Source: a virus
Virus record (IMG/VR): IMGVR_UViG_3300050132_000119
Location: 1 to 56,544 of that record
Strand: one strand, 5' to 3'
Length of the DNA stretch: 56,544 bases
Shown here one piece after another: positions 1 through 56,544 of this stretch. The first letter of the stretch is position 1. The number at the start of each line of letters is the position of its first letter. A program made the translations under genes and the position numbers. The notes beneath the pieces are model-generated. The model was not told the DNA's origin. It searched no databases and saw nothing but the letters and a program-made list of their open reading frames with translations.

Positions 1-480
1 CGTGGCGCGGACCTGCGTGGCGCGGACCTGCGTGGCGCGGACCTGCGTGGCGCGGACCTGGGTGACGCGAACCTGTATGGCGCGTACCTGCGTGGCGCGG
101 ACCTGGGTGACGCGGACCTGGGTGACGCGAACCTGTATGGCGCGGACCTGCGTGGCGCGGACCTGCGTGGCGCGGACCTGCGTGGCGCGGACCTGCGTGG
201 CGCGGACCTGGGTGACGCGAACCTGTATGGCGCGAACCTGCGTGGCGCGGACCTGGGTGACGCGGACCTGGGTGACGCGAACCTGTATGGCGCGGACCTG
301 TATGGCGCGGACCTGCGTGGCGCGGACCTGCGTGGCGCGAACCTGGGTGACGCGAACCTGTATGGCGCGGACCTGTATGGCGCGGACCTGGGTGACGCGA
401 ACCTGCGTGGCGCGGACCTGCGTGACGCGAACCTGTATGGCGCGGACCTGCGTGGCGCGAACCTGGGTGGCGCGAACCTG
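1..480 (+). repeat. 32 tandem 15-bp units coding the pentapeptide solenoid
   Basis: Units of the form cgtggcgcggacctg run without interruption. They vary mainly at the first two codons (cgt/ggt/tat and ggc/gac) and at gac/aac. Such near-identity suggests homogenisation by unequal recombination or slippage, and it is a plausible reason for the sequence ending here. Confidence 0.95.
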
Positions 481-741
481 GGTGATAAAGGAAAACTCGT
501 CGGTGACCGACCCTACTTATCCATTGGACCAATTGGTTCACGCTCCGACTACCTAACTCTGTGGCTCACGGACAAGGATTGCTATGTCAAGGCGGGATGC
601 TTCTTTGATACCTTGGACAAGTTCGCTGAAGCCGTGGAGAAGACTCATGGTGACAGTGACCACGGTAAAGAGTATCAGATGGCGATACTGATGATGGAGA
701 GTCATGTTGCGATCTGGACGCCGAAGGGAGAGCGGAAATGA
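1..741 (+). CDS. Pentapeptide-repeat protein, 5' end cut by window edge
   Basis: The frame starting at base 1 is open to a TGA at 739-741. Its first 160 codons are 32 consecutive pentapeptides of the type R-G-A-D-L, G-D-A-N-L or Y-G-A-D-L, the A(D/N)LXX pattern of right-handed quadrilateral beta-helix proteins. About 86 non-repeat residues follow (motifs GPIGSRSDYLTLW and GCFFDTLDKFAEAVEKTHG) and match the C-terminal domain of the hexapeptide-repeat protein two genes downstream. The start codon lies outside the window. Some pentapeptide proteins (MfpA, Qnr) mimic DNA and bind gyrase; a role as DNA mimic or host-enzyme inhibitor is only an inference here. Confidence 0.85.
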   Translation, partial: RGADLRGADLRGADLRGADLGDANLYGAYLRGADLGDADLGDANLYGADLRGADLRGADLRGADLRGADLGDANLYGANLRGADLGDADLGDANLYGADLYGADLRGADLRGANLGDANLYGADLYGADLGDANLRGADLRDANLYGADLRGANLGGANLGDKGKLVGDRPYLSIGPIGSRSDYLTLWLTDKDCYVKAGCFFDTLDKFAEAVEKTHGDSDHGKEYQMAILMMESHVAIWTPKGERK

Positions 742-950
742 AACTACCTGAACTACCGAAACCAGACTTCATGGAAGGTGGTAGAGACTGGCCCCTACGC
801 GGAGCGTGGATAGAGTGTCAGATGCAAGCCTACGGAGAAGCCTGCTACCGGGCTGCGATTGGGGATGCTGCTAAGGCGGCAGATGAGGAACAAGGTCCAA
901 CTAACGGAATATACACTGTGCATCACCGTAACTCAAAAGGACTGCAATGA
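738..950 (+). CDS. Small hypothetical protein between the two solenoid genes
   Basis: A 70-residue protein with no recognised family; it is rich in Ala, Gly and acidic residues. Its ATG overlaps the stop of the pentapeptide gene (ATGA), and its own stop overlaps the next ATG in the same way, so the three genes look translationally coupled. The last 13 or so codons are also copy 1 of a 41-bp element (912-952) found again before the gene at 14625, so the C-terminus may be dictated by a regulatory sequence rather than by protein function. Confidence 0.65.
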   Translation: MKLPELPKPDFMEGGRDWPLRGAWIECQMQAYGEACYRAAIGDAAKAADEEQGPTNGIYTVHHRNSKGLQ

Positions 951-952
951 AA
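912..952 (+). repeat. Direct repeat copy 1: leader and ribosome-binding segment
   Basis: This segment matches 14590-14630 at 39 of 41 bases. It holds a TACACT (possible -10), an AAAAGGA Shine-Dalgarno and the ATGAAA start of the following gene. The same leader therefore serves two genes 13.7 kb apart. Confidence 0.85.
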
Positions 953-1549
953 TACGAATTTGTTCCAGGCGATGAGATAACCATCGCACCAGGCCGAACA
1001 GTGAAGCGGATTCGCGCACTTGTCGCTATTACCTCGATGTGCGTTGCTCCTGGCGACCTTGGTGGATATGTTGAGTCGGAGAAAAATCTCGCACGGATTT
1101 CCGGCAACGCATGGATTTATGACAACGCACAGATTTCCGGCAACGCATGGATTTCCGGCAACGCACGGATTTCCGGCAACGCATGGATTTCCGGCAACGC
1201 ACAGATTTACGGCAACGCACGGATTTCCGGCAACGCATGGATTTACGGCGACGCACAGATTTACGGCAACGCATGGATTTCCGGCAACGCACAGATTTAC
1301 GGCAACGCACAGATTTACGGCAGAGGTCTTATCTTTTGGGCTTCACAAGTCGGTACAGAAAATGGGACGCTGACGGTCTACAACACAAAAGACAACACGC
1401 TAGAGGTAACTCGTGGTTGCTTTCGCGGAACCATTGACGAGTTCATTTCTGCATCTGAAAAGAAACATGACGATGAAACTCATCTTGAGTACCGAATGCT
1501 GATTGAAGTTGCACATTCGCGCATTACACGATCACGGACGAAATCATGA
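947..1549 (+). CDS. Hexapeptide-repeat (left-handed beta-helix type) protein
   Basis: A 200-residue protein. Residues of about 50-125 are tandem hexapeptides of the type S-G-N-A-W-I, Y-G-N-A-Q-I and S-G-N-A-R-I, the period of left-handed parallel beta-helices. The N-terminal part contains APGDLGGYVESEKNL, as in other phage GNA-repeat proteins. The last 65 or so residues (GTLTVYNTKDN, GCFRGTIDEF, LEYRMLI) align with the C-terminal domain of the pentapeptide protein at 1-741. The start is preceded by AAAAGGA. The function is unknown; such solenoids usually trimerise, and no acetyltransferase active site is visible. Confidence 0.85.
   Translation: MKYEFVPGDEITIAPGRTVKRIRALVAITSMCVAPGDLGGYVESEKNLARISGNAWIYDNAQISGNAWISGNARISGNAWISGNAQIYGNARISGNAWIYGDAQIYGNAWISGNAQIYGNAQIYGRGLIFWASQVGTENGTLTVYNTKDNTLEVTRGCFRGTIDEFISASEKKHDDETHLEYRMLIEVAHSRITRSRTKS
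1096..1323 (+). repeat. 18-bp tandem repeats coding hexapeptides
   Basis: Units of the form ggcaacgcatggatttcc repeat about a dozen times. Variation is concentrated at atgg/acgg/acag and ttcc/ttac. One unit has gac in place of ggc at its start and another has ggcgac. Confidence 0.9.
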
Positions 1550-1659
1550 AACCTCTCCACTATTACTCAATCCGGGTGACCACTCCAACCGGGAACTGCT
1601 CAGAGATGGGACTACGGAAACTTGCCCGTGCGATACTCGATGAGGTAGAAGCATTATGA
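1546..1659 (+). CDS. Short protein sharing its N-terminus with the gene at 14625
   Basis: A 37-residue ORF beginning MKPLHYYSIRVTTPTGNCS. Its first 19 residues equal the start of the 123-residue protein at 14625, and the DNA is also similar. It then diverges into a short helical tail (GLRKLARAILDEVEAL). The ATGA overlap with the previous gene and the GAGGTAGAA near its end suit coupled translation. It looks like a truncated or recombinant copy of the 14625 gene, whose function is unknown. Confidence 0.6.
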   Translation: MKPLHYYSIRVTTPTGNCSEMGLRKLARAILDEVEAL

Positions 1660-1823
1660 GTAACGAAATCTGTGAGTTCCGGGACTGTGAAGAAGTAGCC
1701 ACTACATATGACGAAGCAATGCATTCGTGGCTGTGTGAGCGCCACGAAAACGGCCTGGATAATCCAACTGGTTATTGCTCCCGTGACTGCCAGCTTGGTT
1801 ACGGATGCGATGGATCATGTTAA
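1656..1823 (+). CDS. Cysteine-rich small protein
   Basis: A 55-residue protein whose ATG overlaps the preceding stop. It has about seven cysteines, grouped as EICEFRDC near the N-terminus, WLCERH in the middle and YCSRDCQLGYGC near the end. The spacing suggests a small zinc-binding domain, but no known finger family fits exactly. The sequence encodes real-looking protein throughout and the reading frame is tightly packed between its neighbours. Confidence 0.65.
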   Translation: MSNEICEFRDCEEVATTYDEAMHSWLCERHENGLDNPTGYCSRDCQLGYGCDGSC

Positions 1824-1833
1824 GGTTAGACAT

Positions 1834-2052
1834 ATGAACCTCCTAATCCCCGGATACATCCCCGAAGGCTGGACCCGAGGCACTGCACTCACCATCTGGA
1901 AAGCGAGACCTGGCTATCGTGGTGCGGTGTTTCAGAACTTCACCAACTACTCACCAGACGCCGTGATACCGGCAATCGCAGCCATAGAGTTCCACTACGA
2001 TGACCACCCTGAAGTTGAAGAGTGGTTAAAGTGGTGGCAGTCTAAGACTTAA
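1834..2052 (+). CDS. Conserved hypothetical protein (72 residues)
   Basis: The start was chosen at 1834 because TTAAGG sits about 8 bases upstream, whereas an earlier in-frame ATG lies inside the cysteine-rich gene. The protein begins MNLLIPGYIPEGWTRGTALT and is rich in aromatic residues. It ends in an acidic/tryptophan stretch (EVEEWLKWWQS). No family was recognised. Its stop lies one base from the stop of the convergent primase gene, with no terminator between them. Confidence 0.65.
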   Translation: MNLLIPGYIPEGWTRGTALTIWKARPGYRGAVFQNFTNYSPDAVIPAIAAIEFHYDDHPEVEEWLKWWQSKT

Positions 2053-2053
2053 C

Positions 2054-4525
2054 CTACCCACCCACATACCCATGCACCGCAGGTGCTGGGTTCGGTGAAT
2101 CCCGGTATATGAAGTTCACCCGCCGCTGCTTGGCATTGATCACCCTCATCCGATGCTCTGCGAACCCATTAGCCAGAGCCGGATTGAGTGCCCACTGAGC
2201 CTGATGCTTGCTCTCCCCGGACTTGTCATCCAGACGCAAGACCCATTTGTCCCGCTCCAGCGGAATCATGGCTGAGTAGACCGCCTGATCCTGTTGCCAT
2301 ACCCCCAGCTTCCCGATTCTGTTACGAGCAGCATGTTTGAATGTTGGCAGATCCACAACCCCGTCATCACAGTGCTGAATGACCCACTCTGCCGCCCACT
2401 CATCAAATGATCCACCTTCAGCGCTATCCAGAGCGTACCTTAGTGCGGGAATCACGTAACCTTTGATGATCTCGCAAACCCGGTCCACGGTAGCCGCTGA
2501 TACCTGAGGATTGAATGGAGACTCCAGCATATGGAACATGAGCGACAGTCGGCCACACAACCCCTCCATCTTGCCGAACGCAGTCATGAACGTATCGTCG
2601 GACTGCAGCAACCTCTCATCATCCCGTTGCCTGAGATACCAGTCCTGGAACTGGTCATAAACCTTGAACGCTTCCGGCGTCATGGTGTAGGTCATGGCTG
2701 GCATCGCATAGATGATGCGGATCGTCTGTTCCCAGACGCCAGTATTCTGGAGGAACTCGGGAATCGGTTTGGGTTTGCGTGTCATGTCGCCATTGAGTAC
2801 ACAAGGTATGAACCGCTGAATCATGCCGTCAGCGCTCAGGGAGTGCAGATGCTCTTGAAACACTCGTGGCTGGATATTCCCGTAAATCGATACAGCCATG
2901 TTCTCGGCCCGGATGCTCCCTGAGCCCACACGGTCCATTTCATAGGGTGCTGACTCGTACGATTTGGTCCAGCAGGATCTGTCCTCACCGGACTGCTTAT
3001 CCGTCATCTTGCGAACCCATGAGTTCATCTCGTCTAGGGCGCACAGCAGACCACGAGGTCTGTCGGCGCACATCCTTGCCAGCTTCTGTGAGGTCACATC
3101 GTCCACGGTCAAGCGCAGAGGCACGGGCTGAGGGTCCAAGTCCGGGACAGAGGGAGCCTGACCCCCGAGCATAGCCTCTGGGGATGCTCGGAACTCAAGA
3201 AACGCTTTTTTTGACGATGCGTAAGCCGCCTCCTTTCCTTCCCAGTCCAGCAGATCCTTGGCGAACCGAATCCGATCCTCTTCCTCAATCAGGCGAAGCG
3301 GGGCGAACATGGGAGTGGACCCCGGAGTCTTTTTGTCGGCGGGTGCACCGATGGTCATGAGCCACAGGACCGGAGGAACCTTGAAGCCGGGGAGAATCTC
3401 AAGCCGGGACCGGGCATCTACGGCACCGCAGGCCGTAGCGAGTCCTGCGAATAAGGGGACCAGGGGGTCACAGCCTACAGTCTCACCAATTTCGGTGGCC
3501 CTGCGCGCCAGCACTGTGGGCCAGAGCGATATGTCCATCACTGGTGGCTTTGGGCGCATGTCATTCAGCATGGACTCCGGTGTCGCTGGGGCTGCGGTAC
3601 CCATTGCGGTAAAGAGTCCTGCTACGTCGATAGGGGGGCGAGTCCACCCATGTTCTTTGGCGATTTTGAACAGGGAGCCGAGTTTCACCCCAGTCGCTTT
3701 ATCCGGTTTAAACGAGTTCCATTGCGCCAATATCTCGCGCTCACCAGGAAACTTGGTTTCTGCGGTCTTGGACCATTGCATCCAGAGATGCAGGCCTTGT
3801 TCGAGATTGCTGATCTGGGTACTGGCCCAGTGGAGCGCCATTCCGCATACCACCCAGTCCTCACGGGAGCAGTCTGCTGGAATACTCTCAAGGGCAGACT
3901 CTATTTCACTCCAGTCTGCGGTCATGGCACCTGCGGGTGCCATGATGCTGGGTTCTGTGAGCATTCCTTGCCATAGATCAAGGAGAGCTTTGGGGATATG
4001 TGGTAACCGGGTCCAATGACCTTTCCCGGCCCACTGATATGGCTGCAGGGTTATCGGGTGGATCGATGGGGGCAGGACATCTTGTGTTGTCAGACCGTTA
4101 GAGGTGGCGCACCGTAGCTCATAAACAACAGTTCCGTCAATGGAAATTCGCTTGGATGGGAGCGGGGTATCAAGTTTGTAAAGCAGCTTGCCGTGTCCTG
4201 CCCTGCCCGAGTCCACGATAACGGCATCATTGGCGTCATAGAGCGCTTGGAGGTCAATACCCTGGAGTGCCAGCATCCCGACTGCTGTGGACCATGAATC
4301 TATATCAATTGCACAGGTTCCGCTATAAGCATGAGCCAAGCCAATGCCATATCCGTGAGGCAGATCGGACTGGCTCCTGAGTGCGTTTTCCTTGAGGTTC
4401 CAGCCAGCGGTGCGTGGACCTTTTGTTCCTTGGGGGATGGGGACTAATGAAAATCCGTGGCGGATATACGCATCGACTGATGCAGGGTGCTGTGCTACGT
4501 GGGTTACTTGGGAGACTGCGCTCAT
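2054..4525 (-). CDS. Primase-polymerase / helicase (AEP + PriCT + DUF3987)
   Basis: An 823-residue replication protein. Residues of about 15-190 form an archaeo-eukaryotic-type primase-polymerase domain: metal-binding DID at 73-75 (CAIDIDSW), GRAGHGKLLYKL with H111, E136 in VVYELRC, and the typical DVLPPSIHP. Residues of about 205-290 resemble the PriCT-2 module (DWVVCGMALHWA, GVKLGSLFKIAKEHGW). The remainder resembles DUF3987, with GAPADKKTPG as a P-loop-like site. It should prime and unwind at the phage origin. It is the only leftward gene in the left arm. An in-frame TAG lies 15 bases upstream of the ATG, so the start is fixed even though no good Shine-Dalgarno is visible. Confidence 0.88.
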   Translation of the reverse strand: MSAVSQVTHVAQHPASVDAYIRHGFSLVPIPQGTKGPRTAGWNLKENALRSQSDLPHGYGIGLAHAYSGTCAIDIDSWSTAVGMLALQGIDLQALYDANDAVIVDSGRAGHGKLLYKLDTPLPSKRISIDGTVVYELRCATSNGLTTQDVLPPSIHPITLQPYQWAGKGHWTRLPHIPKALLDLWQGMLTEPSIMAPAGAMTADWSEIESALESIPADCSREDWVVCGMALHWASTQISNLEQGLHLWMQWSKTAETKFPGEREILAQWNSFKPDKATGVKLGSLFKIAKEHGWTRPPIDVAGLFTAMGTAAPATPESMLNDMRPKPPVMDISLWPTVLARRATEIGETVGCDPLVPLFAGLATACGAVDARSRLEILPGFKVPPVLWLMTIGAPADKKTPGSTPMFAPLRLIEEEDRIRFAKDLLDWEGKEAAYASSKKAFLEFRASPEAMLGGQAPSVPDLDPQPVPLRLTVDDVTSQKLARMCADRPRGLLCALDEMNSWVRKMTDKQSGEDRSCWTKSYESAPYEMDRVGSGSIRAENMAVSIYGNIQPRVFQEHLHSLSADGMIQRFIPCVLNGDMTRKPKPIPEFLQNTGVWEQTIRIIYAMPAMTYTMTPEAFKVYDQFQDWYLRQRDDERLLQSDDTFMTAFGKMEGLCGRLSLMFHMLESPFNPQVSAATVDRVCEIIKGYVIPALRYALDSAEGGSFDEWAAEWVIQHCDDGVVDLPTFKHAARNRIGKLGVWQQDQAVYSAMIPLERDKWVLRLDDKSGESKHQAQWALNPALANGFAEHRMRVINAKQRRVNFIYRDSPNPAPAVHGYVGG

Positions 4526-4695
4526 ACTGTTACACCACTATGTGCGCCAACCAACAGAAGTGCCATTGACTCAGGGGTCATACTTGAGACGGGCGTATGG
4601 GTGGTCATGCTGCTGCTCTCGCTTGGAGCCAGTCTATGGGAGTGGTCTGCTTTGACATTTCGCAACTTTCTAGAATTTATTTTTGTGGAACGATG

Positions 4696-4725
4696 TTGAC
4701 AAGTGTAAACGTCATCGGGTAGAAT
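4696..4725 (+). promoter_or_regulatory. Sigma-70 promoter for the replication operon
   Basis: TTGACA (4696-4701) and TAGAAT (4720-4725) are separated by 18 bases, 28 bases before the first gene of the rightward replication block. A second TTGACA (4652-4657) and TAGAAT (4671-4676) occur just upstream but are only 13 bases apart. The region is divergent between the primase and the RHH gene. Confidence 0.75.
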
Positions 4726-4753
4726 CGCAACAACGAAATCGAGAAAGTTTGAA

Positions 4754-4951
4754 ATGAAGCGAAAACTCCTAACCGCCTTCCTCAGTGTTCGACTGACACC
4801 TGAGAGGCACACAGCGTTCTATCGCAAGGCTGATCAGTACGGGAGACCGTCTGACCTCTTGCGAGAACTGGTAGAAGCGTTCATCGATGACCGCCTGACC
4901 ATCAAACCTCCGTCAACCGTAAAGAAAGACCTATATGTCAATCTCAAATGA
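4754..4951 (+). CDS. Ribbon-helix-helix type regulator
   Basis: A 65-residue basic protein. The segment LLTAFLSVRLTPERHTAFYR followed by two predicted helices (DLLRELVEAFIDDRL) fits the Arc/CopG-like ribbon-helix-helix fold. It is the first gene after the 4696-4725 promoter, a usual position for an autoregulating early repressor. It overlaps the next gene by 17 bases. The family assignment rests on pattern only. Confidence 0.6.
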   Translation: MKRKLLTAFLSVRLTPERHTAFYRKADQYGRPSDLLRELVEAFIDDRLTIKPPSTVKKDLYVNLK

Positions 4952-5417
4952 AGCCATCATCGCAATCGCCACCGCTGTAACCGCTAATGCCACGGTCCTC
5001 CAGACCCTGGTTAACTCGCTTCCCCGTGAAGCTCAGGCCAAGGTTACTCACATCGCAATGGCACCAACAGCCATCCATATTACTCCAACCCCTGCTCCCG
5101 CGCCAGCACCAATCGCAACAGTTACACCTATCCAGGCTGCTGTAATCCCCGTAGCCGCTCCCGTGGCTCAGGTTGCTGCAATGCCCCCACCCCCCTCGTT
5201 CCAGGCTCCTGTAGCGGCTCCTGCTGCCACTGGCGCACCGTTTACTGATGCCAAGGGTCTGCTGGAATGGGTGATGAAAAGTTACAAAGAAATGGGATCT
5301 GAAAAGGGTGCTGGGATTCAGGGGGTTCTGGTGAGTCTCGGGTACAACAATATCAATGATGTAAATCCTATGCACTATGCGGCGCTGTATCAAGGCGTAG
5401 AATCCCTTAAAGGCTGA
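4935..5417 (+). CDS. Ala/Pro-linker protein of the replication module
   Basis: A 160-residue protein with three parts: a helical N-terminus (about 1-40), an Ala/Pro/Val-rich linker (about 43-95, with TPTPAPAPAPIATVTPIQ), and a conserved-looking C-terminal domain (FTDAKGLLEWVMKSYKEMG, VLVSLGYNNINDVNPMHY). The composition suggests two small domains joined by a flexible tether. It lies directly upstream of a lipoprotein and the DUF2800 nuclease. The function is unknown; an adaptor role in replication is a guess. Confidence 0.7.
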   Translation: MSISNEAIIAIATAVTANATVLQTLVNSLPREAQAKVTHIAMAPTAIHITPTPAPAPAPIATVTPIQAAVIPVAAPVAQVAAMPPPPSFQAPVAAPAATGAPFTDAKGLLEWVMKSYKEMGSEKGAGIQGVLVSLGYNNINDVNPMHYAALYQGVESLKG

Positions 5418-5419
5418 CC

Positions 5420-5647
5420 ATGAAGAAACTCTTAATTCTCGTCATGACCCTTATCCTTCTTTCGGGATGCGCTAGTCGCACCGAGTTCGGTGAATGCATT
5501 GGTGTCACCAAGGAGGATGAAAAACCTGACCTTGTTTATAAACTGAGTGTCAGAAATGTGGTACTTGCTGCCGTGTTCTTTCAAACTCTCTTCACACCGA
5601 TTGTTGTTCTGGTGAACGAAACCTATTGTCCGGTAGGCCGAAAATGA
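5420..5647 (+). CDS. Small lipoprotein
   Basis: A 75-residue protein with a charged start (MKKLL), a hydrophobic core and the lipobox LLSGC followed by AS, so Cys17 should be the lipidated residue. A second hydrophobic stretch (VVLAAVFFQTLFTPIVVLV) lies near residues 47-65. It sits among replication genes and overlaps the next gene by ATGA. Possible roles are superinfection exclusion or envelope modification early in infection; nothing in the sequence decides between them. Confidence 0.75.
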   Translation: MKKLLILVMTLILLSGCASRTEFGECIGVTKEDEKPDLVYKLSVRNVVLAAVFFQTLFTPIVVLVNETYCPVGRK

Positions 5648-6963
5648 CCACTCACGCCAAACTTTCCCCCAGCAAACGGGCTCAGTGGTCCCGGTGCCCC
5701 GGCTCCGTCCGGGAGCAGGCAAGGTACCCCGATTTCTCTGGTCCTTCTGCCATAGATGGTACCCACTCGCATCGGTTGCTCGAAATCTGCCTCAAGGGCG
5801 GTAACAATGCCGCTGAGTTCCTTGGAAAAGAACTTGAGAGTCATGAGGGTAAATTCATCGTAGACCGTGACCGTGCTGCTCGGGTGCAGATTGCTCTGGA
5901 TTACGTGGACAAGCGGGTAAATGACGCCACGGGTGGGTGCAGGGTGCTTGCAGAATCCAAGGTTGACCCAGAACATCTGATTGGTCGTGACGATATGTCA
6001 GGCACCACAGATATCCGGCTGTACTACGATGATATTATGGAGGTCTGCGATTACAAAGATGGGTTCGGTGACGTGGATGTGGTGAACAACGAACAGCTTG
6101 AACAATATGCTCTTGGGGCACTGGCTGAGTTGAAGTTACCCATCAATGCCGTGTATCCCTTCAAATGGGTCCGCATGACCATTATCCAGCCCAAGTTGGC
6201 CCTCAAGGGTTTACCCGTAATCACATCGCACATTTTGTCGGTAGCGGATATCCTGGGTATGATTGGTCGCATGGTGGTGGAAGCCAAGGCAACCGATGAC
6301 CCAGAGGCTCCTTTGATTGCCGGTGACAAGCAATGCAAGTTCTGCCGGGTTCCTGCGTGTACGGCAAAAGCGGCAAAAGTAATGGAGGATATCGGTGTCA
6401 TGTTTCAACCAACTAACCAATTCGTTATCCCGATTGCTGTTGCGCCGGATACGCAAATCCTTGAAATTGCGCACCAGGCCGCTGGTAAAGATCCTGCTGT
6501 CATGGACAACAGCCAACTGCGTCAGATTCTGGAAGCGGCACCGCTGATGCGCCAGCTTCTGGATGATGTGGATACCGAGGTGCTGAAGCGATTCAAAGCG
6601 GGTGTCTCGATCCCCGGATTGAAGGCTGTCAATGGTCGCGGCTCAAGGAACTGGAATCTTCCTGAAGACCAGATCGCGGACAAGCTGATCAAGATGGGTA
6701 TTCCCAAGGGTTCGGTCTACGAGACAAAATTGGTGTCCCCAGCCAAGGTGGAAAAGCTGTCCTGGGAAAAGACTAAGGCGGGCGAGAAGATTCAAGCTCA
6801 ACTGAGTGAGCGTCAACTCAAGACCCTTGAAACTGAATATGTGACAAAACTCGGCGGTAAGCTGACTATTGTTCCCGAATCCGATCCACGGCCTGCTGTG
6901 ATCTTGGATGCGTCTCCGATGTTCCAGCCAACTACGGAGTTGCTTCCATCATGGCTAACTTAA
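5644..6963 (+). CDS. DUF2800 Cas4/RecB-like PD-(D/E)XK nuclease
   Basis: A 439-residue protein of the DUF2800 type, common next to phage polymerases. The nuclease core is visible as GTTDIRLYY, then the active-site strand MEVCDYKDG, then NEQLEQYALGAL (a QxxxY motif). A later CKFCRVPAC cluster resembles the cysteines that hold an iron-sulfur cluster in Cas4/AddB nucleases. It probably processes DNA ends in recombination or replication. ATG 5644 overlaps the lipoprotein stop and is preferred to an upstream in-frame TTG at 5626. Confidence 0.85.
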   Translation: MTTHAKLSPSKRAQWSRCPGSVREQARYPDFSGPSAIDGTHSHRLLEICLKGGNNAAEFLGKELESHEGKFIVDRDRAARVQIALDYVDKRVNDATGGCRVLAESKVDPEHLIGRDDMSGTTDIRLYYDDIMEVCDYKDGFGDVDVVNNEQLEQYALGALAELKLPINAVYPFKWVRMTIIQPKLALKGLPVITSHILSVADILGMIGRMVVEAKATDDPEAPLIAGDKQCKFCRVPACTAKAAKVMEDIGVMFQPTNQFVIPIAVAPDTQILEIAHQAAGKDPAVMDNSQLRQILEAAPLMRQLLDDVDTEVLKRFKAGVSIPGLKAVNGRGSRNWNLPEDQIADKLIKMGIPKGSVYETKLVSPAKVEKLSWEKTKAGEKIQAQLSERQLKTLETEYVTKLGGKLTIVPESDPRPAVILDASPMFQPTTELLPSWLT

Positions 6964-7005
6964 TTACTCAAGATGAGTTAAAAGAACGGCTCTGCGGATT
7001 AACGT

Positions 7006-7740
7006 GTGGAAAGCATGAGGAATAAATGTATGAGTTGGCTCTTTTCGCGGGTGCTGGTGGTGGATTGCTTGGAACACAGCAACTCGGTTTCAAAACACTC
7101 TGTGCTGTGGAATTGGACTGGCACCGCCGATGTCTTCTTGCACAGCGACAAAATGAGCGACTCCTACGAGATTCATTCCCGATTTGGGATGACGTTCGTA
7201 CCTTTGACGGTAGAGCGTGGCGCGGCAGAGTTGATATGGTCTCTGGGGGATTTCCTTGCCAAGCGTTCAGCACAGCGGCAAGAGGGCGCAATACTGCCGA
7301 TGACCTTTGGGGGGAAATGCGAAGAGTCGTGGCAGATGTCTCTCCCCGGTACGTCTTCGCCGAAAACGTCAGCACCAAAGCCATTGAAGCCGCTGGGAAC
7401 GAACTGTCCTCGATGGGTTTCAAAGCCGAAATGCTTTCCCTATCTGCGTCAGACTTGGGCGCAGACCACATACGGGAACGGCATTGGCTACTTGCATACA
7501 CCGACGACAAAAGCCAATTACGCAGCCAAATCAATGCAAAAGTGGCCGAGTGCAAGGGCGTTTGTGGAAGTGTTTGGAGTGGTGAACCCGGAAAATCAGG
7601 AATGGCTGATGGGATTTCCACCCGGATGGAGCGATATGAAGCCACTGGAAACGGGCAAGTTCCAGTTGTGGCAGCAGCAGCTTTGTGGACACTTGCAAAC
7701 TCTTGATGCCCGACAATTGCTAGATGACAGACATCCTTGA
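7006..7740 (+). other. Overlapping second reading frame inside the methyltransferase gene
   Basis: A 244-codon frame shifted relative to the methyltransferase spans the whole gene. Its second half reads like protein: YLHTPTTKANYAAKSMQKWP, then NPENQEWLMGFPPGWSD, then KPLETGKFQLWQQQ. These resemble tails I recall on other phage methyltransferase-like proteins. The same bases give motif X (GNGQVP) in the main frame. It may be an overprinted gene, a frameshift product, or a trace of a past frameshift. Its first half looks random, so an internal start would be expected if it is translated at all. Confidence 0.35.
7026..7706 (+). CDS. C5-cytosine DNA methyltransferase
   Basis: A 226-residue protein with the ordered motifs of Dcm-type enzymes: I (LFAGAGGG), IV (GGFPCQ, catalytic Cys), VI (AENVS), VIII (RERHW) and X (GNGQVPVVAAAALW). 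The target-recognition region between VIII and X is very short, so it is a small enzyme of its class. It should methylate cytosine in phage DNA and so guard against restriction. GAGGA about 6 bases before the ATG supports this start. From about 7330 onward the DNA is also open in a second frame with methyltransferase-like signatures (see the 7006-7740 entry). Confidence 0.88.
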   Translation: MYELALFAGAGGGLLGTQQLGFKTLCAVELDWHRRCLLAQRQNERLLRDSFPIWDDVRTFDGRAWRGRVDMVSGGFPCQAFSTAARGRNTADDLWGEMRRVVADVSPRYVFAENVSTKAIEAAGNELSSMGFKAEMLSLSASDLGADHIRERHWLLAYTDDKSQLRSQINAKVAECKGVCGSVWSGEPGKSGMADGISTRMERYEATGNGQVPVVAAAALWTLANS

Positions 7741-7825
7741 CCTTCAGGACTGGACCGTGGTTTCCCAGCACCAAGAAGATGGCGTTTGACAGATCATAGG
7801 GAGACCTCTGGGTGGTCAAACAAAG

Positions 7826-8200
7826 TTGGGATATTTGCAATGCAGACTTAACGGGAATACCCATATGATGCACCGTCTTGCTTGGTTGTATGTTTATGGT
7901 CAATTTCCCTCCGATGAGATAGACCATATCAATGGAATTAGAACGGATAATAGAATCGGTAATCTTCGTGATACACCTCATAAACGAAATCAGGAAAATC
8001 AGAAACTGAATGTTCGTAATTCTAGTGGGTGTCGTGGGGCAACCTGGTGTCCTCATGCGAATAAGTGGAAGGCTTGTATATGCCATCATGAGAAGCGACA
8101 GCGCCTTGGTTATTTCACTTCAGTAGAGGAAGCAGCAGCCGCGGCAAAGGAGGCAAGAGACAGACTATTTACACACCATCACACATCAAACTCGTCGTAA
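7826..8200 (+). CDS. HNH homing-type endonuclease, probably 5'-truncated
   Basis: A protein of about 124 residues matching the HNH_3 plus AP2-like family: HRLAWLYVYGQFP, IDHINGIRTDNRIGNLR (the HNH core), then SSGCRGATWCPHANKWKA and LGYFTSVEEAAAAA. Full-length relatives, including the copy at 10777, have about 45 more N-terminal residues. Here an in-frame TGA at 7787-7789 blocks them, and the only start is a TTG at 7826 or an internal ATG. It is AT-richer than its neighbours, as expected of an invading gene. It may be a remnant. Confidence 0.7.
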   Translation: MGYLQCRLNGNTHMMHRLAWLYVYGQFPSDEIDHINGIRTDNRIGNLRDTPHKRNQENQKLNVRNSSGCRGATWCPHANKWKACICHHEKRQRLGYFTSVEEAAAAAKEARDRLFTHHHTSNSS

Positions 8201-8226
8201 CAGTTAATTTTCAAAAAGGTAATATT

Positions 8227-8892
8227 ATGGATATCATTTATTTCTCAAATGTCCGCCTCTCTTTTCCCCACCTCGTGACTCCCCAGGAGCAGGTGAATGA
8301 GTTGACCGGAGTCAAGCGCATCAGCTACAACGGTGAGTTGATCATGCCGCAGGACCATGCTGGGTTCACCCAGTTCATGGCGAAGTATGGTCAATTGGCC
8401 CTGACTGCATGGAAGGAGAACGCACCCGCTGTCATGCAAATGATTCTGCAGGATCGCAAGTCCCGCTGCTTCGGTCGTGGTGAGGAAAAGGTCAACAAAA
8501 AGACCTTCAAACCTTACGATGGGTATCCGGGCATGGTCTACGTCACCATCGGTCGGGACACACCACCACAGATGATCCAAGAGAACGGTCAAGCGATTGA
8601 TCCCAATAACTCCATGGCTTATCAGCAGCTTGCCCGCAAGATGTATGGTGGCTGTCGTGTCAATGCTGCCGTGAAGCCCTGGATTCAGCAGAACAAGCAT
8701 GGTAACGGAATTCGCTGTGACCTGATTGCTCTGCAGTTCGCAGGTGACGATACGGCCTTCGGTGAGGGTGCCACTGACGCATCGGACATGTTCGGTGCCG
8801 TGATCGGTTCAGCACCCAGCTTCATGCAGCCTGCCGCTGCTCCGATGCCTGCTGCACCGTTTGGGATGCCCTCGTTTCTGGGTGGTCATTAA
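8227..8892 (+). CDS. DUF2815 single-stranded DNA-binding protein
   Basis: A 221-residue protein of the DUF2815 family, which is regarded as an OB-fold ssDNA-binding protein of phage replication. Typical segments are YFSNVRLSFPHL at the N-terminus, then KTFKPYDGYPGMVYVT, and GGCRVNAAVKPWIQ with NGIRCDLIALQFAGDD. The Ala/Pro/Met-rich C-terminal tail (after about 190) is probably disordered and would contact partner proteins. It lies between the nuclease and polymerase genes, in the usual order. AAAAGG upstream of the ATG gives a good ribosome-binding site. Confidence 0.82.
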   Translation: MDIIYFSNVRLSFPHLVTPQEQVNELTGVKRISYNGELIMPQDHAGFTQFMAKYGQLALTAWKENAPAVMQMILQDRKSRCFGRGEEKVNKKTFKPYDGYPGMVYVTIGRDTPPQMIQENGQAIDPNNSMAYQQLARKMYGGCRVNAAVKPWIQQNKHGNGIRCDLIALQFAGDDTAFGEGATDASDMFGAVIGSAPSFMQPAAAPMPAAPFGMPSFLGGH

Positions 8893-9005
8893 TTAGGTAG
8901 GTTTTGGGGTGCGGTTTCTGCACAGGGGCGTGGTTAGGTTCACGTTCCTGCGGGCTTTCTCCGAGTCAGAGCCGCACCTCATCTTTTCGTAAAAGGTAAC
9001 CTGTG
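8893..9005 (+). promoter_or_regulatory. Structured intergenic segment before the polymerase pair
   Basis: This 113-base gap holds a 7-bp outer stem, GGTGCGG (8908-8914) with CCGCACC (8972-8978). Inside it are smaller complementary pairs: GTGC with GCAC, and CGTG with CACG. No promoter consensus or U-run terminator follows. It may fold as a multi-branched RNA that tunes expression downstream. An AAAAGG for the next gene is at its end. Confidence 0.35.
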
Positions 9006-9368
9006 ATGAAAATTAAAACGAATCGTGTGGATAACAAGCTCGGCGATTTCCCACTTACACCTTCTCACACAATTGACGGGAAGCTATTATTCTCAGGTCG
9101 TACACTCTTTGAACTGAGATCGACACACGGGCTCCCTCTTGATTTTGCACTCTCTCGGGTAATTACTGGCCTAGGGATGGCGGTGGACTGGGTAGGATTC
9201 ATTGAGACTGCTAGGCGTAATAATTGGTGGGACTATCAGACCTACGAGGTGATATGTCACGGAATGGAAGATGCTGGGTTGCCGAAAGAGATGCAGAGTG
9301 CAATCCGCACAAGATTCCAAAAGTACGTTCTTCTTCATCAACACCCAAAGATGTCGGGTGCTGAATGA
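9006..9368 (+). CDS. Conserved protein between SSB and polymerase genes
   Basis: A 120-residue protein. GRTLFELRSTHGLPLDFALS, VDWVGFIETARRNNWWDYQT and EDAGLPKEMQSAI recall a conserved protein often found between the ssDNA-binding protein and the polymerase in phages, whose function is not known to me. ATG 9006 is preferred to the GTG three bases earlier because AAAAGG then has normal spacing. The stop overlaps the polymerase ATG, so the two are coupled. Confidence 0.7.
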   Translation: MKIKTNRVDNKLGDFPLTPSHTIDGKLLFSGRTLFELRSTHGLPLDFALSRVITGLGMAVDWVGFIETARRNNWWDYQTYEVICHGMEDAGLPKEMQSAIRTRFQKYVLLHQHPKMSGAE

Positions 9369-10780
9369 GTAACGATTATGTGTTCGATTTAGAAACCTAC
9401 CCCAACGTATTCACCATGGCAGTGGAGCACTGTGATTACCCTCTCACCTGGGCATTTGAAATCTCCCCTTGGCGCAATGACTCCAGAGCCATTATTGACT
9501 TTGTGATGTGGCTCAAGAGTCAGGGCGCTCGGATGGTCTCCTTCAACGGCCTCGGATTCGATTATCCAATTCTCCACATGCTCATGAAGATGGGTAACGG
9601 CGATGCGCAGACCCTGTACGGCAAGGCCATGGCAATTATCAATTCACAGGATGACGATGATAAGTGGGCTCACTCTGTTAACCCGAGTGACCGAATCGTG
9701 ACTCAGCTAGATTTGTACAAGATCAGACATTTTGACAACAAGTCCCGCCGCACTGGACTCAAGAGTCTCGAATTCAATATGAGGATGGATAATATCCAGG
9801 ACTTACCGTTCAAGGTGGGCAGTTCACTGACTCAGGACCAGTTGCCTGTACTCAAGCAGTACAACGCACACGATGTCCGCGCAACCAAGGAGTTCTACTT
9901 CAAGAATCTGGACAAGATCAAATTCCGGGAAGAATTGACTCTGAAGTATCAGCGAGATTTTATGAATCACAACGATACCAAGATCGGCAAGGACTACTTC
10001 ATCATGAAGCTGGAGGAAGCCGGGATTCCCTGCTACGAGTTTGGTCCTATGGGTCGTACCCCTCGGCAAACCAAGCGCCCTCAGATTGCGTTGCGTGATG
10101 CGATTCTTCCCTGGATCAAATTTGAACAGCCCGAGTTCACCCGGATTCTGAACTGGTTCAAGGAACAGACCATCACTGAAACCAAGGGTGTCTTTGAGGA
10201 TATCGTTGCTCGGGTCAACGGATTTGATTTCGTATTCGGGCTCGGTGGTATCCATGGGTCTGTTGAGAACCAGATTCTGGTGTCGGATGACGAGTTCGTT
10301 ATTGTGGATATCGATGTGGCATCCATGTACCCGAATCTGGCAATTGCCAATGGGTTCTACCCTGAGCATCTGGGGCCGATGTTCGTCAATATCTACAAGC
10401 ACCTGTACGAACAGCGTAAGTCGTATGGAAAGAACACCGCAGAGAATGCGATGCTGAAGCTCTCATTGAATGGTGTTTACGGGGACAGCAATAACAGATT
10501 CAGTGTGTTCTTTGATCCGCTGTTCACCATGAAAATTACACTGAATGGGCAGCTTCAGATTTGCATGTTGGCAGAGAAGCTGATGCAGATTCATCAGTTG
10601 ACTCTGATCCAGTGCAACACAGATGGTGTGACCATGAGGGTTCCCAAGAATCTCAAGTACCGGGTATCTGAAGTCTGCGCTGAATGGGAGAAGCTGACCA
10701 AGTTGCAGCTTGAGGAAGCCATCTATTCAAGGATGTTTATACGGGATGTGAACAACTACATTGCGGAGTACATAGAATGA
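9365..10780 (+). CDS. Family B DNA polymerase, N-terminal part (exonuclease + palm)
   Basis: A 471-residue protein carrying the 3'-5' exonuclease motifs DLET (Exo I), SFNGLGFDYPIL (Exo II) and YNAHDVRAT (Exo III). It also carries the polymerase motifs A (DIDVASMYPN, near residue 316), B (KLSLNGVYG) and C (CNTDGVTM). It stops soon after motif C, before the thumb. The missing thumb is encoded at 11289-11714, beyond an inserted HNH gene. All catalytic residues are in this half, so the active enzyme is presumably a complex of the two chains. Confidence 0.9.
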   Translation: MSNDYVFDLETYPNVFTMAVEHCDYPLTWAFEISPWRNDSRAIIDFVMWLKSQGARMVSFNGLGFDYPILHMLMKMGNGDAQTLYGKAMAIINSQDDDDKWAHSVNPSDRIVTQLDLYKIRHFDNKSRRTGLKSLEFNMRMDNIQDLPFKVGSSLTQDQLPVLKQYNAHDVRATKEFYFKNLDKIKFREELTLKYQRDFMNHNDTKIGKDYFIMKLEEAGIPCYEFGPMGRTPRQTKRPQIALRDAILPWIKFEQPEFTRILNWFKEQTITETKGVFEDIVARVNGFDFVFGLGGIHGSVENQILVSDDEFVIVDIDVASMYPNLAIANGFYPEHLGPMFVNIYKHLYEQRKSYGKNTAENAMLKLSLNGVYGDSNNRFSVFFDPLFTMKITLNGQLQICMLAEKLMQIHQLTLIQCNTDGVTMRVPKNLKYRVSEVCAEWEKLTKLQLEEAIYSRMFIRDVNNYIAEYIE

Positions 10781-11301
10781 AACCTCTGACTCAGGAGACG
10801 ATATGCAATGTGTTCAATTACGACCCTGCAACTGGTGAGTTCTGGAGAATTCTCACAGGTCATAATAAATCAAAAACAGGCACCATCTCAGTCAGACGCC
10901 AGATTCGTGCTGCTAGTCGAGGGTATCTTCAGGTTGGATTTTCTGGAAAAGTCTATTATGTTCATAGACTCGTTTGGGTGTGGATGACTGGTCAAATTCC
11001 TACGTTTATAGATCATATTGATGGAAATAAGAAGAATAATGAGTGGGCAAACCTACGACAAGTTCTGCGGGATGATAATTATCTGAATCTAGGTGTCGGC
11101 ACCCGGAATAATTCTGGTGTTACTGGTGTCTACTGGCACCCCGCTGTGAATAAATATGCAGTGCAGATAACTAAAAACGGTAAGCAGAAGTATCTAGGCT
11201 GCTTTGATAGTATCGAAGAGGCAACTGCTGTCAGAAAAGAAGCTGAGTCATTACTTGGTTTCCATCCTAATCACGGAGAACGACTATCATGGCGCGAGTG
11301 A
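10777..11301 (+). CDS. HNH endonuclease inserted in the DNA polymerase gene
   Basis: A 174-residue HNH_3-type protein. The N-terminal region has NYDPATGEFWRI, the nuclease core is VHRLVWVWMTGQIP with DHIDGNKKNNEWANLRQV, and the AP2-like DNA-binding part is NNSGVTGVYWHPAVNKYAVQ with YLGCFDSIEEA. Its ATG overlaps the stop of the polymerase N-part and its end overlaps the start of the C-part by 13 bases. It fills the insertion completely and leaves no room for an intron core. It probably spreads by cutting uninterrupted polymerase genes of related phages. Confidence 0.9.
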   Translation: MKPLTQETICNVFNYDPATGEFWRILTGHNKSKTGTISVRRQIRAASRGYLQVGFSGKVYYVHRLVWVWMTGQIPTFIDHIDGNKKNNEWANLRQVLRDDNYLNLGVGTRNNSGVTGVYWHPAVNKYAVQITKNGKQKYLGCFDSIEEATAVRKEAESLLGFHPNHGERLSWRE

Positions 11302-11714
11302 AAAGAAAAGGTGCGTATGAGTGGGATGTGGAATGGCATCAGAATCACTCAGCGCTCATTGTTCCAAAAGTAACTGAGATGGTATTACTCGATGGGGCAC
11401 CAATCAGAGAGACTGTGGAATCATGGACAGATATGTATGATTTCTTCATTCGTACCAAAGTACCCCGTTCCAGCTACCTCCAGTGGGGTGAGGCTCAGGC
11501 CCAAAACGTGTCCCGCTACTATGTGGCAAAGGGTGGCAAGCCTCTGTTCAAGCATATGCCGCCACTGGCGAAGAAGCCTAATGAGTGGCGCAAGTTTGCA
11601 GTAGAGAGTGGTTGGAATGTGCAGATTTGCAATGACATTCGGGATGCTACTTTGCCTGTGGATTTCGATTATTATGTGAATGAAATTGAAAAGCTCGTAT
11701 TAGGATTGTCATGA
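11289..11714 (+). CDS. Family B DNA polymerase, C-terminal part (thumb)
   Basis: A 141-residue protein that continues the polymerase sequence. The N-part ends in NNYIAEY and this part resumes with VKRKGAYEWDVEWHQNHSAL, then WGEAQAQNVSRYYVAKGG and VESGWNVQICNDI, as at the end of phage family B polymerases. It has its own start with GGAGAA upstream, so it is translated separately. Only a few residues were lost or replaced at the break, which suggests that a working split enzyme was selected. Confidence 0.85.
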   Translation: MARVKRKGAYEWDVEWHQNHSALIVPKVTEMVLLDGAPIRETVESWTDMYDFFIRTKVPRSSYLQWGEAQAQNVSRYYVAKGGKPLFKHMPPLAKKPNEWRKFAVESGWNVQICNDIRDATLPVDFDYYVNEIEKLVLGLS

Positions 11715-11872
11715 ATCTTGAAGAATTTTACGAATGGTTGAAAGACTCACTGCACTACTTCGGTCTACGCTGGTCCGATAAGCACTTGGTCGAAGTAAGC
11801 ATCAGCAAGGGACAAATTTGTCTGTCTTATGGTGGCATGGAAGTCAGAAGAACCACTCCGATGAAAGACTGA
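11711..11872 (+). CDS. Small hypothetical protein
   Basis: A 53-residue protein (starts MNLEEFYEWLKDSLHYF, contains SISKGQICLSYGGMEVRR). Its ATG overlaps the stop of the polymerase C-part and its own stop is one base before the next ATG. No family was recognised. The pattern of an N-terminal amphipathic helix followed by beta strands looks like a genuine small fold. Confidence 0.6.
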   Translation: MNLEEFYEWLKDSLHYFGLRWSDKHLVEVSISKGQICLSYGGMEVRRTTPMKD

Positions 11873-11873
11873 C

Positions 11874-12161
11874 ATGAATCAATCTGAATGTACTCGATAT
11901 AACAATCATCATCCTCAAATGAGTATTGATGAATGGCGGCGCAAGTATCTTAACGAGGGGTTTCCTCAAACCAACACCACCAAAACCGTAGCCATAGACC
12001 ACGATTACCACTGGCGCAAGATCGACCGAGACACTCCCTTGGGTGTCAAGGTCCAACTGATCAGCCGAGGGCGCTCAGGAGTCGCGTCATATGGCATCCT
12101 GGGTTCTGCGAATACTTGGTTCACTCACTGGGCTCCGTTGCCCACTTTTAAGAAAGACTGA
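11874..12161 (+). CDS. Hypothetical protein with DUF551-like C-terminus
   Basis: A 95-residue protein. The second half (DYHWRKIDRDTPLGVKVQLI, then FTHWAPLPTFKKD) resembles the small phage family ending in THWxPLP, although the match is partial. The N-terminal half contains SIDEWRRKYLNEGFP. It follows the preceding gene by one base. The role is unknown. Confidence 0.6.
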   Translation: MNQSECTRYNNHHPQMSIDEWRRKYLNEGFPQTNTTKTVAIDHDYHWRKIDRDTPLGVKVQLISRGRSGVASYGILGSANTWFTHWAPLPTFKKD

Positions 12162-12163
12162 TT

Positions 12164-12619
12164 ATGGGAACAAAACCTGAGTGCTTTGGGCAAAGAAAGC
12201 CATACATCGTAGAGATATGCAGAACATGTTCGTTCCGAGAGGATTGTGGTGTAGCGGATTGCGGCCCCTCGGCATCAAAATTGAATGAAGTGGCGAAGGA
12301 GACTCTTCGCGCTATTTCAGAGCGGCGCATGAACGAACGAGATGAGATATGTGTTGCTATGATGAATAGCGCATTCGAACCCAATTACACCAAAGCCAGC
12401 ACCCGCCAAGTCGGAGGAACCCATTACAAGGATATGGGTATCCAGACCTGGGATGTTGTGGATACGTGGCCCCGAGAACAACGCATCGGGTATTACCGTG
12501 GCGGGGCTCTCAAGTACCTCATGCGCATGGGGTCAAAGGATGAGAATGCTCAGGAGATTGCCAAGGGGCAGCACTACCTTGAGAAACTTTTGGAAGTTCT
12601 AACGGAGATATCGAAATGA
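12164..12619 (+). CDS. DUF3310 protein with N-terminal cysteine cluster
   Basis: A 151-residue protein. Residues of about 82-148 carry the DUF3310 signature (VGGTHYKDMGIQTWDVVDTW, then YYRGGALKYLMRMGSKD and KGQHYLEKLLE), a domain also in T7 gp1.7, a nucleotide kinase-like protein. The N-terminus has CFGQ, EICRTCSFREDCGVADC, five or more cysteines that could bind zinc. The link to nucleotide metabolism is by family only. It is coupled to the next gene by ATGA. Confidence 0.78.
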   Translation: MGTKPECFGQRKPYIVEICRTCSFREDCGVADCGPSASKLNEVAKETLRAISERRMNERDEICVAMMNSAFEPNYTKASTRQVGGTHYKDMGIQTWDVVDTWPREQRIGYYRGGALKYLMRMGSKDENAQEIAKGQHYLEKLLEVLTEISK

Positions 12620-12855
12620 AAGAACATGAGACCTACAACGAATTCGCGGAGCATCATGAGATATCAGGTTGGTCACCCGAGTCTTACTACGCAGAGTTAG
12701 CGTGGAATGCCTCAGTCGCCCGTATTACGCACTTACTGGAGGGTGCCAAGTTTTCAGGAATCAAAGATTGGTACGAAACACTTCATATGGAATTAGATGA
12801 AATGAATACTGGTTTCAAAGGAGATGAAGATGCCGACACCAAAAAAACCTCTTGA
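12616..12855 (+). CDS. Small acidic hypothetical protein
   Basis: A 79-residue acidic, helix-rich protein (HEISGWSPESYYAELAWNAS, LHMELDEMNTGFKGDEDADT). No family was recognised. It sits between DUF3310 and VRR-NUC genes in one transcription unit and overlaps both, which makes a role in nucleotide or DNA metabolism possible but unproven. Confidence 0.6.
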   Translation: MKEHETYNEFAEHHEISGWSPESYYAELAWNASVARITHLLEGAKFSGIKDWYETLHMELDEMNTGFKGDEDADTKKTS

Positions 12856-13132
12856 GAAAAGCATCGAGGCTGCTGTGTGCCTCTATGCGCGGAGTAAGGG
12901 ATGCCTTGCTTTCAAGTTCTCCAGTCCTGCACGGGCTGCGGTACCCGATAGGTTGATGATTGCTCCTGGTGGGCGAGTCTGGTTCTGCGAACTCAAGCGC
13001 ACCGGAGCCAAGGCAACCCCGGCTCAATTGCGTGAGCACGAGTTGTTGCGGGCTCAGGGTGCCACGGTGTTCCTGATTGACAATGTGCCTGATGGCAAGG
13101 CTATGGTGGATCTGATGGTGATGGGATGCTGA
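12830..13132 (+). CDS. VRR-NUC family nuclease
   Basis: A 100-residue PD-(D/E)XK domain of the VRR-NUC type. The active-site pattern is VPDRLMIAPGGRVWFCELKR, with Asp in PDR and the E-x-K of CELKR; LEKSIEAAVCLYA carries the conserved N-terminal Glu helix. Relatives cut branched or flap DNA and usually sit next to a helicase, as here. ATG 12830 is chosen over ATG 12824 because AAAGGAG (12817-12823) then has 6-base spacing. Confidence 0.88.
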   Translation: MPTPKKPLEKSIEAAVCLYARSKGCLAFKFSSPARAAVPDRLMIAPGGRVWFCELKRTGAKATPAQLREHELLRAQGATVFLIDNVPDGKAMVDLMVMGC

Positions 13133-14538
13133 CCCCTGACCTGCTCCATGAGTATCAAAAGAAAGCCGTCAATTTCCAATGTACTCACCCTGAGTCCATG
13201 CTTTGGTTGGACATGGGCTTGGGGAAGACTGTTATCACCCTCACCAGCATTTCACATTTGCTGAATACCGGATTCCTGAAGGGTGTGGTCATCGTTGCCC
13301 CGATTCGAGTTATTCGACTGGTCTGGAGGCAAGAAGCGCTCAAGTGGTCAAATACACAATACCTGAAGTTCAGTATGGTCACCGGAACCAAGGACCAGAG
13401 AACCCGAGCCATCCTGCGACCCGCTGATGTGTACCTGATCAATTACGAAAACCTCGGCTGGATGGCTGAGGTTTTACAGACCTACTTCATCAAGAAGAAC
13501 CTCGAACTCCCGTTCAATGGTCTTGTGTGGGACGAGGTGTCAAAGATGAAGAACAGTATGACCATCCGAGTCAGTTCCGTGAAGAAGATTCTTGATAAGT
13601 TCAAGTGGAGAACGGGACTTACAGGTACGCCAGCATCTAACGGCTACAAAGATTTGCATGGTCAGTTTCTCGTAGTAGATGAGGGTCGCAGGCTCGGTAC
13701 CAGTAAGACCAAGTTCGTGCATGAGTGGTATCGAAAGGTGGCTCAGGAGTCACGCAAGACCATTGCATACAAGGATACCGAAGACCGGATCAAGCAACTC
13801 ATTGGGGATATGACCCTTGAGATGAGTGCCGCAGATTACAACCCGCTACCTGACCTAATTGTCAATGATGTGGTAGTCGAGATGCCCTTGGAACTCCGGG
13901 CCATGTATGACATGCTGGAAAAGGACTTCTTCATCCAACTTGATTCGGGTTCCACTGTTGAGGTGTTCAATCAGGCGTCTCTGACAAATAAATGTCTCCA
14001 ATTTTCGAACGGCTCAGTCTATCCGGTTGCAGGAATGCCGTTATGGGAGCCCATTCACCAATTGAAGCTAGATGCCCTAGAGGACATACTCGATGAGGCT
14101 CAGGGGAACCCTGTACTGTGTTCATATGCTTATCGGAGTGATGCTGCGCGAATCATGGAACGATTCAAGGATCTGCGACCCATCAATCTCACGGAGTGCA
14201 AGTCCGAAGCCTCACTGGTGGAGGCCATGAGGCGCTGGACTACGGGAGACTGTGCTCTGATGATTGGTCATCCCGCCAGCATGGGCCACGGGATCGACGG
14301 ACTCCAGAAGATGGGTCACATCGTGGTTTGGTTTGGACTCACTTGGAGTCTTGATCTCCTAGACCAAATGAATGCCCGTATCAGACGCCAGGGTCAAGGT
14401 GCCCCAGTAATCTGTCACCGAATCCTGATGCTCGATACCCTGGACCAGGCACAGGCTCTGGCTCTGGACTCCAAGGCCGTGACCCAGGCGAGTCTGAGAA
14501 ACTCAATCAAGGAATACCGAAAATCCCGGAATCTGTGA
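13126..14538 (+). CDS. SNF2-like superfamily 2 helicase
   Basis: A 470-residue protein with motif I (LDMGLGKT), Ia (VIVAPIRVI), II (VWDEVSKMKN, a DExx variant), III (GLTGTPASN) and, in the C-terminal RecA lobe, ASMGHGIDGLQ and motif VI (QMNARIRRQGQ). This is the compact phage SNF2-like ATPase seen after VRR-NUC genes. Its start overlaps the nuclease stop. The pair probably acts in replication-fork or recombination-intermediate processing. Confidence 0.88.
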   Translation: MLTPDLLHEYQKKAVNFQCTHPESMLWLDMGLGKTVITLTSISHLLNTGFLKGVVIVAPIRVIRLVWRQEALKWSNTQYLKFSMVTGTKDQRTRAILRPADVYLINYENLGWMAEVLQTYFIKKNLELPFNGLVWDEVSKMKNSMTIRVSSVKKILDKFKWRTGLTGTPASNGYKDLHGQFLVVDEGRRLGTSKTKFVHEWYRKVAQESRKTIAYKDTEDRIKQLIGDMTLEMSAADYNPLPDLIVNDVVVEMPLELRAMYDMLEKDFFIQLDSGSTVEVFNQASLTNKCLQFSNGSVYPVAGMPLWEPIHQLKLDALEDILDEAQGNPVLCSYAYRSDAARIMERFKDLRPINLTECKSEASLVEAMRRWTTGDCALMIGHPASMGHGIDGLQKMGHIVVWFGLTWSLDLLDQMNARIRRQGQGAPVICHRILMLDTLDQAQALALDSKAVTQASLRNSIKEYRKSRNL

Positions 14539-14541
14539 CTG

Positions 14542-14560
14542 TTACAAATTATTTTTGTAA
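14542..14560 (+). promoter_or_regulatory. Perfect 7-bp inverted repeat after the helicase gene
   Basis: TTACAAA (14542-14548) and TTTGTAA (14554-14560) flank a 5-base TTATT loop. It lies 3 bases after the helicase stop and upstream of the 41-bp leader repeat. It has no GC-rich stem or following U-run, so it fits an operator better than a terminator. Confidence 0.45.
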
Positions 14561-14589
14561 AGTTGTGGAAAATTGGAAAACAGGTGTGC

Positions 14590-14630
14590 TACACTGCGCA
14601 TCACCGTAACTCAAAAGGACTGTAATGAAA
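14590..14630 (+). repeat. Direct repeat copy 2: leader and ribosome-binding segment
   Basis: This segment matches 912-952 at 39 of 41 bases, with TACACT, AAAAGGA and the start codon of the next gene. Here it lies in a true intergenic gap of 86 bases. This suggests that it is the original site and that the upstream copy was acquired by recombination. Confidence 0.85.
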
Positions 14631-14996
14631 CCCCTTCACTATTACTCAATCCGGGTCACCACCCCAACAGGAAACTGTTCACGCAGGATCGCCCAGATCC
14701 CTGACACTGAGGCTCCGAACACCGAAGCATACCGCTTGGCTGGACCCGATGACAAAGTGGAGTACAAATACCTGGGTGCGGGTAAACCATTACATAAAGC
14801 CTTTGGTCCTATGGGTCAGGCATTCCATACTGCCGAGCAACGGATCAGTTATGAGAAGGGACTCCAGGGTCATTGTACCTATGGTGGTGGATCACTCGGT
14901 ATGACCGCGAGTAACTTGGATGATTTCAGTTATCTCGGTCAAGCAGATGCCGAGATTGTCTGGGACTTGCAATCTGGTCAGGAGTGTGAGCAATGA
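14625..14996 (+). CDS. Hypothetical early protein (123 residues)
   Basis: First gene of the small-gene early cluster. Its N-terminus (MKPLHYYSIRVTTPTGNCS) is duplicated in the 37-residue ORF at 1546. Later segments include EYKYLGAGKPLHKAFGPMGQ and SYLGQADAEIVWDL. No family was recognised. The gene is driven by its own leader and overlaps the next gene by ATGA. Confidence 0.7.
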   Translation: MKPLHYYSIRVTTPTGNCSRRIAQIPDTEAPNTEAYRLAGPDDKVEYKYLGAGKPLHKAFGPMGQAFHTAEQRISYEKGLQGHCTYGGGSLGMTASNLDDFSYLGQADAEIVWDLQSGQECEQ

Positions 14997-15379
14997 GCGC
15001 ATCACTTGCACTGAGTTCAATGGCGCTTGCTAATTCCAGTATCGCACTGGCTGAAGCAAGTCACGCGGCAGATGTTGCATGTCAGGCACTGGTTGGCACA
15101 TACAACGCAACTGGGGCTACCAGAGAGGCTGCGAGAGCCTACGCGGAGTGTGTCATGCGAATTTACCCAGACACTGGTGGCGGTAATTATACACTGATCA
15201 TCAAGACGCTGATTGTCATGGGTCTACTGGGAATACCGGTTGGTATGTGGGTAGCAGTCCGAGAGTTTGATGATTGGACCTCTTATGTTCTAGGAGGACT
15301 CTTTGGTGCAGTCGGTATTCCATGTATCGGAATGATACTTGGTGGTATCGTCTACTGTGTGATGTTTCTGTTCTCATAG
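14993..15379 (+). CDS. Membrane protein with two transmembrane helices
   Basis: A 128-residue protein. The first 60 residues are Ala/Ser-rich and helical. Residues of about 65-85 (TLIIKTLIVMGLLGIPVGMW) and about 97-127 (VLGGLFGAVGIPCIGMILGG, then IVYCVMFLFS) are strongly hydrophobic. It belongs to an early cluster, so lysis is unlikely; an inner-membrane role against the host or superinfecting phage is possible. Confidence 0.7.
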   Translation: MSASLALSSMALANSSIALAEASHAADVACQALVGTYNATGATREAARAYAECVMRIYPDTGGGNYTLIIKTLIVMGLLGIPVGMWVAVREFDDWTSYVLGGLFGAVGIPCIGMILGGIVYCVMFLFS

Positions 15380-15387
15380 GATTCAAA

Positions 15388-15558
15388 ATGATTACCTTTA
15401 TTGACAGCGATGAAGCCGAGTGGGAGATGAACGATCTGCGGGCTCAGGTTCAGGCAGAGCGCAGATACGCTCGGGCACTTGCTGCTAATCCCGACTGCCG
15501 TGATCCGGATCACCCTGGTTGCGATTCCTGTAACGAAACTAAGGAGAGTGAGGAATGA
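15388..15558 (+). CDS. Small hypothetical protein with Cys/His tail
   Basis: A 56-residue protein starting MITFIDSDEAEWEMNDLRAQ. It has a short coiled-coil-like helix and then CRDPDHPGCDSCNETKE, a possible metal-binding tail. The start has AGGA 6 bases upstream. It overlaps the next gene by ATGA. Confidence 0.6.
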   Translation: MITFIDSDEAEWEMNDLRAQVQAERRYARALAANPDCRDPDHPGCDSCNETKESEE

Positions 15559-15620
15559 ATAATCTAAAACTGACTGAGTGGTTCCCTGCAACAGTCAAAC
15601 CTGTTCATGAGGGTGTGTAT
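15551..15620 (+). repeat. 70-bp perfect direct repeat, copy 1
   Basis: Identical to 15763-15832. It covers the ribosome-binding site and first 22 codons of the first of two tandem paralogues. Beyond it the two genes differ strongly. Confidence 0.95.
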
Positions 15621-15770
15621 GAAATCCGCATCGACTATTTTGGTACCAGTTACGCTACTTGGTCTAAGGGTTTATGGACAGTGAGTGCACTCTCCAGGTC
15701 TTCAGCGGGGCATCAACAGCGCCCGTCATTCCAGCAAAACAAGACTTGGCGCGGAGTGTCCAAGGAATGA
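15555..15770 (+). CDS. Tandem paralogue 1, WFPATVKPVHEGVY protein
   Basis: A 71-residue protein. The N-terminal NLKLTEWFPATVKPVHEGVY and the C-terminal TWRGVSKE belong to a small phage family of the pattern W-F-x-x-x-V-K-P-V-x-x-G-V-Y ... W-R-G-[LV], of unknown function. Its first 22 codons are identical in DNA to those of the next gene. Its stop overlaps the next start. Confidence 0.75.
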   Translation: MNNLKLTEWFPATVKPVHEGVYEIRIDYFGTSYATWSKGLWTVSALSRSSAGHQQRPSFQQNKTWRGVSKE

Positions 15771-15832
15771 ATAATCTAAAACTGACTGAGTGGTTCCCTG
15801 CAACAGTCAAACCTGTTCATGAGGGTGTGTAT
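15763..15832 (+). repeat. 70-bp perfect direct repeat, copy 2
   Basis: Second copy of the segment at 15551-15620, spaced 212 bases away. Perfect identity against strongly diverged flanking coding sequence points to gene conversion or a chimeric duplication rather than simple gene duplication. Confidence 0.95.
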
Positions 15833-15976
15833 CAGGTTTATATATCTTCATGCTTTGAAGAATACGCAATGTGGAAGAATGGTGAGTGGTCCTTGTCCAG
15901 ATTAACGAAAGATGGTGATTTCCGATTCGTTGCTGGTCGGTACCAGAATAAAGACTGGCGCGGAGTCCAGAAATGA
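15767..15976 (+). CDS. Tandem paralogue 2, WFPATVKPVHEGVY protein
   Basis: A 69-residue protein with the same first 22 residues as its upstream neighbour, then a different middle (QVYISSCFEEYAMWKNGEW) and the shared ending KDWRGVQK. The function is unknown. The pair may recognise related but different partners through the variable middle. Confidence 0.75.
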   Translation: MNNLKLTEWFPATVKPVHEGVYQVYISSCFEEYAMWKNGEWSLSRLTKDGDFRFVAGRYQNKDWRGVQK

Positions 15977-16164
15977 AATCCTTCACTCCCAAATGGTGGC
16001 CCAAGGCACCCACCCCTCTCGAAGTCGCAGCCTCAGAACTGGTGCAAGCAGAACACGCGAAGCTGAGAGCGCAGACTCAGGCTGAGTGGTTTGACGCAGA
16101 AGTGATTTTCAATACTCAGCGTATCGAGAGACTCAAAATTTATATTCAGGAGATGACTAAATGA
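15973..16164 (+). CDS. Small helical protein
   Basis: A 63-residue protein. After a basic WWPKAPTPLEVAASELVQAE it is one long amphipathic helix (KLRAQTQAEWFDAEVIFNTQ) rich in Gln, Glu and Lys, probably a coiled coil. It is joined by ATGA overlaps on both sides. Similar short proteins occur in many phage early clusters without known role. Confidence 0.65.
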   Translation: MKSFTPKWWPKAPTPLEVAASELVQAEHAKLRAQTQAEWFDAEVIFNTQRIERLKIYIQEMTK

Positions 16165-16415
16165 GCAAGGTTCACATCGTAATCGGTAAGCGGGCAAAAC
16201 ACTTGGTCCGGCCAAAAGAGGATCTGGCACCCAAGCGCATGAGGGACAACAGCGCCAAATATGTGGCGCGGGTCCGGGAGGCGAATGAGGCCCACCCGAA
16301 TCAGAAGAATATCTGGTCCGAGGGGCACTACGATGGGGCTGAACTGAAACCGTTTGAGGGGCGTCCAGGAAGCATGGATGCGTTTTATCTACCTAGTCTG
16401 GGGGTGGCGACATGA
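16161..16415 (+). CDS. Basic hypothetical protein
   Basis: An 84-residue, strongly basic protein in its first half (VIGKRAKHLVRPKEDLAPKR) with an aromatic tail (AELKPFEGRPGSMDAFYLPS). Nucleic-acid binding is possible from charge alone. No family was recognised. It overlaps both neighbours by ATGA. Confidence 0.6.
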   Translation: MSKVHIVIGKRAKHLVRPKEDLAPKRMRDNSAKYVARVREANEAHPNQKNIWSEGHYDGAELKPFEGRPGSMDAFYLPSLGVAT

Positions 16416-16720
16416 CCAACTGCAGCCAAACCTGCAACCAGGGTCGCACATGTGAATGTGAATGTGAGATGCGGGCAGTTCGTAATATCAACGATCTCAC
16501 TGACGTTGAGTTGGCGCGATATGCTGAGTATGTGGGCCTACGGGAACCCGAAGACTACTGGTACGCGGTTACCTGGAAAGAGGTTGCATCAGACCTAGGT
16601 GTCGCTATCTGTGCGGTGCTTGTGGCTGGACTCACTCTAGGCGTGTATAGTGGTCTGTTTGCCCGTGCCGATGTGGTGTGGCCGGGGCACTGGATGATTC
16701 ACTTTTTGGGGGGATTGTGA
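16412..16720 (+). CDS. Cys-rich, single-span membrane protein
   Basis: A 102-residue protein. The N-terminus has the cysteine cluster CSQTCNQGRTCECEC. The middle (DLTDVELARYAEYVGLREPE) looks like a helical pair. One clear transmembrane helix follows at about 68-87 (VAICAVLVAGLTLGVYSGLF). The role is unknown. Confidence 0.65.
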   Translation: MTNCSQTCNQGRTCECECEMRAVRNINDLTDVELARYAEYVGLREPEDYWYAVTWKEVASDLGVAICAVLVAGLTLGVYSGLFARADVVWPGHWMIHFLGGL

Positions 16721-16968
16721 TGAACTACAAACCCAGCACCCGGACCCCGCAGAAGCGCAAGACCTTGGCCGACCTAAGACCCGCACTGAAGGAAGTGGAA
16801 CCCAGCAATGCAGGGATGGTGCACACCAAGAAACAGCAGCTTGCAGAGATCTTGCTGAAGCGGCTCAAGTATCTGGATAACCTACTGAATAGTCCCAACG
16901 TGCACCTGGAGTCGATCCGGGAAGCGCAGCGGGAGAAGACTCAGATTTATGATGGTATTGCGGATTAA
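16720..16968 (+). CDS. Basic coiled-coil-like protein
   Basis: An 82-residue protein starting MNYKPSTRTPQKRKTLADLR, with a long helical segment (KQQLAEILLKRLKYLDNLLN). The start is set by the G-rich Shine-Dalgarno in GGGGGGATTGTG and a one-base overlap with the previous stop. Basic and helical, it could bind nucleic acid; no family was recognised. Confidence 0.6.
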   Translation: MNYKPSTRTPQKRKTLADLRPALKEVEPSNAGMVHTKKQQLAEILLKRLKYLDNLLNSPNVHLESIREAQREKTQIYDGIAD

Positions 16969-16978
16969 GGAACATGAA

Positions 16979-17557
16979 ATGACAACACCAAAAACCCGCG
17001 TCGTCGAAGGCGTGACGTATGAGCAAGAGTCGGAGTCTGAACACTACGGCAGGCGGTGTGATGAATGCGTAGCGGCACCGTTCCTATCGCCCTTGTGTGA
17101 CACTCTTGCGCCTAGATTTTGTCACGCAATCTGGCAAGTCGCAAAGCCAGCCGCAACCCCTGCGCTGAGTGTCGGAGAGTACGCCATTCAGGTGGAGTAT
17201 CTGCGAGGAAACAGGATGAACTCGTTCGCAGACACGATCGAGTCTCTTGTTGCCAAGGTTGCGGAGTTGAGCAGTCAATACGGGGACGAAGTATCCCGAA
17301 CCGCACAGTTACTTGAAGAGTGCGACGCCCTGCAACTGAAGTTCGAGGGTGCGGAGAAGGATGCTGTTCGATTGGATTACGTTCTACGTAAGTTGGCATT
17401 CATAGAAGCGTCTGACACTGACGCTGGAGGAACAGCGTTTCAACTACTCACGCAAGACGAGGATGAGAACTTCATCCTACTGTCTGGTGACGGGTTCTAC
17501 CCAACACATCGCGCAGCAATCGACGCCGCACATGGCATTACTAAGGAGCCGACATGA
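16979..17557 (+). CDS. Hypothetical early protein with central coiled coil
   Basis: A 192-residue protein. ATG 16979 is chosen because TAAGGA lies about 7 bases upstream. The N-terminal part has a few cysteines (RRCDECVAAPFLSPLCD), the centre (FADTIESLVAKVAELSSQYG) is coiled-coil-like, and the C-terminus (RLDYVLRKLAFIEA, then YPTHRAAIDAAHG) is of a kind seen in other phage early proteins. The function is unknown. Confidence 0.65.
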   Translation: MTTPKTRVVEGVTYEQESESEHYGRRCDECVAAPFLSPLCDTLAPRFCHAIWQVAKPAATPALSVGEYAIQVEYLRGNRMNSFADTIESLVAKVAELSSQYGDEVSRTAQLLEECDALQLKFEGAEKDAVRLDYVLRKLAFIEASDTDAGGTAFQLLTQDEDENFILLSGDGFYPTHRAAIDAAHGITKEPT

Positions 17558-17727
17558 ACCACGGACACGTCGCCCGCACAGCCGGGCTGGTAATCACAAC
17601 TGCCATCGCATCAGCAGCTATTCAGCACATGCCCGCAGATGGCCTTAGCCTGGTCCTCTTGACCATAATGATCGTGACCATCGGAGCGGGGCTTGCAGCG
17701 ATAGCTGCTTCTGAGGAGCCGATATGA
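17554..17727 (+). CDS. Very small membrane hairpin protein
   Basis: A 57-residue protein whose ATG and TGA both overlap neighbouring genes (ATGA at each end). Two hydrophobic segments (GLVITTAIASAAIQH and LSLVLLTIMIVTIGAGLAAI) are separated by a short polar turn (MPADG). It resembles an inner-membrane hairpin. It is too far from the lysis genes, and on the opposite strand, to be called a holin. Confidence 0.65.
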   Translation: MNHGHVARTAGLVITTAIASAAIQHMPADGLSLVLLTIMIVTIGAGLAAIAASEEPI

Positions 17728-18161
17728 ACCACGACAAACTGAGAGCGCTGGTGCAGGCTGCAACACCGGGGCCGTGGTCTGCATATCGCGCAGACGGTAA
17801 GTGTGAATCTACAGGGGACTGGTCGGCGCAGAGTGAATGCATTGGATGCACGCAGTATCAAGCGGTAGTTGAGAAGACATCAGGCACCGTTCTTTTACTG
17901 GTCGTTTCGGAGTCCAGCGACCACGGTGCCGAGTTGAACACCGACTCCAACGCCGCCTACATCGTCGCAGCCTGTAACGCTGTGCCTGCTCTGCTGGACG
18001 AGAACAAGGCGCTGCGGGAGGCGTTGGTTGCTACACGACATGTGCTTGAGGCGGCGAACACCCAACCTGACGGACCTATTTGCGACACGATCTGGTATAG
18101 CGGGTGCGAGACGCTGTTCGACTTCATCGACGTAGCACTCACGAAAGGGCAACCATCATGA
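17724..18161 (+). CDS. Ead/Ea22-like early protein
   Basis: A 145-residue protein. The start (LRALVQAATPGPWSAYRADG) and the later DSNAAYIVAACNAVPALLDE with a following helix are the signature of the lambda Ea22/Ead-like family common in phage early regions. Its biochemical role is unknown. It overlaps both neighbours by ATGA. Confidence 0.78.
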   Translation: MNHDKLRALVQAATPGPWSAYRADGKCESTGDWSAQSECIGCTQYQAVVEKTSGTVLLLVVSESSDHGAELNTDSNAAYIVAACNAVPALLDENKALREALVATRHVLEAANTQPDGPICDTIWYSGCETLFDFIDVALTKGQPS

Positions 18162-18361
18162 TAAACGTACCTGATGAGGCGTCCAGAATCGTAAGAAACA
18201 TGACGCAAATGGCTGAGTATCACGGAACAACATCAGTGGATGTGGTTGATGAAATTCTCAGTCGTTTTTCAAATCCGATCTTTTGCTGGGGGCAAGCCCG
18301 GAATATGGTGTTCACCCCGATAACCACGAGACATATGGCATTCAAAACGGAGGCCGCATGA
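18158..18361 (+). CDS. Small hypothetical protein, RHH-like N-terminus
   Basis: A 67-residue protein starting MINVPDEASRIVRNMTQMAE, followed by TTSVDVVDEILSRFS. This arrangement of a short strand and two helices is reminiscent of ribbon-helix-helix proteins, but the match is weak. It is coupled by ATGA on both sides. Confidence 0.55.
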   Translation: MINVPDEASRIVRNMTQMAEYHGTTSVDVVDEILSRFSNPIFCWGQARNMVFTPITTRHMAFKTEAA

Positions 18362-18714
18362 AAGCATTAGACGCGCTAACCAGCGTACTCTGTGATCCTG
18401 ACGGAATAGTCTGCATTGCTGGGTCACCAGAGGATAGGAGACTGGCACAGGCTGCGCTGGACGAACTCCGCCGCACCCTAGGTCACACCGAAACCCTACT
18501 CGGCACCGCAGAGCAACAACTGCGCGACAGGGATGCCATCATCTATGGGCTGCGGGAGAAGCTCAAGGAGATTGAGGGGTCCGCTGACTCAATCTTGCGT
18601 GATATGTGCGAATCAGAGCCGCCAGCCCCGAATGAACCTAACTCAGTTTGCATCCACACGGACGACGTAAGAATCATCCTCGGCAAGTACCTCGCAGCAG
18701 GAGCAAAACCATGA
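18358..18714 (+). CDS. Coiled-coil early protein
   Basis: A 118-residue protein starting MKALDALTSVLCDPDGIVC. The middle is a long heptad-like helix (LGTAEQQLRDRDAIIYGLRE), and the end (DDVRIILGKYLAAGAKP) is a motif repeated at the ends of neighbouring genes. No function is known. Confidence 0.6.
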   Translation: MKALDALTSVLCDPDGIVCIAGSPEDRRLAQAALDELRRTLGHTETLLGTAEQQLRDRDAIIYGLREKLKEIEGSADSILRDMCESEPPAPNEPNSVCIHTDDVRIILGKYLAAGAKP

Positions 18715-18983
18715 AAGACCGTGAACTACTGGAACTGGCGGCTAAGGCGTGCGGGTGGGTGGGTGTACCTGACAAATGGAGAAACATTTGTTCCAGTGGT
18801 AGGAACACAGAGTGGAACCCTCTCACCGATGATGGTGACGCGCTGCGGCTGGCGGTGAAATTGGGGTTGGCGTTAAGCATCGAAAACTTTGACGGTGTTA
18901 TGGACAAGACCATTGCAGACGGGGCTCTACATGAATGGTGCTGTGTGGCAATCACCGCTCTTGGGAAAGGACGAACATCATGA
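18711..18983 (+). CDS. Conserved phage early protein (90 residues)
   Basis: The protein starts MKDRELLELAAKACGWVGVP and carries WNPLTDDGDALRLAVKLGL, a pattern I recognise from many phage early proteins of unknown function. It is coupled by ATGA to the neighbours. Confidence 0.7.
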   Translation: MKDRELLELAAKACGWVGVPDKWRNICSSGRNTEWNPLTDDGDALRLAVKLGLALSIENFDGVMDKTIADGALHEWCCVAITALGKGRTS

Positions 18984-19333
18984 GCAATATCAAAACGTGG
19001 CAGGAGCGCATGAAAGAGGCGCACTCAAGCTCCGGTAACGAGGTTTACTTTGCCTGCCAGGAAATCGACGAACTCCGAGCGGCCCTGACCGCTACCGAAG
19101 CGAGGCTCAAGGAGGTTAAGCCCGATGTTTCAAAGATGGTGGACAGGTTTCTTGGATGGAAACTACCTGCGGGTTTTTATCCGGACTGTGGAATCACGTT
19201 CAAGCGTGAAAGCGACTATGCCCACCCAATGTATGGGCGGACCAAGCATGAGCCCACAGGAACGAATCTATTCGACTACGAACAGGCGAAGGCGATGTTT
19301 TTGTATTGCCTCGCAGCAGGAGTAAAAGCATGA
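18980..19333 (+). CDS. Conserved phage early protein (117 residues)
   Basis: The protein has an N-terminal coiled coil (QEIDELRAALTATEARLKEV) and then a recurrent phage domain, MVDRFLGWKLPAGFYPDCGI followed by PTGTNLFDYEQAKAMFLYCL. The domain is widespread in early regions and has no assigned function. The ATG overlaps the preceding stop. Confidence 0.7.
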   Translation: MSNIKTWQERMKEAHSSSGNEVYFACQEIDELRAALTATEARLKEVKPDVSKMVDRFLGWKLPAGFYPDCGITFKRESDYAHPMYGRTKHEPTGTNLFDYEQAKAMFLYCLAAGVKA

Positions 19334-19839
19334 GCGACTTTAATAAACTTGATCTCTACGCCAAGTTAACTCTGGGCCAGGAGAGGATGTCCCAGGAGAA
19401 GTTGGCCCAACGTCGGCGGGCTATGGGAGTGGTTGATAGCATACCGCTCGCCGCACTCGCTGCCAGTCCTGCTGCGCCTCAAGCTGACACCTGGGAGCAT
19501 GCAAAGTTTGTGCAGCGCGTACTTGGGTCAGATCATCCGACAGACCAAGATCGGGAAGATTCTCTGGCGCGGGTGAAAGAGTTTCGCCAGCAAGTATGGG
19601 AGAGCGGTCGCATTGCGGAGCTTGAAGCCGAACGCATAACCGCAGCAGGTTTGTATGTGACCGTGCTGGAGGAACTCGCGGCGCTGAAGAATCAGGGACC
19701 GGTTACTTGGGGCGTCGATTGGGGGAGACACGGCGACCTTACCTGCGTCAGCATCGTCAAAAAACACCCCAACGGCCAGATAGAAGTTGTTGCCACCGAG
19801 TACGAGCCAGAAGCCGGGGCACAGGAGAAACCAGAATGA
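19330..19839 (+). CDS. Hypothetical early protein (169 residues)
   Basis: The N-terminal two-thirds are helical and charged. The C-terminus (VTWGVDWGRHGDLTCVSIVK, then HPNGQIEVVATEYEP) is a compact beta-rich segment seen at the ends of other phage early proteins. The function is unknown. The start overlaps the previous stop by ATGA. Confidence 0.65.
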   Translation: MSDFNKLDLYAKLTLGQERMSQEKLAQRRRAMGVVDSIPLAALAASPAAPQADTWEHAKFVQRVLGSDHPTDQDREDSLARVKEFRQQVWESGRIAELEAERITAAGLYVTVLEELAALKNQGPVTWGVDWGRHGDLTCVSIVKKHPNGQIEVVATEYEPEAGAQEKPE

Positions 19840-20222
19840 CTGACAAGCAAACACCAATTGACGGTGAATTCATCCTCGGACCCACATCACTCTGGGCGAC
19901 TCTGCCTAGTGAGATCATGAATATAAGAGGCAACCCCATATCGAATGACTTCATCGTTCCGATCAATGGGGTTGAGATTCTCAAACTGACGCCGGAAGGG
20001 ATGATCTACAAGGGAAAGTTGATCGAGGACGCCGGGGAAGCCCACTCTGCCTGGATGCAGGTTATGGGTGCGATGGGTTACAAAGCACCACTCACTGATG
20101 ATGAGATCAAGACTCTAGCGGAAAGCAATCTGCATTGCGATGATCCTCACTACACCTTCGGGAATGATGGGATCATTGGGTGGCTTGATTTCGCTCGGGC
20201 TGTGCTGAAGGGGCGGACATGA
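19836..20222 (+). CDS. Hypothetical early protein (128 residues)
   Basis: The segments FIVPINGVEILKLTPEGMIY and SAWMQVMGAMGYKAPLTDDE are of a type common in phage early clusters; the C-terminus contains NDGIIGWLDFARAVLKG. No enzymatic motif is visible. It overlaps both neighbours by ATGA. Confidence 0.65.
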   Translation: MTDKQTPIDGEFILGPTSLWATLPSEIMNIRGNPISNDFIVPINGVEILKLTPEGMIYKGKLIEDAGEAHSAWMQVMGAMGYKAPLTDDEIKTLAESNLHCDDPHYTFGNDGIIGWLDFARAVLKGRT

Positions 20223-20509
20223 CCCGAGACGAACTGAGTCAGACACTTGACGTACTCCAAGCGTCAAAGATACTCCTCAACTCTGATGGAGTGATGAACC
20301 ATGATACATTGGACCAGTGTATCCAGTTCATCAAGCGCGCCCTAGCAGCCAAGTCCAAGGGTCGCACGCAGCGCCGGGCACTGAGTGACCATCGAACCGC
20401 TGTAGCCTCACAGATGCGGACTAATGGGTACACTTACAAATACATATCCGAGCATCTCGGGGTCAGTTTAACTACAGCGTTCAGGGCTGTGAATGGGAGT
20501 ACAGAATGA
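20219..20509 (+). CDS. Helix-turn-helix DNA-binding protein
   Basis: A 96-residue protein. Residues of about 69-93 (NGYTYKYISEHLGVSLTTAF, then RAVNG) form a clear helix-turn-helix of the resolvase/LacI-like kind. The N-terminal 50 residues are helical and may mediate dimer formation. It lies about 180 bases before the 20687-20714 promoter with its palindrome, so it is a natural candidate for binding that site. This pairing is inference. Confidence 0.75.
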   Translation: MTRDELSQTLDVLQASKILLNSDGVMNHDTLDQCIQFIKRALAAKSKGRTQRRALSDHRTAVASQMRTNGYTYKYISEHLGVSLTTAFRAVNGSTE

Positions 20510-20690
20510 GTACGGCGAGTGCCGTAAAAGTCTCAACCGAATTGAGACCTTCAGACGGTGCACGGAATGTCGGCATGAATGGGGACACGCAGAGGAAGCG
20601 AACGACACTCGCAAGCCAATGCTGGATGATGATGGCCGCGACACGCCTAATCGTGTAAGCGCCTTGTTGTTGCAGCAAAAGAAGGCTTGA
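20493..20690 (+). CDS. Small putative zinc-binding protein
   Basis: A 65-residue protein with C-x12-C-x2-C followed by His residues (RRCTECRHEWGHAEE) and an acidic middle (KPMLDDDGRD). It overlaps the end of the HTH gene by 17 bases and its own stop falls in the -35 element of the next promoter. A competing 50-codon frame from 20506 with an ATGA overlap exists, but its composition is less protein-like. Confidence 0.5.
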   Translation: MGVQNEYGECRKSLNRIETFRRCTECRHEWGHAEEANDTRKPMLDDDGRDTPNRVSALLLQQKKA

Positions 20691-20714
20691 CAGCGTTTAT
20701 ACAAACGCTACAAT
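20687..20714 (+). promoter_or_regulatory. Sigma-70 promoter
   Basis: TTGACA (20687-20692) and TACAAT (20709-20714) are spaced by 16 bases. The next gene starts 30 bases downstream of the -10. The spacer is occupied by a perfect palindrome (separate entry). Confidence 0.8.
20692..20709 (+). promoter_or_regulatory. Operator palindrome in the promoter spacer
   Basis: AGCGTTT and AAACGCT flank a 4-base ATAC and fill the space between -35 and -10 exactly, sharing one base with each. A dimeric protein bound here would block RNA polymerase. The HTH protein at 20219, the RHH-like protein at 4754 and the downstream gene product are all candidates. Confidence 0.7.
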
Positions 20715-20743
20715 AGAGCCAAGAAACAACAGAGGAATCCACC

Positions 20744-21178
20744 GTGAATCGCGACACACTATGGTCAATTGCCCGCGAGCGAGCCGTCATGGATCGTGAG
20801 AGCTTTATTGATGCATGGGGCAATACTGGTGATGACCAAGTGATTGCTGATACCACTTCGGAAATTGCGCGTTTCCGCACCCTTAAGGGCAAGACATTCA
20901 AGGAGTCGGTGTCGGCAGACCGCGAAGGCGTGCGCCTGGCGCTATTGGCTGCTGAGTGCTGGTATTCGGGAAGTGAATCAGCTCAGGTTGGTCGTGAAAA
21001 GCGTCATGCCGCTGCGATGTATAAGCGAGTCCATCAGTTGCGATCTAAATTATTCGGATCAACCTTGATTGAGGTGACGCTCAAAAACGCCGTCAGCATA
21101 CCAACTCACAAAGTTAGCGAAATGATCAAAAGCGGCCTTACACCGACTGAATTTCTGGCTTCTCTGAATAACCGATAA
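20744..21178 (+). CDS. Operator-controlled hypothetical protein (GTG start)
   Basis: A 144-residue protein starting with GTG; AGAGGA lies 7 bases upstream. It is helical and charged (SIARERAVMDRESFIDAWGN, EGVRLALLAAECWYSGS, SEMIKSGLTPTEFLASL). No family was recognised. It is the only gene in the early block with its own strong, operator-bearing promoter. It could therefore be a regulator or a dose-sensitive host-directed factor. The same frame stays open after its TAA to 21370. Confidence 0.7.
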   Translation: MNRDTLWSIARERAVMDRESFIDAWGNTGDDQVIADTTSEIARFRTLKGKTFKESVSADREGVRLALLAAECWYSGSESAQVGREKRHAAAMYKRVHQLRSKLFGSTLIEVTLKNAVSIPTHKVSEMIKSGLTPTEFLASLNNR

Positions 21179-21259
21179 GACGAAGGAAAACACAGAAGGC
21201 CCACAGACGAGAAGAAGTTCTTAGATAACTTTGACGCCATATTCAGGAAGCCTGAGCCT

Positions 21260-21370
21260 ATGGATCTGAGTCAAGAGTCTTTGGAGAAAGTGGTAGCTGA
21301 TATCCAGGATATTGGCGAAGTCATTACACTGAAGCCGACTAAAGTGTTCTTCTTGGGGGAACCCAAATGA
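21260..21370 (+). CDS. Short ORF, start uncertain, possible truncated gene
   Basis: From ATG 21260 the product is 36 residues (MDLSQESLEKVVADIQDIGE...). The frame is open upstream to the TAA of the previous gene and also reads like protein there (EKKFLDNFDAIFRKPEP), but no ATG, GTG or TTG is present in that part. The gene may have lost its start, or it could be reached by readthrough. Its stop overlaps the next ATG. Confidence 0.45.
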   Translation: MDLSQESLEKVVADIQDIGEVITLKPTKVFFLGEPK

Positions 21371-21588
21371 ATTGGTTCCCTAAAGAGGCGATACCCGATG
21401 CGCCTGTTCTCCCGCTAACAGGTCCACCATGTCAGAGATGCAATCACTGGAATCCTCAACCTACCTACTTCCATACCCCTCGGGGATTTGTAGTAGACCA
21501 TATCCAACTTTGTCATGCTGAGATGATGCACTTCGACTTCGGTTGCTTTGACGCTAAGACTCTTGCGAGTTCGATTAAGGATTCTTGA
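21367..21588 (+). CDS. Small cysteine-containing protein, last rightward gene
   Basis: A 73-residue protein with PPCQRCNHWNPQPTYFHTP, then IQLCHAEMMHFDFGCFDAK, giving a C-x2-C ... C ... C pattern that fits a small zinc site. It is the end of the rightward block. Its final 14 bases overlap the convergent late gene, and no terminator is visible there. Confidence 0.65.
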   Translation: MNWFPKEAIPDAPVLPLTGPPCQRCNHWNPQPTYFHTPRGFVVDHIQLCHAEMMHFDFGCFDAKTLASSIKDS

Positions 21589-23326
21589 GCAGCCCACTCG
21601 ACAAGAGCGACTGAGACAGTGCTCCCCGCTGTTCTGGAGTCAGTTGGATGGACCAGTTGGATGTATCCGATGGATTGGCGAAGTTCTTCTGGTACCAGTC
21701 ACTCAGGAGCATATGACGAGCCGGTACACGAAGGGCTGGGGTAGCGCCAAGCAGAGCACCCTTCAACCCTCCCGCTAGATATCCACCACCAACCCCCGCA
21801 GCGATAGCAGCCGCGTTCCCTGTCGAAGTCAGCGGTGCTTGAGTATTGACGTTGGGCTTGTTGTATTCCGGATACATGGCTCCAAACTTCCCAAGGAGCA
21901 GTTGATCCCCCTCAAGTGGGAGTTCATTCTTGTATCGATCCACGAAGGGCTTCGCGTTCACATCACCTGAGTCAGGATTTGCGAGTGCCTTGTCAACCGT
22001 GTAGTTCTGGGCGATATCCTTACGTGCCTGCAGCAAGTTTGGGACTATGTTACTCGGACCCTGATCCATCAGATGCTCGTTTACCAGATTTTCAAGTGCC
22101 TTCGATATATCAATACGGGCTTCCCCGACTGGCACATCATTGACATTGCCGCCATATTTCGTATTTGCTTGCCGATTTCCTATAGTCCGTTGCTGCTGGA
22201 TTGCGGTGTTGATTTGATCACCCGTCAGGGTAGGAACCGCGTATGCGCTAGTTGCCTGCGCAACAGTATCGTTCTGCAAAGTTGGGTCCATGCTCTGAGA
22301 CATCCCACGATCCCGATTTATCTTATCCAGAGCCAATTGGAAATTGGACGGTTGAACTACCTCTCCAGGTCTCAGAACTGTCATCGTATTGACACCAGTT
22401 GGGATATCACCGAGATTGCTGATGGGTGCGTAACCCTGAGCACCGCGTTGCGCACGTAACGTAGCCAGTGCGTCTGCGGTAACGGGAGTCCCAGCTGGAA
22501 CCCCGACACTCTCACCCGCAACCGTAGCCCGAGTGTGAGCATTCCTATAATTAGCATCCTGTTTCAGTTGACTATTGCCAGCAAGTGTCTCAAGGAGGCT
22601 GTTCGTCCAACTCGTATTTCCCGCAGCACTTGGCGGAACCACAAACCCCTTGGCTTGGGCATCGGCAAGTACCTGACTCCGAGGGGTCACGGGTGCGGAG
22701 GTGGTCTGTCTCCCCGCAGCACCCGGAGCCAAGGATGCTGCAATAGCGAGAGGCTCACTCCCTGTCAGATCGTAGGCACCCTTACCCGCAAGGGAACTCA
22801 GTACCCCACGAGTGGCCTGACCCGCTGCAGCAGAGACACTGGCTGGATTCATGATCCCTGCCAACCCAGCACCAGCGGCCTGGAGATAGCCACCCTCATA
22901 TCGCGGGTCAGACGGGTTCACCAGGGCACTGGACACGGGGTTCTTTGCGGCCTGTGCCAGGAGCCACTCGGCAGAACCCGGAGTCTGTGCCCGGTTCTGG
23001 ACCTGGAGCCAATCAGGGGGTGTTTTCCCTGTGATTGCCCGATACGGTGCTCCGATAGCCGCCTTGCCCAAGTCGTTGATATTCGCAAGAACGTCAGCTG
23101 GGTTGAAGGTGCGGACCAGGCCCCGGCCTAGACCTGTACTTACGGCGTTGGCGGCATCCAGTAGACTCCGACCGATACTCTTATCCGCAGGCGGCGCTGG
23201 GATAGTGTTGCCCGGAATGCTCTGCGCATCCAGCATCATCTGATCCACTGTGCTGGGTGCTGGACTAGCGGGTGCAGGAGAACCTCCCGCATCCAGCATC
23301 ATCTGAGTGAAGGTGTCATTTGCCAT
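21575..23326 (-). CDS. Virion/ejection-type protein with GALSQ motif
   Basis: A 583-residue Ala/Gly/Pro/Gln-rich protein. It begins with FTQMMLDAG and a second DQMMLDAQ near residue 28. Hydrophobic glycine-rich stretches occur near 150 (LQAAGAGLAGIMNP) and 520 (AAIAAGVGGGYLAGGLKGAL), and the C-terminus carries RGALSQSLL. The long low-complexity body, membrane-active-looking segments and late position suit an internal virion protein ejected with DNA. No enzyme domain was recognised. It overlaps the upstream gene by one base (TGATG). Confidence 0.6.
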   Translation of the reverse strand: MANDTFTQMMLDAGGSPAPASPAPSTVDQMMLDAQSIPGNTIPAPPADKSIGRSLLDAANAVSTGLGRGLVRTFNPADVLANINDLGKAAIGAPYRAITGKTPPDWLQVQNRAQTPGSAEWLLAQAAKNPVSSALVNPSDPRYEGGYLQAAGAGLAGIMNPASVSAAAGQATRGVLSSLAGKGAYDLTGSEPLAIAASLAPGAAGRQTTSAPVTPRSQVLADAQAKGFVVPPSAAGNTSWTNSLLETLAGNSQLKQDANYRNAHTRATVAGESVGVPAGTPVTADALATLRAQRGAQGYAPISNLGDIPTGVNTMTVLRPGEVVQPSNFQLALDKINRDRGMSQSMDPTLQNDTVAQATSAYAVPTLTGDQINTAIQQQRTIGNRQANTKYGGNVNDVPVGEARIDISKALENLVNEHLMDQGPSNIVPNLLQARKDIAQNYTVDKALANPDSGDVNAKPFVDRYKNELPLEGDQLLLGKFGAMYPEYNKPNVNTQAPLTSTGNAAAIAAGVGGGYLAGGLKGALLGATPALRVPARHMLLSDWYQKNFANPSDTSNWSIQLTPEQRGALSQSLLSSGLLKNP

Positions 23327-25251
23327 CAGAACGCTCCGATTGCTTTCAGATTCTGGACTCTGTTAAGGAACGTGGGGTCTTGCGCGGTGACAGAACCCAG
23401 ATATGCCTTGGCTGCGGGAGAGCCTGGGACCATGTGCTGATAAGTCGAGTACCGCTCGAAAAGGGTCGGATCAGCATTCTTATTGAATACCGACTCATTT
23501 TGACTATACGTTACCGGACTCAGTGCGTTAGCATGAGGTGCCAACACCGAATTCTTGGCAATGATCATATCATTCGCACCGATCAGATTCTGTGAGGTCT
23601 TATCGATCGCGTCGATTGTCATACCGGAGTTCGGATACGCAGCCTGCAGAAGTGTCTGCGCCTGGTCAGTACCTAGACCACCTGTTCTCATACGAGCAAT
23701 AATCTGTGACTCATTCTTCTTCATGACTTCGTAAGCAGTCGCCATATCGGTGGACGCCGGAAGTCCAGCCTGCGCCAACAGGTTATTCGCATAGTTCAGT
23801 TTGTCAGAGGCGGGACCAATGATCGCCTTCTTCGCCTGGTCTGCAATGCCCTTGAGGTAAGAGTTCTGAGTCTGAGCTTGCGCCACCTGAGTAGTCAGAT
23901 CCCCGAACTTGTCAATCATCTGCTTCTGGGTTCCGGTAGCGGCGCTCTCGATGCCGGGCGCAAGAGCCGGGCTCACGGGTCCGGTGGATGTCGCCATGGG
24001 GGAACCCGCTGGTGGGGGAACACCTTGAGCAGCAGCAGCTTGTAGCGCAGCGGTTGACTGAATCGGGGTTGTCCCAGAAGGACCACCGTACACCGTGGTT
24101 GGGTGGGCTGCGGCAGTACCCATCGCAGTAGCCTTAGCTGCTGTAGTAGTTGCGTCTATCCCACCAGGAATAGGAACCACAGACCAATTATCATTCGCGT
24201 CAACCACGTTCATATGACCAGCAGGTGGTGATGCGGGCGTCGTGTGAATCTTGTTGTCCGACCCGATGTACGGAGCACCCGGACGCAGTGATGTGGGTTG
24301 CAGACGAGTGTCCTTGAGATTCTTAGCTGCCATCTGAGCATTGAACTCTGGACTCCCTTGAACCATGCCACCCTGGATCAATTGCTTGGCAAAGTCGGTC
24401 AGGTCGGCATTCTTTGCATACATTCCGGCAACACCCTTACCACCATTGAACGCAATGTCCAGGCCCACTGCCCGTGGATCTACTCCACCGTTTCCAGCGG
24501 GTTGACCTGTAGGTTGTGCGATGGGTTGAACATGTGATACCTGACCCATGGGTGCTGCACCAGTGATCCCCGGAGCAGTTCCTGCGACTGTGGGTGCTCC
24601 TATTACCGGAGCCTGCGGTGTTGCAGCAGGCTGAGTGTTCGGGTCTTGAGGCACTCCCTGAACGGGTGCTCCCGGTGCAGGAGCTTGCCCATTCACCATT
24701 GCCATCCCAGTACCAAACTTCTGCCGCTCAAATTCCATGTTCTGCTGCGCAATAACCTGCTGCATGATGTGCGGCAGATACTGCATCCGAAGTTGCTCCT
24801 GCTGCTGCTTCTGTTGCTGCATGGCACTGGCTACATTACCAATCTGTTCCCCGAGTCCACCTGTCTTGGTGGCACTCCCGAATCCAGCAGCTAGAGCCAG
24901 ATACTGACCCCGCTGGTCATTCTGCGGGACATACTGGTTCAGTGCTTCCTGTGGGGACAGCATTTTGGGAGGCACCAAACCCAACATCGACTGACTCAAT
25001 GCACCTGTGGGTGCTTGCGCAGCTATCTGTTGTGCAGGAACCTGAACTGCGGCTTGACTCAATGCTCCACCTGAATTGGTATCTGGTGCAGATGTATCCG
25101 CAGGATACACATTCCCCTGCACCGGACTCGAAATACCCAGACTAGCGCTAGGACCAAATCGGAAGGTGGGACGTTCACCATTTCCGTTCTTTTCCTCATA
25201 AGCACGGAGGACATCCTGTACGGCACTAGGGAGTTCTTCAAATGATGCCAT
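23326..25251 (-). CDS. Virion/ejection-type protein, Gln/Pro/Ala-rich
   Basis: A 641-residue low-complexity protein. It contains two copies of the short motif (GGALSQAA and TGALSQSM, near residues 65-90), a Gln-rich coiled region (ASAMQQQKQQQEQLRMQYLP), a long Pro/Gly/Ala linker and a helical C-terminal domain (TQVAQAQTQNSYLKGIADQA onward). The ATG at 25251 has AAGGA 6 bases upstream and is preferred to the in-frame TTG at 25257. A role as internal core or ejection protein is inferred from composition and position. Confidence 0.6.
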   Translation of the reverse strand: MASFEELPSAVQDVLRAYEEKNGNGERPTFRFGPSASLGISSPVQGNVYPADTSAPDTNSGGALSQAAVQVPAQQIAAQAPTGALSQSMLGLVPPKMLSPQEALNQYVPQNDQRGQYLALAAGFGSATKTGGLGEQIGNVASAMQQQKQQQEQLRMQYLPHIMQQVIAQQNMEFERQKFGTGMAMVNGQAPAPGAPVQGVPQDPNTQPAATPQAPVIGAPTVAGTAPGITGAAPMGQVSHVQPIAQPTGQPAGNGGVDPRAVGLDIAFNGGKGVAGMYAKNADLTDFAKQLIQGGMVQGSPEFNAQMAAKNLKDTRLQPTSLRPGAPYIGSDNKIHTTPASPPAGHMNVVDANDNWSVVPIPGGIDATTTAAKATAMGTAAAHPTTVYGGPSGTTPIQSTAALQAAAAQGVPPPAGSPMATSTGPVSPALAPGIESAATGTQKQMIDKFGDLTTQVAQAQTQNSYLKGIADQAKKAIIGPASDKLNYANNLLAQAGLPASTDMATAYEVMKKNESQIIARMRTGGLGTDQAQTLLQAAYPNSGMTIDAIDKTSQNLIGANDMIIAKNSVLAPHANALSPVTYSQNESVFNKNADPTLFERYSTYQHMVPGSPAAKAYLGSVTAQDPTFLNRVQNLKAIGAF

Positions 25252-25260
25252 AGTCAATCC

Positions 25261-26292
25261 TTATTGAGGCTGAGTGCCAGGAGCCGGGGTCGTACCATTC
25301 GAGTTTAACCCTTGAGCCAGATAGTAGGCAGCAGCCGCGCTACTGAGAGCCCCTGGACCATAGGCACTTGCGGGACCGTTACTCGTACTCGTGACAGCAT
25401 TGGGCAACTGCATCCCGCTTGTCAGACTCGCCTCGTTCTGCAACTGGGTCCAGGGCTGCGTGAGCGCTGTATTCGCATTGGACAGGTCAGTGTCGTAGCC
25501 TTTTTGTTGGAGTGCCTGCTGCTGGTTACCCGTAGCCAGCAGATTCGCATTGTCCGTGTTACCCAGAGCCTGTGCAGTCTGAGTCAGCGCGCCCGTCTGA
25601 CTTGCGCCGGTACTCAGGGCACTCGTGGTATCGTTTGCGCCCGTGAGAGCCGCAGTCGCCTGGATCTGACCCTGTTGCTGTGTTCTGTTGGCATCTGCGG
25701 CAAATGCGTTTTGAGCCTGACCATATCCGGCCTGAAGGGCACTGCTCTGTTGACCCGTGATATCGTTGGATGCCTGTACTGCCGCCTGACCCAGTACATC
25801 GGCATTCCGGGTGGACCCGAACTGACCAGAACCGATCATGGAGGCATTGACTCCCGGCATGATGGTTTCATTCCAGTTCCGAGCACCCAGTCGTGCGATG
25901 TTGTCAGTCACCGCAGAGGTATACGGACTCATGTACTTGGCCGCAGTACCCGCGTCCCAGGTCTGTGCGGGTCCAGCAACAGCATCCTGAGCCGAGTTGA
26001 CCAGACTTGTGGCAGCGGGAGCAATCTGATTCGTCAGACCCTGAGCCGCAGACATTCCCGGTTGCCACGTACCCTGCATATCCGCAGTCTGCTGGAACGC
26101 CTGAGTCTGAGTCGGATTGAACCCCGCAACGCTGGCCTGGGGGAGAGGCTGCTGCAGATTATTCTGTGCGAGTTGAGAACCCTGATCCGCAAGGTTCTTC
26201 GTATACTGTTGGTACCAGGCAGGCAGATCCTTGTTTGTGGCGGAGCTTGTGTCAATGGCCGCGCCGGGCGATCCTGTAGTCAGATTAGCCAT
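25261..26292 (-). CDS. Virion structural protein with GALTQ motif
   Basis: A 343-residue Ala/Gln/Asn/Thr-rich protein. Recognisable segments are PAWYQQYTKNL near the start, KYMSPYTSAVTDNIARLGAR (a motif I have seen in podophage structural proteins) and TGALTQTAQAL. It looks mostly helical without a stable globular core. Its start overlaps the end of the upstream gene. A role in the internal core or tail is likely but unproven. Confidence 0.62.
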   Translation of the reverse strand: MANLTTGSPGAAIDTSSATNKDLPAWYQQYTKNLADQGSQLAQNNLQQPLPQASVAGFNPTQTQAFQQTADMQGTWQPGMSAAQGLTNQIAPAATSLVNSAQDAVAGPAQTWDAGTAAKYMSPYTSAVTDNIARLGARNWNETIMPGVNASMIGSGQFGSTRNADVLGQAAVQASNDITGQQSSALQAGYGQAQNAFAADANRTQQQGQIQATAALTGANDTTSALSTGASQTGALTQTAQALGNTDNANLLATGNQQQALQQKGYDTDLSNANTALTQPWTQLQNEASLTSGMQLPNAVTSTSNGPASAYGPGALSSAAAAYYLAQGLNSNGTTPAPGTQPQ

Positions 26293-27190
26293 TTAGACCA
26301 CCTTTCATGTAGCTGAGGGCACCCTGAGCAGGTGGAGCAATTTCACCATTCGGGGCAGCGCGTTTCTGAGCCCGGAGTTCTTCGCGTAATTGGTCGAGTT
26401 TTGCAGCACCTGCTGAATTGTTCCCATCACCCAACATCGCCACAGACTCTGCATCCATGACGTATTCGCCACCGGAGAGCTTGGCGTCAATCAAATCAGC
26501 CTGACCCCCGCTGTCATCGGAGACGTAACCTACAAAGGGTTGAGCTTGGGTCAGAGGTCCATTGCCAGGTACTTCACCCCCCTCGGCGAACTTCTTCGGA
26601 GGAACCACGATGGGGTTGGACACCGCAGAGTTGAACTGATACGGCTGCACAGCACGAGGAGCCTGAGTCAGGGCACCCACACCAGGTGTGACGCTGGACG
26701 GCATAGCTGCTGCACTGGTCCGCTGAATCTGGTTACCCGACCGGATCGGGGTCTGCATGGCGGACATCTGAGCCTGAGTGAAGGCACCGGGGGTGTTACT
26801 CGGTTGCTGCGATAGAAGCTGAGTAGCGGATTTGGGGTTGTAGGCTGGGGAACTCAGGGAACCGTATAAGCTCATCGCACCCAGACCTAGCCCTGCGAGT
26901 TGAGATCCAGTCAGGCTCAGGCCAGTCAGAGAGTTGAACCCCTTGACCAGATCGGTTGACCATGGTGTCCCACTGGACGCGGCACCCGCAAAGTTCGAGG
27001 GATTGGTAGCATAGTTCGGGAGCCCTGTGGCAGTATCGATTGCCATGGGATCAACTGTGGGATTCGCAGCCCCTCCAGTCGTGGATGTATTATTTGTAAT
27101 CGATGGGTCTAAGTAACCTGCGGGGGCCGTGCTTCCACCCGATCCGTCATCGTACAGATAATTACCTTCAGTGTCGTAGATAGCTGCCAT
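26285..27190 (-). CDS. Virion-associated protein with FAEGGEV / GPLTQ module
   Basis: A 301-residue protein. The C-terminal third has the recurrent phage segment DAKLSGGEYVMDAESVAMLG, followed by a helix (KLDQLREELRAQKRA). Upstream are GVGALTQAP and the composite FAEGGEVPGNGPLTQAQ. The N-terminal half is Gly/Thr/Ser-rich. Its motif content links it to the proteins at 49843-53297. The function is unknown. Confidence 0.62.
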   Translation of the reverse strand: MAAIYDTEGNYLYDDGSGGSTAPAGYLDPSITNNTSTTGGAANPTVDPMAIDTATGLPNYATNPSNFAGAASSGTPWSTDLVKGFNSLTGLSLTGSQLAGLGLGAMSLYGSLSSPAYNPKSATQLLSQQPSNTPGAFTQAQMSAMQTPIRSGNQIQRTSAAAMPSSVTPGVGALTQAPRAVQPYQFNSAVSNPIVVPPKKFAEGGEVPGNGPLTQAQPFVGYVSDDSGGQADLIDAKLSGGEYVMDAESVAMLGDGNNSAGAAKLDQLREELRAQKRAAPNGEIAPPAQGALSYMKGGLNG

Positions 27191-27194
27191 AGTA

Positions 27195-27437
27195 TTACCT
27201 CACTGCGCCAATAAATTGCTCTGCCCAGCGCTCCCAATCGTCAAAGTTCTCGGCAGAAGGAATATTCATTGCCACGAGTTCTGGCACATGAAACAGCGCA
27301 CATACCCATGTCTTCCATGAATCGTCATTATACGGGGCTGCGACCCCATATTTCGCCAATTGTTCTGCAACAACTGCGCCCCATTCGCTGAATTTTAATC
27401 CTTTTGGTTCAGGAAGGAAGGAAGTTGTGGTTTTCAT
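27195..27437 (-). CDS. Small late protein
   Basis: An 80-residue protein (FSEWGAVVAEQLAKYGVAAP, then WVCALFHVPELVAMNIPSAE). I recognise this as a recurrent small protein near podophage tail genes, without known function. Its ATG overlaps the stop of the tail hub gene (ATGA). Confidence 0.65.
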   Translation of the reverse strand: MKTTTSFLPEPKGLKFSEWGAVVAEQLAKYGVAAPYNDDSWKTWVCALFHVPELVAMNIPSAENFDDWERWAEQFIGAVR

Positions 27438-29395
27438 TCAGTGGATCTTTCATCGCCAAGGGATAGTTTTGTCATGATTTGACCCTGTTCAAAGAATCCC
27501 CCAAGGGTATTTGATACGAATTGCAGTTTCAGAATCCGGGCCTGGTCCACAGTATCCTGGAATGAATTACTCGGACTCAGATTGTAAGAATTCAGCACAA
27601 GATTATCATCCTGAGCAAAAGAGCGACCCAGGACATTGAGAGTAATATCCCCGACCTGATTCAGATCGGGCTCTACCCGCTCCACCCGAGTCATGATGTC
27701 CACGGTCTTGGGCACATCGTCGTAAGGTGAGCCAATTGCAAACCCGATGTTACAGGATGTAAACGAACTCTCGATGGTCGTAGTTTCCTGACCCACGGTC
27801 TTGTCGTATCCATATTCATGCTGATACTGGCATACGAGAGTCTGTGCGACGGGGGTAGATTGGATATTCGCTGTGGCACCCGCGATTCCGGTAATCGTCT
27901 CTCCGCTGACAAATATACCCGTGACGCTCTTGACGCTGATGCTGTTGGTCAGCACCCGAGCGGCAATGCCCGTGGCAGCAGAGGTTCCCCCGGTTACCGT
28001 GTAACCATCCGCAAATGCCGTGGTCATGCTGGTGAAGGACAATACCGCACCTGACGCCACTCCTGTGGTATTGGCGCTCAGAGTGACCGTGGTCCCCGTA
28101 TGGGAGGATACCGTGGTCCCGTTGGGGATACCAGTTGACCCACTAGCCACCATCCCATTCACCACTCCCGTAGTATCGATGAAGGTCAGTACCGCAGAAC
28201 CCGTGAGCGTGGCAGCAGAAGTCGTGAGTCGCAGTCCTGTAGTCAGGAGCATCGTGTCGATGGGGTCTTCATGACCAGCCCATACCGGGAAGCTGAACAC
28301 GCCAGTCGGGGCACCCGCTGTCCGCTTCTTCACGGCATCGTACCAAGTGTTTTCTCGGTAGTTGTAGATGATCGCGTTACCGCACTCGGTGTCCGTTCCC
28401 GCAGGATAGAACCACCAAATCTCGCCCCATCGAGCCACCTTGGTACCCCACACCTTATTCTGGTGAGCATAGTTCAGATTGTCGAAGAAGTAGTTCTGAT
28501 TCATCTGGTTCGGAACCTCTTGAACCACACCCGTATAACACAGGAACCGGTCGGTGCCGGGCCAGTAGAACCTGCCGTCATGCTCCACGACTGCCTTCTT
28601 GCTCAGTATCGTGGTGGGGGAGGCCAGAGTGTCATACTGCCAGATACCAGTACCTCCAATGAAGGACACGCGAATGAGGGAGTCCAGTGCCCAGAACAGA
28701 CCTGCGGGAGCCTGAGCACCCCCTCGAAGGGGGGCACCATAGATAATCTTGGTCCCGGCTACGTTGTTCGATGAGGCGTAGTTTCCCCCGCCTGCAGTCC
28801 AACCGGATGCGGTAGAGAAGTCGTTGGCGTTGGTATTTCGGATGAGTCCATTGGAGCCGTACACGAACAGGAAGGGCTGCAGGACACAGAGCCCACCACT
28901 GACGGAAATGGGTCCAGAACCGTCACTAACTTGAACAAGTGGGTCATTTGAGGCAATATTCCCCGCGTAAATGCCTCCACCACTGTCATTAGAAATATTC
29001 ATCACATCGGGAGTGGATGCCGCAATGATCGCAGAATACGCGCCTCCGGTGCTGGAGTACATCGCAGCATGGGACCAGTTCAGGGTTGGATCGGTCGTGA
29101 ATCCTGAAGGGGTCCGGTCCTCGATATTCCCGGATGCCCCGGTACTGTCAAACTGGATTCGCTGGATACCCCATTGGCTGAACAGATGGGTCGAGTTGAT
29201 CCCGGAACGTGAGTCCAGCATCACGGAGCGCACGGGAGCATTGGCGTACCGCGTCATGGCTCGGTAACCACCCATCTTGCGAACCCTACCTCGGTTCCAG
29301 CGCACCCACTCCCCATCCGAGAAGTAGGAGGTGTCCAGGTCCGTACCATCGCGGCGGACACCGGGTTGACTCTTGAACTCGTATAGATCGTCCAT
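27434..29395 (-). CDS. P22 gp10-like tail hub / DNA stabilisation protein
   Basis: A 653-residue protein. The N-terminus (GVRRDGTDLDTSYFSDGEWV, then GRVRKMGGYRAM) and the body (GRFYWPGTDRFLCYTGVV, YFFDNLNYAHQNKVWGTKVA, GEIWWFYPAGTDTECGNAII) match podophage tail-hub or packaged-DNA stabilisation proteins. Residues of about 375-520 are a Thr/Gly/Ser-rich insertion with a repeated VNGMVASGSTGIPNGTTVS type beta module, probably an exposed Ig-like domain. It would sit below the adaptor ring. Confidence 0.75.
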   Translation of the reverse strand: MDDLYEFKSQPGVRRDGTDLDTSYFSDGEWVRWNRGRVRKMGGYRAMTRYANAPVRSVMLDSRSGINSTHLFSQWGIQRIQFDSTGASGNIEDRTPSGFTTDPTLNWSHAAMYSSTGGAYSAIIAASTPDVMNISNDSGGGIYAGNIASNDPLVQVSDGSGPISVSGGLCVLQPFLFVYGSNGLIRNTNANDFSTASGWTAGGGNYASSNNVAGTKIIYGAPLRGGAQAPAGLFWALDSLIRVSFIGGTGIWQYDTLASPTTILSKKAVVEHDGRFYWPGTDRFLCYTGVVQEVPNQMNQNYFFDNLNYAHQNKVWGTKVARWGEIWWFYPAGTDTECGNAIIYNYRENTWYDAVKKRTAGAPTGVFSFPVWAGHEDPIDTMLLTTGLRLTTSAATLTGSAVLTFIDTTGVVNGMVASGSTGIPNGTTVSSHTGTTVTLSANTTGVASGAVLSFTSMTTAFADGYTVTGGTSAATGIAARVLTNSISVKSVTGIFVSGETITGIAGATANIQSTPVAQTLVCQYQHEYGYDKTVGQETTTIESSFTSCNIGFAIGSPYDDVPKTVDIMTRVERVEPDLNQVGDITLNVLGRSFAQDDNLVLNSYNLSPSNSFQDTVDQARILKLQFVSNTLGGFFEQGQIMTKLSLGDERSTE

Positions 29396-30024
29396 TAGGG
29401 CCTTGTGAATACGGTGGTGCGGTCTGCCATGCGCTCAGAGTTCTCGGTCTTGAGGCCACCTGTGGCGGACTGATAAGCATCCTCCCAGGTGGACTGGCGA
29501 GTAGCATTCTTGGTGAACCGACACGCCTCCACCATGCAGGCGGCAAAGAGAGCCTGTGGTGCGTTCAGGGTCAGCCAGTTGCTGTCATTCGCGGCACTCA
29601 GAGGCTGGAGTCGGGCGTAGTAGACCAACTCGAATGTGAATGCTGTAACGGGTGTAGGACCGAACAGGAAGTGCGTGGCGTTGTAGTCCGCATAGAACCT
29701 GGGGTTATCGGACAGGGTGGGGTTGGGCCAGTAGTTTCTCACGTACTCCAGGGGGCGCAGGAACAGAGGTGTACTGGCTCCTGCTGCATTGGTGTAATTG
29801 AAGCTGATCGTCTCTTTCCAGAAGGCGGGTTTCGCCATGCTACTCGATGTGGGCAGAGTCCCGGTCACCACAGACTGGAACCCCTGCTGCTTCATTTCCG
29901 TGGCTAGGCGGTTCTCAGCCAGAGAAATGAATGTGGGTATCTGCGCTGCGAATGCGGTGTCGGTTCTCTCGTTCCACTGCGGTAGGAGAGTCAGAAGCTG
30001 TGTGTAGCTGAAGTCCTGCATCAT
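29395..30024 (-). CDS. Head-tail adaptor-like protein
   Basis: A 209-residue protein with a helical N-terminus (FSYTQLLTLLPQWNERTDTA, FISLAENRLATEMKQQGF), a central beta part (PLFLRPLEYVRNYWPN) and a C-terminal helix (NAPQALFAACMVEACRFTKN). This layout matches the SU10-type/P22 gp4-like adaptor family that rings the portal. Its start overlaps the spanin stop. Confidence 0.68.
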   Translation of the reverse strand: MMQDFSYTQLLTLLPQWNERTDTAFAAQIPTFISLAENRLATEMKQQGFQSVVTGTLPTSSSMAKPAFWKETISFNYTNAAGASTPLFLRPLEYVRNYWPNPTLSDNPRFYADYNATHFLFGPTPVTAFTFELVYYARLQPLSAANDSNWLTLNAPQALFAACMVEACRFTKNATRQSTWEDAYQSATGGLKTENSERMADRTTVFTRP

Positions 30025-30524
30025 TCTCTCATTTTGTAGGAGTCTGCCCTACAGGAGATGTAGGCATCGTTAACCCTGTCGGCTTCGCTGGTGAGCTTAA
30101 GGAGTAGCTCAGAAGCTGGTTCTGAAAATACCCCACCGGCTTGGGTGGCGTCTGCTCCACCAGTTTGGGGACCGCTGGCAATTTGACCTTGGGCGCTTCC
30201 ACCACTGCACCCGGTTGCGTTGGGGTCGCGCAGCACCCGAGAAGCATGGAGCTTGTCAGCAAGAATACCGATAGCAGTTTCATTGGTTGCGTCATTTTCA
30301 TTCCTAGTGGTGTTGAAATCGTCCAGTTCCTTCTGCTTGATCTTGATCTCTGCGGTGAGTTTGGCGAGTTTCTCAGCGGCAGCATCATTGTTTTTCTTGA
30401 TCATTGCGATATAGGGTTCTGCGCCCAGGTTGCGCTCATGCTTGGCCCACAACTCGTAACCCAGGGCGCTGGACCCAAGGAGTCCGAGTGCCAGTAGCCA
30501 GGTCCAGGGGTTTAGGAAGCTCAT
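30021..30524 (-). CDS. Rz-like i-spanin
   Basis: A 167-residue protein starting MSFLNPWTWLLALGLLGSSA. It has one N-terminal transmembrane helix and then a charged coiled coil (AAAEKLAKLTAEIKIKQKEL), which is the layout of the inner-membrane spanin. ATG 30524 overlaps the endolysin stop and has AAGG upstream. A Rz1-type lipoprotein is nested in the +1 frame. Two cysteines near the C-terminus (ATGCSGGS, ISCRAD) could crosslink dimers. Confidence 0.82.
   Translation of the reverse strand: MSFLNPWTWLLALGLLGSSALGYELWAKHERNLGAEPYIAMIKKNNDAAAEKLAKLTAEIKIKQKELDDFNTTRNENDATNETAIGILADKLHASRVLRDPNATGCSGGSAQGQIASGPQTGGADATQAGGVFSEPASELLLKLTSEADRVNDAYISCRADSYKMRE
30029..30295 (-). CDS. Rz1-like o-spanin nested in the i-spanin gene
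   Basis: An 88-residue lipoprotein read in another frame wholly inside the Rz-like gene. The signal peptide MTQPMKLLSVFLLTSSMLLG ends in the lipobox LLGC, followed by a proline-rich mature part (VVEAPKVKLPAVPKLVEQTP, PTSPVGQTPTK). AGGA lies 6 bases before the chosen ATG. The nested layout is that of lambda Rz/Rz1; the pair fuses the two membranes after the endolysin has acted. Confidence 0.85.
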   Translation of the reverse strand: MTQPMKLLSVFLLTSSMLLGCCATPTQPGAVVEAPKVKLPAVPKLVEQTPPKPVGYFQNQLLSYSLSSPAKPTGLTMPTSPVGQTPTK

Positions 30525-31048
30525 GACAGCACCTTGATTGCAGCAGCCCACAGCGCAAGACGGTCATCCTGCCCATTCAAGCCACCGTTTATCTTTCTGG
30601 TGATGAACGCAAACGCGCCATCATCGGCCAGGTCGTTGAGTCCGTGACTCTGCCAGAATTGCATAGCTGAACGTACCGCTAAGTCTGGTTCACCCAGGCG
30701 CTCAGGGTTTGCGATGAGGTCCACAGCCAGAGCAGTGGACATAGATTGATAGTTGGCTCGTCCCGTGATCTGGATGAGCCCCCGACCCCGGAACTTACAC
30801 CCGTCCCCGAACTCGGTATTCCCCAGGTCTGCACGACCCTCATATCCGGCTTGTGCGGAAGTCGGTCCCCAGATTTCCACCAGCCAGTGAAGCCCACCAC
30901 TCTCATGACCCACCTGTGCCAGGAACGCAGCCAGGCGTCCGGGCGTGTTGATCTCGAAGTCCGGTGCGTACTGGTCAATGATCGGCTGGAACGTGGTAGC
31001 CCGGTCAATCCGTGCGCCGGTACAGGTCGCCAGTTCCTGCGGTGTCAT
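30521..31048 (-). CDS. Endolysin, glycoside hydrolase family 19
   Basis: A 175-residue protein with the GH19 chitinase-like lysozyme fold: FLAQVGHESGGLHWLVEIWG with the catalytic Glu49, YEGR, and KFRGRGLIQITGRANY. It has no signal peptide, so it needs a holin, which is encoded directly upstream and overlaps it by ATGA. It cuts the glycan of peptidoglycan at lysis. Confidence 0.9.
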   Translation of the reverse strand: MTPQELATCTGARIDRATTFQPIIDQYAPDFEINTPGRLAAFLAQVGHESGGLHWLVEIWGPTSAQAGYEGRADLGNTEFGDGCKFRGRGLIQITGRANYQSMSTALAVDLIANPERLGEPDLAVRSAMQFWQSHGLNDLADDGAFAFITRKINGGLNGQDDRLALWAAAIKVLS

Positions 31049-31272
31049 GATGGGTCTTTCGGCTTGTCGTCTTGCTGCACGAACTTACCCACCAGACCCA
31101 GGAACAGAATAGCAACCGTGATCTTAGCCACCCACTCACCGACGCTCTTGGGTAGATCGGCCTTAATCTCATCGGGCAGCGTCACCCAGGCACCCTGAGT
31201 CGCGCCTGCGGTGGACAGTGCGATAGTGGAGTAGTGACGCCAGCAGCTTTTGGCATTCTCAACAATCTTCAT
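31045..31272 (-). CDS. Holin
   Basis: A 75-residue protein with a hydrophobic helix at about 50-67 (AKITVAILFLGLVGKFV), a weaker hydrophobic part near 17-30, and a charged tail (QQDDKPKDPS). The short length, the charged C-terminus and the position immediately before the endolysin support the holin call. Similar late small proteins (LPDEIKADLPKSVGEW) are annotated as holins in other phages. Confidence 0.72.
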   Translation of the reverse strand: MKIVENAKSCWRHYSTIALSTAGATQGAWVTLPDEIKADLPKSVGEWVAKITVAILFLGLVGKFVQQDDKPKDPS

Positions 31273-31556
31273 TTGTGCGCTCCCCTATTCGTGAAGTCCC
31301 GCATGTCCGAGCGAATCTCTTTTAGCATCGCAGTCACCGCTTCAATCTGAGCCTCCTGTTTCGCCATACGCTCGGGCAACAGGTCCACAGCCTTTTGGCG
31401 CACTTCAAGGTTGTCGAGTTTGCTGACAGTCTGTGCCTGGAAACTTGACATCCACCACGTACCCACCAGTGTCTGCACACCAATGGCAACAACCAATGCC
31501 AGAGGTATGGTGGGGTCAATGCGCCAGCGTGCAGTGGTGTCTGCATGGGTCGCCAT
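31269..31556 (-). CDS. Lysis-cassette membrane protein with coiled coil
   Basis: A 95-residue protein starting MATHADTTARWRIDPTIPLA. One transmembrane helix (about 17-35) is followed by a long helix (QTVSKLDNLEVRQKAVDLLP, ERMAKQEAQIEAVTAMLKEI). AGGAG precedes ATG 31556, so longer in-frame starts are disfavoured. It overlaps the holin gene. It may regulate lysis timing or act as a second holin. Confidence 0.65.
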   Translation of the reverse strand: MATHADTTARWRIDPTIPLALVVAIGVQTLVGTWWMSSFQAQTVSKLDNLEVRQKAVDLLPERMAKQEAQIEAVTAMLKEIRSDMRDFTNRGAHK

Positions 31557-31557
31557 A

Positions 31558-31803
31558 TCATTGTTCTCCTGTATAAATCTGTTTCTGACCCAGCCACGAC
31601 TTGTGGCAGTGATTGTCATCCCCGAGTCTGCGGGCAACCCCGTCAATAAGGGATACTGCGACTCTACCGCGCCGTTTACCATTGCGCTTCAAGTCCCATG
31701 CGGCTGAAGATGCACATTCACCGCGCTTCACCTTGCCAAGACAAATGAGTGCGAAGATGAATACATCTGCGGCAATCAGGATCATGAGGGTGCGGGTTTT
31801 CAT
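31558..31803 (-). CDS. Small membrane protein of the lysis region
   Basis: An 81-residue protein with an N-terminal transmembrane helix (LMILIAADVFIFALICLG). A basic stretch (GKVKRGECASSAAWDLKRNG, KRRGRVAVSLIDG) and a Cys/His tail (DDNHCHKSW) follow. It resembles a recurrent phage protein next to lysis genes whose function is unknown. Its start overlaps the tail fibre stop. Confidence 0.62.
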   Translation of the reverse strand: MKTRTLMILIAADVFIFALICLGKVKRGECASSAAWDLKRNGKRRGRVAVSLIDGVARRLGDDNHCHKSWLGQKQIYTGEQ

Positions 31804-34502
31804 TTGGATTCCAGAGCAGCCAAGCGGCGGCGCAGGTCTTGAAGCTCAGCCACCAAATTAGCAATGACTTCGGCGGAAGATGCCTGCATCGATTGATACT
31901 TCGGAACTGAACGAGTACCCATGACTGCTGGAACTGCTTCAGTCGTATCAGTCGCCGGAACTGCTGGAGTTACCTCGTACTCCCGATCCTCCATCTCATC
32001 CTTGACGCCATTCACGGCATTAGGACAAACCTCTTGGAACTCATGTGCCAGGAAACCTGCATCCTTGCGACCGTCTCTGGTCCATTCCCAAGTGGTAGGT
32101 TTCAGGGCATCGATGAATGCACCAGAACCGGTTAGCGGCTGCTGATTAGCCTTGAGGCGATAGTCCGATGTGGTGTTGTATAGGACCGCTGTGGTGCCGG
32201 ATTGGGTGATGGAGCCGATGCTGCTGCCGTTGTAAAAGTATGTTGCATATTGCGTCCCTGAAGCAGTCCCTGAAGCGTGGCTCACCTGCGCCACCCCGCC
32301 CGCATAAAGAAAATGACCATTGGCATTGGCACCTGCGGCAGTTTGAGCAACTAGCAAATTCCCATTCGCATCCAGCGTCATCGCCTGCGTGAATGTTATC
32401 GGGTTGCCTGCGGTGCCAGAAGGTGCGGTGTTCCAAGTGTGGGTGCCTGCTGTCTGGTTGTAATACGAGGCGCCTGCTGTTACTTTGTAAATAAAGCCTA
32501 TGCCGTTGTTGTAGGCGTTGCCAAGCACAACCGAGTTATTTCCTGAAATAGTAGCCGCAAAGGATGACCCGTTTGCTAGTTCGGTAGCTTTCCAGTTTGA
32601 CCCCCAACCGCTAGGCACCACCCCAAGCCCGAGGTTGCCTGAAGTGTCCACTATTACTTGGTCAGTTGTTCCATTGCTTAGTACAAAATTCGACCCCATC
32701 AACTTCAATGCACGATAAGCATTCATTGCTTGGTTCAAACTTTGAACGAATCCGTAGTTTACGTCTACGTAGGCTTTCATATTGCCGTTCGTTCCATCAC
32801 TCGCACTCAGCGTCGTGAATGCTCCGGCTGCGGGGGTTGTAGCTCCGATGGCGCCAGGAGCTGGGAACACCGTAGCCTGCAGCCACGCCAGAATCGTGGC
32901 CTTCAGGTTAGCCCAGGTCAGCTTCTTCAGCCCAAAGGACGCTGCGCTGTCGGTGATCGGTAGCTCGTCCGCATCTACTGGAGTGGCTTTGGTTGTGGCG
33001 GCGTGAGTCTGCGGTGCAATCGTATTCGTTACATTAGTCGCATCAAGTACCGGAGGCTGCGCGAAACTCACAACCTGAGTAGCCCGATTCACCGTAAACG
33101 CAGTACCCAGAAGAGCCCCAGCATCTGAATACGCATTCAGCGCGAAGTTCGACCCCGCATTAGACCCACCTTCAGCAGTTGCCGATACCTCTTCGGCCCA
33201 TCTGTCCACCCCGGCTGTGCGCCAGCGGGTACTTCCCACATTACCCGCAGGCCGGTCTGCTACCAGCCCCGCAGTACCTCCAGATGAGATAGCCTGTAGC
33301 GCCACAGCACCTGCAGCCGCAGCCTGGTATCCACCTGCGGTGAACTTGCCTGCATAGACTCCGTTATTCGTTACCCCGATCTCATTTGATCCAGTAACAT
33401 AGAACCCTGTGGTCGAAGTACCGAAAGCCGCAGAAGGAGTTGTAACAGATCCGTTACCGAATACGATAGACGAGATACCCCCGGACAAGGAAGTGTTCGC
33501 ATTGATGATGTTCGTGCCGTCACAGAACAGGATAGCCGCTTGACCCTGCACCACCGCCACCGTGGTCCCACCCCCCACGCACCCGAAGGTCAAGGTGTAG
33601 GCACCTGTGGTGGCATTCGATACATAGTAGACCTGAACCACGGCAGGCTGATTCACAATCTGGTTGGAGGTCAGTGTACCCGAGTACTTCTGCACCACGT
33701 TGGATGCTTCCGTCAGGGTCAGGGAAACCGTGCCCCCGGTGACAGTCTTGTTCAGTTGCGTGAAGTTGAACTGTACATTCCGACCCCGGCCCACGGTGTA
33801 CCAGTCAGTGGCACCCATATGGATGAAGCAGGACTCGTTAATCGAGAGTGCAATGGTACCGGAACCATCAATCAGAGATCCACCGGTGGGGGTGACAGTC
33901 AGAATCCCGGAGCCCTGGTTATGCACCTCGATACCGAAGTCCGAGGTGCTTCCTGTCGTGCTCAGTAGAGTCAGGGTTCCTGTTCCCCCGGTCCACACGA
34001 ATACCTTGGACCTGTCGGCCATGGTGACCGTGGTGTTACCGGAGATATTCACCACCACGGCAGCGGTGCTGATCGTGTTGGCTAGAGCCTTGACACCGTA
34101 ACCAGCTAGGGATGCGGCGTCGAGAGTGGAACTGCCGACACCGAATATCGTGGTTCTCCATGTCCCGGCTTGGGTGGAATTGTCGCTCAGGTACAGGTAC
34201 TTAACCTGACCCGCTGCTACTGTGGCGACCACGTTACCTGCGAAGTCAAGAACCGTGAAGCTGTAGGAACTGGGGTTGTCGAATAGAGTGTCCTGACCCG
34301 CAGAGGTCAGAGTGGCATCGGGTAGAGAAACACTGAATCCCCCAGCAGTCGGGGTCACTTTCATGATCCGGGCACACTGGTTGCCCGATGTAGCAAATGC
34401 AGGCCACACGGTCACCAGATTCGCGGACAGGGCTACCGCACGGAATTGCACCTCGGACGGCTGGACCGTAGATCCTCCAAAAACATCTGCGTATCCTGAC
34501 AT
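31800..34502 (-). CDS. Tail fibre with C-terminal S74 chaperone
   Basis: A 900-residue Gly/Ala/Ser/Thr-rich fibre. The N-terminal 200 residues resemble an attachment domain, and the middle carries repeated short beta motifs. The C-terminal 120 residues are an intramolecular chaperone of the peptidase S74 type: SDYRLKANQQPL, then GSGAFIDALKPTTWEWTRDG, DAGFLAHEFQEVCP, ending in a coiled coil (LVAELQDLRRRLAALESK). Such domains trimerise the fibre and then cut themselves off. It is the likely receptor-binding protein. Confidence 0.85.
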   Translation of the reverse strand: MSGYADVFGGSTVQPSEVQFRAVALSANLVTVWPAFATSGNQCARIMKVTPTAGGFSVSLPDATLTSAGQDTLFDNPSSYSFTVLDFAGNVVATVAAGQVKYLYLSDNSTQAGTWRTTIFGVGSSTLDAASLAGYGVKALANTISTAAVVVNISGNTTVTMADRSKVFVWTGGTGTLTLLSTTGSTSDFGIEVHNQGSGILTVTPTGGSLIDGSGTIALSINESCFIHMGATDWYTVGRGRNVQFNFTQLNKTVTGGTVSLTLTEASNVVQKYSGTLTSNQIVNQPAVVQVYYVSNATTGAYTLTFGCVGGGTTVAVVQGQAAILFCDGTNIINANTSLSGGISSIVFGNGSVTTPSAAFGTSTTGFYVTGSNEIGVTNNGVYAGKFTAGGYQAAAAGAVALQAISSGGTAGLVADRPAGNVGSTRWRTAGVDRWAEEVSATAEGGSNAGSNFALNAYSDAGALLGTAFTVNRATQVVSFAQPPVLDATNVTNTIAPQTHAATTKATPVDADELPITDSAASFGLKKLTWANLKATILAWLQATVFPAPGAIGATTPAAGAFTTLSASDGTNGNMKAYVDVNYGFVQSLNQAMNAYRALKLMGSNFVLSNGTTDQVIVDTSGNLGLGVVPSGWGSNWKATELANGSSFAATISGNNSVVLGNAYNNGIGFIYKVTAGASYYNQTAGTHTWNTAPSGTAGNPITFTQAMTLDANGNLLVAQTAAGANANGHFLYAGGVAQVSHASGTASGTQYATYFYNGSSIGSITQSGTTAVLYNTTSDYRLKANQQPLTGSGAFIDALKPTTWEWTRDGRKDAGFLAHEFQEVCPNAVNGVKDEMEDREYEVTPAVPATDTTEAVPAVMGTRSVPKYQSMQASSAEVIANLVAELQDLRRRLAALESK

Positions 34503-34525
34503 TTGTAATCCTTCCGATTGCGTGA

Positions 34526-34750
34526 TTATATTAGCGGTTCGTCCGGTCGTGGGTATCTCAGAGTAATATTCTCACTCGCCCTTGCAGGTAATCTCCAAGG
34601 ATCAAGGTCATCCGCGCATTCCGGGCACACCCGTAACCCTGGAGCATTCCGATCTGCAACCAATTTACTATAAGGCTGCTTTGTCTTGCACCTATCGCAT
34701 ACCGCTATGGCCCGAGATGCAAAACTTGAGGTGTCAAGGTAAAGGCTCAT
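34526..34750 (-). CDS. Small zinc-ribbon protein
   Basis: A 74-residue protein with two CxxC pairs, VCDRCKTKQPYSKL and LRVCPECADDLDPW, the layout of a zinc ribbon. It is a recurrent small gene between tail and fibre genes in podophages. Its start overlaps the upstream stop (ATGA). The role is unknown; a structural zinc site in a tail component is possible. Confidence 0.75.
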   Translation of the reverse strand: MSLYLDTSSFASRAIAVCDRCKTKQPYSKLVADRNAPGLRVCPECADDLDPWRLPARASENITLRYPRPDEPLI

Positions 34751-35757
34751 CGGGTATATCCCGAAATATTCGGACTTATACGAATTGGAGCACCGTCAGA
34801 TTCACTGTCCTCAGCCTGACTCAGATGCTCAGCGGCCTTGGATTCCAGATATTCTAGTCGCCCATCAGGTAATTCACCCGCAGGTAATTCGACTGCGCAG
34901 CGGCAAGCCAGGGTCAGGATAATAGATTCCATCCAGCGTTGAGGAATATCCAGAGTATTCGTCAGAGCCCCCACATCCTGAATATGTCGCTGGGACCAGA
35001 TGACAATCTGATCCGTGGAAACCTGTGATGCAGGCCAGATCCAGATTCTGGGTGCCGTCTGCTTGTCAAACCAGTATTGCAGGCTCTTGGACCCCGCTGG
35101 CACCGAGAATGTCTTATTCGGGAGACTGGCGTAGTCATCATTCGACAACTTAGCCATTGGAATCTCGTAGGGACTGACACTGAAGGTCAGGGCACTCACC
35201 GACGCCAGGGTTCCCGAGGTGTCCCGGACTCGCCAGTATCGGGCAGCAGTCGAGTTATCGGCATCTGTGGATAACCAGCATCCCGCAGCCTTGGCAGTTG
35301 CGAAACTGAATGCCTGAGCCTGGACCCAGAGAATCGAGTCGAGGGAATACTCCATGACTAATGTGGCACTCGTCGCTACGGAAAACTGAATTGCGGTGTT
35401 GTAGACTGCTGCGGTAACCCCCACACCCAGGTCCAGACCCTGCCACCCGGCACCCGAGATGGTGGTGCCCGTCAGGTCCGTCTTTGTCCGGTACAGCGCG
35501 TTCATGATGTCCACGGTACCCTGACGCAGAGGAAATTGGATCTGGTTGGGGTTGATCCCCAGAACCTGTTTCTCCACGCACCAGAGAGACAAACCCCGGT
35601 TCGCCAGATCACTGAGCAGGAAAAACAGATTCTCCCTAGCGGATAACTGCAATTCAGAGGAAATCGTGGAGGCCAGCTTCCCACACCGTCGATATGCGTG
35701 CTCGATAATATTTGTCACATCTGCGACATTATTCCCAACGGTGCCTGAAGTAGCCAT
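34747..35757 (-). CDS. Head-tail junction / tail-associated structural protein
   Basis: A 336-residue protein. The N-terminal helices (IIEHAYRRCGKLASTISSEL, ENLFFLLSDLANRGLSLW) and the C-terminal helices (RWMESIILTLACRCAVELPA) resemble adaptor-type proteins. Between them, residues of about 105-200 form a beta-rich insert with WLSTDADNSTAARYWRVRD, like a discoidin or carbohydrate-binding domain. I read it as a junction protein with an exposed sugar-binding domain; the exact ring is uncertain. Confidence 0.6.
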   Translation of the reverse strand: MATSGTVGNNVADVTNIIEHAYRRCGKLASTISSELQLSARENLFFLLSDLANRGLSLWCVEKQVLGINPNQIQFPLRQGTVDIMNALYRTKTDLTGTTISGAGWQGLDLGVGVTAAVYNTAIQFSVATSATLVMEYSLDSILWVQAQAFSFATAKAAGCWLSTDADNSTAARYWRVRDTSGTLASVSALTFSVSPYEIPMAKLSNDDYASLPNKTFSVPAGSKSLQYWFDKQTAPRIWIWPASQVSTDQIVIWSQRHIQDVGALTNTLDIPQRWMESIILTLACRCAVELPAGELPDGRLEYLESKAAEHLSQAEDSESDGAPIRISPNISGYTR

Positions 35758-35762
35758 TTAGA

Positions 35763-36407
35763 TTATCCTGTGATCTGCGTTGGCTGAATCACACGCCATG
35801 TCACTGCTGCGCCATTGGTGACCGAGTTGAACAGCAACCGGGCGGCATTGGCACCCACCATTCCAGCAGCGCCTACCGTTGCGGTCTTACCACTGAACGC
35901 TGAGGTGTAGCTACTCCAATCCAGCGTCTCTGGTCGGGTGTTGTAGACATTCTCGAAGGACTCCTGCAACGTGAAGTTGATGGTTCCCGACACATCCACA
36001 TCGTGCGTTGCTGCGACAATCGAGCGCCACTCCAGCGGGAGAGTCTGCGTGAGTGACGGTGCTGCGATACCCACGGATACCACCAGCGCACCCATCGTCG
36101 CTGACGGTTGAATCGTGGTAATGGTTTTGAAGTATCCGGTGCTGGTAACCGTGGCATTGGATGCTGGACCCGTGATACCCGTTTCAGTCTTCGCGTTGCC
36201 ATCGGAGTCCGTACCGACGATGGTGAAGGTGACGCCCGCCAACGTAGCCTGAACCGGGGAGGTGAGCGTCACCTGGTGGGCTAGCAAGTCAGTGGTCGCG
36301 GGAGTCGTTACAGCAGTGGCAGCACCCGTTGAGTTGAAGGTCTGCGCATTGAACGCCGTGGTCAGCGCCGTGACGGGGGAAAATGGGCCAAGTTTGATCG
36401 GACGCAT
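35763..36407 (-). CDS. Virion structural protein with Ig-like domain
   Basis: A 214-residue Thr/Ala/Val-rich beta protein. The segment VTFTIVGTDSDGNAKTETGI with STGYFKTITTIQPSATMG aligns with the protein encoded just upstream (36459), so both carry the same domain. It lies beyond the terminator at 36426-36451 and so should be expressed less than the capsid genes. It may be a decoration or stopper protein. Confidence 0.62.
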   Translation of the reverse strand: MRPIKLGPFSPVTALTTAFNAQTFNSTGAATAVTTPATTDLLAHQVTLTSPVQATLAGVTFTIVGTDSDGNAKTETGITGPASNATVTSTGYFKTITTIQPSATMGALVVSVGIAAPSLTQTLPLEWRSIVAATHDVDVSGTINFTLQESFENVYNTRPETLDWSSYTSAFSGKTATVGAAGMVGANAARLLFNSVTNGAAVTWRVIQPTQITG

Positions 36408-36425
36408 TTGATTCTCTCCTTATGT

Positions 36426-36451
36426 TAAAAAGACGCCCCCGAAGGGGCATC
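36426..36451 (-). terminator. Rho-independent terminator after the capsid operon
   Basis: Read on the minus strand, GATGCCCC and GGGGCGTC pair around a TTCG tetraloop, followed by a run of T. It lies in the 51-base gap between two structural genes. It ends, or partly ends, transcription from the 39837-39810 promoter. Confidence 0.88.
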
Positions 36452-36458
36452 AGGAGAC

Positions 36459-37193
36459 TCAGATTTGCGTCACACCCGCAGCGCCCGTGCGAGTGGCATT
36501 GGGACCACAAGCAATACCCGGCACTGCAATCGTGAGCACCAGACGCTTGGTGCCGTCAGAGGCACCCGTCGAAGGGGTGAAACAGCCGCGAACGTCCGTG
36601 GTGGACGTAGTTGCCGTAGCCGTGGTGTCAGCCGCAACAAAGGTACCGGCATCATCAGCCAGAGCACCATTCCAGGCAGCATGAACAATATAACCAGCAT
36701 CCGTCACACGGATCGGCAGGCCGAACTTGTCATTGAAGCCGCAGCTAATGTTGGAGCCAGCAGTGGCGGAAGCTGCGATTCGGGTAACCGATTTGAATGC
36801 CTTGGTCGTAGCCACGGTACTTGAACTGGGGGCCGCGACAGCCGAGGACATAGGTTGACCATACTGGTCGTAACCATAGACGATGAAAGTGGCGGTATTG
36901 GCACCGACAGCAGTCACAGTCACGCAGCGCGGGGTATCTAGGACGTAGCGGTTAGCACCCGTGGCGTCTTGGACCAGGGTGACGCCGGTTCCGGCAGTCA
37001 GAGCCAGATCCACAGCGCCCGTGCTTGCAGCGGCGGCGCGTAGACCAGCGACTTGCAGGGTCAGGGGAACAACGTCATGGACATAGATTCGACCCAGAGG
37101 GCCGACACCCATGGGCATCAGGGAAGGATTGGTTGCGTCTGCGCTAGGCAGGACGGCTGTACCGAGATAGAGATCATCGGAAAAATGAGACAT
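36459..37193 (-). CDS. Virion decoration-type protein with Ig-like domain
   Basis: A 244-residue beta-rich protein (YLGTAVLPSADATNPSLMPM, GRIYVHDVVPLTLQVAG, ATFIVYGYDQYGQPMSSAVA, KAFKSVTRIAASATAG). Its middle matches the Ig-like domain of the protein at 35763. It is in the capsid operon, directly before the terminator. A capsid decoration role is the simplest reading. Confidence 0.62.
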   Translation of the reverse strand: MSHFSDDLYLGTAVLPSADATNPSLMPMGVGPLGRIYVHDVVPLTLQVAGLRAAAASTGAVDLALTAGTGVTLVQDATGANRYVLDTPRCVTVTAVGANTATFIVYGYDQYGQPMSSAVAAPSSSTVATTKAFKSVTRIAASATAGSNISCGFNDKFGLPIRVTDAGYIVHAAWNGALADDAGTFVAADTTATATTSTTDVRGCFTPSTGASDGTKRLVLTIAVPGIACGPNATRTGAAGVTQI

Positions 37194-37222
37194 GGTGCTG
37201 CTCCTTGAAAAGTTTGCACGGT

Positions 37223-37909
37223 TTATGAACTACTCTTCTTCAAATACTCTATAGCGCTGAGTAAGGTCGCTATATTATCGCCGAAAAAACCAAGACCACG
37301 GTTGCAATTCGAACACAGGAGTCCTCTGACTTTCTTGCTATCGTGACAATGGTCCACTGCTAAACTGAAAGGTTTTCCATTACTTTGTATTGACCCTTCG
37401 TTACCTTTACATATCGCACAACTATGATCCTGACTATCTAAGATTCTCTCGTAATCGCCCATGGTTATCCCATAGTACCGTTTCATGTCAGCAGACTTCA
37501 CAGAGCGAATGTTATCCGCACGCCATTCCCTTTGATACTTAGCCGCCGATTCTCGATCCACCGGTGTCCCTTTAATCACTTGCCAACACATGTTCTGCTT
37601 GGAATAAGGACCAGTCTTACTGATTCTGACTAATCTTGCACCGGTTTGTCGTTCGATCACATCTTCAACGAATACCCAGAAATCATTCTTCCATTCATCG
37701 CATAAATCCTTCCAATGAAACCTTCGAAGTCCCGACCACGTTGAGTAAAGAGGATGTTTCTCCTTAGAACCCCAATCGGACGGTCTCTTAGTTATAGACG
37801 GATCGCCATATCTCTGCCATCTCTTGTAATGTCTAGCACAAAGATTCTGGGCTACAGATAGCTCACCACAACTCATAACGGAACAAGGGGAACCACTTGG
37901 TAATGACAT
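37223..37909 (-). CDS. Endonuclease VII-type protein, probable homing gene
   Basis: A 228-residue protein. The C-terminus carries the T4 endonuclease VII (recombination endonuclease, HNH/His-Me) domain: HSCAICKG, then LAVDHCHDSKKVRGLLCSNC and NRGLGFFGDN, with zinc-binding cysteines and the catalytic DHCH. The N-terminus has two cysteine pairs (CSVMSCGELSVAQNLCARHY) and a NMCWQVIKG segment typical of mobile endonucleases. It is AT-richer than the flanking capsid genes and interrupts their operon, so it looks like a late insertion rather than a resolvase needed for packaging. Confidence 0.8.
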   Translation of the reverse strand: MSLPSGSPCSVMSCGELSVAQNLCARHYKRWQRYGDPSITKRPSDWGSKEKHPLYSTWSGLRRFHWKDLCDEWKNDFWVFVEDVIERQTGARLVRISKTGPYSKQNMCWQVIKGTPVDRESAAKYQREWRADNIRSVKSADMKRYYGITMGDYERILDSQDHSCAICKGNEGSIQSNGKPFSLAVDHCHDSKKVRGLLCSNCNRGLGFFGDNIATLLSAIEYLKKSSS

Positions 37910-37979
37910 ATAGACTCCTTTGAAAAGTCCATCATATCATCATGGTTCCCCCTGTGTCCAGTTATTTACAAGGATGTGT

Positions 37980-39020
37980 CTAGGCACCCGGCGTTCCGAA
38001 CAGGCATCGGGGGTCCGTCCAGCCTTCGATATAACGCTCGGTTGCCTTATATTTCACGCTGTCACTTTCAAAATCTCCTTCCATGGACTTGGTCAGTTTC
38101 CGGCGAACAATCAACTTAGCACCTTCTGGGGCATCAGTGGAAACCCACCATGCCGTAGCCGAGGTCAGGCGCGACAGGACAGCTGGATCAGAGTCAACCG
38201 TATTACTGGTGGACTTGATAGGGTTGATGTCGTTGTTGGCCGTACCCGCACGCAGAACCGACTTCAACAGAACCTCGCCCTGGAACACGTTGTCAGGAGA
38301 GATAACCAGCTTCTTGCCCTGGAGACGAATCTTCTTTCCGTTATTGTCCGTAGCCTTGCGAACCTGAATCAGCATCTGTTCCAGCGACGTTTGCGACAGG
38401 GCCGCAGCGGTAGAAAGGACGTTGCTGAACGTGCCGCCGATGATCGGGTGCGATGCACTCGACAAGCAGATACCATCACCACCGAGGTAGGACGAGTTGA
38501 AAGCACGGTTCAGGACATTGGCGCAGCGCAGTTCCTTGGTTTCAATCAGAGACTGAGCCAGGTGCTTGCTGAACGTGGAGCCGATGCTGATATGGTCACC
38601 GTCTTCGACCAGAATCTTGGTCAGGGCGAAGGCCAAACCGAACACCTTGTAGGTGTAGCGCTTGTTGAACAGCACACCACCTTGTTGGTAGGTGACTGGC
38701 ATACCGTCAGGCAACTCAGGAGCAGCACCGAATCCATAACCCACAGGCTCCTCAAAGTACGCACGCTCAATCGTAGCCTTGACTTCACGGAACACCTGCT
38801 TCCATTCGTCCTTACGCTGATCGTAGACGCCATCGAAGAACTGGTTCAGAATGGGTTCGACAATCGGACGGAAGTCCGTGGAGCGCATAGGCGCAGTCAT
38901 ACCACCGAAAGCGAGCAACCCTGCGGTTTCCGAGCTTCCTGTAACATGGAACACCAGCAGCGCAAGGGCTGCGACGATGAGTGCTTGGACGGCAAGCGAC
39001 CAGTCGGTAAAACCAACCAC
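37980..39020 (-). CDS. Major capsid protein (HK97-like), start uncertain
   Basis: A 346-residue protein as read from GTG 39020. From about residue 41 (MTAPMRSTDFRPIVEPILNQ) it matches podophage HK97-type capsid proteins: KDEWKQVFREVKATIERAYF, GYGFGAAPELPDGMPVTYQQ, ILVEDGDHISIGSTFSKHLA, SLIETKELRCANVLNRAFN, KKLVISPDNVFQGEVLLKSV, KSMEGDFESDS. The first 40 residues are a hydrophobic helix. A strong AAGGAG and ATG sit at 39054-39038 but one base out of frame. Adding one A to the AAAA run behind that ATG would give a continuous start MKNFKQFVVGF. The internal ATG at 38900 is the other option. Confidence 0.85.
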   Translation of the reverse strand: MVGFTDWSLAVQALIVAALALLVFHVTGSSETAGLLAFGGMTAPMRSTDFRPIVEPILNQFFDGVYDQRKDEWKQVFREVKATIERAYFEEPVGYGFGAAPELPDGMPVTYQQGGVLFNKRYTYKVFGLAFALTKILVEDGDHISIGSTFSKHLAQSLIETKELRCANVLNRAFNSSYLGGDGICLSSASHPIIGGTFSNVLSTAAALSQTSLEQMLIQVRKATDNNGKKIRLQGKKLVISPDNVFQGEVLLKSVLRAGTANNDINPIKSTSNTVDSDPAVLSRLTSATAWWVSTDAPEGAKLIVRRKLTKSMEGDFESDSVKYKATERYIEGWTDPRCLFGTPGA

Positions 39021-39052
39021 GAATTGTTTGAAGTTTTCATGTTTGGTTCTCC

Positions 39053-39637
39053 TTAGACGGCAGTGGTGGGTGCGGAGTATTGGGTATTAGCCAAGGTCAC
39101 GCGCACAATGGGGTAGAGGTCGGTAGCAGCGTTGTCAGGAGCCAGGCCGAACCCGATGATGCGGAACTGCTTCTGGGAACCAGCGCCAGCCAGAGTCGTA
39201 TTCAGCGAACAAGCAGACAGACCCGTGGAGGTGGAACCAGCGGTGTAGATAATGTCAGCTTCGTCACCGATTGCTGTCATGGCGGTTGCCAGAGTCGCAC
39301 TCAGTTGACCAGACATCTGAATCTCGTAAACGATTTCCTTGTCCGTGTACACCCAGGCCGTGATGACCGAACCGGACATGACAGACTGAGACGCCGGGTA
39401 AAAGTTGGAATAGGTGGGCTTGCCGGTGGCATCCACATACTCACAACCTGCGAACGACCCCAGTAACGTGGCAGCAGCGGTACCCACAGTGACGGTACCG
39501 TTGGTGTTCAGAATCACCGGATCACCTTTGAAGATGGCGGTGTTGTAGGTGGGATTGATGGTGTACGCCTGGGCACGATCCGTACCAGACGGGTGGTATA
39601 CGGGGATAAGACCGTAGGGAGAAGCTGTTGCGCTCAT
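39053..39637 (-). CDS. Head decoration / minor capsid protein
   Basis: A 194-residue beta-rich protein (YGLIPVYHPSGTDRAQAYTI, NTAIFKGDPVILNTNGTV, FAGCEYVDATGKPTYSNFYP) of the type encoded directly upstream of podophage major capsid genes. It is the first gene of the capsid operon; AAGGAGG precedes its ATG. The HK97-type partner is just downstream, which supports a decoration or cement role. Confidence 0.7.
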   Translation of the reverse strand: MSATASPYGLIPVYHPSGTDRAQAYTINPTYNTAIFKGDPVILNTNGTVTVGTAAATLLGSFAGCEYVDATGKPTYSNFYPASQSVMSGSVITAWVYTDKEIVYEIQMSGQLSATLATAMTAIGDEADIIYTAGSTSTGLSACSLNTTLAGAGSQKQFRIIGFGLAPDNAATDLYPIVRVTLANTQYSAPTTAV

Positions 39638-39803
39638 GTAGAGCCTCCTTATGTAAATGATGAAGAATCACATTGACCTTTCGGTCCTTGCGGGTCAACA
39701 AATCAACACTGGGAGGCGCGAAGCTCTCAACCTTGCAATTTTCAGACTCGGGAGGGAATACCTAAATAATACTTGACAGCAATGATTCAAGTATTCCCTG
39801 CCT
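39638..39803 (-). promoter_or_regulatory. Structured 5' leader of the capsid operon
   Basis: A leader of about 165 bases lies between the promoter and the first ATG. GGGAATAC (minus strand, 39798-39791) can pair with GTATTCCC (39761-39754), while AATACTTGA (39795-39787) can pair perfectly with TCAAGTATT (39776-39768). The two stems use overlapping bases, so they exclude each other. Further along, GACC and GGTC close a GAAA tetraloop (39686-39675). No known riboswitch was recognised. Confidence 0.55.
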
Positions 39804-39809
39804 AACACA

Positions 39810-39837
39810 ATTATAGGGTATTTCCGCACCCTGTCAA
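39810..39837 (-). promoter_or_regulatory. Consensus sigma-70 promoter of the capsid operon
   Basis: On the minus strand, TTGACA (39837-39832) and TATAAT (39815-39810) are separated by 16 bases. Both hexamers are perfect. The spacer begins with GGGT and ends with ACCC. It sits in the gap after the 39842 gene and drives the decoration and major capsid genes toward the terminator at 36426-36451. Confidence 0.9.
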
Positions 39838-39841
39838 ACAA

Positions 39842-40393
39842 TCAAGAAAAACTAGGCATCTTTCGGCGTTGGATTGCTGCTTCTCGCTCCATTGCATCCA
39901 CACCATCGTCACGATCATTGAGTCGCTGACCCTGGTCATTGAATTTACCCACAACGCCCTCTTCCTCTTCCAAGGGTTTCCTGTGATGATAGAAACCCAT
40001 AATCTTTTGGTAGCGTTCCTCAGCAATCTTGAACAATACCATTTCATTGCAGGTGACATGACCATCGTATCCCGCAAGGGATTGACCATTGGATGCATCG
40101 AACCCCGGCATCTCGGATTGTCGAACCGGGGTGTAACCCAGGCGCTGACGTTTCTGGATGCTGTCATACTGACTCGTTGTAGTCAGCCAAACGAGGTGAT
40201 AGCCTCGCAGCGCCGGGGGGTTTGGGAGTGCGGTTTGCGTGAACTCGGCCTCCATGAACTTTTCAAAGTCGTCATCCGAGGTGAGGCCAGAGGTTTCACG
40301 CTCAGTATCCTCTGCACCTCGGTCACCGCGAATATCCAGAGCCCCGCCGATTTTGGTGCGCTCATCCTCATTACTTGCTTGTCGTGTTGCCAT
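39842..40393 (-). CDS. Conserved assembly-region protein
   Basis: A 183-residue charged protein (RGYHLVWLTTTSQYDSIQKR, LGYTPVRQSEMPGFDASN, CNEMVLFKIAEERYQKIMGF, then HHRKPLEEEEG). It is a recurrent protein upstream of capsid genes in podophages, with unknown function; the acidic, helical ends suit an assembly factor. It overlaps the upstream gene by one base. Confidence 0.65.
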   Translation of the reverse strand: MATRQASNEDERTKIGGALDIRGDRGAEDTERETSGLTSDDDFEKFMEAEFTQTALPNPPALRGYHLVWLTTTSQYDSIQKRQRLGYTPVRQSEMPGFDASNGQSLAGYDGHVTCNEMVLFKIAEERYQKIMGFYHHRKPLEEEEGVVGKFNDQGQRLNDRDDGVDAMEREAAIQRRKMPSFS

Positions 40394-40794
40394 TATTTCT
40401 CTCCGTAGGTGTTGGTTGCATGAATATTGCTGCGGAGTTCATACCCCATCAGCGGCCAAATCTTCTGCACAGCGTTAGCACGAGCGATCTTGCGACCGAT
40501 CTCGGCATCGAAGTTCTCTGGACTGGCGCAGGCTGACTCACCCGTGACAGTGAATCCGTTGCGCAAGACCAGGACGCAGAACGTAAGCAGTCCAAAGGAC
40601 TCATGCACCGGAGCAAACCCAGCGTCAGGAGTTCCGCGTACGCCACGGACTCCATCTTCGGCTGTGAAGTATTGTTCGATAGCAATGTTCCCCTCGATGT
40701 CTCCCGGCATGATTCGCGGAGCGGTCAAGCCTTTGGCCTTGATCTCGGACTCAATTGCCGAATCGTCACTCCGTGGTGAAGAAATATTATTCAT
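40393..40794 (-). CDS. N4 gp49 / Sf6 gp66 family protein, copy A
   Basis: A 133-residue protein with the family core CVLVLRNGFTVTGESACASP, then ENFDAEIGRKIARANAVQKI and WPLMGYELR. The family is widespread in phage morphogenesis or accessory regions without an agreed function. A shorter paralogue lies on the other side of the scaffold gene at 41710. It overlaps the scaffold by one base. Confidence 0.82.
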   Translation of the reverse strand: MNNISSPRSDDSAIESEIKAKGLTAPRIMPGDIEGNIAIEQYFTAEDGVRGVRGTPDAGFAPVHESFGLLTFCVLVLRNGFTVTGESACASPENFDAEIGRKIARANAVQKIWPLMGYELRSNIHATNTYGEK

Positions 40795-41720
40795 TATTTC
40801 ACTCCATTCTGTTTGTCGTAATCCCGATAACTCTTGATCATCTTCTGCCGTGCAGCAGCGTCATCCCACATCCCCGCAGACTTGATGACTGCGACACGCT
40901 CGGGGGACAGCTTGAAAACCGAACCCCCACCCGCCTGGGACTGCTGTGAACCACCCGGAACCGGGTTTCCCGGACGCTTGGGTGCGGGGGCAGCACCCTG
41001 AATCCGATGAGGCAGATACTTCTGAGCCCGTTTTTCAAGCTCCTGCCAGTACCCGTCAGTCGTGGCATCCCAGCCTTCTGCGGTCAAGGAGTTGTCCAGA
41101 GCCGTGAGCACCTTAGAGTCGGGATCTGCACTCGTAGGGCCACCGTACCAGGTGTTCTTACCCAGGAACTGCTGACTCTTGGTGACGAGTCGGGTATCCA
41201 GGGGCTTGGGGGCATTCATGGCCCGTGCAGCGTTATCCTTGAACGTCTTGAGTTCCTGAGCCCGAGTTCTGGCGGCAATCATGTACTCAGTGGCTTCCGC
41301 CAGAGTCTTGCCGTCATTGGCCGTAGCAGCAGTGGCGATGACACCCTTGAAGTGTTCAGCGGCCTGGTTCGCCTGATTTATGGCGGCATCGACCTGGGCG
41401 AGTTGGGAACCGGCGTTGACATCATTGATTGAACTGACCTGCTGTTGCAGAGTCCGGTTCTGGTCAGTGAGGGCTTGCAGGTTACGTTCCAGAGCTTCCA
41501 CTCGTTCGCGGTTACGCTGACCACGCGACTTGCGTTCGTTGCGACGGCGCGCCCGGATTTCTTCTTTGGCTTCATCGGTTTCCGCATCTTCAAGCTCCGA
41601 GTCAACCTTGGCAGTCTTCTCGTCTTCCTCACTTTCAAGGTTTTCTACAGGATCATCATCTTCGCCCCCATGGGCTAGTTTCAGTTCCTCGTCCTCAATA
41701 ATCTCGTTTTCAGTGCTCAT
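40794..41720 (-). CDS. Scaffolding protein
   Basis: A 308-residue protein with an acidic N-terminus (EDEELKLAHGGEDDDPVENL), a basic helix (RRRNERKSRGQRNRERVEAL), a Gln-rich coiled coil (NLQALTDQNRTLQQQVSSIN), and a C-terminal helical part with a basic end (ARQKMIKSYRDYDKQNGVK). This composition and its place between portal and capsid genes match capsid scaffolds, whose C-terminus binds the coat protein. Confidence 0.78.
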   Translation of the reverse strand: MSTENEIIEDEELKLAHGGEDDDPVENLESEEDEKTAKVDSELEDAETDEAKEEIRARRRNERKSRGQRNRERVEALERNLQALTDQNRTLQQQVSSINDVNAGSQLAQVDAAINQANQAAEHFKGVIATAATANDGKTLAEATEYMIAARTRAQELKTFKDNAARAMNAPKPLDTRLVTKSQQFLGKNTWYGGPTSADPDSKVLTALDNSLTAEGWDATTDGYWQELEKRAQKYLPHRIQGAAPAPKRPGNPVPGGSQQSQAGGGSVFKLSPERVAVIKSAGMWDDAAARQKMIKSYRDYDKQNGVK

Positions 41721-42027
41721 ATTTTCCTCCGAACATCAGTTTCTCGGCCTGACCATAGGCCAGGTATCCCGCAATCTTGTTTTCAGCATCCTCTTGGGCA
41801 TACTTCTGTCCAAGGTTCAGATCGAACTTGGTGGGATCAGCACAGGAGGATTCACCAATCACAGTGAATCCATTGGTCAGGGTGACACAGCAGACCATGT
41901 GACTGGTGCCCCGGAATAGGTGAAACTCGAATCCCTTGATGGAATTCTGGATCTGTTTTTCCGTGATTGACAGACAGATAGGTTCCGGGGTTTCGGTGAA
42001 TTCATCGGTGACGAGTTTGATGCTCAT
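41710..42027 (-). CDS. N4 gp49 / Sf6 gp66 family protein, copy B
   Basis: A 105-residue protein with CCVTLTNGFTVIGESSCADP, then TKFDLNLGQKYAQEDAENKI, the same core as the protein at 40393. Two diverged copies flanking the scaffold suggest an old duplication with separate roles. It overlaps the GroES-like gene by ATGA and the scaffold by 11 bases. Confidence 0.8.
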   Translation of the reverse strand: MSIKLVTDEFTETPEPICLSITEKQIQNSIKGFEFHLFRGTSHMVCCVTLTNGFTVIGESSCADPTKFDLNLGQKYAQEDAENKIAGYLAYGQAEKLMFGGKYEH

Positions 42028-42470
42028 GTCAGATGACTCCGCACTTGAGTCACATCACCCGTGTAAGCGCCAATCAGATCAGCGTCACTCAGGATTGCCA
42101 GCATCACGGGTTCCAGACCATCTTTCAGGTCCACGGTCCAGCGGTCGCCACCCCATCGAGGGACTTTCACGTAGTCCCCGACTTTGGCCCAAACCCCCTC
42201 GGGCCACTCTTCACCCGTTGTACGCTTCTTGAAGGAAAGCGGACCCACTGAGATCAGTTTGGCGACTTGACCGTTGTAGGATTCCTCATCTTTCGTACCC
42301 GTGGACAAAATGATTCCGCTGGACGTTTTCGCCACGACCCTGCGGATCTGGACCACGACCCTATGCCCGAAGGGGGTGAATTCGGGGTCGATGTAAGGGA
42401 ACATCTCGTCGATGCTCTTGTCCGAAACATCGAGTCCGCGCCCGTGTGGGTTGATGACTTCGCCTGCCAT
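42024..42470 (-). CDS. GroES-like co-chaperonin
   Basis: A 148-residue protein with the Cpn10 pattern: FTPFGHRVVVQIRRVVAKTS, SGIILSTGTKDEE (the mobile-loop GIIL anchor), YNGQVAKLISVGPLSF and KVGDYVKVPRWGGDRW. Phage Cpn10 proteins (T4 gp31 is the model) replace host GroES so that GroEL can fold the coat protein; the place next to scaffold and capsid genes agrees. It is longer than host GroES at both ends. Confidence 0.8.
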   Translation of the reverse strand: MAGEVINPHGRGLDVSDKSIDEMFPYIDPEFTPFGHRVVVQIRRVVAKTSSGIILSTGTKDEESYNGQVAKLISVGPLSFKKRTTGEEWPEGVWAKVGDYVKVPRWGGDRWTVDLKDGLEPVMLAILSDADLIGAYTGDVTQVRSHLT

Positions 42471-42646
42471 TAGATTGCTCCTTCCGTTGATGTTGAGATG
42501 CCTTGCTGAGCGTAAGCCCGCAAAGCGCGATTCAGTTTCTTGTATTGCCGAATACCCATGTACGCCACTTCCTTGCGGCGCTGTTGGCGTTCAGGGGTTG
42601 CAGTGTGTTGGTTGTGCCAAGCCGCAGATTTGGGTTTCTTGCTCAT
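42470..42646 (-). CDS. Small basic protein
   Basis: A 58-residue, strongly basic protein starting MSKKPKSAAWHNQHTATPER, then QQRRKEVAYMGIRQYKKLNR. ATG 42646 overlaps the stop of the Tad2-like gene (ATGA). It may bind nucleic acid by charge. No family was recognised. Confidence 0.6.
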   Translation of the reverse strand: MSKKPKSAAWHNQHTATPERQQRRKEVAYMGIRQYKKLNRALRAYAQQGISTSTEGAI

Positions 42647-43119
42647 ACCAGTACCCAGTCTTCGGAGAGTACATCCGTCTGAGACGCAAGCCATGGGACA
42701 AACTTGCAGTCAGCGGTACGCATTCCGATCCACGGCAGAGTCAGCAATGAGTCATCATCCATTCCGGGTACATCTTCCGAAACTTGCCACTGCGCAGCCT
42801 GAATCAGGGACAACCACATCCCTTTACCGTTCCAACCAGCACGAGCAACCTTGTTACCCATCTTCAGGGATTCAATCGCAAGACCAAATGACATACCAGT
42901 CGTGGACCTGTACGCAGCATCAAACTGTTCCTTCGGACTCCAGCTAATATAACCGCTGTGGCGCGAGTCATTACCCTTACCGCCATCAGTATATTCAACC
43001 AGATAACCATCGTCCGAACCATCCTCATCGAGAGGCAGGGTCCAGTTTCGATAGTTGTTGTAGTCCAATCGGGTCATGGGCGTAGCCTCAACGACCTTTG
43101 TACCAATGTACCGTTTCAT
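42643..43119 (-). CDS. Tad2-like (DUF2829) protein
   Basis: A 158-residue protein. Residues of about 75-158 are a DUF2829 domain: MSFGLAIESLKMGNKVARAG, WNGKGMWLSLI, LPWIGMRTADCKFVPWLASQ, then LSEDWVLV. DUF2829 members include Tad2, which binds the cyclic ADP-ribose-type signal of the Thoeris defence. The N-terminal 72 residues are a second domain (MKRYIGTKVVEATPMTRLDY, SGYISWSPKEQFDAAYRS) often fused to it. AGGAG before ATG 43119 fixes the start. Whether this member binds a nucleotide signal is untested, and its late-cluster location is unusual for an anti-defence gene. Confidence 0.8.
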   Translation of the reverse strand: MKRYIGTKVVEATPMTRLDYNNYRNWTLPLDEDGSDDGYLVEYTDGGKGNDSRHSGYISWSPKEQFDAAYRSTTGMSFGLAIESLKMGNKVARAGWNGKGMWLSLIQAAQWQVSEDVPGMDDDSLLTLPWIGMRTADCKFVPWLASQTDVLSEDWVLV

Positions 43120-43178
43120 CAAAAGTTCTCCTACAGAACCACCCCAATATGACCGTGGGGCACTCGGCATTGAACGAA

Positions 43179-43358
43179 CTACTCGTCCTTTTCCTGTCCA
43201 GACATTGCATTTTTCACAATATCGATTAAATACGCTAACTCCACATAACCGCCCAGGCGTTTCTGAAACGCAGCATAGTCTTGCGGAGGACTATCGAAAA
43301 CCTCAAGCGCCATTTGTGCACGGCGCTCAATAAGTTCCCGATATAACTTTTCTAGCAC
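43179..43358 (-). CDS. Small helical protein, GTG start
   Basis: A 59-residue protein read from GTG 43358 (KLYRELIERRAQMALEVFDS, KRLGGYVELAYLIDIVKNAM). Its start overlaps the stop of the upstream gene, and AAAGGTGGGA provides a ribosome-binding site. The amino-acid composition and the filling of an otherwise empty 180-base gap make it a convincing gene. It has no recognised family; the helical layout is like small head-completion or capping proteins. Confidence 0.7.
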   Translation of the reverse strand: MLEKLYRELIERRAQMALEVFDSPPQDYAAFQKRLGGYVELAYLIDIVKNAMSGQEKDE

Positions 43359-43552
43359 TTCCCACCCTTCTTGAACCCCGGAACCCCATTAGCCATTTTC
43401 GCCTTGGTCAGGGGATTCATGGGAACCGCGACTCGGGGGCGCATGGGTAGAGAGGGCATTGCAGCGGGGACCGCGCCACCATTGGCGAATCCAACCTTCT
43501 TACCCATGGCCATTTGCTTGTGTTGTCCGATTGCAGAATTCGAGAGAGCCAT
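43352..43552 (-). CDS. Small virion-type protein with FANGGAV motif
   Basis: A 66-residue basic protein rich in Pro, Met, Gly and Ala. It contains VGFANGGAVPAAMPSLPMRP and ends GFKKGGKC with a terminal Cys. The FAxGGxV segment recurs in the proteins at 26285 and 51789, which links it to the virion group. It probably lacks a fixed fold. Confidence 0.62.
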   Translation of the reverse strand: MALSNSAIGQHKQMAMGKKVGFANGGAVPAAMPSLPMRPRVAVPMNPLTKAKMANGVPGFKKGGKC

Positions 43553-43563
43553 TCAGATACTCC

Positions 43564-44544
43564 TTACAAAACCATTGCGAAAAGCAGCAATTCATCATTT
43601 TCCTGACGAATGCGGTTTTGGTACTGTTCCGCTACAGCGATGAAATCAACCTCTGCGGCAATGTGTTTCTTTGCCTGCGAAATCAAATTATAGGTGAATT
43701 CTCGTGCCGCGTCAGAATCTTTGATTCCCTGAGTCAGAATCTGTAAATCATTTTCTGCCTTAGCGACCAGATTCTCGATTGCCTCTTCTTGAGCAATCTC
43801 AGCAGCCTGGATTGCTTTCTTCCGGGCGGCAGCGGTCTTGAGTTTGATGATTCCCTGAGAATCGGGTAATTTGTCCTTTTTGGCAAAGGCTTCAGTGTAG
43901 TAATCAATCAACCATTGGCGAGAAGCACCCGATTTGCTGGCGCTGAGTGCTGCGGCAACAGTCATCAAACCCTGCTGGACTTCGATAGACTGACCCGTGA
44001 GCGCCACGGTTACATCTGCACCAGATACAGTCATCGAACCCTGACCCACGGGCACACTTTGTCCGGCCAGTCCGACTGTTATGGCGGGATTAACGGAACC
44101 TTGAGCCAATGCAATGGACTGACCCGTGAGGAATGCAGACAGGCTCGGGGTTACGACACCTTGGGCTGCGGTAGAAGATTGCCCGGTGACGGGTATCGAG
44201 ATGGCTGGGGATATGGTACCTTGTGCCAGTGCGACAGGTTGACCAGTGAGAGATACTGATACCGCTGGGACTACAGTACCTTGGGCGGCAGTAACCGATT
44301 GCCCGGTGACAGATACCGATGTGGATGGGCTCAGTGTACCCTGAGCCGTGATAACCGACTGACCGATGAGTGCAACGGTGACGTTCTGACTACCTACCGA
44401 CAGTGTACCTTGCGCAGCAGTAACACTCTGACCCGTCAGTGCGATGGTGATACTGGGGCTGACTGAGCCCTGTGCGGCAGTGGTACTCTGTCCCGTAAGA
44501 GTTATCCCACCACCACTCGCCCCCGCCAATAGACGCGAGATCAT
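43564..44544 (-). CDS. Repeat-bearing virion protein (GQSxxxxQG repeats)
   Basis: A 326-residue protein. Residues of about 15-205 hold nine degenerate repeats with the core T-G-Q-S-x-x-x-A-Q-G, spaced about 20-23 residues (for example LTGQSVTAAQGTL and VTGQSSTAAQGVV). They look like short beta hairpins stacked in a rod. The C-terminal 110 residues are helical (RQWLIDYYTEAFAKKDKLP, AEIAQEEAIENLVAKAENDL). It probably forms a projecting fibre or spike with a helical anchor. It overlaps the LamG-like gene by ATGA. Confidence 0.68.
   Translation of the reverse strand: MISRLLAGASGGGITLTGQSTTAAQGSVSPSITIALTGQSVTAAQGTLSVGSQNVTVALIGQSVITAQGTLSPSTSVSVTGQSVTAAQGTVVPAVSVSLTGQPVALAQGTISPAISIPVTGQSSTAAQGVVTPSLSAFLTGQSIALAQGSVNPAITVGLAGQSVPVGQGSMTVSGADVTVALTGQSIEVQQGLMTVAAALSASKSGASRQWLIDYYTEAFAKKDKLPDSQGIIKLKTAAARKKAIQAAEIAQEEAIENLVAKAENDLQILTQGIKDSDAAREFTYNLISQAKKHIAAEVDFIAVAEQYQNRIRQENDELLLFAMVL
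43960..44505 (-). repeat. Nine degenerate coding repeats of about 60-69 bp
   Basis: The TGQS ... QG core is conserved at protein level while the DNA varies among units. This points to old repeats under selection rather than recent slippage. Confidence 0.8.
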
Positions 44545-45257
44545 ACAAGCCTAGGGGCAAAGATTTGCCAGGGGTTGGCGTTGAACGCAGCGTGTTCTGC
44601 TGCTGTCAATACCCGATCCCAGATCACAGCCAGAGACTGTGATCCAGGGAAGTTGTGCGATGCCGTGTTCGGATCGCCATTCAGAGTTACGTCCGGTGAT
44701 GGGGTTGCGTCAAAAGACCCATTTCCCGCTCCCTGAATCCCAAGAGCTTTTCCGTTCATCCACGCAACACAAGATGATCCGAGGGTCCCTCCCGATGGTG
44801 GAGTTGATATCGAGGCTATATTCCATTCCCCATTCACCGCCCCGGTTGAGAACGTGGCAAACCCGGTTGCGCTATACCAGATAGTTGGGTAGTTAGTCCC
44901 GTTCGTAAAGCTGAAAATATGGTCAGTTGTGGTCCCACGCTCGATCAAAAAATACGGGGTGGACGAACCGATTGTTTGAAATACCGACCCATAAGTGGCT
45001 TCGGTAAATACGGCTGGAGCACCATTAGCAAACGTCAGTGCATTTACCGATCCACCAGCGGCGGTAGTAAAGGACGTTCCTTGTTTTCCTACCGTGGTGG
45101 ACACCGCCCCCGTGGGTGCTCCCCGCGCCTGGTTCACCAGATTGAACGGGTTACCCCCGATAGCGGCGAAGCTGAGCTTTCTAGTTAGAGGATTCGCCCA
45201 ATCAATCCCGGTAGCGAACTGCGGCTGGGAGGTCCATTTCTGTTTACCGAACAGCAT
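44541..45257 (-). CDS. LamG/concanavalin-like virion protein
   Basis: A 238-residue beta protein. The N-terminus IDWANPLTRKLSFAAIGG and the C-terminus SLAVIWDRVLTAAEHAAFNA, NPWQIF bracket a jelly-roll domain (AVNGEWNIASISTPPSGGTL, CVAWMNGKALGIQGAGNGSF) of the LamG/concanavalin type found on phage heads and fibres. It probably decorates the virion and binds sugars on the host or mucus. Confidence 0.72.
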   Translation of the reverse strand: MLFGKQKWTSQPQFATGIDWANPLTRKLSFAAIGGNPFNLVNQARGAPTGAVSTTVGKQGTSFTTAAGGSVNALTFANGAPAVFTEATYGSVFQTIGSSTPYFLIERGTTTDHIFSFTNGTNYPTIWYSATGFATFSTGAVNGEWNIASISTPPSGGTLGSSCVAWMNGKALGIQGAGNGSFDATPSPDVTLNGDPNTASHNFPGSQSLAVIWDRVLTAAEHAAFNANPWQIFAPRLV

Positions 45258-45706
45258 TATGCACTCGTAGCTAAGATTTCAGACGTATAGACCGCTCCGC
45301 TAGTCAGGGCTACGCCAAGGTCATTCTTCAGGATGACCTTGAAGGCGTAGGGACAGTAGCCTAGAGCCTGGGCGACCGAGAATGTACCGATTTCAGTCGT
45401 GCTGGCGCTGTTCATTGGGACCGTGCCAAGGAATCGCAGGTTCGGCTCATCGGTCGTTGTCGTGCCGGATGTGGGGCCGCTGCGGAAGCTCGTGCCGTCA
45501 AGTGACTCTTGAACGAAGACCACAACCTGTTTATTACCAGACGCGGTGTTTGTCGTAGCAGCATCCACCTCGACGATCACATCAAGTGGTTGATTCGTAT
45601 TGGCGGTGTACGCTGCCGATGCCACATAGGTGGCAGATGCAAGTGTTCCGAATCCGGTAACGGTCAAGGCATTGCGGGCACCGACGACTTGTTTTAAAAC
45701 CGTCAT
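45257..45706 (-). CDS. Virion structural protein (beta-rich)
   Basis: A 149-residue protein starting MTVLKQVVGARNALTVTGFG; ATG 45706 overlaps the upstream stop. It is Thr/Ala/Val-rich with beta character (PLDVIVEVDAATTNTASGNK, QVVVFVQESLDGTSFRSGP). It belongs to a group of small beta proteins between portal and scaffold genes. The function is unknown. Confidence 0.62.
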   Translation of the reverse strand: MTVLKQVVGARNALTVTGFGTLASATYVASAAYTANTNQPLDVIVEVDAATTNTASGNKQVVVFVQESLDGTSFRSGPTSGTTTTDEPNLRFLGTVPMNSASTTEIGTFSVAQALGYCPYAFKVILKNDLGVALTSGAVYTSEILATSA

Positions 45707-46107
45707 GGTGCCCACCCTTCAAGTGCCTTTGACACACCCTGTGGCGAGACGGTATCAGGCACGACGCCCAGCGCCAGCAAAGCCCGCACAGCAGGCGCAA
45801 TCGTAGGGTTGGCCTCAGCAATAGCCGTAGCCTTGTCCCGAGTGGCTTGCATCCCAACGTCAAGCGTCCCCGCCTTGATAAGCTCCATCGTCCAATAGAC
45901 GCTACGATCGGCAGCACCCATGGCGACAAGGCCGTCAAGGAACGCTCCACCGGCATCACCGAGCGTAGCCAGGATGGTCCCGATTCCGATCATACGGGAT
46001 TGAATCTTCGTGCGCCCAACACTGAGCGCGGCAGCAATCGCACCGTCGTCCCGAGTCTCAGGCGTGAGGCCAGGGAAAGCGGCTCGGATTTCTTCGAGTA
46101 GCGTCAT
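45703..46107 (-). CDS. Conserved late protein (134 residues)
   Basis: A helical Ala-rich protein with TILATLGDAGGAFLDGLVAM, GAADRSVYWTMELIKAGTLD and PAVRALLALGVVPDTVS. I recognise this as a recurrent phage late protein, but I know of no function. It overlaps the next gene by ATGA. Confidence 0.65.
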   Translation of the reverse strand: MTLLEEIRAAFPGLTPETRDDGAIAAALSVGRTKIQSRMIGIGTILATLGDAGGAFLDGLVAMGAADRSVYWTMELIKAGTLDVGMQATRDKATAIAEANPTIAPAVRALLALGVVPDTVSPQGVSKALEGWAP

Positions 46108-46110
46108 AGT

Positions 46111-46572
46111 TTACACCAACTGAATCAGAGCATTGCCCGTAGTATTAGCAGGCATCGTCAGCGTGAAAGTCCCGGCCACAATGGTCTGAGATCCAAACGT
46201 GGACACAGACACCGCATTCTTACCAGCAGCGGTCGCGTTGTACATCAAAATCGTGTCAAACGCAGTACCTGAGAATCCCGCACCCGTGGTCCAGGAGGCA
46301 CTCGGGGTAAAGATTGCCCCGGTACCACTGGCAGCAGGTGCCGTAGCCGTGGTAAACGCGATACCGCCTGCCGTATAACTGCCGCTGTTCGGCACCTCAC
46401 CCGTAGCCGAGTATGCCGTGGTAGCGGCATTCAGTGTGGCTGTTGCCAGATACAGGGCACCGTTAAAGGTATCCTTGGTAGTGGCAGCACGTACGACACT
46501 GGCACCGAAGGCGTGGATGCCATTCAGCAGGTCAGTTTTGAAACTGGTTGCAATACTTTGAGTGTTACTCAT
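46111..46572 (-). CDS. Conserved virion structural protein
   Basis: A 153-residue Ala/Thr/Gly-rich protein. The start (TSFKTDLLNGIHAFGASVVR) and the ending (AGTFTLTMPANTTGNALIQL) are typical of a widespread small phage structural protein, possibly a capsid-surface or fibre component. The centre carries Gly/Ser-rich beta segments. Confidence 0.66.
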   Translation of the reverse strand: MSNTQSIATSFKTDLLNGIHAFGASVVRAATTKDTFNGALYLATATLNAATTAYSATGEVPNSGSYTAGGIAFTTATAPAASGTGAIFTPSASWTTGAGFSGTAFDTILMYNATAAGKNAVSVSTFGSQTIVAGTFTLTMPANTTGNALIQLV

Positions 46573-46581
46573 GACAATCTC

Positions 46582-46785
46582 CTAATTAAACGAACCCATC
46601 GTCTGCTCAAGGCTGAGACCTTGCTTCAGATGCACATGAGCCGAGCGGTGCACCAGTTCACCATTGAATCGATACTCGGTGGCTTCCGTGTACTCAACCT
46701 CGTTATCGGTAACCTGGACCTGTTTTTCTAGCAAAGAATCATCCATGGCACCGAGAACCCCATTGATGAGAACATCGATCAGCAT
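46582..46785 (-). CDS. Small hypothetical late protein
   Basis: A 67-residue protein (VLINGVLGAMDDSLLEKQVQ, TEYRFNGELVHRSAHVHLKQ). The first part is helical and the second beta. No family was recognised. It sits 8 bases after the next upstream gene. Confidence 0.58.
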   Translation of the reverse strand: MLIDVLINGVLGAMDDSLLEKQVQVTDNEVEYTEATEYRFNGELVHRSAHVHLKQGLSLEQTMGSFN

Positions 46786-46793
46786 GACAGTTC

Positions 46794-47024
46794 CTAGGCG
46801 TTGAACAATGCCCGAGCGTGTGCAATAATTGTCGCAAATTCAGCTTGCACACCGTCGTCTAACTTGGCTGCTTCAGCCTCAACCTCCTGCCACAATGACA
46901 GATGAGGCTGCACTGCAGCCAGGGCACTGGCACTCGCAGCAGCTTTTGCCACAACAGCGTCTAGTGCAGCCTGAGCATCGATTACTGCCTGAGCGTCTGC
47001 AGCGGATTGTTCGGTAAGTGTCAT
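46794..47024 (-). CDS. Small Ala-rich helical protein
   Basis: A 76-residue protein that is almost one helix (AQAVIDAQAALDAVVAKAAA, HLSLWQEVEAEAAKLDDGVQ). It overlaps the end of the portal gene by ATGA, so their synthesis is coupled. It may be a core or portal-associated protein. Confidence 0.6.
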   Translation of the reverse strand: MTLTEQSAADAQAVIDAQAALDAVVAKAAASASALAAVQPHLSLWQEVEAEAAKLDDGVQAEFATIIAHARALFNA

Positions 47025-49846
47025 TTGGAAATCTCCTGTTTAAGAACTGATTCAACCCCGATATTATTTCCGGCAGCATCCTTGATGTACCGGGCAACCC
47101 TTGGTGCGGAATGCGCGATATGAATGCCCGCAAGTCCTTCACCCAACTGAGATAACATTCTCTCAGTATTACCTTGCATTTGGTCAATTATAGGTTGAAT
47201 TACGCTGGCAATATCAATTGGTTGAGGTACCGCAGCAGCAACCTGTGACTGAAGTGCTGCTTGGAGCACCGCAAGTTGAGAATCATTATCCGCGCGACGT
47301 TGATCTCGTTCCAATTCAGCCCGTGCCGCATCATCTGCCCGCTGCTTCTCCTGCTGTGCCTGGAACATATCCATTCTTTGCTGCATTTGAAGTGCATGAC
47401 TTTCGATTGCCGTTGCCATGGTAGTAGCCCGATCATCTGCGTCTTGCTGAGTGCCAATCTTCCATTGTTCAAACTGCTGCTGCTGCTGCGCCATCTGGAC
47501 CTTGTAGTCACGGTCCCGTTGAGACTCATTGGCCTTGAATGCGAGTTGTGCCTGCTCAGATTGAGCCTTAGCCTGCATCTCCTGAGCATCCGTAGCAGAT
47601 TTAGCCTGACCCTTAGCTGCTTCGATAGCCTGCTGACCGGCGATCTGAGCCTGTACATCGGGGTTAACGGGAGGTTTGGGTGCGAATTGTTTCGCAAGTT
47701 GTTGAGCCTGCGTCATCGCTGGCATGATCATGGGAGCCAGAATCTGAGCCATCATCTGGTCTGCAAATGCCGCTCCCTTGGACTCAGCCTGTGCTCGGGT
47801 CATTTGGGCACCCATACTCGGAGCAATCATCTGCATCGCATCGGCAGCACCGTGGGTATGCTTCTTGTAGAAGCTCATCAAGTGGTCCTTCAGGTGCGGC
47901 ATCAGGGGACCAAAAGCCACAGTCCCCACGAGGGGGTTGGCACCGAAGATGGGACTGACAAGGAAGTGCAGATGCGCTTCTAGGTGGGATACGTCATCCT
48001 GCTCGTCGTAGACCTTCAGGGGTGCGGCATCCTCGGAGCAGACCATATAATTCTCATCCAACGCACTCATGCGCCGGGCATCCTTGGGCAGATTCGCCAG
48101 GTCGTCGGGAGAATTGATCTGAAGGAGGCGCAAGGCACGCTGCAGCAAGCGGTCCGTCTTGAAATACTGCTTCAGGTCCGGGTTTCCGGCCAACTGCATG
48201 ACCGCCTGTAACTGAGCGTAACGCTGGGCTTCGCTGAAGATGTTGGGATCGGACACCGGGATAATGTCCATCGGACCCTGGAAATCCTGCCGACTGACAA
48301 CCAGTTCACCCAGTTCCTCAATCGTTTCCTCGTCCGTCATATTCTCGGCATCCAGACGATGCAGAATCTCAAGCTCCTTCTTCAGGGAAGCATGGCAACG
48401 GGCGTGAATGGCGCTGAAATTGACTGATCCATGCTCAATCAGGGCAAGAGCCGTACCCACCGGCATGTCGTTGGATGAGCCCGAGATTGCCTCAGATGCC
48501 GTGGAAATAACCCCTTCGGCCTGGTTCGTGAGCCATTCAAGCAAGTTGAACAGGACGGGAGAGGGTCCGGCAAACGGGAACGGCATGACCACCTTACGGA
48601 TGTCATCTACACCCGGTGGGCAGTCAATCTCGGCTAATTCTGTCGCATTGACCTGGATACTCTGTCCTGCGGTACGCCCACCCTTGAGCTTCAGGCCACC
48701 GGGGAAGTTGCTGATGTGCGCCGAGTCGAGTAGGGCACGCAGGGCTCCAGTGCCCCCAGCAGATAGGGAGCCGATCAGATGAAATAGGCCAACACCCTGA
48801 GCACCGCGCCATGGGATGAAGTTGTACTCCACCATCCAGTGTTTCTTGGCTTGCTGTTCATCATCTTCCTTCCAGTTCCGGTAGAGCCCGAGCACCTTCT
48901 GTGTATCGTTCTCGATATGCAGGATGTAGGGTGCAGTCTTACCCTCAGTGTGGGAATCTCCTTCAATCGGGAGGTCCACGTAACTCATGTAGATTTCACG
49001 CAAGCCCTCATCATTGTAGGCGGTGTCATCCTCGTCATTACCCTCGATCCGCTCATTCGCCTTGCGGGATTCTGACTGATCGCTGAATCCGGGAGGTGTG
49101 GTGGATGAGTTGACATCCCGGTAAAGACCTGAGTCAATCCGGTTCTCATACTCATCCTTGGCGACATACTGGCGATGAGTGACACGGCGGCAGGTATAGA
49201 AGTCCGTTGCGTCATAGGGCATGAACACATCGTCGATGTAGACCGTCTCGGTGCGGGGGCGATCTAGATGGGCATCCCACCACCAGCGCTTATACTGCGA
49301 ACCACCCAGGGGTAACTGACTCAGCAGGCGCTCAAACTCAGCCCGTTGCTCTTGCACTCGGGTCGTGAGTTGCCAGTTCATGTAGTTCTTTTTACGCTCG
49401 GCCTTGTCCACCTTGACATCGTTGGCTTCACCGATGATCTGTGTCTTGCAGGGTCCGGTAGCAGGGAACAGTTCTTTGATGGCGCGGGATGCAAAGTCCA
49501 CGCAGCCCTTGGCAAGCATGGGGTGAACCGCCTTGCTGGACCCATCGAACCCGGCACCTCCGGGAGCATCAGCCCCCAGACCCGTGCGGCGGATACCCTC
49601 AGCATACTGTTTGTCACGGGCGGCACGACTCTCACGATCCGAATCAATCAGTTCTGCCTGATCGGTACCCAATGAGGCAAGGAATCCTTCGGGTAAATAT
49701 TCTGCCAGATTCTCGCTGAAATCAGCAGATTCGTAGGCTTCGTCATCCTCGGGCAAACTCACCAGAGCTGAACCGTCATCCTGTTCCTCCACGCCAAACT
49801 CGGCGGAATCTTCTTCAGGAGTTTCCAACTCGGGTTGATCGTTCAT
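47021..49846 (-). CDS. Portal protein
   Basis: A 941-residue protein in the expected place beside terminase and scaffold genes. An acidic N-terminus is followed by RRTGLGADAPGGAGFDGSSK, AVHPMLAKGCVDFASRAIKE and LFPATGPCKTQ; the body holds QVNATELAEIDCPPGVDDIR and EWLTNQAEGVISTASEAISG, as in large P22-type portals. The last 250 residues are Gln/Ala-rich helix (QMAQQQQQFEQWKIGTQQDA), which would form the barrel reaching into the head. It overlaps the upstream virion gene by ATGA. Confidence 0.85.
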   Translation of the reverse strand: MNDQPELETPEEDSAEFGVEEQDDGSALVSLPEDDEAYESADFSENLAEYLPEGFLASLGTDQAELIDSDRESRAARDKQYAEGIRRTGLGADAPGGAGFDGSSKAVHPMLAKGCVDFASRAIKELFPATGPCKTQIIGEANDVKVDKAERKKNYMNWQLTTRVQEQRAEFERLLSQLPLGGSQYKRWWWDAHLDRPRTETVYIDDVFMPYDATDFYTCRRVTHRQYVAKDEYENRIDSGLYRDVNSSTTPPGFSDQSESRKANERIEGNDEDDTAYNDEGLREIYMSYVDLPIEGDSHTEGKTAPYILHIENDTQKVLGLYRNWKEDDEQQAKKHWMVEYNFIPWRGAQGVGLFHLIGSLSAGGTGALRALLDSAHISNFPGGLKLKGGRTAGQSIQVNATELAEIDCPPGVDDIRKVVMPFPFAGPSPVLFNLLEWLTNQAEGVISTASEAISGSSNDMPVGTALALIEHGSVNFSAIHARCHASLKKELEILHRLDAENMTDEETIEELGELVVSRQDFQGPMDIIPVSDPNIFSEAQRYAQLQAVMQLAGNPDLKQYFKTDRLLQRALRLLQINSPDDLANLPKDARRMSALDENYMVCSEDAAPLKVYDEQDDVSHLEAHLHFLVSPIFGANPLVGTVAFGPLMPHLKDHLMSFYKKHTHGAADAMQMIAPSMGAQMTRAQAESKGAAFADQMMAQILAPMIMPAMTQAQQLAKQFAPKPPVNPDVQAQIAGQQAIEAAKGQAKSATDAQEMQAKAQSEQAQLAFKANESQRDRDYKVQMAQQQQQFEQWKIGTQQDADDRATTMATAIESHALQMQQRMDMFQAQQEKQRADDAARAELERDQRRADNDSQLAVLQAALQSQVAAAVPQPIDIASVIQPIIDQMQGNTERMLSQLGEGLAGIHIAHSAPRVARYIKDAAGNNIGVESVLKQEISK

Positions 49847-51792
49847 TTCGTACCCTTGGGTGTATTCTGCTTAACCATTCCAAGAGCCTGGGGAAGGGTA
49901 AGCGTTCCATTGGACTGATCCACTAATGCCTGAGCCATAGGCATTAGTTTATTTTCGTCGATTGTAGCACCAGGATTCAGGAAGCTCAAATCTACAGCAG
50001 GTAAGTGGTTTGCCTGCTGCTGCGGGAGTGGTGCAATTGTCTGAGTTGGAGTTACTGTTGACTTTGGTGTAACGGGTACATTGGGAATTACTGGGGCGTT
50101 CGGTATTGCTCCAGAGGGTGTTTCCACCGGAGGTAATCCGGCTTCCGCAGGGACTTGACCATAGAGAGTACCACTGAGAGGTGCTTCCCCTGGGGTAGTC
50201 TGAGTACCATCCGCCAATCGACCGTCTGTGGGATTCGAGTTATCCTGAGTTCCCGTGACAAATACGGTACTCAGATTAGGAACCCCACCACCCATATCCG
50301 GGCTAGTCTGGGTTCCATTCGCCAAGCGACCATCTGTGGGGTTGGAATTAGGATCTGCGATAGCCTGAGTCAATGCTCCTGGGGCATTCAGTGCAGAATC
50401 AGCAGCGGCATTATTTGCAATCGTAGTCGGATCAAACTGAGCCAAGTAATCAGGACTGCTGATATTATCAGGGAGTGCATAGGCAGCAGGGTTTTGGTTT
50501 GGTCCATCAGTCAGCGACAGCGCGTCTGCAGTAGCCTGAGTGTCGCTGACTGAAGATGAGGGGTCTGACGAGTTGATAGCTTGAGTCAATGCTCCACCAT
50601 ATTTACTTGCAGTGCCGAGCCCCGCACCGATGATGCTTAACGGGTTGCCGCTGTTGATGGCACGAGCATCGTTGTACACCGTATTCATATCCGAGGTCTT
50701 CACCCCACCAATATCTGAGGGTACTTGGCCCGAGGCATTGGCACCACTGATGAATGCATTCAGGTAATCCCCATGGGCGGCGGAGTTGGCGGCATTGATA
50801 CCAGAGGCAACATCGCCATAACCAGCAAGCCCTACAGCACCCGAGAGCGCTCCGATAGGATTACCGTTTGCCAGTGAGTTGGCGATCTGAGCGCCCTGGA
50901 TAAAGGGTTTGGCTGTGGTGTATGCCGACTGGAGGCTGGATAGGGCACCGGTACCACCTGTAGCTGCAGTAGTGCCCCCACCTAGCGCTGACCCAGCGGC
51001 ACCGATGGAGTTTGCCCCAGCACCCGCATCGGCGGCAAGATCCATACCGGATACGGCTGCTCCACCGGCACCTCCTAGGAAAGCCCCGGCAAGCGCACCC
51101 CCAGATACAGCAAGTCCACCAGCCATGGCGATGTCGGCTAGAGGAACTTTGTTCCAGAAGTTATCCACTGAGCCCCAGAAGCCACCTTCTGCTTGAGGTG
51201 CAGCCTGAATCCCTGCATCAGCACCCTTGTTAGTGTAATACTGAGTTGCCCCATTCGGAGCAGCAACCTGGAATGCTGACGGTAACACCTGACCATCTGC
51301 TGCAGTAGATCCCGCCATCTGAGGAATCCACTGGAGTCCGGGAGTATTTGCTATCGCCGCGACACCAGGATTCGCTTTCAGGTAGTCTTGGTACCCTGCT
51401 GCGGTCTGTGCTGCGGTCGGTTGGGTATAAGTAGTGGTATCGGGCGCATACGTGGCTACATCGCCATTCAGACCTGTGTATTCACCGGGAACAGTGGTCG
51501 TGGTCCCTAGCGCCTGATATTCTGGCGTACTACTGAACCAATCTGGTACCGTGACAGGACGATTGTTGTCCGCGGCTGAGGATAAGGTGGGCCTTGCAGT
51601 GAGTGCGCTACTAGATTGAGTCACGACGGGAGCCGAGATAGCCTGAGTCAGGGCACCCTGAGATGACTGCTGACCACCCAGCATCGAATCGACCTGAGCC
51701 TGGCTGTAATCGTTCATCATGTCACCGACACTGGAGTACCCCATCTGGTCAGCCAGTTGGGATGTGGCGAGTTGTGATGCGCTGAGGCTCAT
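49843..51792 (-). CDS. Virion/ejection-type protein with three GALTQAI motifs
   Basis: A 649-residue Ala/Gly/Ser/Asn-rich protein. It has the motif three times (SSQGALTQAIS, YGGALTQAIN, APGALTQAIA), a glycine-rich hydrophobic centre (MAGGLAVSGGALAGAFLGGA) and a duplicated segment SNPTDGRLANGTQT / SNPTDGRLADGTQT near residues 490-530. The C-terminus is short and helical (PMAQALVDQSNGTLTLPQAL). It lies between portal and ART genes, which suits a protein loaded into the head. No enzyme domain was recognised. Confidence 0.62.
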   Translation of the reverse strand: MSLSASQLATSQLADQMGYSSVGDMMNDYSQAQVDSMLGGQQSSQGALTQAISAPVVTQSSSALTARPTLSSAADNNRPVTVPDWFSSTPEYQALGTTTTVPGEYTGLNGDVATYAPDTTTYTQPTAAQTAAGYQDYLKANPGVAAIANTPGLQWIPQMAGSTAADGQVLPSAFQVAAPNGATQYYTNKGADAGIQAAPQAEGGFWGSVDNFWNKVPLADIAMAGGLAVSGGALAGAFLGGAGGAAVSGMDLAADAGAGANSIGAAGSALGGGTTAATGGTGALSSLQSAYTTAKPFIQGAQIANSLANGNPIGALSGAVGLAGYGDVASGINAANSAAHGDYLNAFISGANASGQVPSDIGGVKTSDMNTVYNDARAINSGNPLSIIGAGLGTASKYGGALTQAINSSDPSSSVSDTQATADALSLTDGPNQNPAAYALPDNISSPDYLAQFDPTTIANNAAADSALNAPGALTQAIADPNSNPTDGRLANGTQTSPDMGGGVPNLSTVFVTGTQDNSNPTDGRLADGTQTTPGEAPLSGTLYGQVPAEAGLPPVETPSGAIPNAPVIPNVPVTPKSTVTPTQTIAPLPQQQANHLPAVDLSFLNPGATIDENKLMPMAQALVDQSNGTLTLPQALGMVKQNTPKGTK

Positions 51793-53297
51793 GATCCCAC
51801 CCCCGAATCCGCCATCTGACCCATGAACGCATGATCATCCGGGGTCAGCGTCATGGGGTCCGTGTGTTGGAGAATGTGGTGACGGATCATGTGGTCCAGG
51901 AGGACCAGGCCACCTTTGGCGAAGGGTTGGGGTGGGGTGTCTGCTATCATATTTGATGTTTCCGGACCCGTGGGTGCTGTGGTTGCGGAGGGTGGGACGT
52001 TCCCCGTGGGCACACCATTCCGATACAAGATAGTCAGATTCCTTTCTTCTCCGGGGAATACGACATAGTTTGAGGTTCCCGTTCCCGCACCTCGTGAACC
52101 GCCATCCAGATACTTGATTCCAGGGATTCCTTGGTCACTCAGAAACTGAGACGCCGCTGCCCTACTACCGAACTGAGATGCCAAAGTATCGTACGCCTGT
52201 TGTCCCGAGGTGCCTTCAGGTGTTATTGCTCTACTCGCAATTGGCCCAAGTACTGGGTGAGTCAGTCGTGTGGGAAACTGGTCATTAAGGCGTTGCTGGA
52301 TTCCAGCACGTTCCGCAACATCCTGAGTAATGGCGGGATGATTTATCAGTAGTGCCTGTACGTCAGGATGCTGATCACTCAGAGGTTTATCCCAATCAAG
52401 CATCTTGGCGATGTGGGTGTCAGGAGTATCCACCTTGTAGAGTGAGCCAAGGTTATTAAGTGCAGCCTGGGTCCGAGGGTCGATATCGTATTGCGCGGGG
52501 TTGCGAAGGAGTTGCTGAACTGCCTGATGGGGATAATCAAACCCAAAGTTACCTTCACTCTGCACAGAATCAAGTAATTCGCGTTGAGGGGGCGTCAGTG
52601 AGGTGTCTTGAGCAATTAGACGAGATACGTCTGAATAATCATCATCGGGACCATAGATACCCTTAATCTTGCTGATTAGAGCCTTATCGGATAGTGCAGT
52701 CTGATATCCACCCGCAACCACAGGATTCTCAGCCAAGTACAGCCCATGTCCATAAGCCTGAGCCCCCTCACCCGTTCCAATCTTGGAGGCATCGAATGCG
52801 TCAAAGTTGTGTGGGGAACCATGCCAAGTAATTGCACCCCTCTGCGCTGCCAGTGACCCAGACGGAACCATCTTCTCCGCAGCCATAGCGGTAGCGAGTC
52901 CCTTGAGTCCGGGGAGCATCTGCAGCGCAGTACCAATAGGGAATGTCATCGCGGCACCCTGTTTACGGGCATCGTAACCAGGCTCCATGACCGATCCTTC
53001 GAGTTGATCAGGTGCGGTACCCATGAGCCCGGCAAGAGCGCCATAAACGCGGGGGAGGGATTCTCTGAGATTACTATTGTCCACATCACTCGGCAAAACA
53101 TTGGTCTGAGTGAGCAGATTCCGGGATTGGGTCAATGGACCTTGGACAGGGCCACCGGAAGCGAAATTCTTAGCCTTTTTGTCAGCGTTGAAGAATTCCT
53201 GACCCACGGAGACCGGGACTCCTGCCTTTCTCGCAAACCGTGGATCGTGCGCGATAGCGGCCATGAAATCATGCTGCGGTTTACTTTTGCTGGGCAT
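51789..53297 (-). CDS. Virion protein with ADP-ribosyltransferase domain (ART-PolyVal type)
   Basis: A 502-residue protein. Residues of about 155-420 match the ADP-ribosyltransferase domain of phage polyvalent proteins: GAITWHGSPHNFDAFDASKI (H159), GTGEGAQAYGHGLYLAE, YKVDTPDTHIAKMLDWDKPL, and GIPGIKYLDGGSRGAGTGTS followed by NYVVFPGEE, which may hold the catalytic acid. The first 60 residues carry FASGGPVQGPLTQS, the same motif module as other virion proteins here, and FAKGGLV occurs near the end. Position between terminase and portal suggests packaging in the virion and delivery to the host. Confidence 0.75.
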   Translation of the reverse strand: MPSKSKPQHDFMAAIAHDPRFARKAGVPVSVGQEFFNADKKAKNFASGGPVQGPLTQSRNLLTQTNVLPSDVDNSNLRESLPRVYGALAGLMGTAPDQLEGSVMEPGYDARKQGAAMTFPIGTALQMLPGLKGLATAMAAEKMVPSGSLAAQRGAITWHGSPHNFDAFDASKIGTGEGAQAYGHGLYLAENPVVAGGYQTALSDKALISKIKGIYGPDDDYSDVSRLIAQDTSLTPPQRELLDSVQSEGNFGFDYPHQAVQQLLRNPAQYDIDPRTQAALNNLGSLYKVDTPDTHIAKMLDWDKPLSDQHPDVQALLINHPAITQDVAERAGIQQRLNDQFPTRLTHPVLGPIASRAITPEGTSGQQAYDTLASQFGSRAAASQFLSDQGIPGIKYLDGGSRGAGTGTSNYVVFPGEERNLTILYRNGVPTGNVPPSATTAPTGPETSNMIADTPPQPFAKGGLVLLDHMIRHHILQHTDPMTLTPDDHAFMGQMADSGVGS

Positions 53298-53339
53298 AGG
53301 GGAGTCCCTCGATTATTGAATCATGTGGGGATTCTACAC

Positions 53340-54953
53340 CTAACCGTAAGGATTCACCCGAGCTTCTCGTTTCTTCAACTCGCGCTCATTGTCCACTTCC
53401 ACGTCCTCGGGAGATATTACAGGCATATCCAGTTGCCCAGTATCCCGAGCATAGATAACGAATTGGGTAAAAATATCCACCATTTCATCATGTTCGGCGT
53501 TCGGGAACTGTTCAAGTTGCTCAAAGAATTGATTTACCCAGGTTCTGGGCTTACCTTTATGTTTAGGTGACTCAAGTACCCAGAATATATCATTCTCAAG
53601 GAATGGTGCAGCCAGGTGAGCACGGGCAGTTTTGTCACTTTTTCCAGGGTTATATGCAAATACGGGAATATTACTCATCCGCATATCCTGGATAAGTGAT
53701 TGTCCACTGCCCTTATTTTCAATTAGCATAATATCGGCCCGGCGCGACGGTTTCATCACGTTGTTGCGTTCTCCCGCATACCTGGCCGACCAATCATCCA
53801 CCACACGTTGTTTTAATTGTGGGTAACCAAGATGCTCATTCCAACAATCCAAAAGTAATACGTGCCTTTTCTTCTCATATTCAAATATCCCAAATACACC
53901 ACAACCAGTTGGATCACCACTCGTTTTTTCGGTAAATGCTGTGTCATAACTTTGCGCGCAGAAAACTAGGTCCGGTAGCATTTTGTCATGGGACCACAAT
54001 CTGAAGTTACCAATCTTCAGTATTCCGCCACCCGCAGGAGCAGGTCTCTGTTGTAGTTGACCAGCGGTACCGTAACTCCCCAAAGTAATCTCTAGTTCCC
54101 GTACAGTCTTCTCAGGGAATCTTTCAGGCCAGAGTAATTCACCCTCCACGGTGCGAGGATCTTTGAATCCAATTGACGTAGTCTTCATCCGACTCAATTC
54201 TGCGCGCATCGGCAGCATCAAATGGTCCCAGCCACCAGCTTTCAACACTTCACCTGAAAGATCATTAGCATGGAGGCGCTGCATAATCAAAACTATAGGT
54301 GAAGTCATCGGATTATTCAATCGAGTAATAATACCTTCATTGAATGTAATCAGAGTAGCTTCACGCTCTGCTTCTGAATTAGCACCTTGCCTATCGTGAG
54401 GATCATCAATTAGGACACAATCGCCTCCCGACCCCATTACTCCACCGGTCATGCCAAATGCTTGGCGAAATCCGCCGCAATTGTTCTCGAATTTTTGTTT
54501 TTGGTTTTGATCGCCTGATAATTGGAATCTGTCCCCCCAATGCTTCAGGAACAATGGCGAAGTAATTACTCTTCGCATTTTCAGCGAGTCTCGTACTGCC
54601 AGATTCTCAGCATACGACCCACACAGCCATTGAAATGAAGGAGTCTTGAGCCACACCCAGGCGGGCCAGGCTACGCTGACCAAGGTGCTCTTGGAGGTCC
54701 GGAAGGGTACGTTGACCAGCAACCGGCGAATCTGACCTGCTGAAACGGCCTCTAAATGTTCGGCAATCGCATGCAAGTGCCAATTGTCCACAAAGGGTCT
54801 GTCACCCTCCACAGCGGGCCACACAATGTCTCTGTAGAACGCGAACAGCGACTTCTCGGCATTCACTGCAACACTCGATTTGAGAAGTTCATGGAGCTTG
54901 ACCAACTGGTCCACGCTCATGGCATCCAGGGTTGCGGGGTCAATATCAAACAT
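53340..54953 (-). CDS. Terminase large subunit
   Basis: A 537-residue packaging motor and nuclease. The ATPase part has a variant Walker A (LLVNVPFRTSKST, about 79-90), Walker B CVLIDDPHD (D183, D184), and SPIVLIMQRLHANDLSG. The nuclease part has SYDTAFT, MLIENKGSGQSLIQDM and EHDEMVDIFTQF, which provide the acidic metal ligands. The end overlaps no gene; the start overlaps the small subunit by 8 bases. Confidence 0.93.
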   Translation of the reverse strand: MFDIDPATLDAMSVDQLVKLHELLKSSVAVNAEKSLFAFYRDIVWPAVEGDRPFVDNWHLHAIAEHLEAVSAGQIRRLLVNVPFRTSKSTLVSVAWPAWVWLKTPSFQWLCGSYAENLAVRDSLKMRRVITSPLFLKHWGDRFQLSGDQNQKQKFENNCGGFRQAFGMTGGVMGSGGDCVLIDDPHDRQGANSEAEREATLITFNEGIITRLNNPMTSPIVLIMQRLHANDLSGEVLKAGGWDHLMLPMRAELSRMKTTSIGFKDPRTVEGELLWPERFPEKTVRELEITLGSYGTAGQLQQRPAPAGGGILKIGNFRLWSHDKMLPDLVFCAQSYDTAFTEKTSGDPTGCGVFGIFEYEKKRHVLLLDCWNEHLGYPQLKQRVVDDWSARYAGERNNVMKPSRRADIMLIENKGSGQSLIQDMRMSNIPVFAYNPGKSDKTARAHLAAPFLENDIFWVLESPKHKGKPRTWVNQFFEQLEQFPNAEHDEMVDIFTQFVIYARDTGQLDMPVISPEDVEVDNERELKKREARVNPYG

Positions 54954-55524
54954 CGATCACATCACCCTTCGGTAAATACGCGCCCGAATTGTTAACCTGC
55001 TTGAGCAACCCCAGAATCTCGCTCTTGATATCGGATTCCGACTTCCGGGTCTCCACCACCGCAGTCATATCAATCTTGGTCGATTCCCCATACTTCTTCC
55101 GATTGTGGGCGCTCATGAGCCATTTTCGGGTATCGATTCTCAGCTTGGACCGATTAACGTCCTCCATCGAGTCCGTGGCATCCGATATCCCGATAATCTC
55201 ACCTGCCCATACCTCGGTCCTCAGTTCCTCCGCAGCCTCGTACTGCGCCCTGCGATTCTTATCGGCCTTGATCCACTTCATGAAGTCACTCTGCTCGAAC
55301 TGCCGCAGATCATTGTCCAGAGCCGACTTCATGGTCATCCCGGCAGCGATCTTCTCCAGGACAGTTTCAAACAATATCGGATATTGGACAAGCACGAGAG
55401 CCCGCTTCTCCTTTTCAGGATTGAGGATTAGTGCGGGCACCAGCGGGTCAGGAACCGGGTTAGAGGAAACCGGATTCAACCAATCGGGGACCGCATTATC
55501 TGCGGATTGTGCGATGGGGGTCAT
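54946..55524 (-). CDS. Terminase small subunit-like protein
   Basis: A 192-residue protein starting MTPIAQSADNAVPDWLNPVS. A helix-turn-helix-like part (VLEKIAAGMTMKSALDNDLR, FMKWIKADKNRRAQYEAAEE) is followed by a helical oligomerisation part (SKLRIDTRKWLMSAHNRKKY), as in small terminase subunits that recognise the packaging site. ATG 55524 is preferred to 55572, which would overlap the upstream gene. Its position directly before the large subunit supports the call. Confidence 0.75.
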   Translation of the reverse strand: MTPIAQSADNAVPDWLNPVSSNPVPDPLVPALILNPEKEKRALVLVQYPILFETVLEKIAAGMTMKSALDNDLRQFEQSDFMKWIKADKNRRAQYEAAEELRTEVWAGEIIGISDATDSMEDVNRSKLRIDTRKWLMSAHNRKKYGESTKIDMTAVVETRKSESDIKSEILGLLKQVNNSGAYLPKGDVIDV

Positions 55525-55537
55525 ACCCCACACTTTA

Positions 55538-55906
55538 TCAGAACTCGCTGTGATACCCAATAGCTGCGCCACCCTTTATAGGAGCCATGTACCAGTGGGT
55601 AAAGTAGGCACCGGTCAGGCTCCCCACCAGATCGTAGGCCATGGAATAGTATTCACACCGCATCCCAGGCATCTCGATTTTGTAAATCTCCCGACCAGCG
55701 CCCACTGCGAGTCCCGCTCCAACACCGTACCAGAAGTTACCCGTGGTCGCAGTAACCACTGAGGAAACAGCAGCGGTCCCAGCGAAGTGCAGCATCTTAT
55801 TGGTCGAGTAACTGGGTCCAGGAATACACCCGCCACCATCAGCATGTGCGAGTTGGGTGCACAGCAATGAGGATAAAAGAACCAAGGCGTTGATTAGTTT
55901 GCTCAT
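55538..55906 (-). CDS. Exported/envelope protein, YfiM-like
   Basis: A 122-residue protein with a cleavable signal peptide (MSKLINALVLLSSLLCTQLA, then HADGG). The mature part has KMLHFAGTAAVSSVVTATTG, WYGVGAGLAVGAGREIYK and AYDLVGSLTGAYFTHWY, a pattern like YfiM/DUF2279 proteins (D/K-x-L-H-F ... G-x-E-I-[YD]). It could sit in the periplasm and affect entry or exclusion. ATG 55906 is chosen because the signal peptide starts there. Confidence 0.62.
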   Translation of the reverse strand: MSKLINALVLLSSLLCTQLAHADGGGCIPGPSYSTNKMLHFAGTAAVSSVVTATTGNFWYGVGAGLAVGAGREIYKIEMPGMRCEYYSMAYDLVGSLTGAYFTHWYMAPIKGGAAIGYHSEF

Positions 55907-56544
55907 GGACCGGAATGTAACCAGTTTTTGAAAAATTTGAAAATATATTTTTGGGGATATCGGGTTTACTGTATCCAGGTATCTATTTGGGAGGGTGAAT
56001 TGCTGTGAAAAGGTAGCAATGGTGCCGAGGATATGTGTAACCCATTGTTTCAACTGCGTAGTAGATCAAGTCACCCATTGGGTAAATGATTTTCAAAATT
56101 ATGATTATCTGGTTCGGTACCGGAACCCATTTACCACAGCCCCAAAAACCCCCTCCCCCGGTACCACCCCACCCCGGTTAGCGCTTACTTCGCATCCGGG
56201 AAAACCCTCCCTAGGGTGACCCAGGACCCTCCAGACCTACCGGACAGGTGCGGCAGCGAATCTCGGGGCATCACTGAAGCTCAGACCCTTTGAGCCAGTA
56301 GCTGAGCCTCGATAGGGCGTGCCTATCTGTCACGCAACCCCATGGTTAACATAACGCCACTCAGATCAAGTACTGTAACAAAGGGGTGCATTGGATAGTC
56401 CGGGGCTATGAATTCAGTGTGTCTTGTCCCTGGGGATCAATGGAATACCAGAATACGCGGTGTCTTGTCTCATGGCGTCATATGTGAGCCAGTGGGACCG
56501 GAATTCCTTGATTCTGGGTGAACCCATGGGTTTTCGAGGGGGGG
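55907..56544. other. Non-coding tract beyond the terminase block
   Basis: No convincing gene is present on either strand over 638 bases; the open frames are short and lack protein-like composition. It holds an AT-rich part (55925-55955), ACCCATTG repeats (near 56040 and 56082), a GGTTC/GAACC hairpin around GGTACC (56111-56127), C-runs (56140-56175), and a repeated GTGTCTTGT (near 56420 and 56460). The place next to the terminase genes suits a packaging site or genome end, but this is not shown. Confidence 0.6.
56140..56175 (-). promoter_or_regulatory. Potential G-quadruplex (G-runs on minus strand)
   Basis: On the plus strand five runs of four or five C lie within 36 bases. The minus strand thus has five G-runs with loops of 1 to 7 bases, which meets the usual quadruplex pattern. 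It lies in non-coding DNA upstream of the leftward terminase operon. Confidence 0.65.

Follow-up and report, generated by a model that had tools for sequence, protein, structure and literature searches.

The predicted family B DNA polymerase gene of this bacterial virus is divided into two chains by the gene of an HNH endonuclease, at a turn that is broken in the same way in every one of the 33 split polymerase records we parsed. We put at roughly 0.86 the probability that this reflects a recurrent, intronless invasion of one tolerated turn by nuclease genes, leaving a polymerase made of two chains. The window, by which we mean the whole stretch of DNA analysed (56,544 nucleotides, IMG/VR record IMGVR_UViG_3300050132_000119), carries the following features at this locus:

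9365..10780, + strand: pol-N, 471 aa, family B DNA polymerase chain with exonuclease, fingers and palm; its C-terminus lies in the palm/thumb hairpin turn
10777..10780, + strand: ATGA, the HNH start codon overlapping the pol-N stop, a candidate for translational coupling
10777..11301, + strand: HNH_3 endonuclease with an AP2-like C-terminal part, 174 aa, of the free-standing homing-endonuclease type (Pfam, model and tree)
11275..11278, + strand: GGAG, the Shine-Dalgarno-like site of pol-C, within the HNH coding sequence (G-E codons)
11289..11714, + strand: pol-C, 141 aa, with the second hairpin strand (VKRKG), the thumb and its own start codon

The coordinates, frames and overlaps from which the original prediction had deduced a split polymerase with an HNH gene between its halves are confirmed: the three genes are all on the + strand, each in a frame of its own, and the HNH gene overlaps pol-N by 4 bases and pol-C by 13 bases. 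Pol-N ends in DVNNYIAEYIE-stop and pol-C begins with MARVKRKGAYE. The separate Shine-Dalgarno site claimed for pol-C is also there, as GGAG 10 nt before its ATG, inside HNH codons and close to the end that is conserved within this lineage of HNH proteins. Searching the record for pol-N turned up a single copy. The window holds a second HNH gene elsewhere.

Among the 33 split records, 18 have an HNH gene at the junction, 13 a GIY-YIG gene, one a T5orf172/MUG113 gene with a treble-clef finger and one no nuclease, the nuclease class being taken from Pfam for 14 scanned proteins and from sequence similarity for the others; the 33 include identical or near-identical pairs (L139/L140, L174/L176, L187/L195, L146/L148 and L004/L010; L numbers are our labels for loci). 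In all of them the pol-N chain extends 5-8 residues beyond the NxY motif, and the pol-C chain has 3-4 residues ahead of KxKG, a result that is the same for the 18 records found only by patterns that fix the pol-C start and for the 15 found by protein search or constituting the window itself. The pol-C start codon of L166 is TTG. Since the same turn is broken in 33 records, chance is excluded.

The best 80 IMG/VR relatives of pol-N comprise 79 unsplit polymerases and a single one split at the same turn (L035, with a GIY-YIG gene), and the 43 relatives of the PVN06 pol-N comprise 3 split, 38 unsplit and 2 incomplete ones. On bacterial and archaeal genome contigs, 15 loci yielded one split (L166), 8 unsplit and 6 unparsable genes. 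A DNA pattern with a start codon just before KRKG matched 12 stretches, all of them split polymerases, and a second pattern matched 13, of which 11 were split polymerases and 2 unrelated; 11 incomplete loci at one parsing step and 24 unparsed ones at another are left out of the counts. The original prediction treated such a split as unfamiliar in this polymerase lineage, a view that has to be abandoned, as it is present in phages already deposited in GenBank: Klebsiella phage JD001 (whose sequence is the same as L189), Edwardsiella phage PVN06, RCIP0030, KpVB3, KpTDp1, KpTRp1 and phiAB441. RCIP0091, RCIP0047 and cmc20193, known from the HNH alone, have HNHs that are 99-100% identical. Within Jedunavirus, intact, HNH-split, GIY-YIG-split and T5orf172-split polymerase alleles all occur. 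Two records depart from the usual arrangement. In L166, a contig binned as Dependentiae, the GIY-YIG ORF has an internal stop and the chains are still separate; in L180 there is no nuclease, the chains overlap by 11 bases and AGGAG precedes the start of pol-C by 6 nt. Each of these two records is a single metagenome contig and may therefore contain sequencing or assembly errors. The nuclease of L188 had been a candidate for decay and was rejected as such, its all-frame translation giving an intact HNH, and an upstream break in the phiAB441 polymerase proved to be a frameshift relative to an unsplit relative and was not counted as a split.

Unsplit homologues, for which the original prediction had proposed a search, were found in L014, L015 and phage DSL-LC05, all continuous across the split point. 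L014 and L015, both from IMG/VR and 86% identical in amino acids to pol-N, are uninterrupted at the junction (VNNYIAVYEDSHVKRKGAYE), where they read through as VNNYIAVYEDSHVKRKGAYEW; the DSL-LC05 polymerase is 68.5% identical to pol-N and 66.2% to pol-C. Neither pol-N nor pol-C has a Pfam match, and phmmer against solved structures gave no hit to the unsplit polymerase of L014. This polymerase was modelled with AlphaFold2 from 50 unsplit relatives (mean pLDDT 92.1), and Foldseek placed the model among family B polymerases (4k8x scoring best, E 8.9e-15); it is through the predicted fold of this unsplit homologue that the window polymerase is assigned to family B. Residues 463-468 and 473-476 of the model form two strands, which we read as the palm-thumb hairpin, the break then falling in the turn between them; around this turn D460, N462, Y464, K474, K476, G477 and Y479 are invariant across the 50 sequences. 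We take VNNY to sit at the place of the KxY motif of family B polymerases, and hence presume that the recognisable catalytic motifs (exo, A, B and C) all belong to pol-N, pol-C consisting of the thumb and one hairpin strand.

The HNH gene of the window is intact. Its product matches HNH_3 in Pfam (E 9.2e-13, 48.1 bits against a cut-off of 24.8), and an AP2 match is weak and under the curated cut-off. H63, D79, H80, N88 and N92 are invariant in an alignment of 14 HNH members. The closest fold to its model (pLDDT 83.2) is I-HmuI, at E 2.6e-03, with nothing at 0.001 or better. It has what is expected of a free-standing homing endonuclease: the catalytic domain, an ORF of its own outside any intron or intein, unsplit sisters among its relatives and, in PVN06, KpTDp1 and L004/L138, co-converted flanking tracts. 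We infer both its activity on intact polymerase alleles and the position of its cut. A scan of viral sequences with the window HNH alone found one locus, not in any polymerase, and with the PVN06 HNH 3 of 8 loci were in a polymerase and 5 elsewhere. The GIY-YIG of KpTDp1 found four loci, and that of L097 gave only the three contigs already known for it. GIY-YIG matches were seen also in crAss-like and Flavobacterium sequences.

Evidence of mobility comes from pairs of loci in which the nuclease is less diverged than the polymerase around it. Between L004 and L138, dS is 0.038 for the nuclease, 0.335 for pol-N and 0.718 for pol-C; pS is 0.291 for the nuclease of L097/L099 against 0.720 and 0.702 for its flanks, and 0.281 for that of L175/L181 against 0.500 and 0.640. 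For L175/L182 and L098/L099, nuclease divergence equals that of the flanks. Along the sequence, L004 and L138 are 94-100% identical from about position 2705 through the HNH gene and 72-92% identical over most of pol-C. PVN06 and PEi21 are 93-100% identical up to about 2740, 41-76% identical from about 2830 to 3445 and again 93-100% identical after the HNH gene to about 4800, such that their polymerase genes differ mainly in the palm-plus-nuclease tract. KpTDp1 and KpV52 are mostly 31-81% identical in pol-N, and nearly all of the thumb, from about 4258, is 97-100% identical. By these identity profiles, the replaced tracts extend into the polymerase upstream only and end at the 3' end of the nuclease gene, and the polymerases that result pair a palm chain of foreign origin with the thumb already present. 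These tracts could be the product of ordinary recombination. Between the window and L015 no long replaced tract was found, only a dip to 56-62% identity near the junction.

We propose that a free-standing homing endonuclease gene has entered the polymerase gene at the palm-thumb hairpin turn: the nuclease start codon shares bases with the stop codon of the chain before it (ATGA), and the 3' end of the nuclease gene supplies the ribosome-binding site and the start of the chain after it. As the ATGA overlap and the pol-C start signals in the nuclease 3' end imply, three proteins would be made from one message. The two polymerase chains would reassemble on their natural interface, and the nuclease would spread by cutting intact alleles, the repair copying the nuclease gene together with an upstream, palm-coding tract and ending at the 3' end of the nuclease.

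The most serious rival reading concerns the order of events: the split may have come first, for example through a frameshift, and several nuclease families may have settled in it later, replacing each other. L180, split without a nuclease, fits such a history, as does the Aeromonas phage 44RR gene 43, whose halves, according to available passages of the source (PMC2988022), are separated by nothing but a spacer. So does the sharing of one junction by HNH, GIY-YIG and T5orf172-type genes in Jedunavirus, where the split alleles concerned cluster in the polymerase tree. However, L180 is one metagenome contig and may be an assembly error, and the same tree places split alleles with an intact nuclease next to unsplit sisters (window/L014, L035/L033 and L188/L046). 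The tree holds 97 polymerases (64 unsplit, near-identical rows having been thinned, and 33 split), is of a quick kind and has several long branches meeting. On it, no fewer than 15 changes between the split and the unsplit state are needed, or no fewer than 11 if starred branches alone are relied on, against a mean of 27.5 when states were shuffled, counts that do not separate gain from loss. We regard a split preceding the nucleases as unlikely, though by some way the least unlikely of the alternatives.

The nucleases themselves, which include unrelated families, are not of one origin. In a comparison with 24 further HNHs from the retrieved loci, 14 of the 16 polymerase-splitting HNHs form one clade (95/94). 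Against a background of 27, the clade has 15 members, the 14 and pYD6-A (98/90), and a branch that sets the 14 apart on their own occurs in only 10% of bootstrap trees; the loyalty of the lineage to the site is therefore not absolute. The HNHs of L177 and L178 fall outside the main clade, and that of L178 groups with the second HNH gene of the window and one from L043 (97/88). This clade pattern suggests that one lineage of HNHs keeps largely to the site and that others arrived independently. More tentatively, one might see the palm/thumb hairpin of this polymerase lineage as a standing joint between two chains, at which nucleases of several families come, are exchanged and decay without the split being lost. 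The polymerase would then consist of interchangeable parts, the catalytic chain with its nuclease being passed between phage genera and the thumb staying behind, so that chimeric replicases recur; we hold this wider picture to be possible rather than probable.

Purifying selection continues on both halves, and it acts on the detached thumb as it does on the thumb of unsplit genes. In 18 split pairs, dN/dS was 0.022-0.174 for pol-N (median 0.127) and 0.062-0.203 for pol-C (median 0.090), and the corresponding medians in unsplit genes were 0.116 and 0.111, from a sample of 150 pairs that are not independent. Of the 33 split genes, 29 have a Shine-Dalgarno-like stretch of at least four bases ahead of pol-C, compared with 54 of 125 when mock starts in unsplit genes are taken (Fisher test, p = 3e-06, ignoring relatedness, and with the best of three taken at the mock sites). 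Both results argue against a decaying gene, in which pol-C would have lost its function and pol-N alone, or another polymerase, would suffice. Such decay might be read into the internal stop of the L166 nuclease ORF and into the catalytic motifs, presumably all in pol-N; yet pol-C of the window retains its start codon and its GGAG, and the pol-N search of the record showed one polymerase copy only. Decay is thus improbable. Pol-N and pol-C presumably assemble into an active two-chain polymerase.

Group I introns in the DNA polymerase genes of phages are a frequent home of HNH genes of this kind, and the window HNH is closest in fold to I-HmuI, so that one might suppose the nuclease to sit in an intron whose splicing joins the halves. 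The HNH ORF, however, spans the entire gap and overlaps both halves, and the insert-free split of L180 also speaks against it. At the Rfam gathering threshold, nothing was found in the window or in ten split loci; the positive control, the T4 nrdB intron, fails this threshold as well (35.7 versus 50 bits), for which reason we relied on relaxed scans. These detected the nrdB control at E 5.5e-07. With Rfam they gave no match in positions 10400-11700 of the window up to E 5, and for seven further split loci none up to E 1. An intron is accordingly very improbable. A split intein joining the chains after translation, of the sort proposed for Pseudomonas phage MIJ3, whose polymerase is encoded by two ORFs that flank an HNH ORF (available passages of PMC6892783), can be dismissed by chain length and frame: beyond NxY, pol-N has 6 residues, and ahead of KRKG, pol-C has 4, which leaves no room for intein pieces, and the HNH gene is in a third frame. 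The original prediction had likewise seen no space for an intron or an intein, and its interpretation of the polymerase as split by a free-standing HNH gene is upheld by the frames, by chains free of extra residues and by the RNA scans.

The intact and variously split alleles of Jedunavirus amount to a natural test of how an essential replicase copes with being divided into two chains, and the turn may be a naturally proven split point for the engineering of two-part family B polymerases. Annotation can be corrected as well. The authors of the JD001 genome reportedly found no DNA polymerase, and its RefSeq annotation has two separate DNA polymerase genes, which are one split polymerase; the PVN06 genome, said in the available text of its paper to be without a DNA polymerase gene (PMC8465730), has one.

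In the open-access literature searched, partly by way of passages and with subscription papers outside its scope, no description of a split at the palm/thumb turn was found. Within that literature the class is unremarked as a recurrent one, while split gp43 and NrdA are of a known kind. Other interrupted phage polymerases appear in available passages on MEP401 (PMC10580990), on Lactobacillus phages Semele and Iacchus (PMC6669764) and on a Bacillus phage pair of DNA polymerase I genes (PMC10684548). The PolB3 of Methanobacteriales, a family B polymerase of two genes thought to result from erratic intein excision (passages of PMC4104785), resembles our case in its two-gene layout, and is an archaeal cellular gene whose split is attributed to intein loss. 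Nucleases of the I-HmuI and I-BasI type are, like the HNH of the window, tied to a phage DNA polymerase gene, but they are encoded in group I introns (to judge from reference titles in PMC10580990), whereas no intron was found in the window or in seven other split loci.

Among the closest likenesses are those that the original prediction had drawn, to the split gene 43 of Aeromonas phages and the split nrdA of Aeh1. The mobE endonuclease, which it had placed between the halves of both genes, belongs, according to the available passages of PMC2988022, to Aeh1 nrdA only. According to the same passages, the gene 43 halves of Aeromonas phages 44RR2.8t and 25 co-purify and are active, and in phage 25 a seg-type gene lies between them. 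Phage 25 thus shares with the window a family B polymerase in two cistrons with a free-standing homing endonuclease gene in between. An intron is also described for the Aeromonas split gene 43 (passages of PMC2993671). The Aeromonas cases nevertheless belong to T4-like phages, with a seg-type nuclease and a spacer, whereas the window has an HNH gene that overlaps both halves. The break point differs too, in an alignment that covers 44RR: its gp43A match to T4 gp43 ends at 500, gp43B begins at 512 and KKRY is at 702, so that the 44RR break, at about 500-512, lies elsewhere in the fold than the palm/thumb turn. In Aeh1 nrdA, the free-standing homing endonuclease mobE is of the HNH type and the split enzyme is active (PMC2988022, available passages), but the enzyme and the insertion are different ones and a single phage is concerned, whereas here many lineages and several nuclease families converge on one site.

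The polymerase is split in two single metagenome contigs, in one of them (L180) without a nuclease gene and in the other (L166) around an interrupted one.

L180 7060-9334: polymerase split at the palm/thumb turn, no nuclease gene, two overlapping ORFs
L166 3649-4296: nuclease of the GIY-YIG type, its frame interrupted by a stop, on a contig binned as Dependentiae

The two polymerase ORFs of L180 share 11 bases, and the polymerase of L166, where the nuclease frame contains a stop, is still split. The polymerase of Acinetobacter phage phiAB441 is interrupted a second time, by a frameshift that is not found in its unsplit relative Ab3-TPeters.

L147 2700-2990: upstream frameshift in the phiAB441 polymerase

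The window itself carries another HNH gene.

Window 7745-8200: second HNH_3/AP2 gene, after the C-5 cytosine methyltransferase gene

Because one TGA lies within its frame, close to the start, this gene is either shorter, with a TTG start at 7826, or broken. The HNH gene that splits the polymerase of another locus, L178, is its kin. At window 7006-7740 the methyltransferase is spanned by a long ORF of 244 aa and, overlapping it in another frame, a second one of 226 aa; of the two, only the 226-aa ORF matches Pfam DNA_methylase.

In Klebsiella phage JD001, the polymerase halves are entered in RefSeq as separate DNA polymerase genes.

L196 14406-15001: JD001 gp56-gp57 polymerase locus

This locus holds a T5orf172-type nuclease ORF of 276 aa, where RefSeq shows only a 192-base CDS.

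Follow-up and report, generated by a model that had tools for sequence, protein, structure and literature searches.

A short conserved motif shared by phage ejection-module proteins and its putative role in docking during head assembly

The late genes of the phage studied here raise the question why six proteins encoded at two separate places carry copies of one short peptide, G-[AP]-L-[TS]-Q-[AST], and what this peptide may do. The sequence analysed (called the window for simplicity) is the complete IMG/VR record IMGVR_UViG_3300050132_000119 (G000) of 56,544 bases, which is possibly a fragment; a GenBank search returned no near-identical phage. Its gene order is partly syntenic with that of the Roseobacter phages CRP-901/902 and of metagenomic phages. 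Genes A, B, C and D follow one another and adjoin a structural gene, while G and H are placed between portal and terminase; all six genes and all ten motif-bearing sites are on the minus strand. The ten copies reported for these six genes in a preliminary description were recovered without exception (Table 1). The sole further match in a six-frame scan lies in a 62-residue plus-strand frame at 18578, and no other plausible gene matches. The major capsid and portal proteins are free of the motif, and the looser core G[AP]L[ST] has one further match each in 34747-35757 and in the GroES-like gene of the window.

Table 1. Motif copies, related sites and genes discussed in the text (positions in the window; residues counted in the encoded protein)
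Feature	Position	Strand	Remark
GALSQS, A residue 568	21608..21625	-	15 residues before C terminus
GALSQA, B residue 62	25051..25068	-	
GALSQS, B residue 83	24988..25005	-	21 residues from the copy at B residue 62
GALTQT, C residue 234	25576..25593	-	within helical repeat; probably no docking site
GALSSA, C residues 314-319 (C-tail site)	25336..25353	-	aligns with conserved SPLSQLA tail in relatives
GALTQA, D residue 172	26660..26677	-	
GPLTQA, D residue 211	26543..26560	-	conserved linker site, GG[AP]LSQ in relatives
GALSYM, D residues 290-295 (D-tail site)	26306..26323	-	SPLAYL in relatives, GPLSYI in L062
GALTQA, G residue 46	51640..51657	-	
GALTQA, G residue 400	50578..50595	-	
GALTQA, G residue 472	50362..50379	-	
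GPLTQS, H residue 53	53124..53141	-	N-terminal linker preceding ART-like domain
Second shared peptide NPTDGRLANGTQT in G	50305..50343; further copy 50197-50235	-	present too in the D protein of L062
Protein A	21575..23326	-	583 aa; last ejection-module gene, from gene order and A homologues
Protein B	23326..25251	-	641 aa counted from ATG; ejection-module protein
Protein C	25261..26292	-	343 aa; phrog_4287 DNA ejection protein
Protein D	26285..27190	-	301 aa; unstructured N part and conserved GEYVMDAE C-terminal domain
Protein G	49843..51792	-	649 aa; largely low-complexity, flanked by portal and H
Protein H	51789..53297	-	502 aa; ADP-ribosyltransferase-like, probable ejected effector
Virion structural proteins	27434-29395 and 29395-30024		
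Scaffold-like ORF	40794-41720		coiled-coil, acidic; upstream of capsid gene
Portal	47021-49846		
TerL	53340-54953		

Homology and gene order suggest that the motif-bearing proteins are probably internal (ejection) proteins. Protein C matched the phrog_4287 profile (E=1e-8) over residues 15-314, i.e. most of its length, and D matched the phrog_5448 profile (E=4e-4). The C-terminal domain of D is also found among tape-measure-like proteins, the A proteins of some relatives contain an apparent lytic transglycosylase domain, and the major capsid protein of the window resembles Mu gpT/phrog_4523. For B, an upstream TTG at 25257 is a possible alternative start, giving 643 aa. A PDB sequence search detected no relatives of C, D, H, portal, capsid or A-type proteins, and Foldseek runs with the weak AlphaFold models of C and H gave no significant match. 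The description of all six proteins as low-complexity proved loose: it suits G, and it does not suit H with its ADP-ribosyltransferase-like region or C, which is predicted to be helical.

Composition predicts 0.04 matches in the whole proteome and 0.02 in the six proteins versus 10 observed, in agreement with the earlier estimate of far fewer than one, and 2,000 residue shuffles, the control proposed at that stage, yielded at most two. When the five position classes were reordered (120 orderings), the motif order gave 10 matches, the runner-up 3 and the others 0.24 on average. Because the pattern had been chosen by eye, the look-elsewhere effect was addressed by an unbiased scan of all degenerate five-residue patterns (n=4,725). 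G-[AP]-L-[ST]-Q ranked first among them by the number of distinct proteins, with a score of 7.99 versus maxima of 5.6-7.44 across 20 local shuffled proteomes. The evidence from the window is strong for copy number and modest, only just past chance, for the number of proteins, so that the case rests on copy number and on conservation in relatives.

Relatives were gathered with HMMs of C and of the C-terminal domain of D. Homologues of C were found at 122 loci and both genes at 116 loci, of which 57 were non-redundant at 70% C identity; the counts below use 56 relatives. G[AP]L[ST]Q did not occur in the 693 neighbouring proteins of these relatives (196,591 aa, 0.9 expected), and the wider form [GS][AP]L[ST]Q occurred there 3 times versus 2.3 expected. 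The same wider form was present 23 times in the C tails (0.27 expected), 8 times in the C-terminal regions of D (0.09 expected), 10 times in the remainder of D (0.64 expected) and 6 times in B and A combined (1.0 expected). In the module proteins the enrichment is therefore strong. Pure composition as the cause of the recurrence was ruled out by the shuffles, the permutations and the 693-protein control; the permutation control fails within C, where there are helical repeats.

Three sites are fixed and homologous across relatives: the C terminus of C (SPLSQLASG in relatives), the D linker (GG[AP]LSQ, flanked by an [FYKL]A-x-GG stretch on one side and the GEYVMDAE domain on the other) and the D tail (KSPLAYLKG in relatives, QGALSYMKG in the window phage and QGPLSYI in L062). 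Since S-P-L, G-P-L and G-A-L all occur at the one homologous D-tail site, the alignment shows directly that they are interchangeable forms at the level of sequence. At both the C tail and the D linker, two sites without mutual homology, the motif is extended to LSQ[LIV]A. At the homologous D-linker and C-tail sites, Gln is often replaced by A, M, N or S and the next residue is mainly I, L or V. Judged from these alignments, [GS]-[AP]-L-[ST] forms the durable core, and the Gln and the following small residue are a dialect, or preference, of the window phage. Near the N-terminus of B, the paired copies of the window have a counterpart in L062 (GALSQV and GPLSQV, 24 aa apart) with diverged, unrelated flanks; the B proteins of the two phages also have a homologous stretch (57% over 70 aa). 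Conservation of the motif in homologues, which had been named as a check, was observed: its position is held at the B N-terminus (window and L062), the D linker and the C tail despite divergence of the flanks.

The variation at these sites bears on the suggestion in the preliminary description that the motif is a processing site. A head-maturation protease could cut it after Gln (L-[ST]-Q|[AST]), much as T4 gp21 cleaves internal proteins behind a short motif of its own. Prohead protease sites have Leu or Ile two residues ahead of the cut and a small residue behind it, a general form that the motif of the window resembles. Moreover, the T4 internal proteins and Alt are gp21 substrates (PMC7411985), and a cut at residue 53 of H would release its ART-like domain. 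The residues on both sides of the supposed cut are, however, not conserved where the motif is, which makes cleavage after Gln unlikely; L062 even has GPLSR, GPLTE and GPLTN. A scan of late genes recognised none as coding for a head protease, no cleavage is evident, and the motif-free capsid and portal proteins also speak against processing, which we consider improbable.

Outside the fixed sites, the motif recurs in unstructured parts of D proteins from other, unrelated lineages, namely SPLTQVAQE three times in L081, GALTQA twice in L170 and once in L169, and GALSQV and GGLSQA in L160. Similar sequences are found near the C terminus of A in L066, L198, L160 and L172 (GGLSQLGG, GALSQLGG, GALSTLGG and GGLSSLTG). 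Direct searches for relatives of B and G, and for more relatives of the D protein of L062, yielded nothing outside L062; the C-terminal part of G is related to the N part of this D protein, and the two have a second peptide, NPTDxRLA[ND]GTQT, in common. Such shared modules indicate exchange between genes and are what would be expected if the copies were merely remnants of an ancestral linker, or of duplication or shuffling among low-complexity virion genes, with no present function. One finding at the DNA level points the same way: codons vary between copies overall, as had been noted, except that one 18-mer (GGTGCCCTGACTCAGGCT) is the same in D172 and G46. Against common descent as the sole explanation stand the unrelated flanks, which average 28% identity in DNA (maximum 41%) and 9% in protein, and the persistence of the C and D sites across very divergent phages, for which selection is needed. 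We regard it as improbable. The same flank values uphold the earlier view that the motif is no duplicated DNA element.

The main rival to a docking role is a structural one, in which the motif is a favoured N-cap that joins short helices in Ala/Gln/Ser-rich filamentous proteins, gives the ejection proteins their own form and has no common partner. It fits protein C. Both C sites (residues 234 and 314-316) are at predicted helix starts in a low-confidence AlphaFold model (pLDDT 63, pTM 0.28), and the C relatives contain, around the position of C234, an 18-residue helical repeat of the QTAGQLTGQQ type that includes GxLT. Within the C body the motif order does not stand out from its permutations, and the counterpart of the C234 copy in G003 reads GALGQT. 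The C234 copy appears to belong to this repeat and is probably ordinary, with no docking function; we left it out of the docking claim since the C body fails the permutation control owing to these repeats. Beyond C, the helix-start explanation fares less well. In D outside its C-terminal region, B and A taken together, the motif order ranks first of the 120 orderings (16 matches versus a mean of 1.9), the stretches around the copies in B, G, D and L081 are rich in Pro, Ala, Gln and Ser and give no hint of long helices, and an N-cap preference should be visible in the 693 other proteins, none of which contains G[AP]L[ST]Q. We consider it doubtful but still credible as an account of the whole set.

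The complete relatives closest by terminase (G003, G004 and CRP-901/902) had been expected to retain the exact motif, and the full five-residue form is missing from all of them. In G003 (60% TerL) the core alone, GALS-x, is present 11 times versus 3.1 expected, mainly in module proteins and in the products of genes that separate terminase from portal. The core is enriched in CRP-901, yet is not restricted to the module there, and G004 and the Caulobacter phage GB2A have little or no core enrichment.

Protein H is the informative case, because 81 homologues of its ART-like region are without the motif and have other N-termini; the H linker with the motif is absent from them. The motif of H therefore looks as if a tag had been added to an effector. 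H is probably an ejected, ADP-ribosyltransferase-like effector: it matched Pfam ART-PolyVal (E=0.0025, 19.0 bits, below the gathering cut-off of 31.2), and an invariant HGSPH..GTGEGAQAYGHGLY block is common to H and 26 homologues. H homologues occur in many phage contigs. The AlphaFold model of H is weak (pLDDT 58, pTM 0.41), and its best PDB structure matches were not significant. Polyvalent or injected phage effectors with ART domains have been predicted to be packaged (PMC5512222). H is similar to these in its weak match to ART-PolyVal and its position among virion genes, and differs from polyvalent proteins in being small, with one recognisable domain and a Pfam score below the curated cut-off.

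Taken together, the short motif of these ejection proteins is real and conserved, and docking in head assembly is its most likely role. The docking reading rests on the motif being short, present in multiple copies, located in flexible regions and at protein ends, surrounded by diverging flanks and limited to proteins that are probably co-packaged. The earlier docking-peptide proposal stands in that the motif, in the window phage as in the 56 relatives, is restricted to module proteins and keeps its position where flanks diverge; it needs amending in that the core is [GS]-[AP]-L-[ST], Gln is dialect and the C234 copy is a residue of a helical repeat. We give about an even chance to the full version, in which the peptide acts as a short linear motif for docking and one shared procapsid partner co-loads A, B, C, D, G and H. 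The motif, i.e. the core, one residue that may be Gln or another, and next, as a rule, a hydrophobic or small one, would be carried by internal proteins across a large, mostly uncultivated phage group. A single procapsid assembly partner would bind it, gathering the six proteins in the head around the portal prior to DNA packaging, and in the window phage the motif would have been multiplied within flexible regions (three copies in G, two in B and two in D). The motif-tagged H would thereby be packaged and ejected along with the DNA.

Such a partner could be the scaffold or the inner core. In P22, the ejection proteins gp7, gp16 and gp20 are described as co-assembling with the scaffold during procapsid assembly (PMC12005531), and for this reason the scaffold-like ORF, put forward from its position and composition, is the first candidate. 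The part of that source considered here mentions no shared linear motif for gp7, gp16 and gp20, and the comparison is one by description.

Another likeness is found in T4, where a short capsid targeting sequence (CTS) is present on the otherwise unrelated internal proteins IPI, IPII, IPIII and Alt, which are packaged and ejected (PMC3012670, PMC7411985), Alt being an ADP-ribosyltransferase brought into the head by this shared sequence (PMC3012670, PMC7411985, PMC5512222). In both phages a short peptide is common to otherwise unrelated proteins that are internal or, in the window phage, probably so, one of them an ADP-ribosyltransferase or similar to one; the parallel between H and Alt is one of proposed function, not of homology. 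Unlike the T4 CTS, which is N-terminal, occurs once per protein and is removed by gp21, the copies of the window are internal or C-terminal and number up to three per protein (Table 1). The encapsulins offer a second comparison. Many of their cargo loading peptides contain G-S-L, which faintly resembles G-A-L-S. These peptides have about 10 residues, occur at either end of varied cargo and suffice to bring it into a shell of the HK97 fold (PMC7355545). The motif is likewise a short peptide carried by different proteins, whereas encapsulin peptides are terminal, one per cargo, and serve a bacterial compartment shell; the window copies are mostly internal and repeated, with only that of A near a terminus among the ten, and with the C-tail and D-tail variants terminal. 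The best reading is that the motif acts like the T4 CTS or the encapsulin cargo peptides and belongs to neither. A search of open-licence papers found no description of it.

Apart from T4 and P22, little is understood of how podoviruses select the proteins loaded into their heads. A bolder idea, which we think distinctly unlikely, is that [GS]-[AP]-L-[ST] serves as a transferable code for packaging, which alone sends proteins, effector enzymes among them, into the heads of a broad group of short-tailed phages. If this were true, the code would bind a single conserved site, located on the scaffold or the shell, and packaged and injected effectors would become predictable from sequence. The motif may also prove useful for tagging foreign proteins so that they are loaded into phage heads. 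Its presence on ejection proteins, its conservation where the rest of their sequence diverges and its presence on a probable effector make it a testable packaging signal and a potential predictor of injected proteins in uncultivated phages.

A second peptide, NPTDxRLA[ND]GTQT, is shared by two proteins: two copies lie in the mostly low-complexity protein G, and several related copies are found in the homologue of the ejection-module protein D from the relative locus L062. These copies are close to the first motif (G-[AP]-L-[TS]-Q-[AST]). The sequence [FY]A-x-GG also recurs in internal proteins, i.e. in D, in the ADP-ribosyltransferase-like protein H (51789-53297) and in many relatives, frequently directly upstream of the GxL motif; the two might together form a more extended linker signature that includes [FY]A-x-GG. 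In the relative locus L226, the homologues of D and of the DNA ejection protein C are extremely Cys-rich, with runs such as CSCCCSCCCSCCC, a property not shared by the other relatives in this analysis; they may be disulphide-rich internal proteins or the product of a reading anomaly.

Coordinates of the additional features
Feature	Location	Strand	Remark
NPTDxRLA[ND]GTQT in G	window 50305-50343 and 50197-50235	-	two copies
C and D homologues	L226 (MW202545.1) 18832-20070 and 20074-21993		Cys-rich
Endonuclease VII/HNH-type protein	window 37223-37909	-	E=6e-21
GroES-like co-chaperonin	window 42024-42470	-	conserved
Tad2-like (Thoeris anti-defence) domain protein	window 42643-43170	-	strong domain match, E=9.8e-23
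Pentapeptide-repeat protein	window 1-738	+	incomplete ORF
TerL with insertion	IMG/VR 3300020045_007673 53663-56281		873 aa

The Endonuclease VII/HNH-type gene immediately adjoins the major capsid gene, the GroES-like gene is kept in the structural cluster of this phage and its relatives, and the Tad2-like gene is located within the late structural cluster. At the edge of the record, the truncated ORF encodes numerous tandem A-[DN]-L-x-G pentapeptides (e.g. RGADL, GDANL and YGADL). The terminase (TerL) ORF of a related phage contains an insertion which begins with CFVGNTKIRKADG, ends with VLVHNC and looks like an intein.
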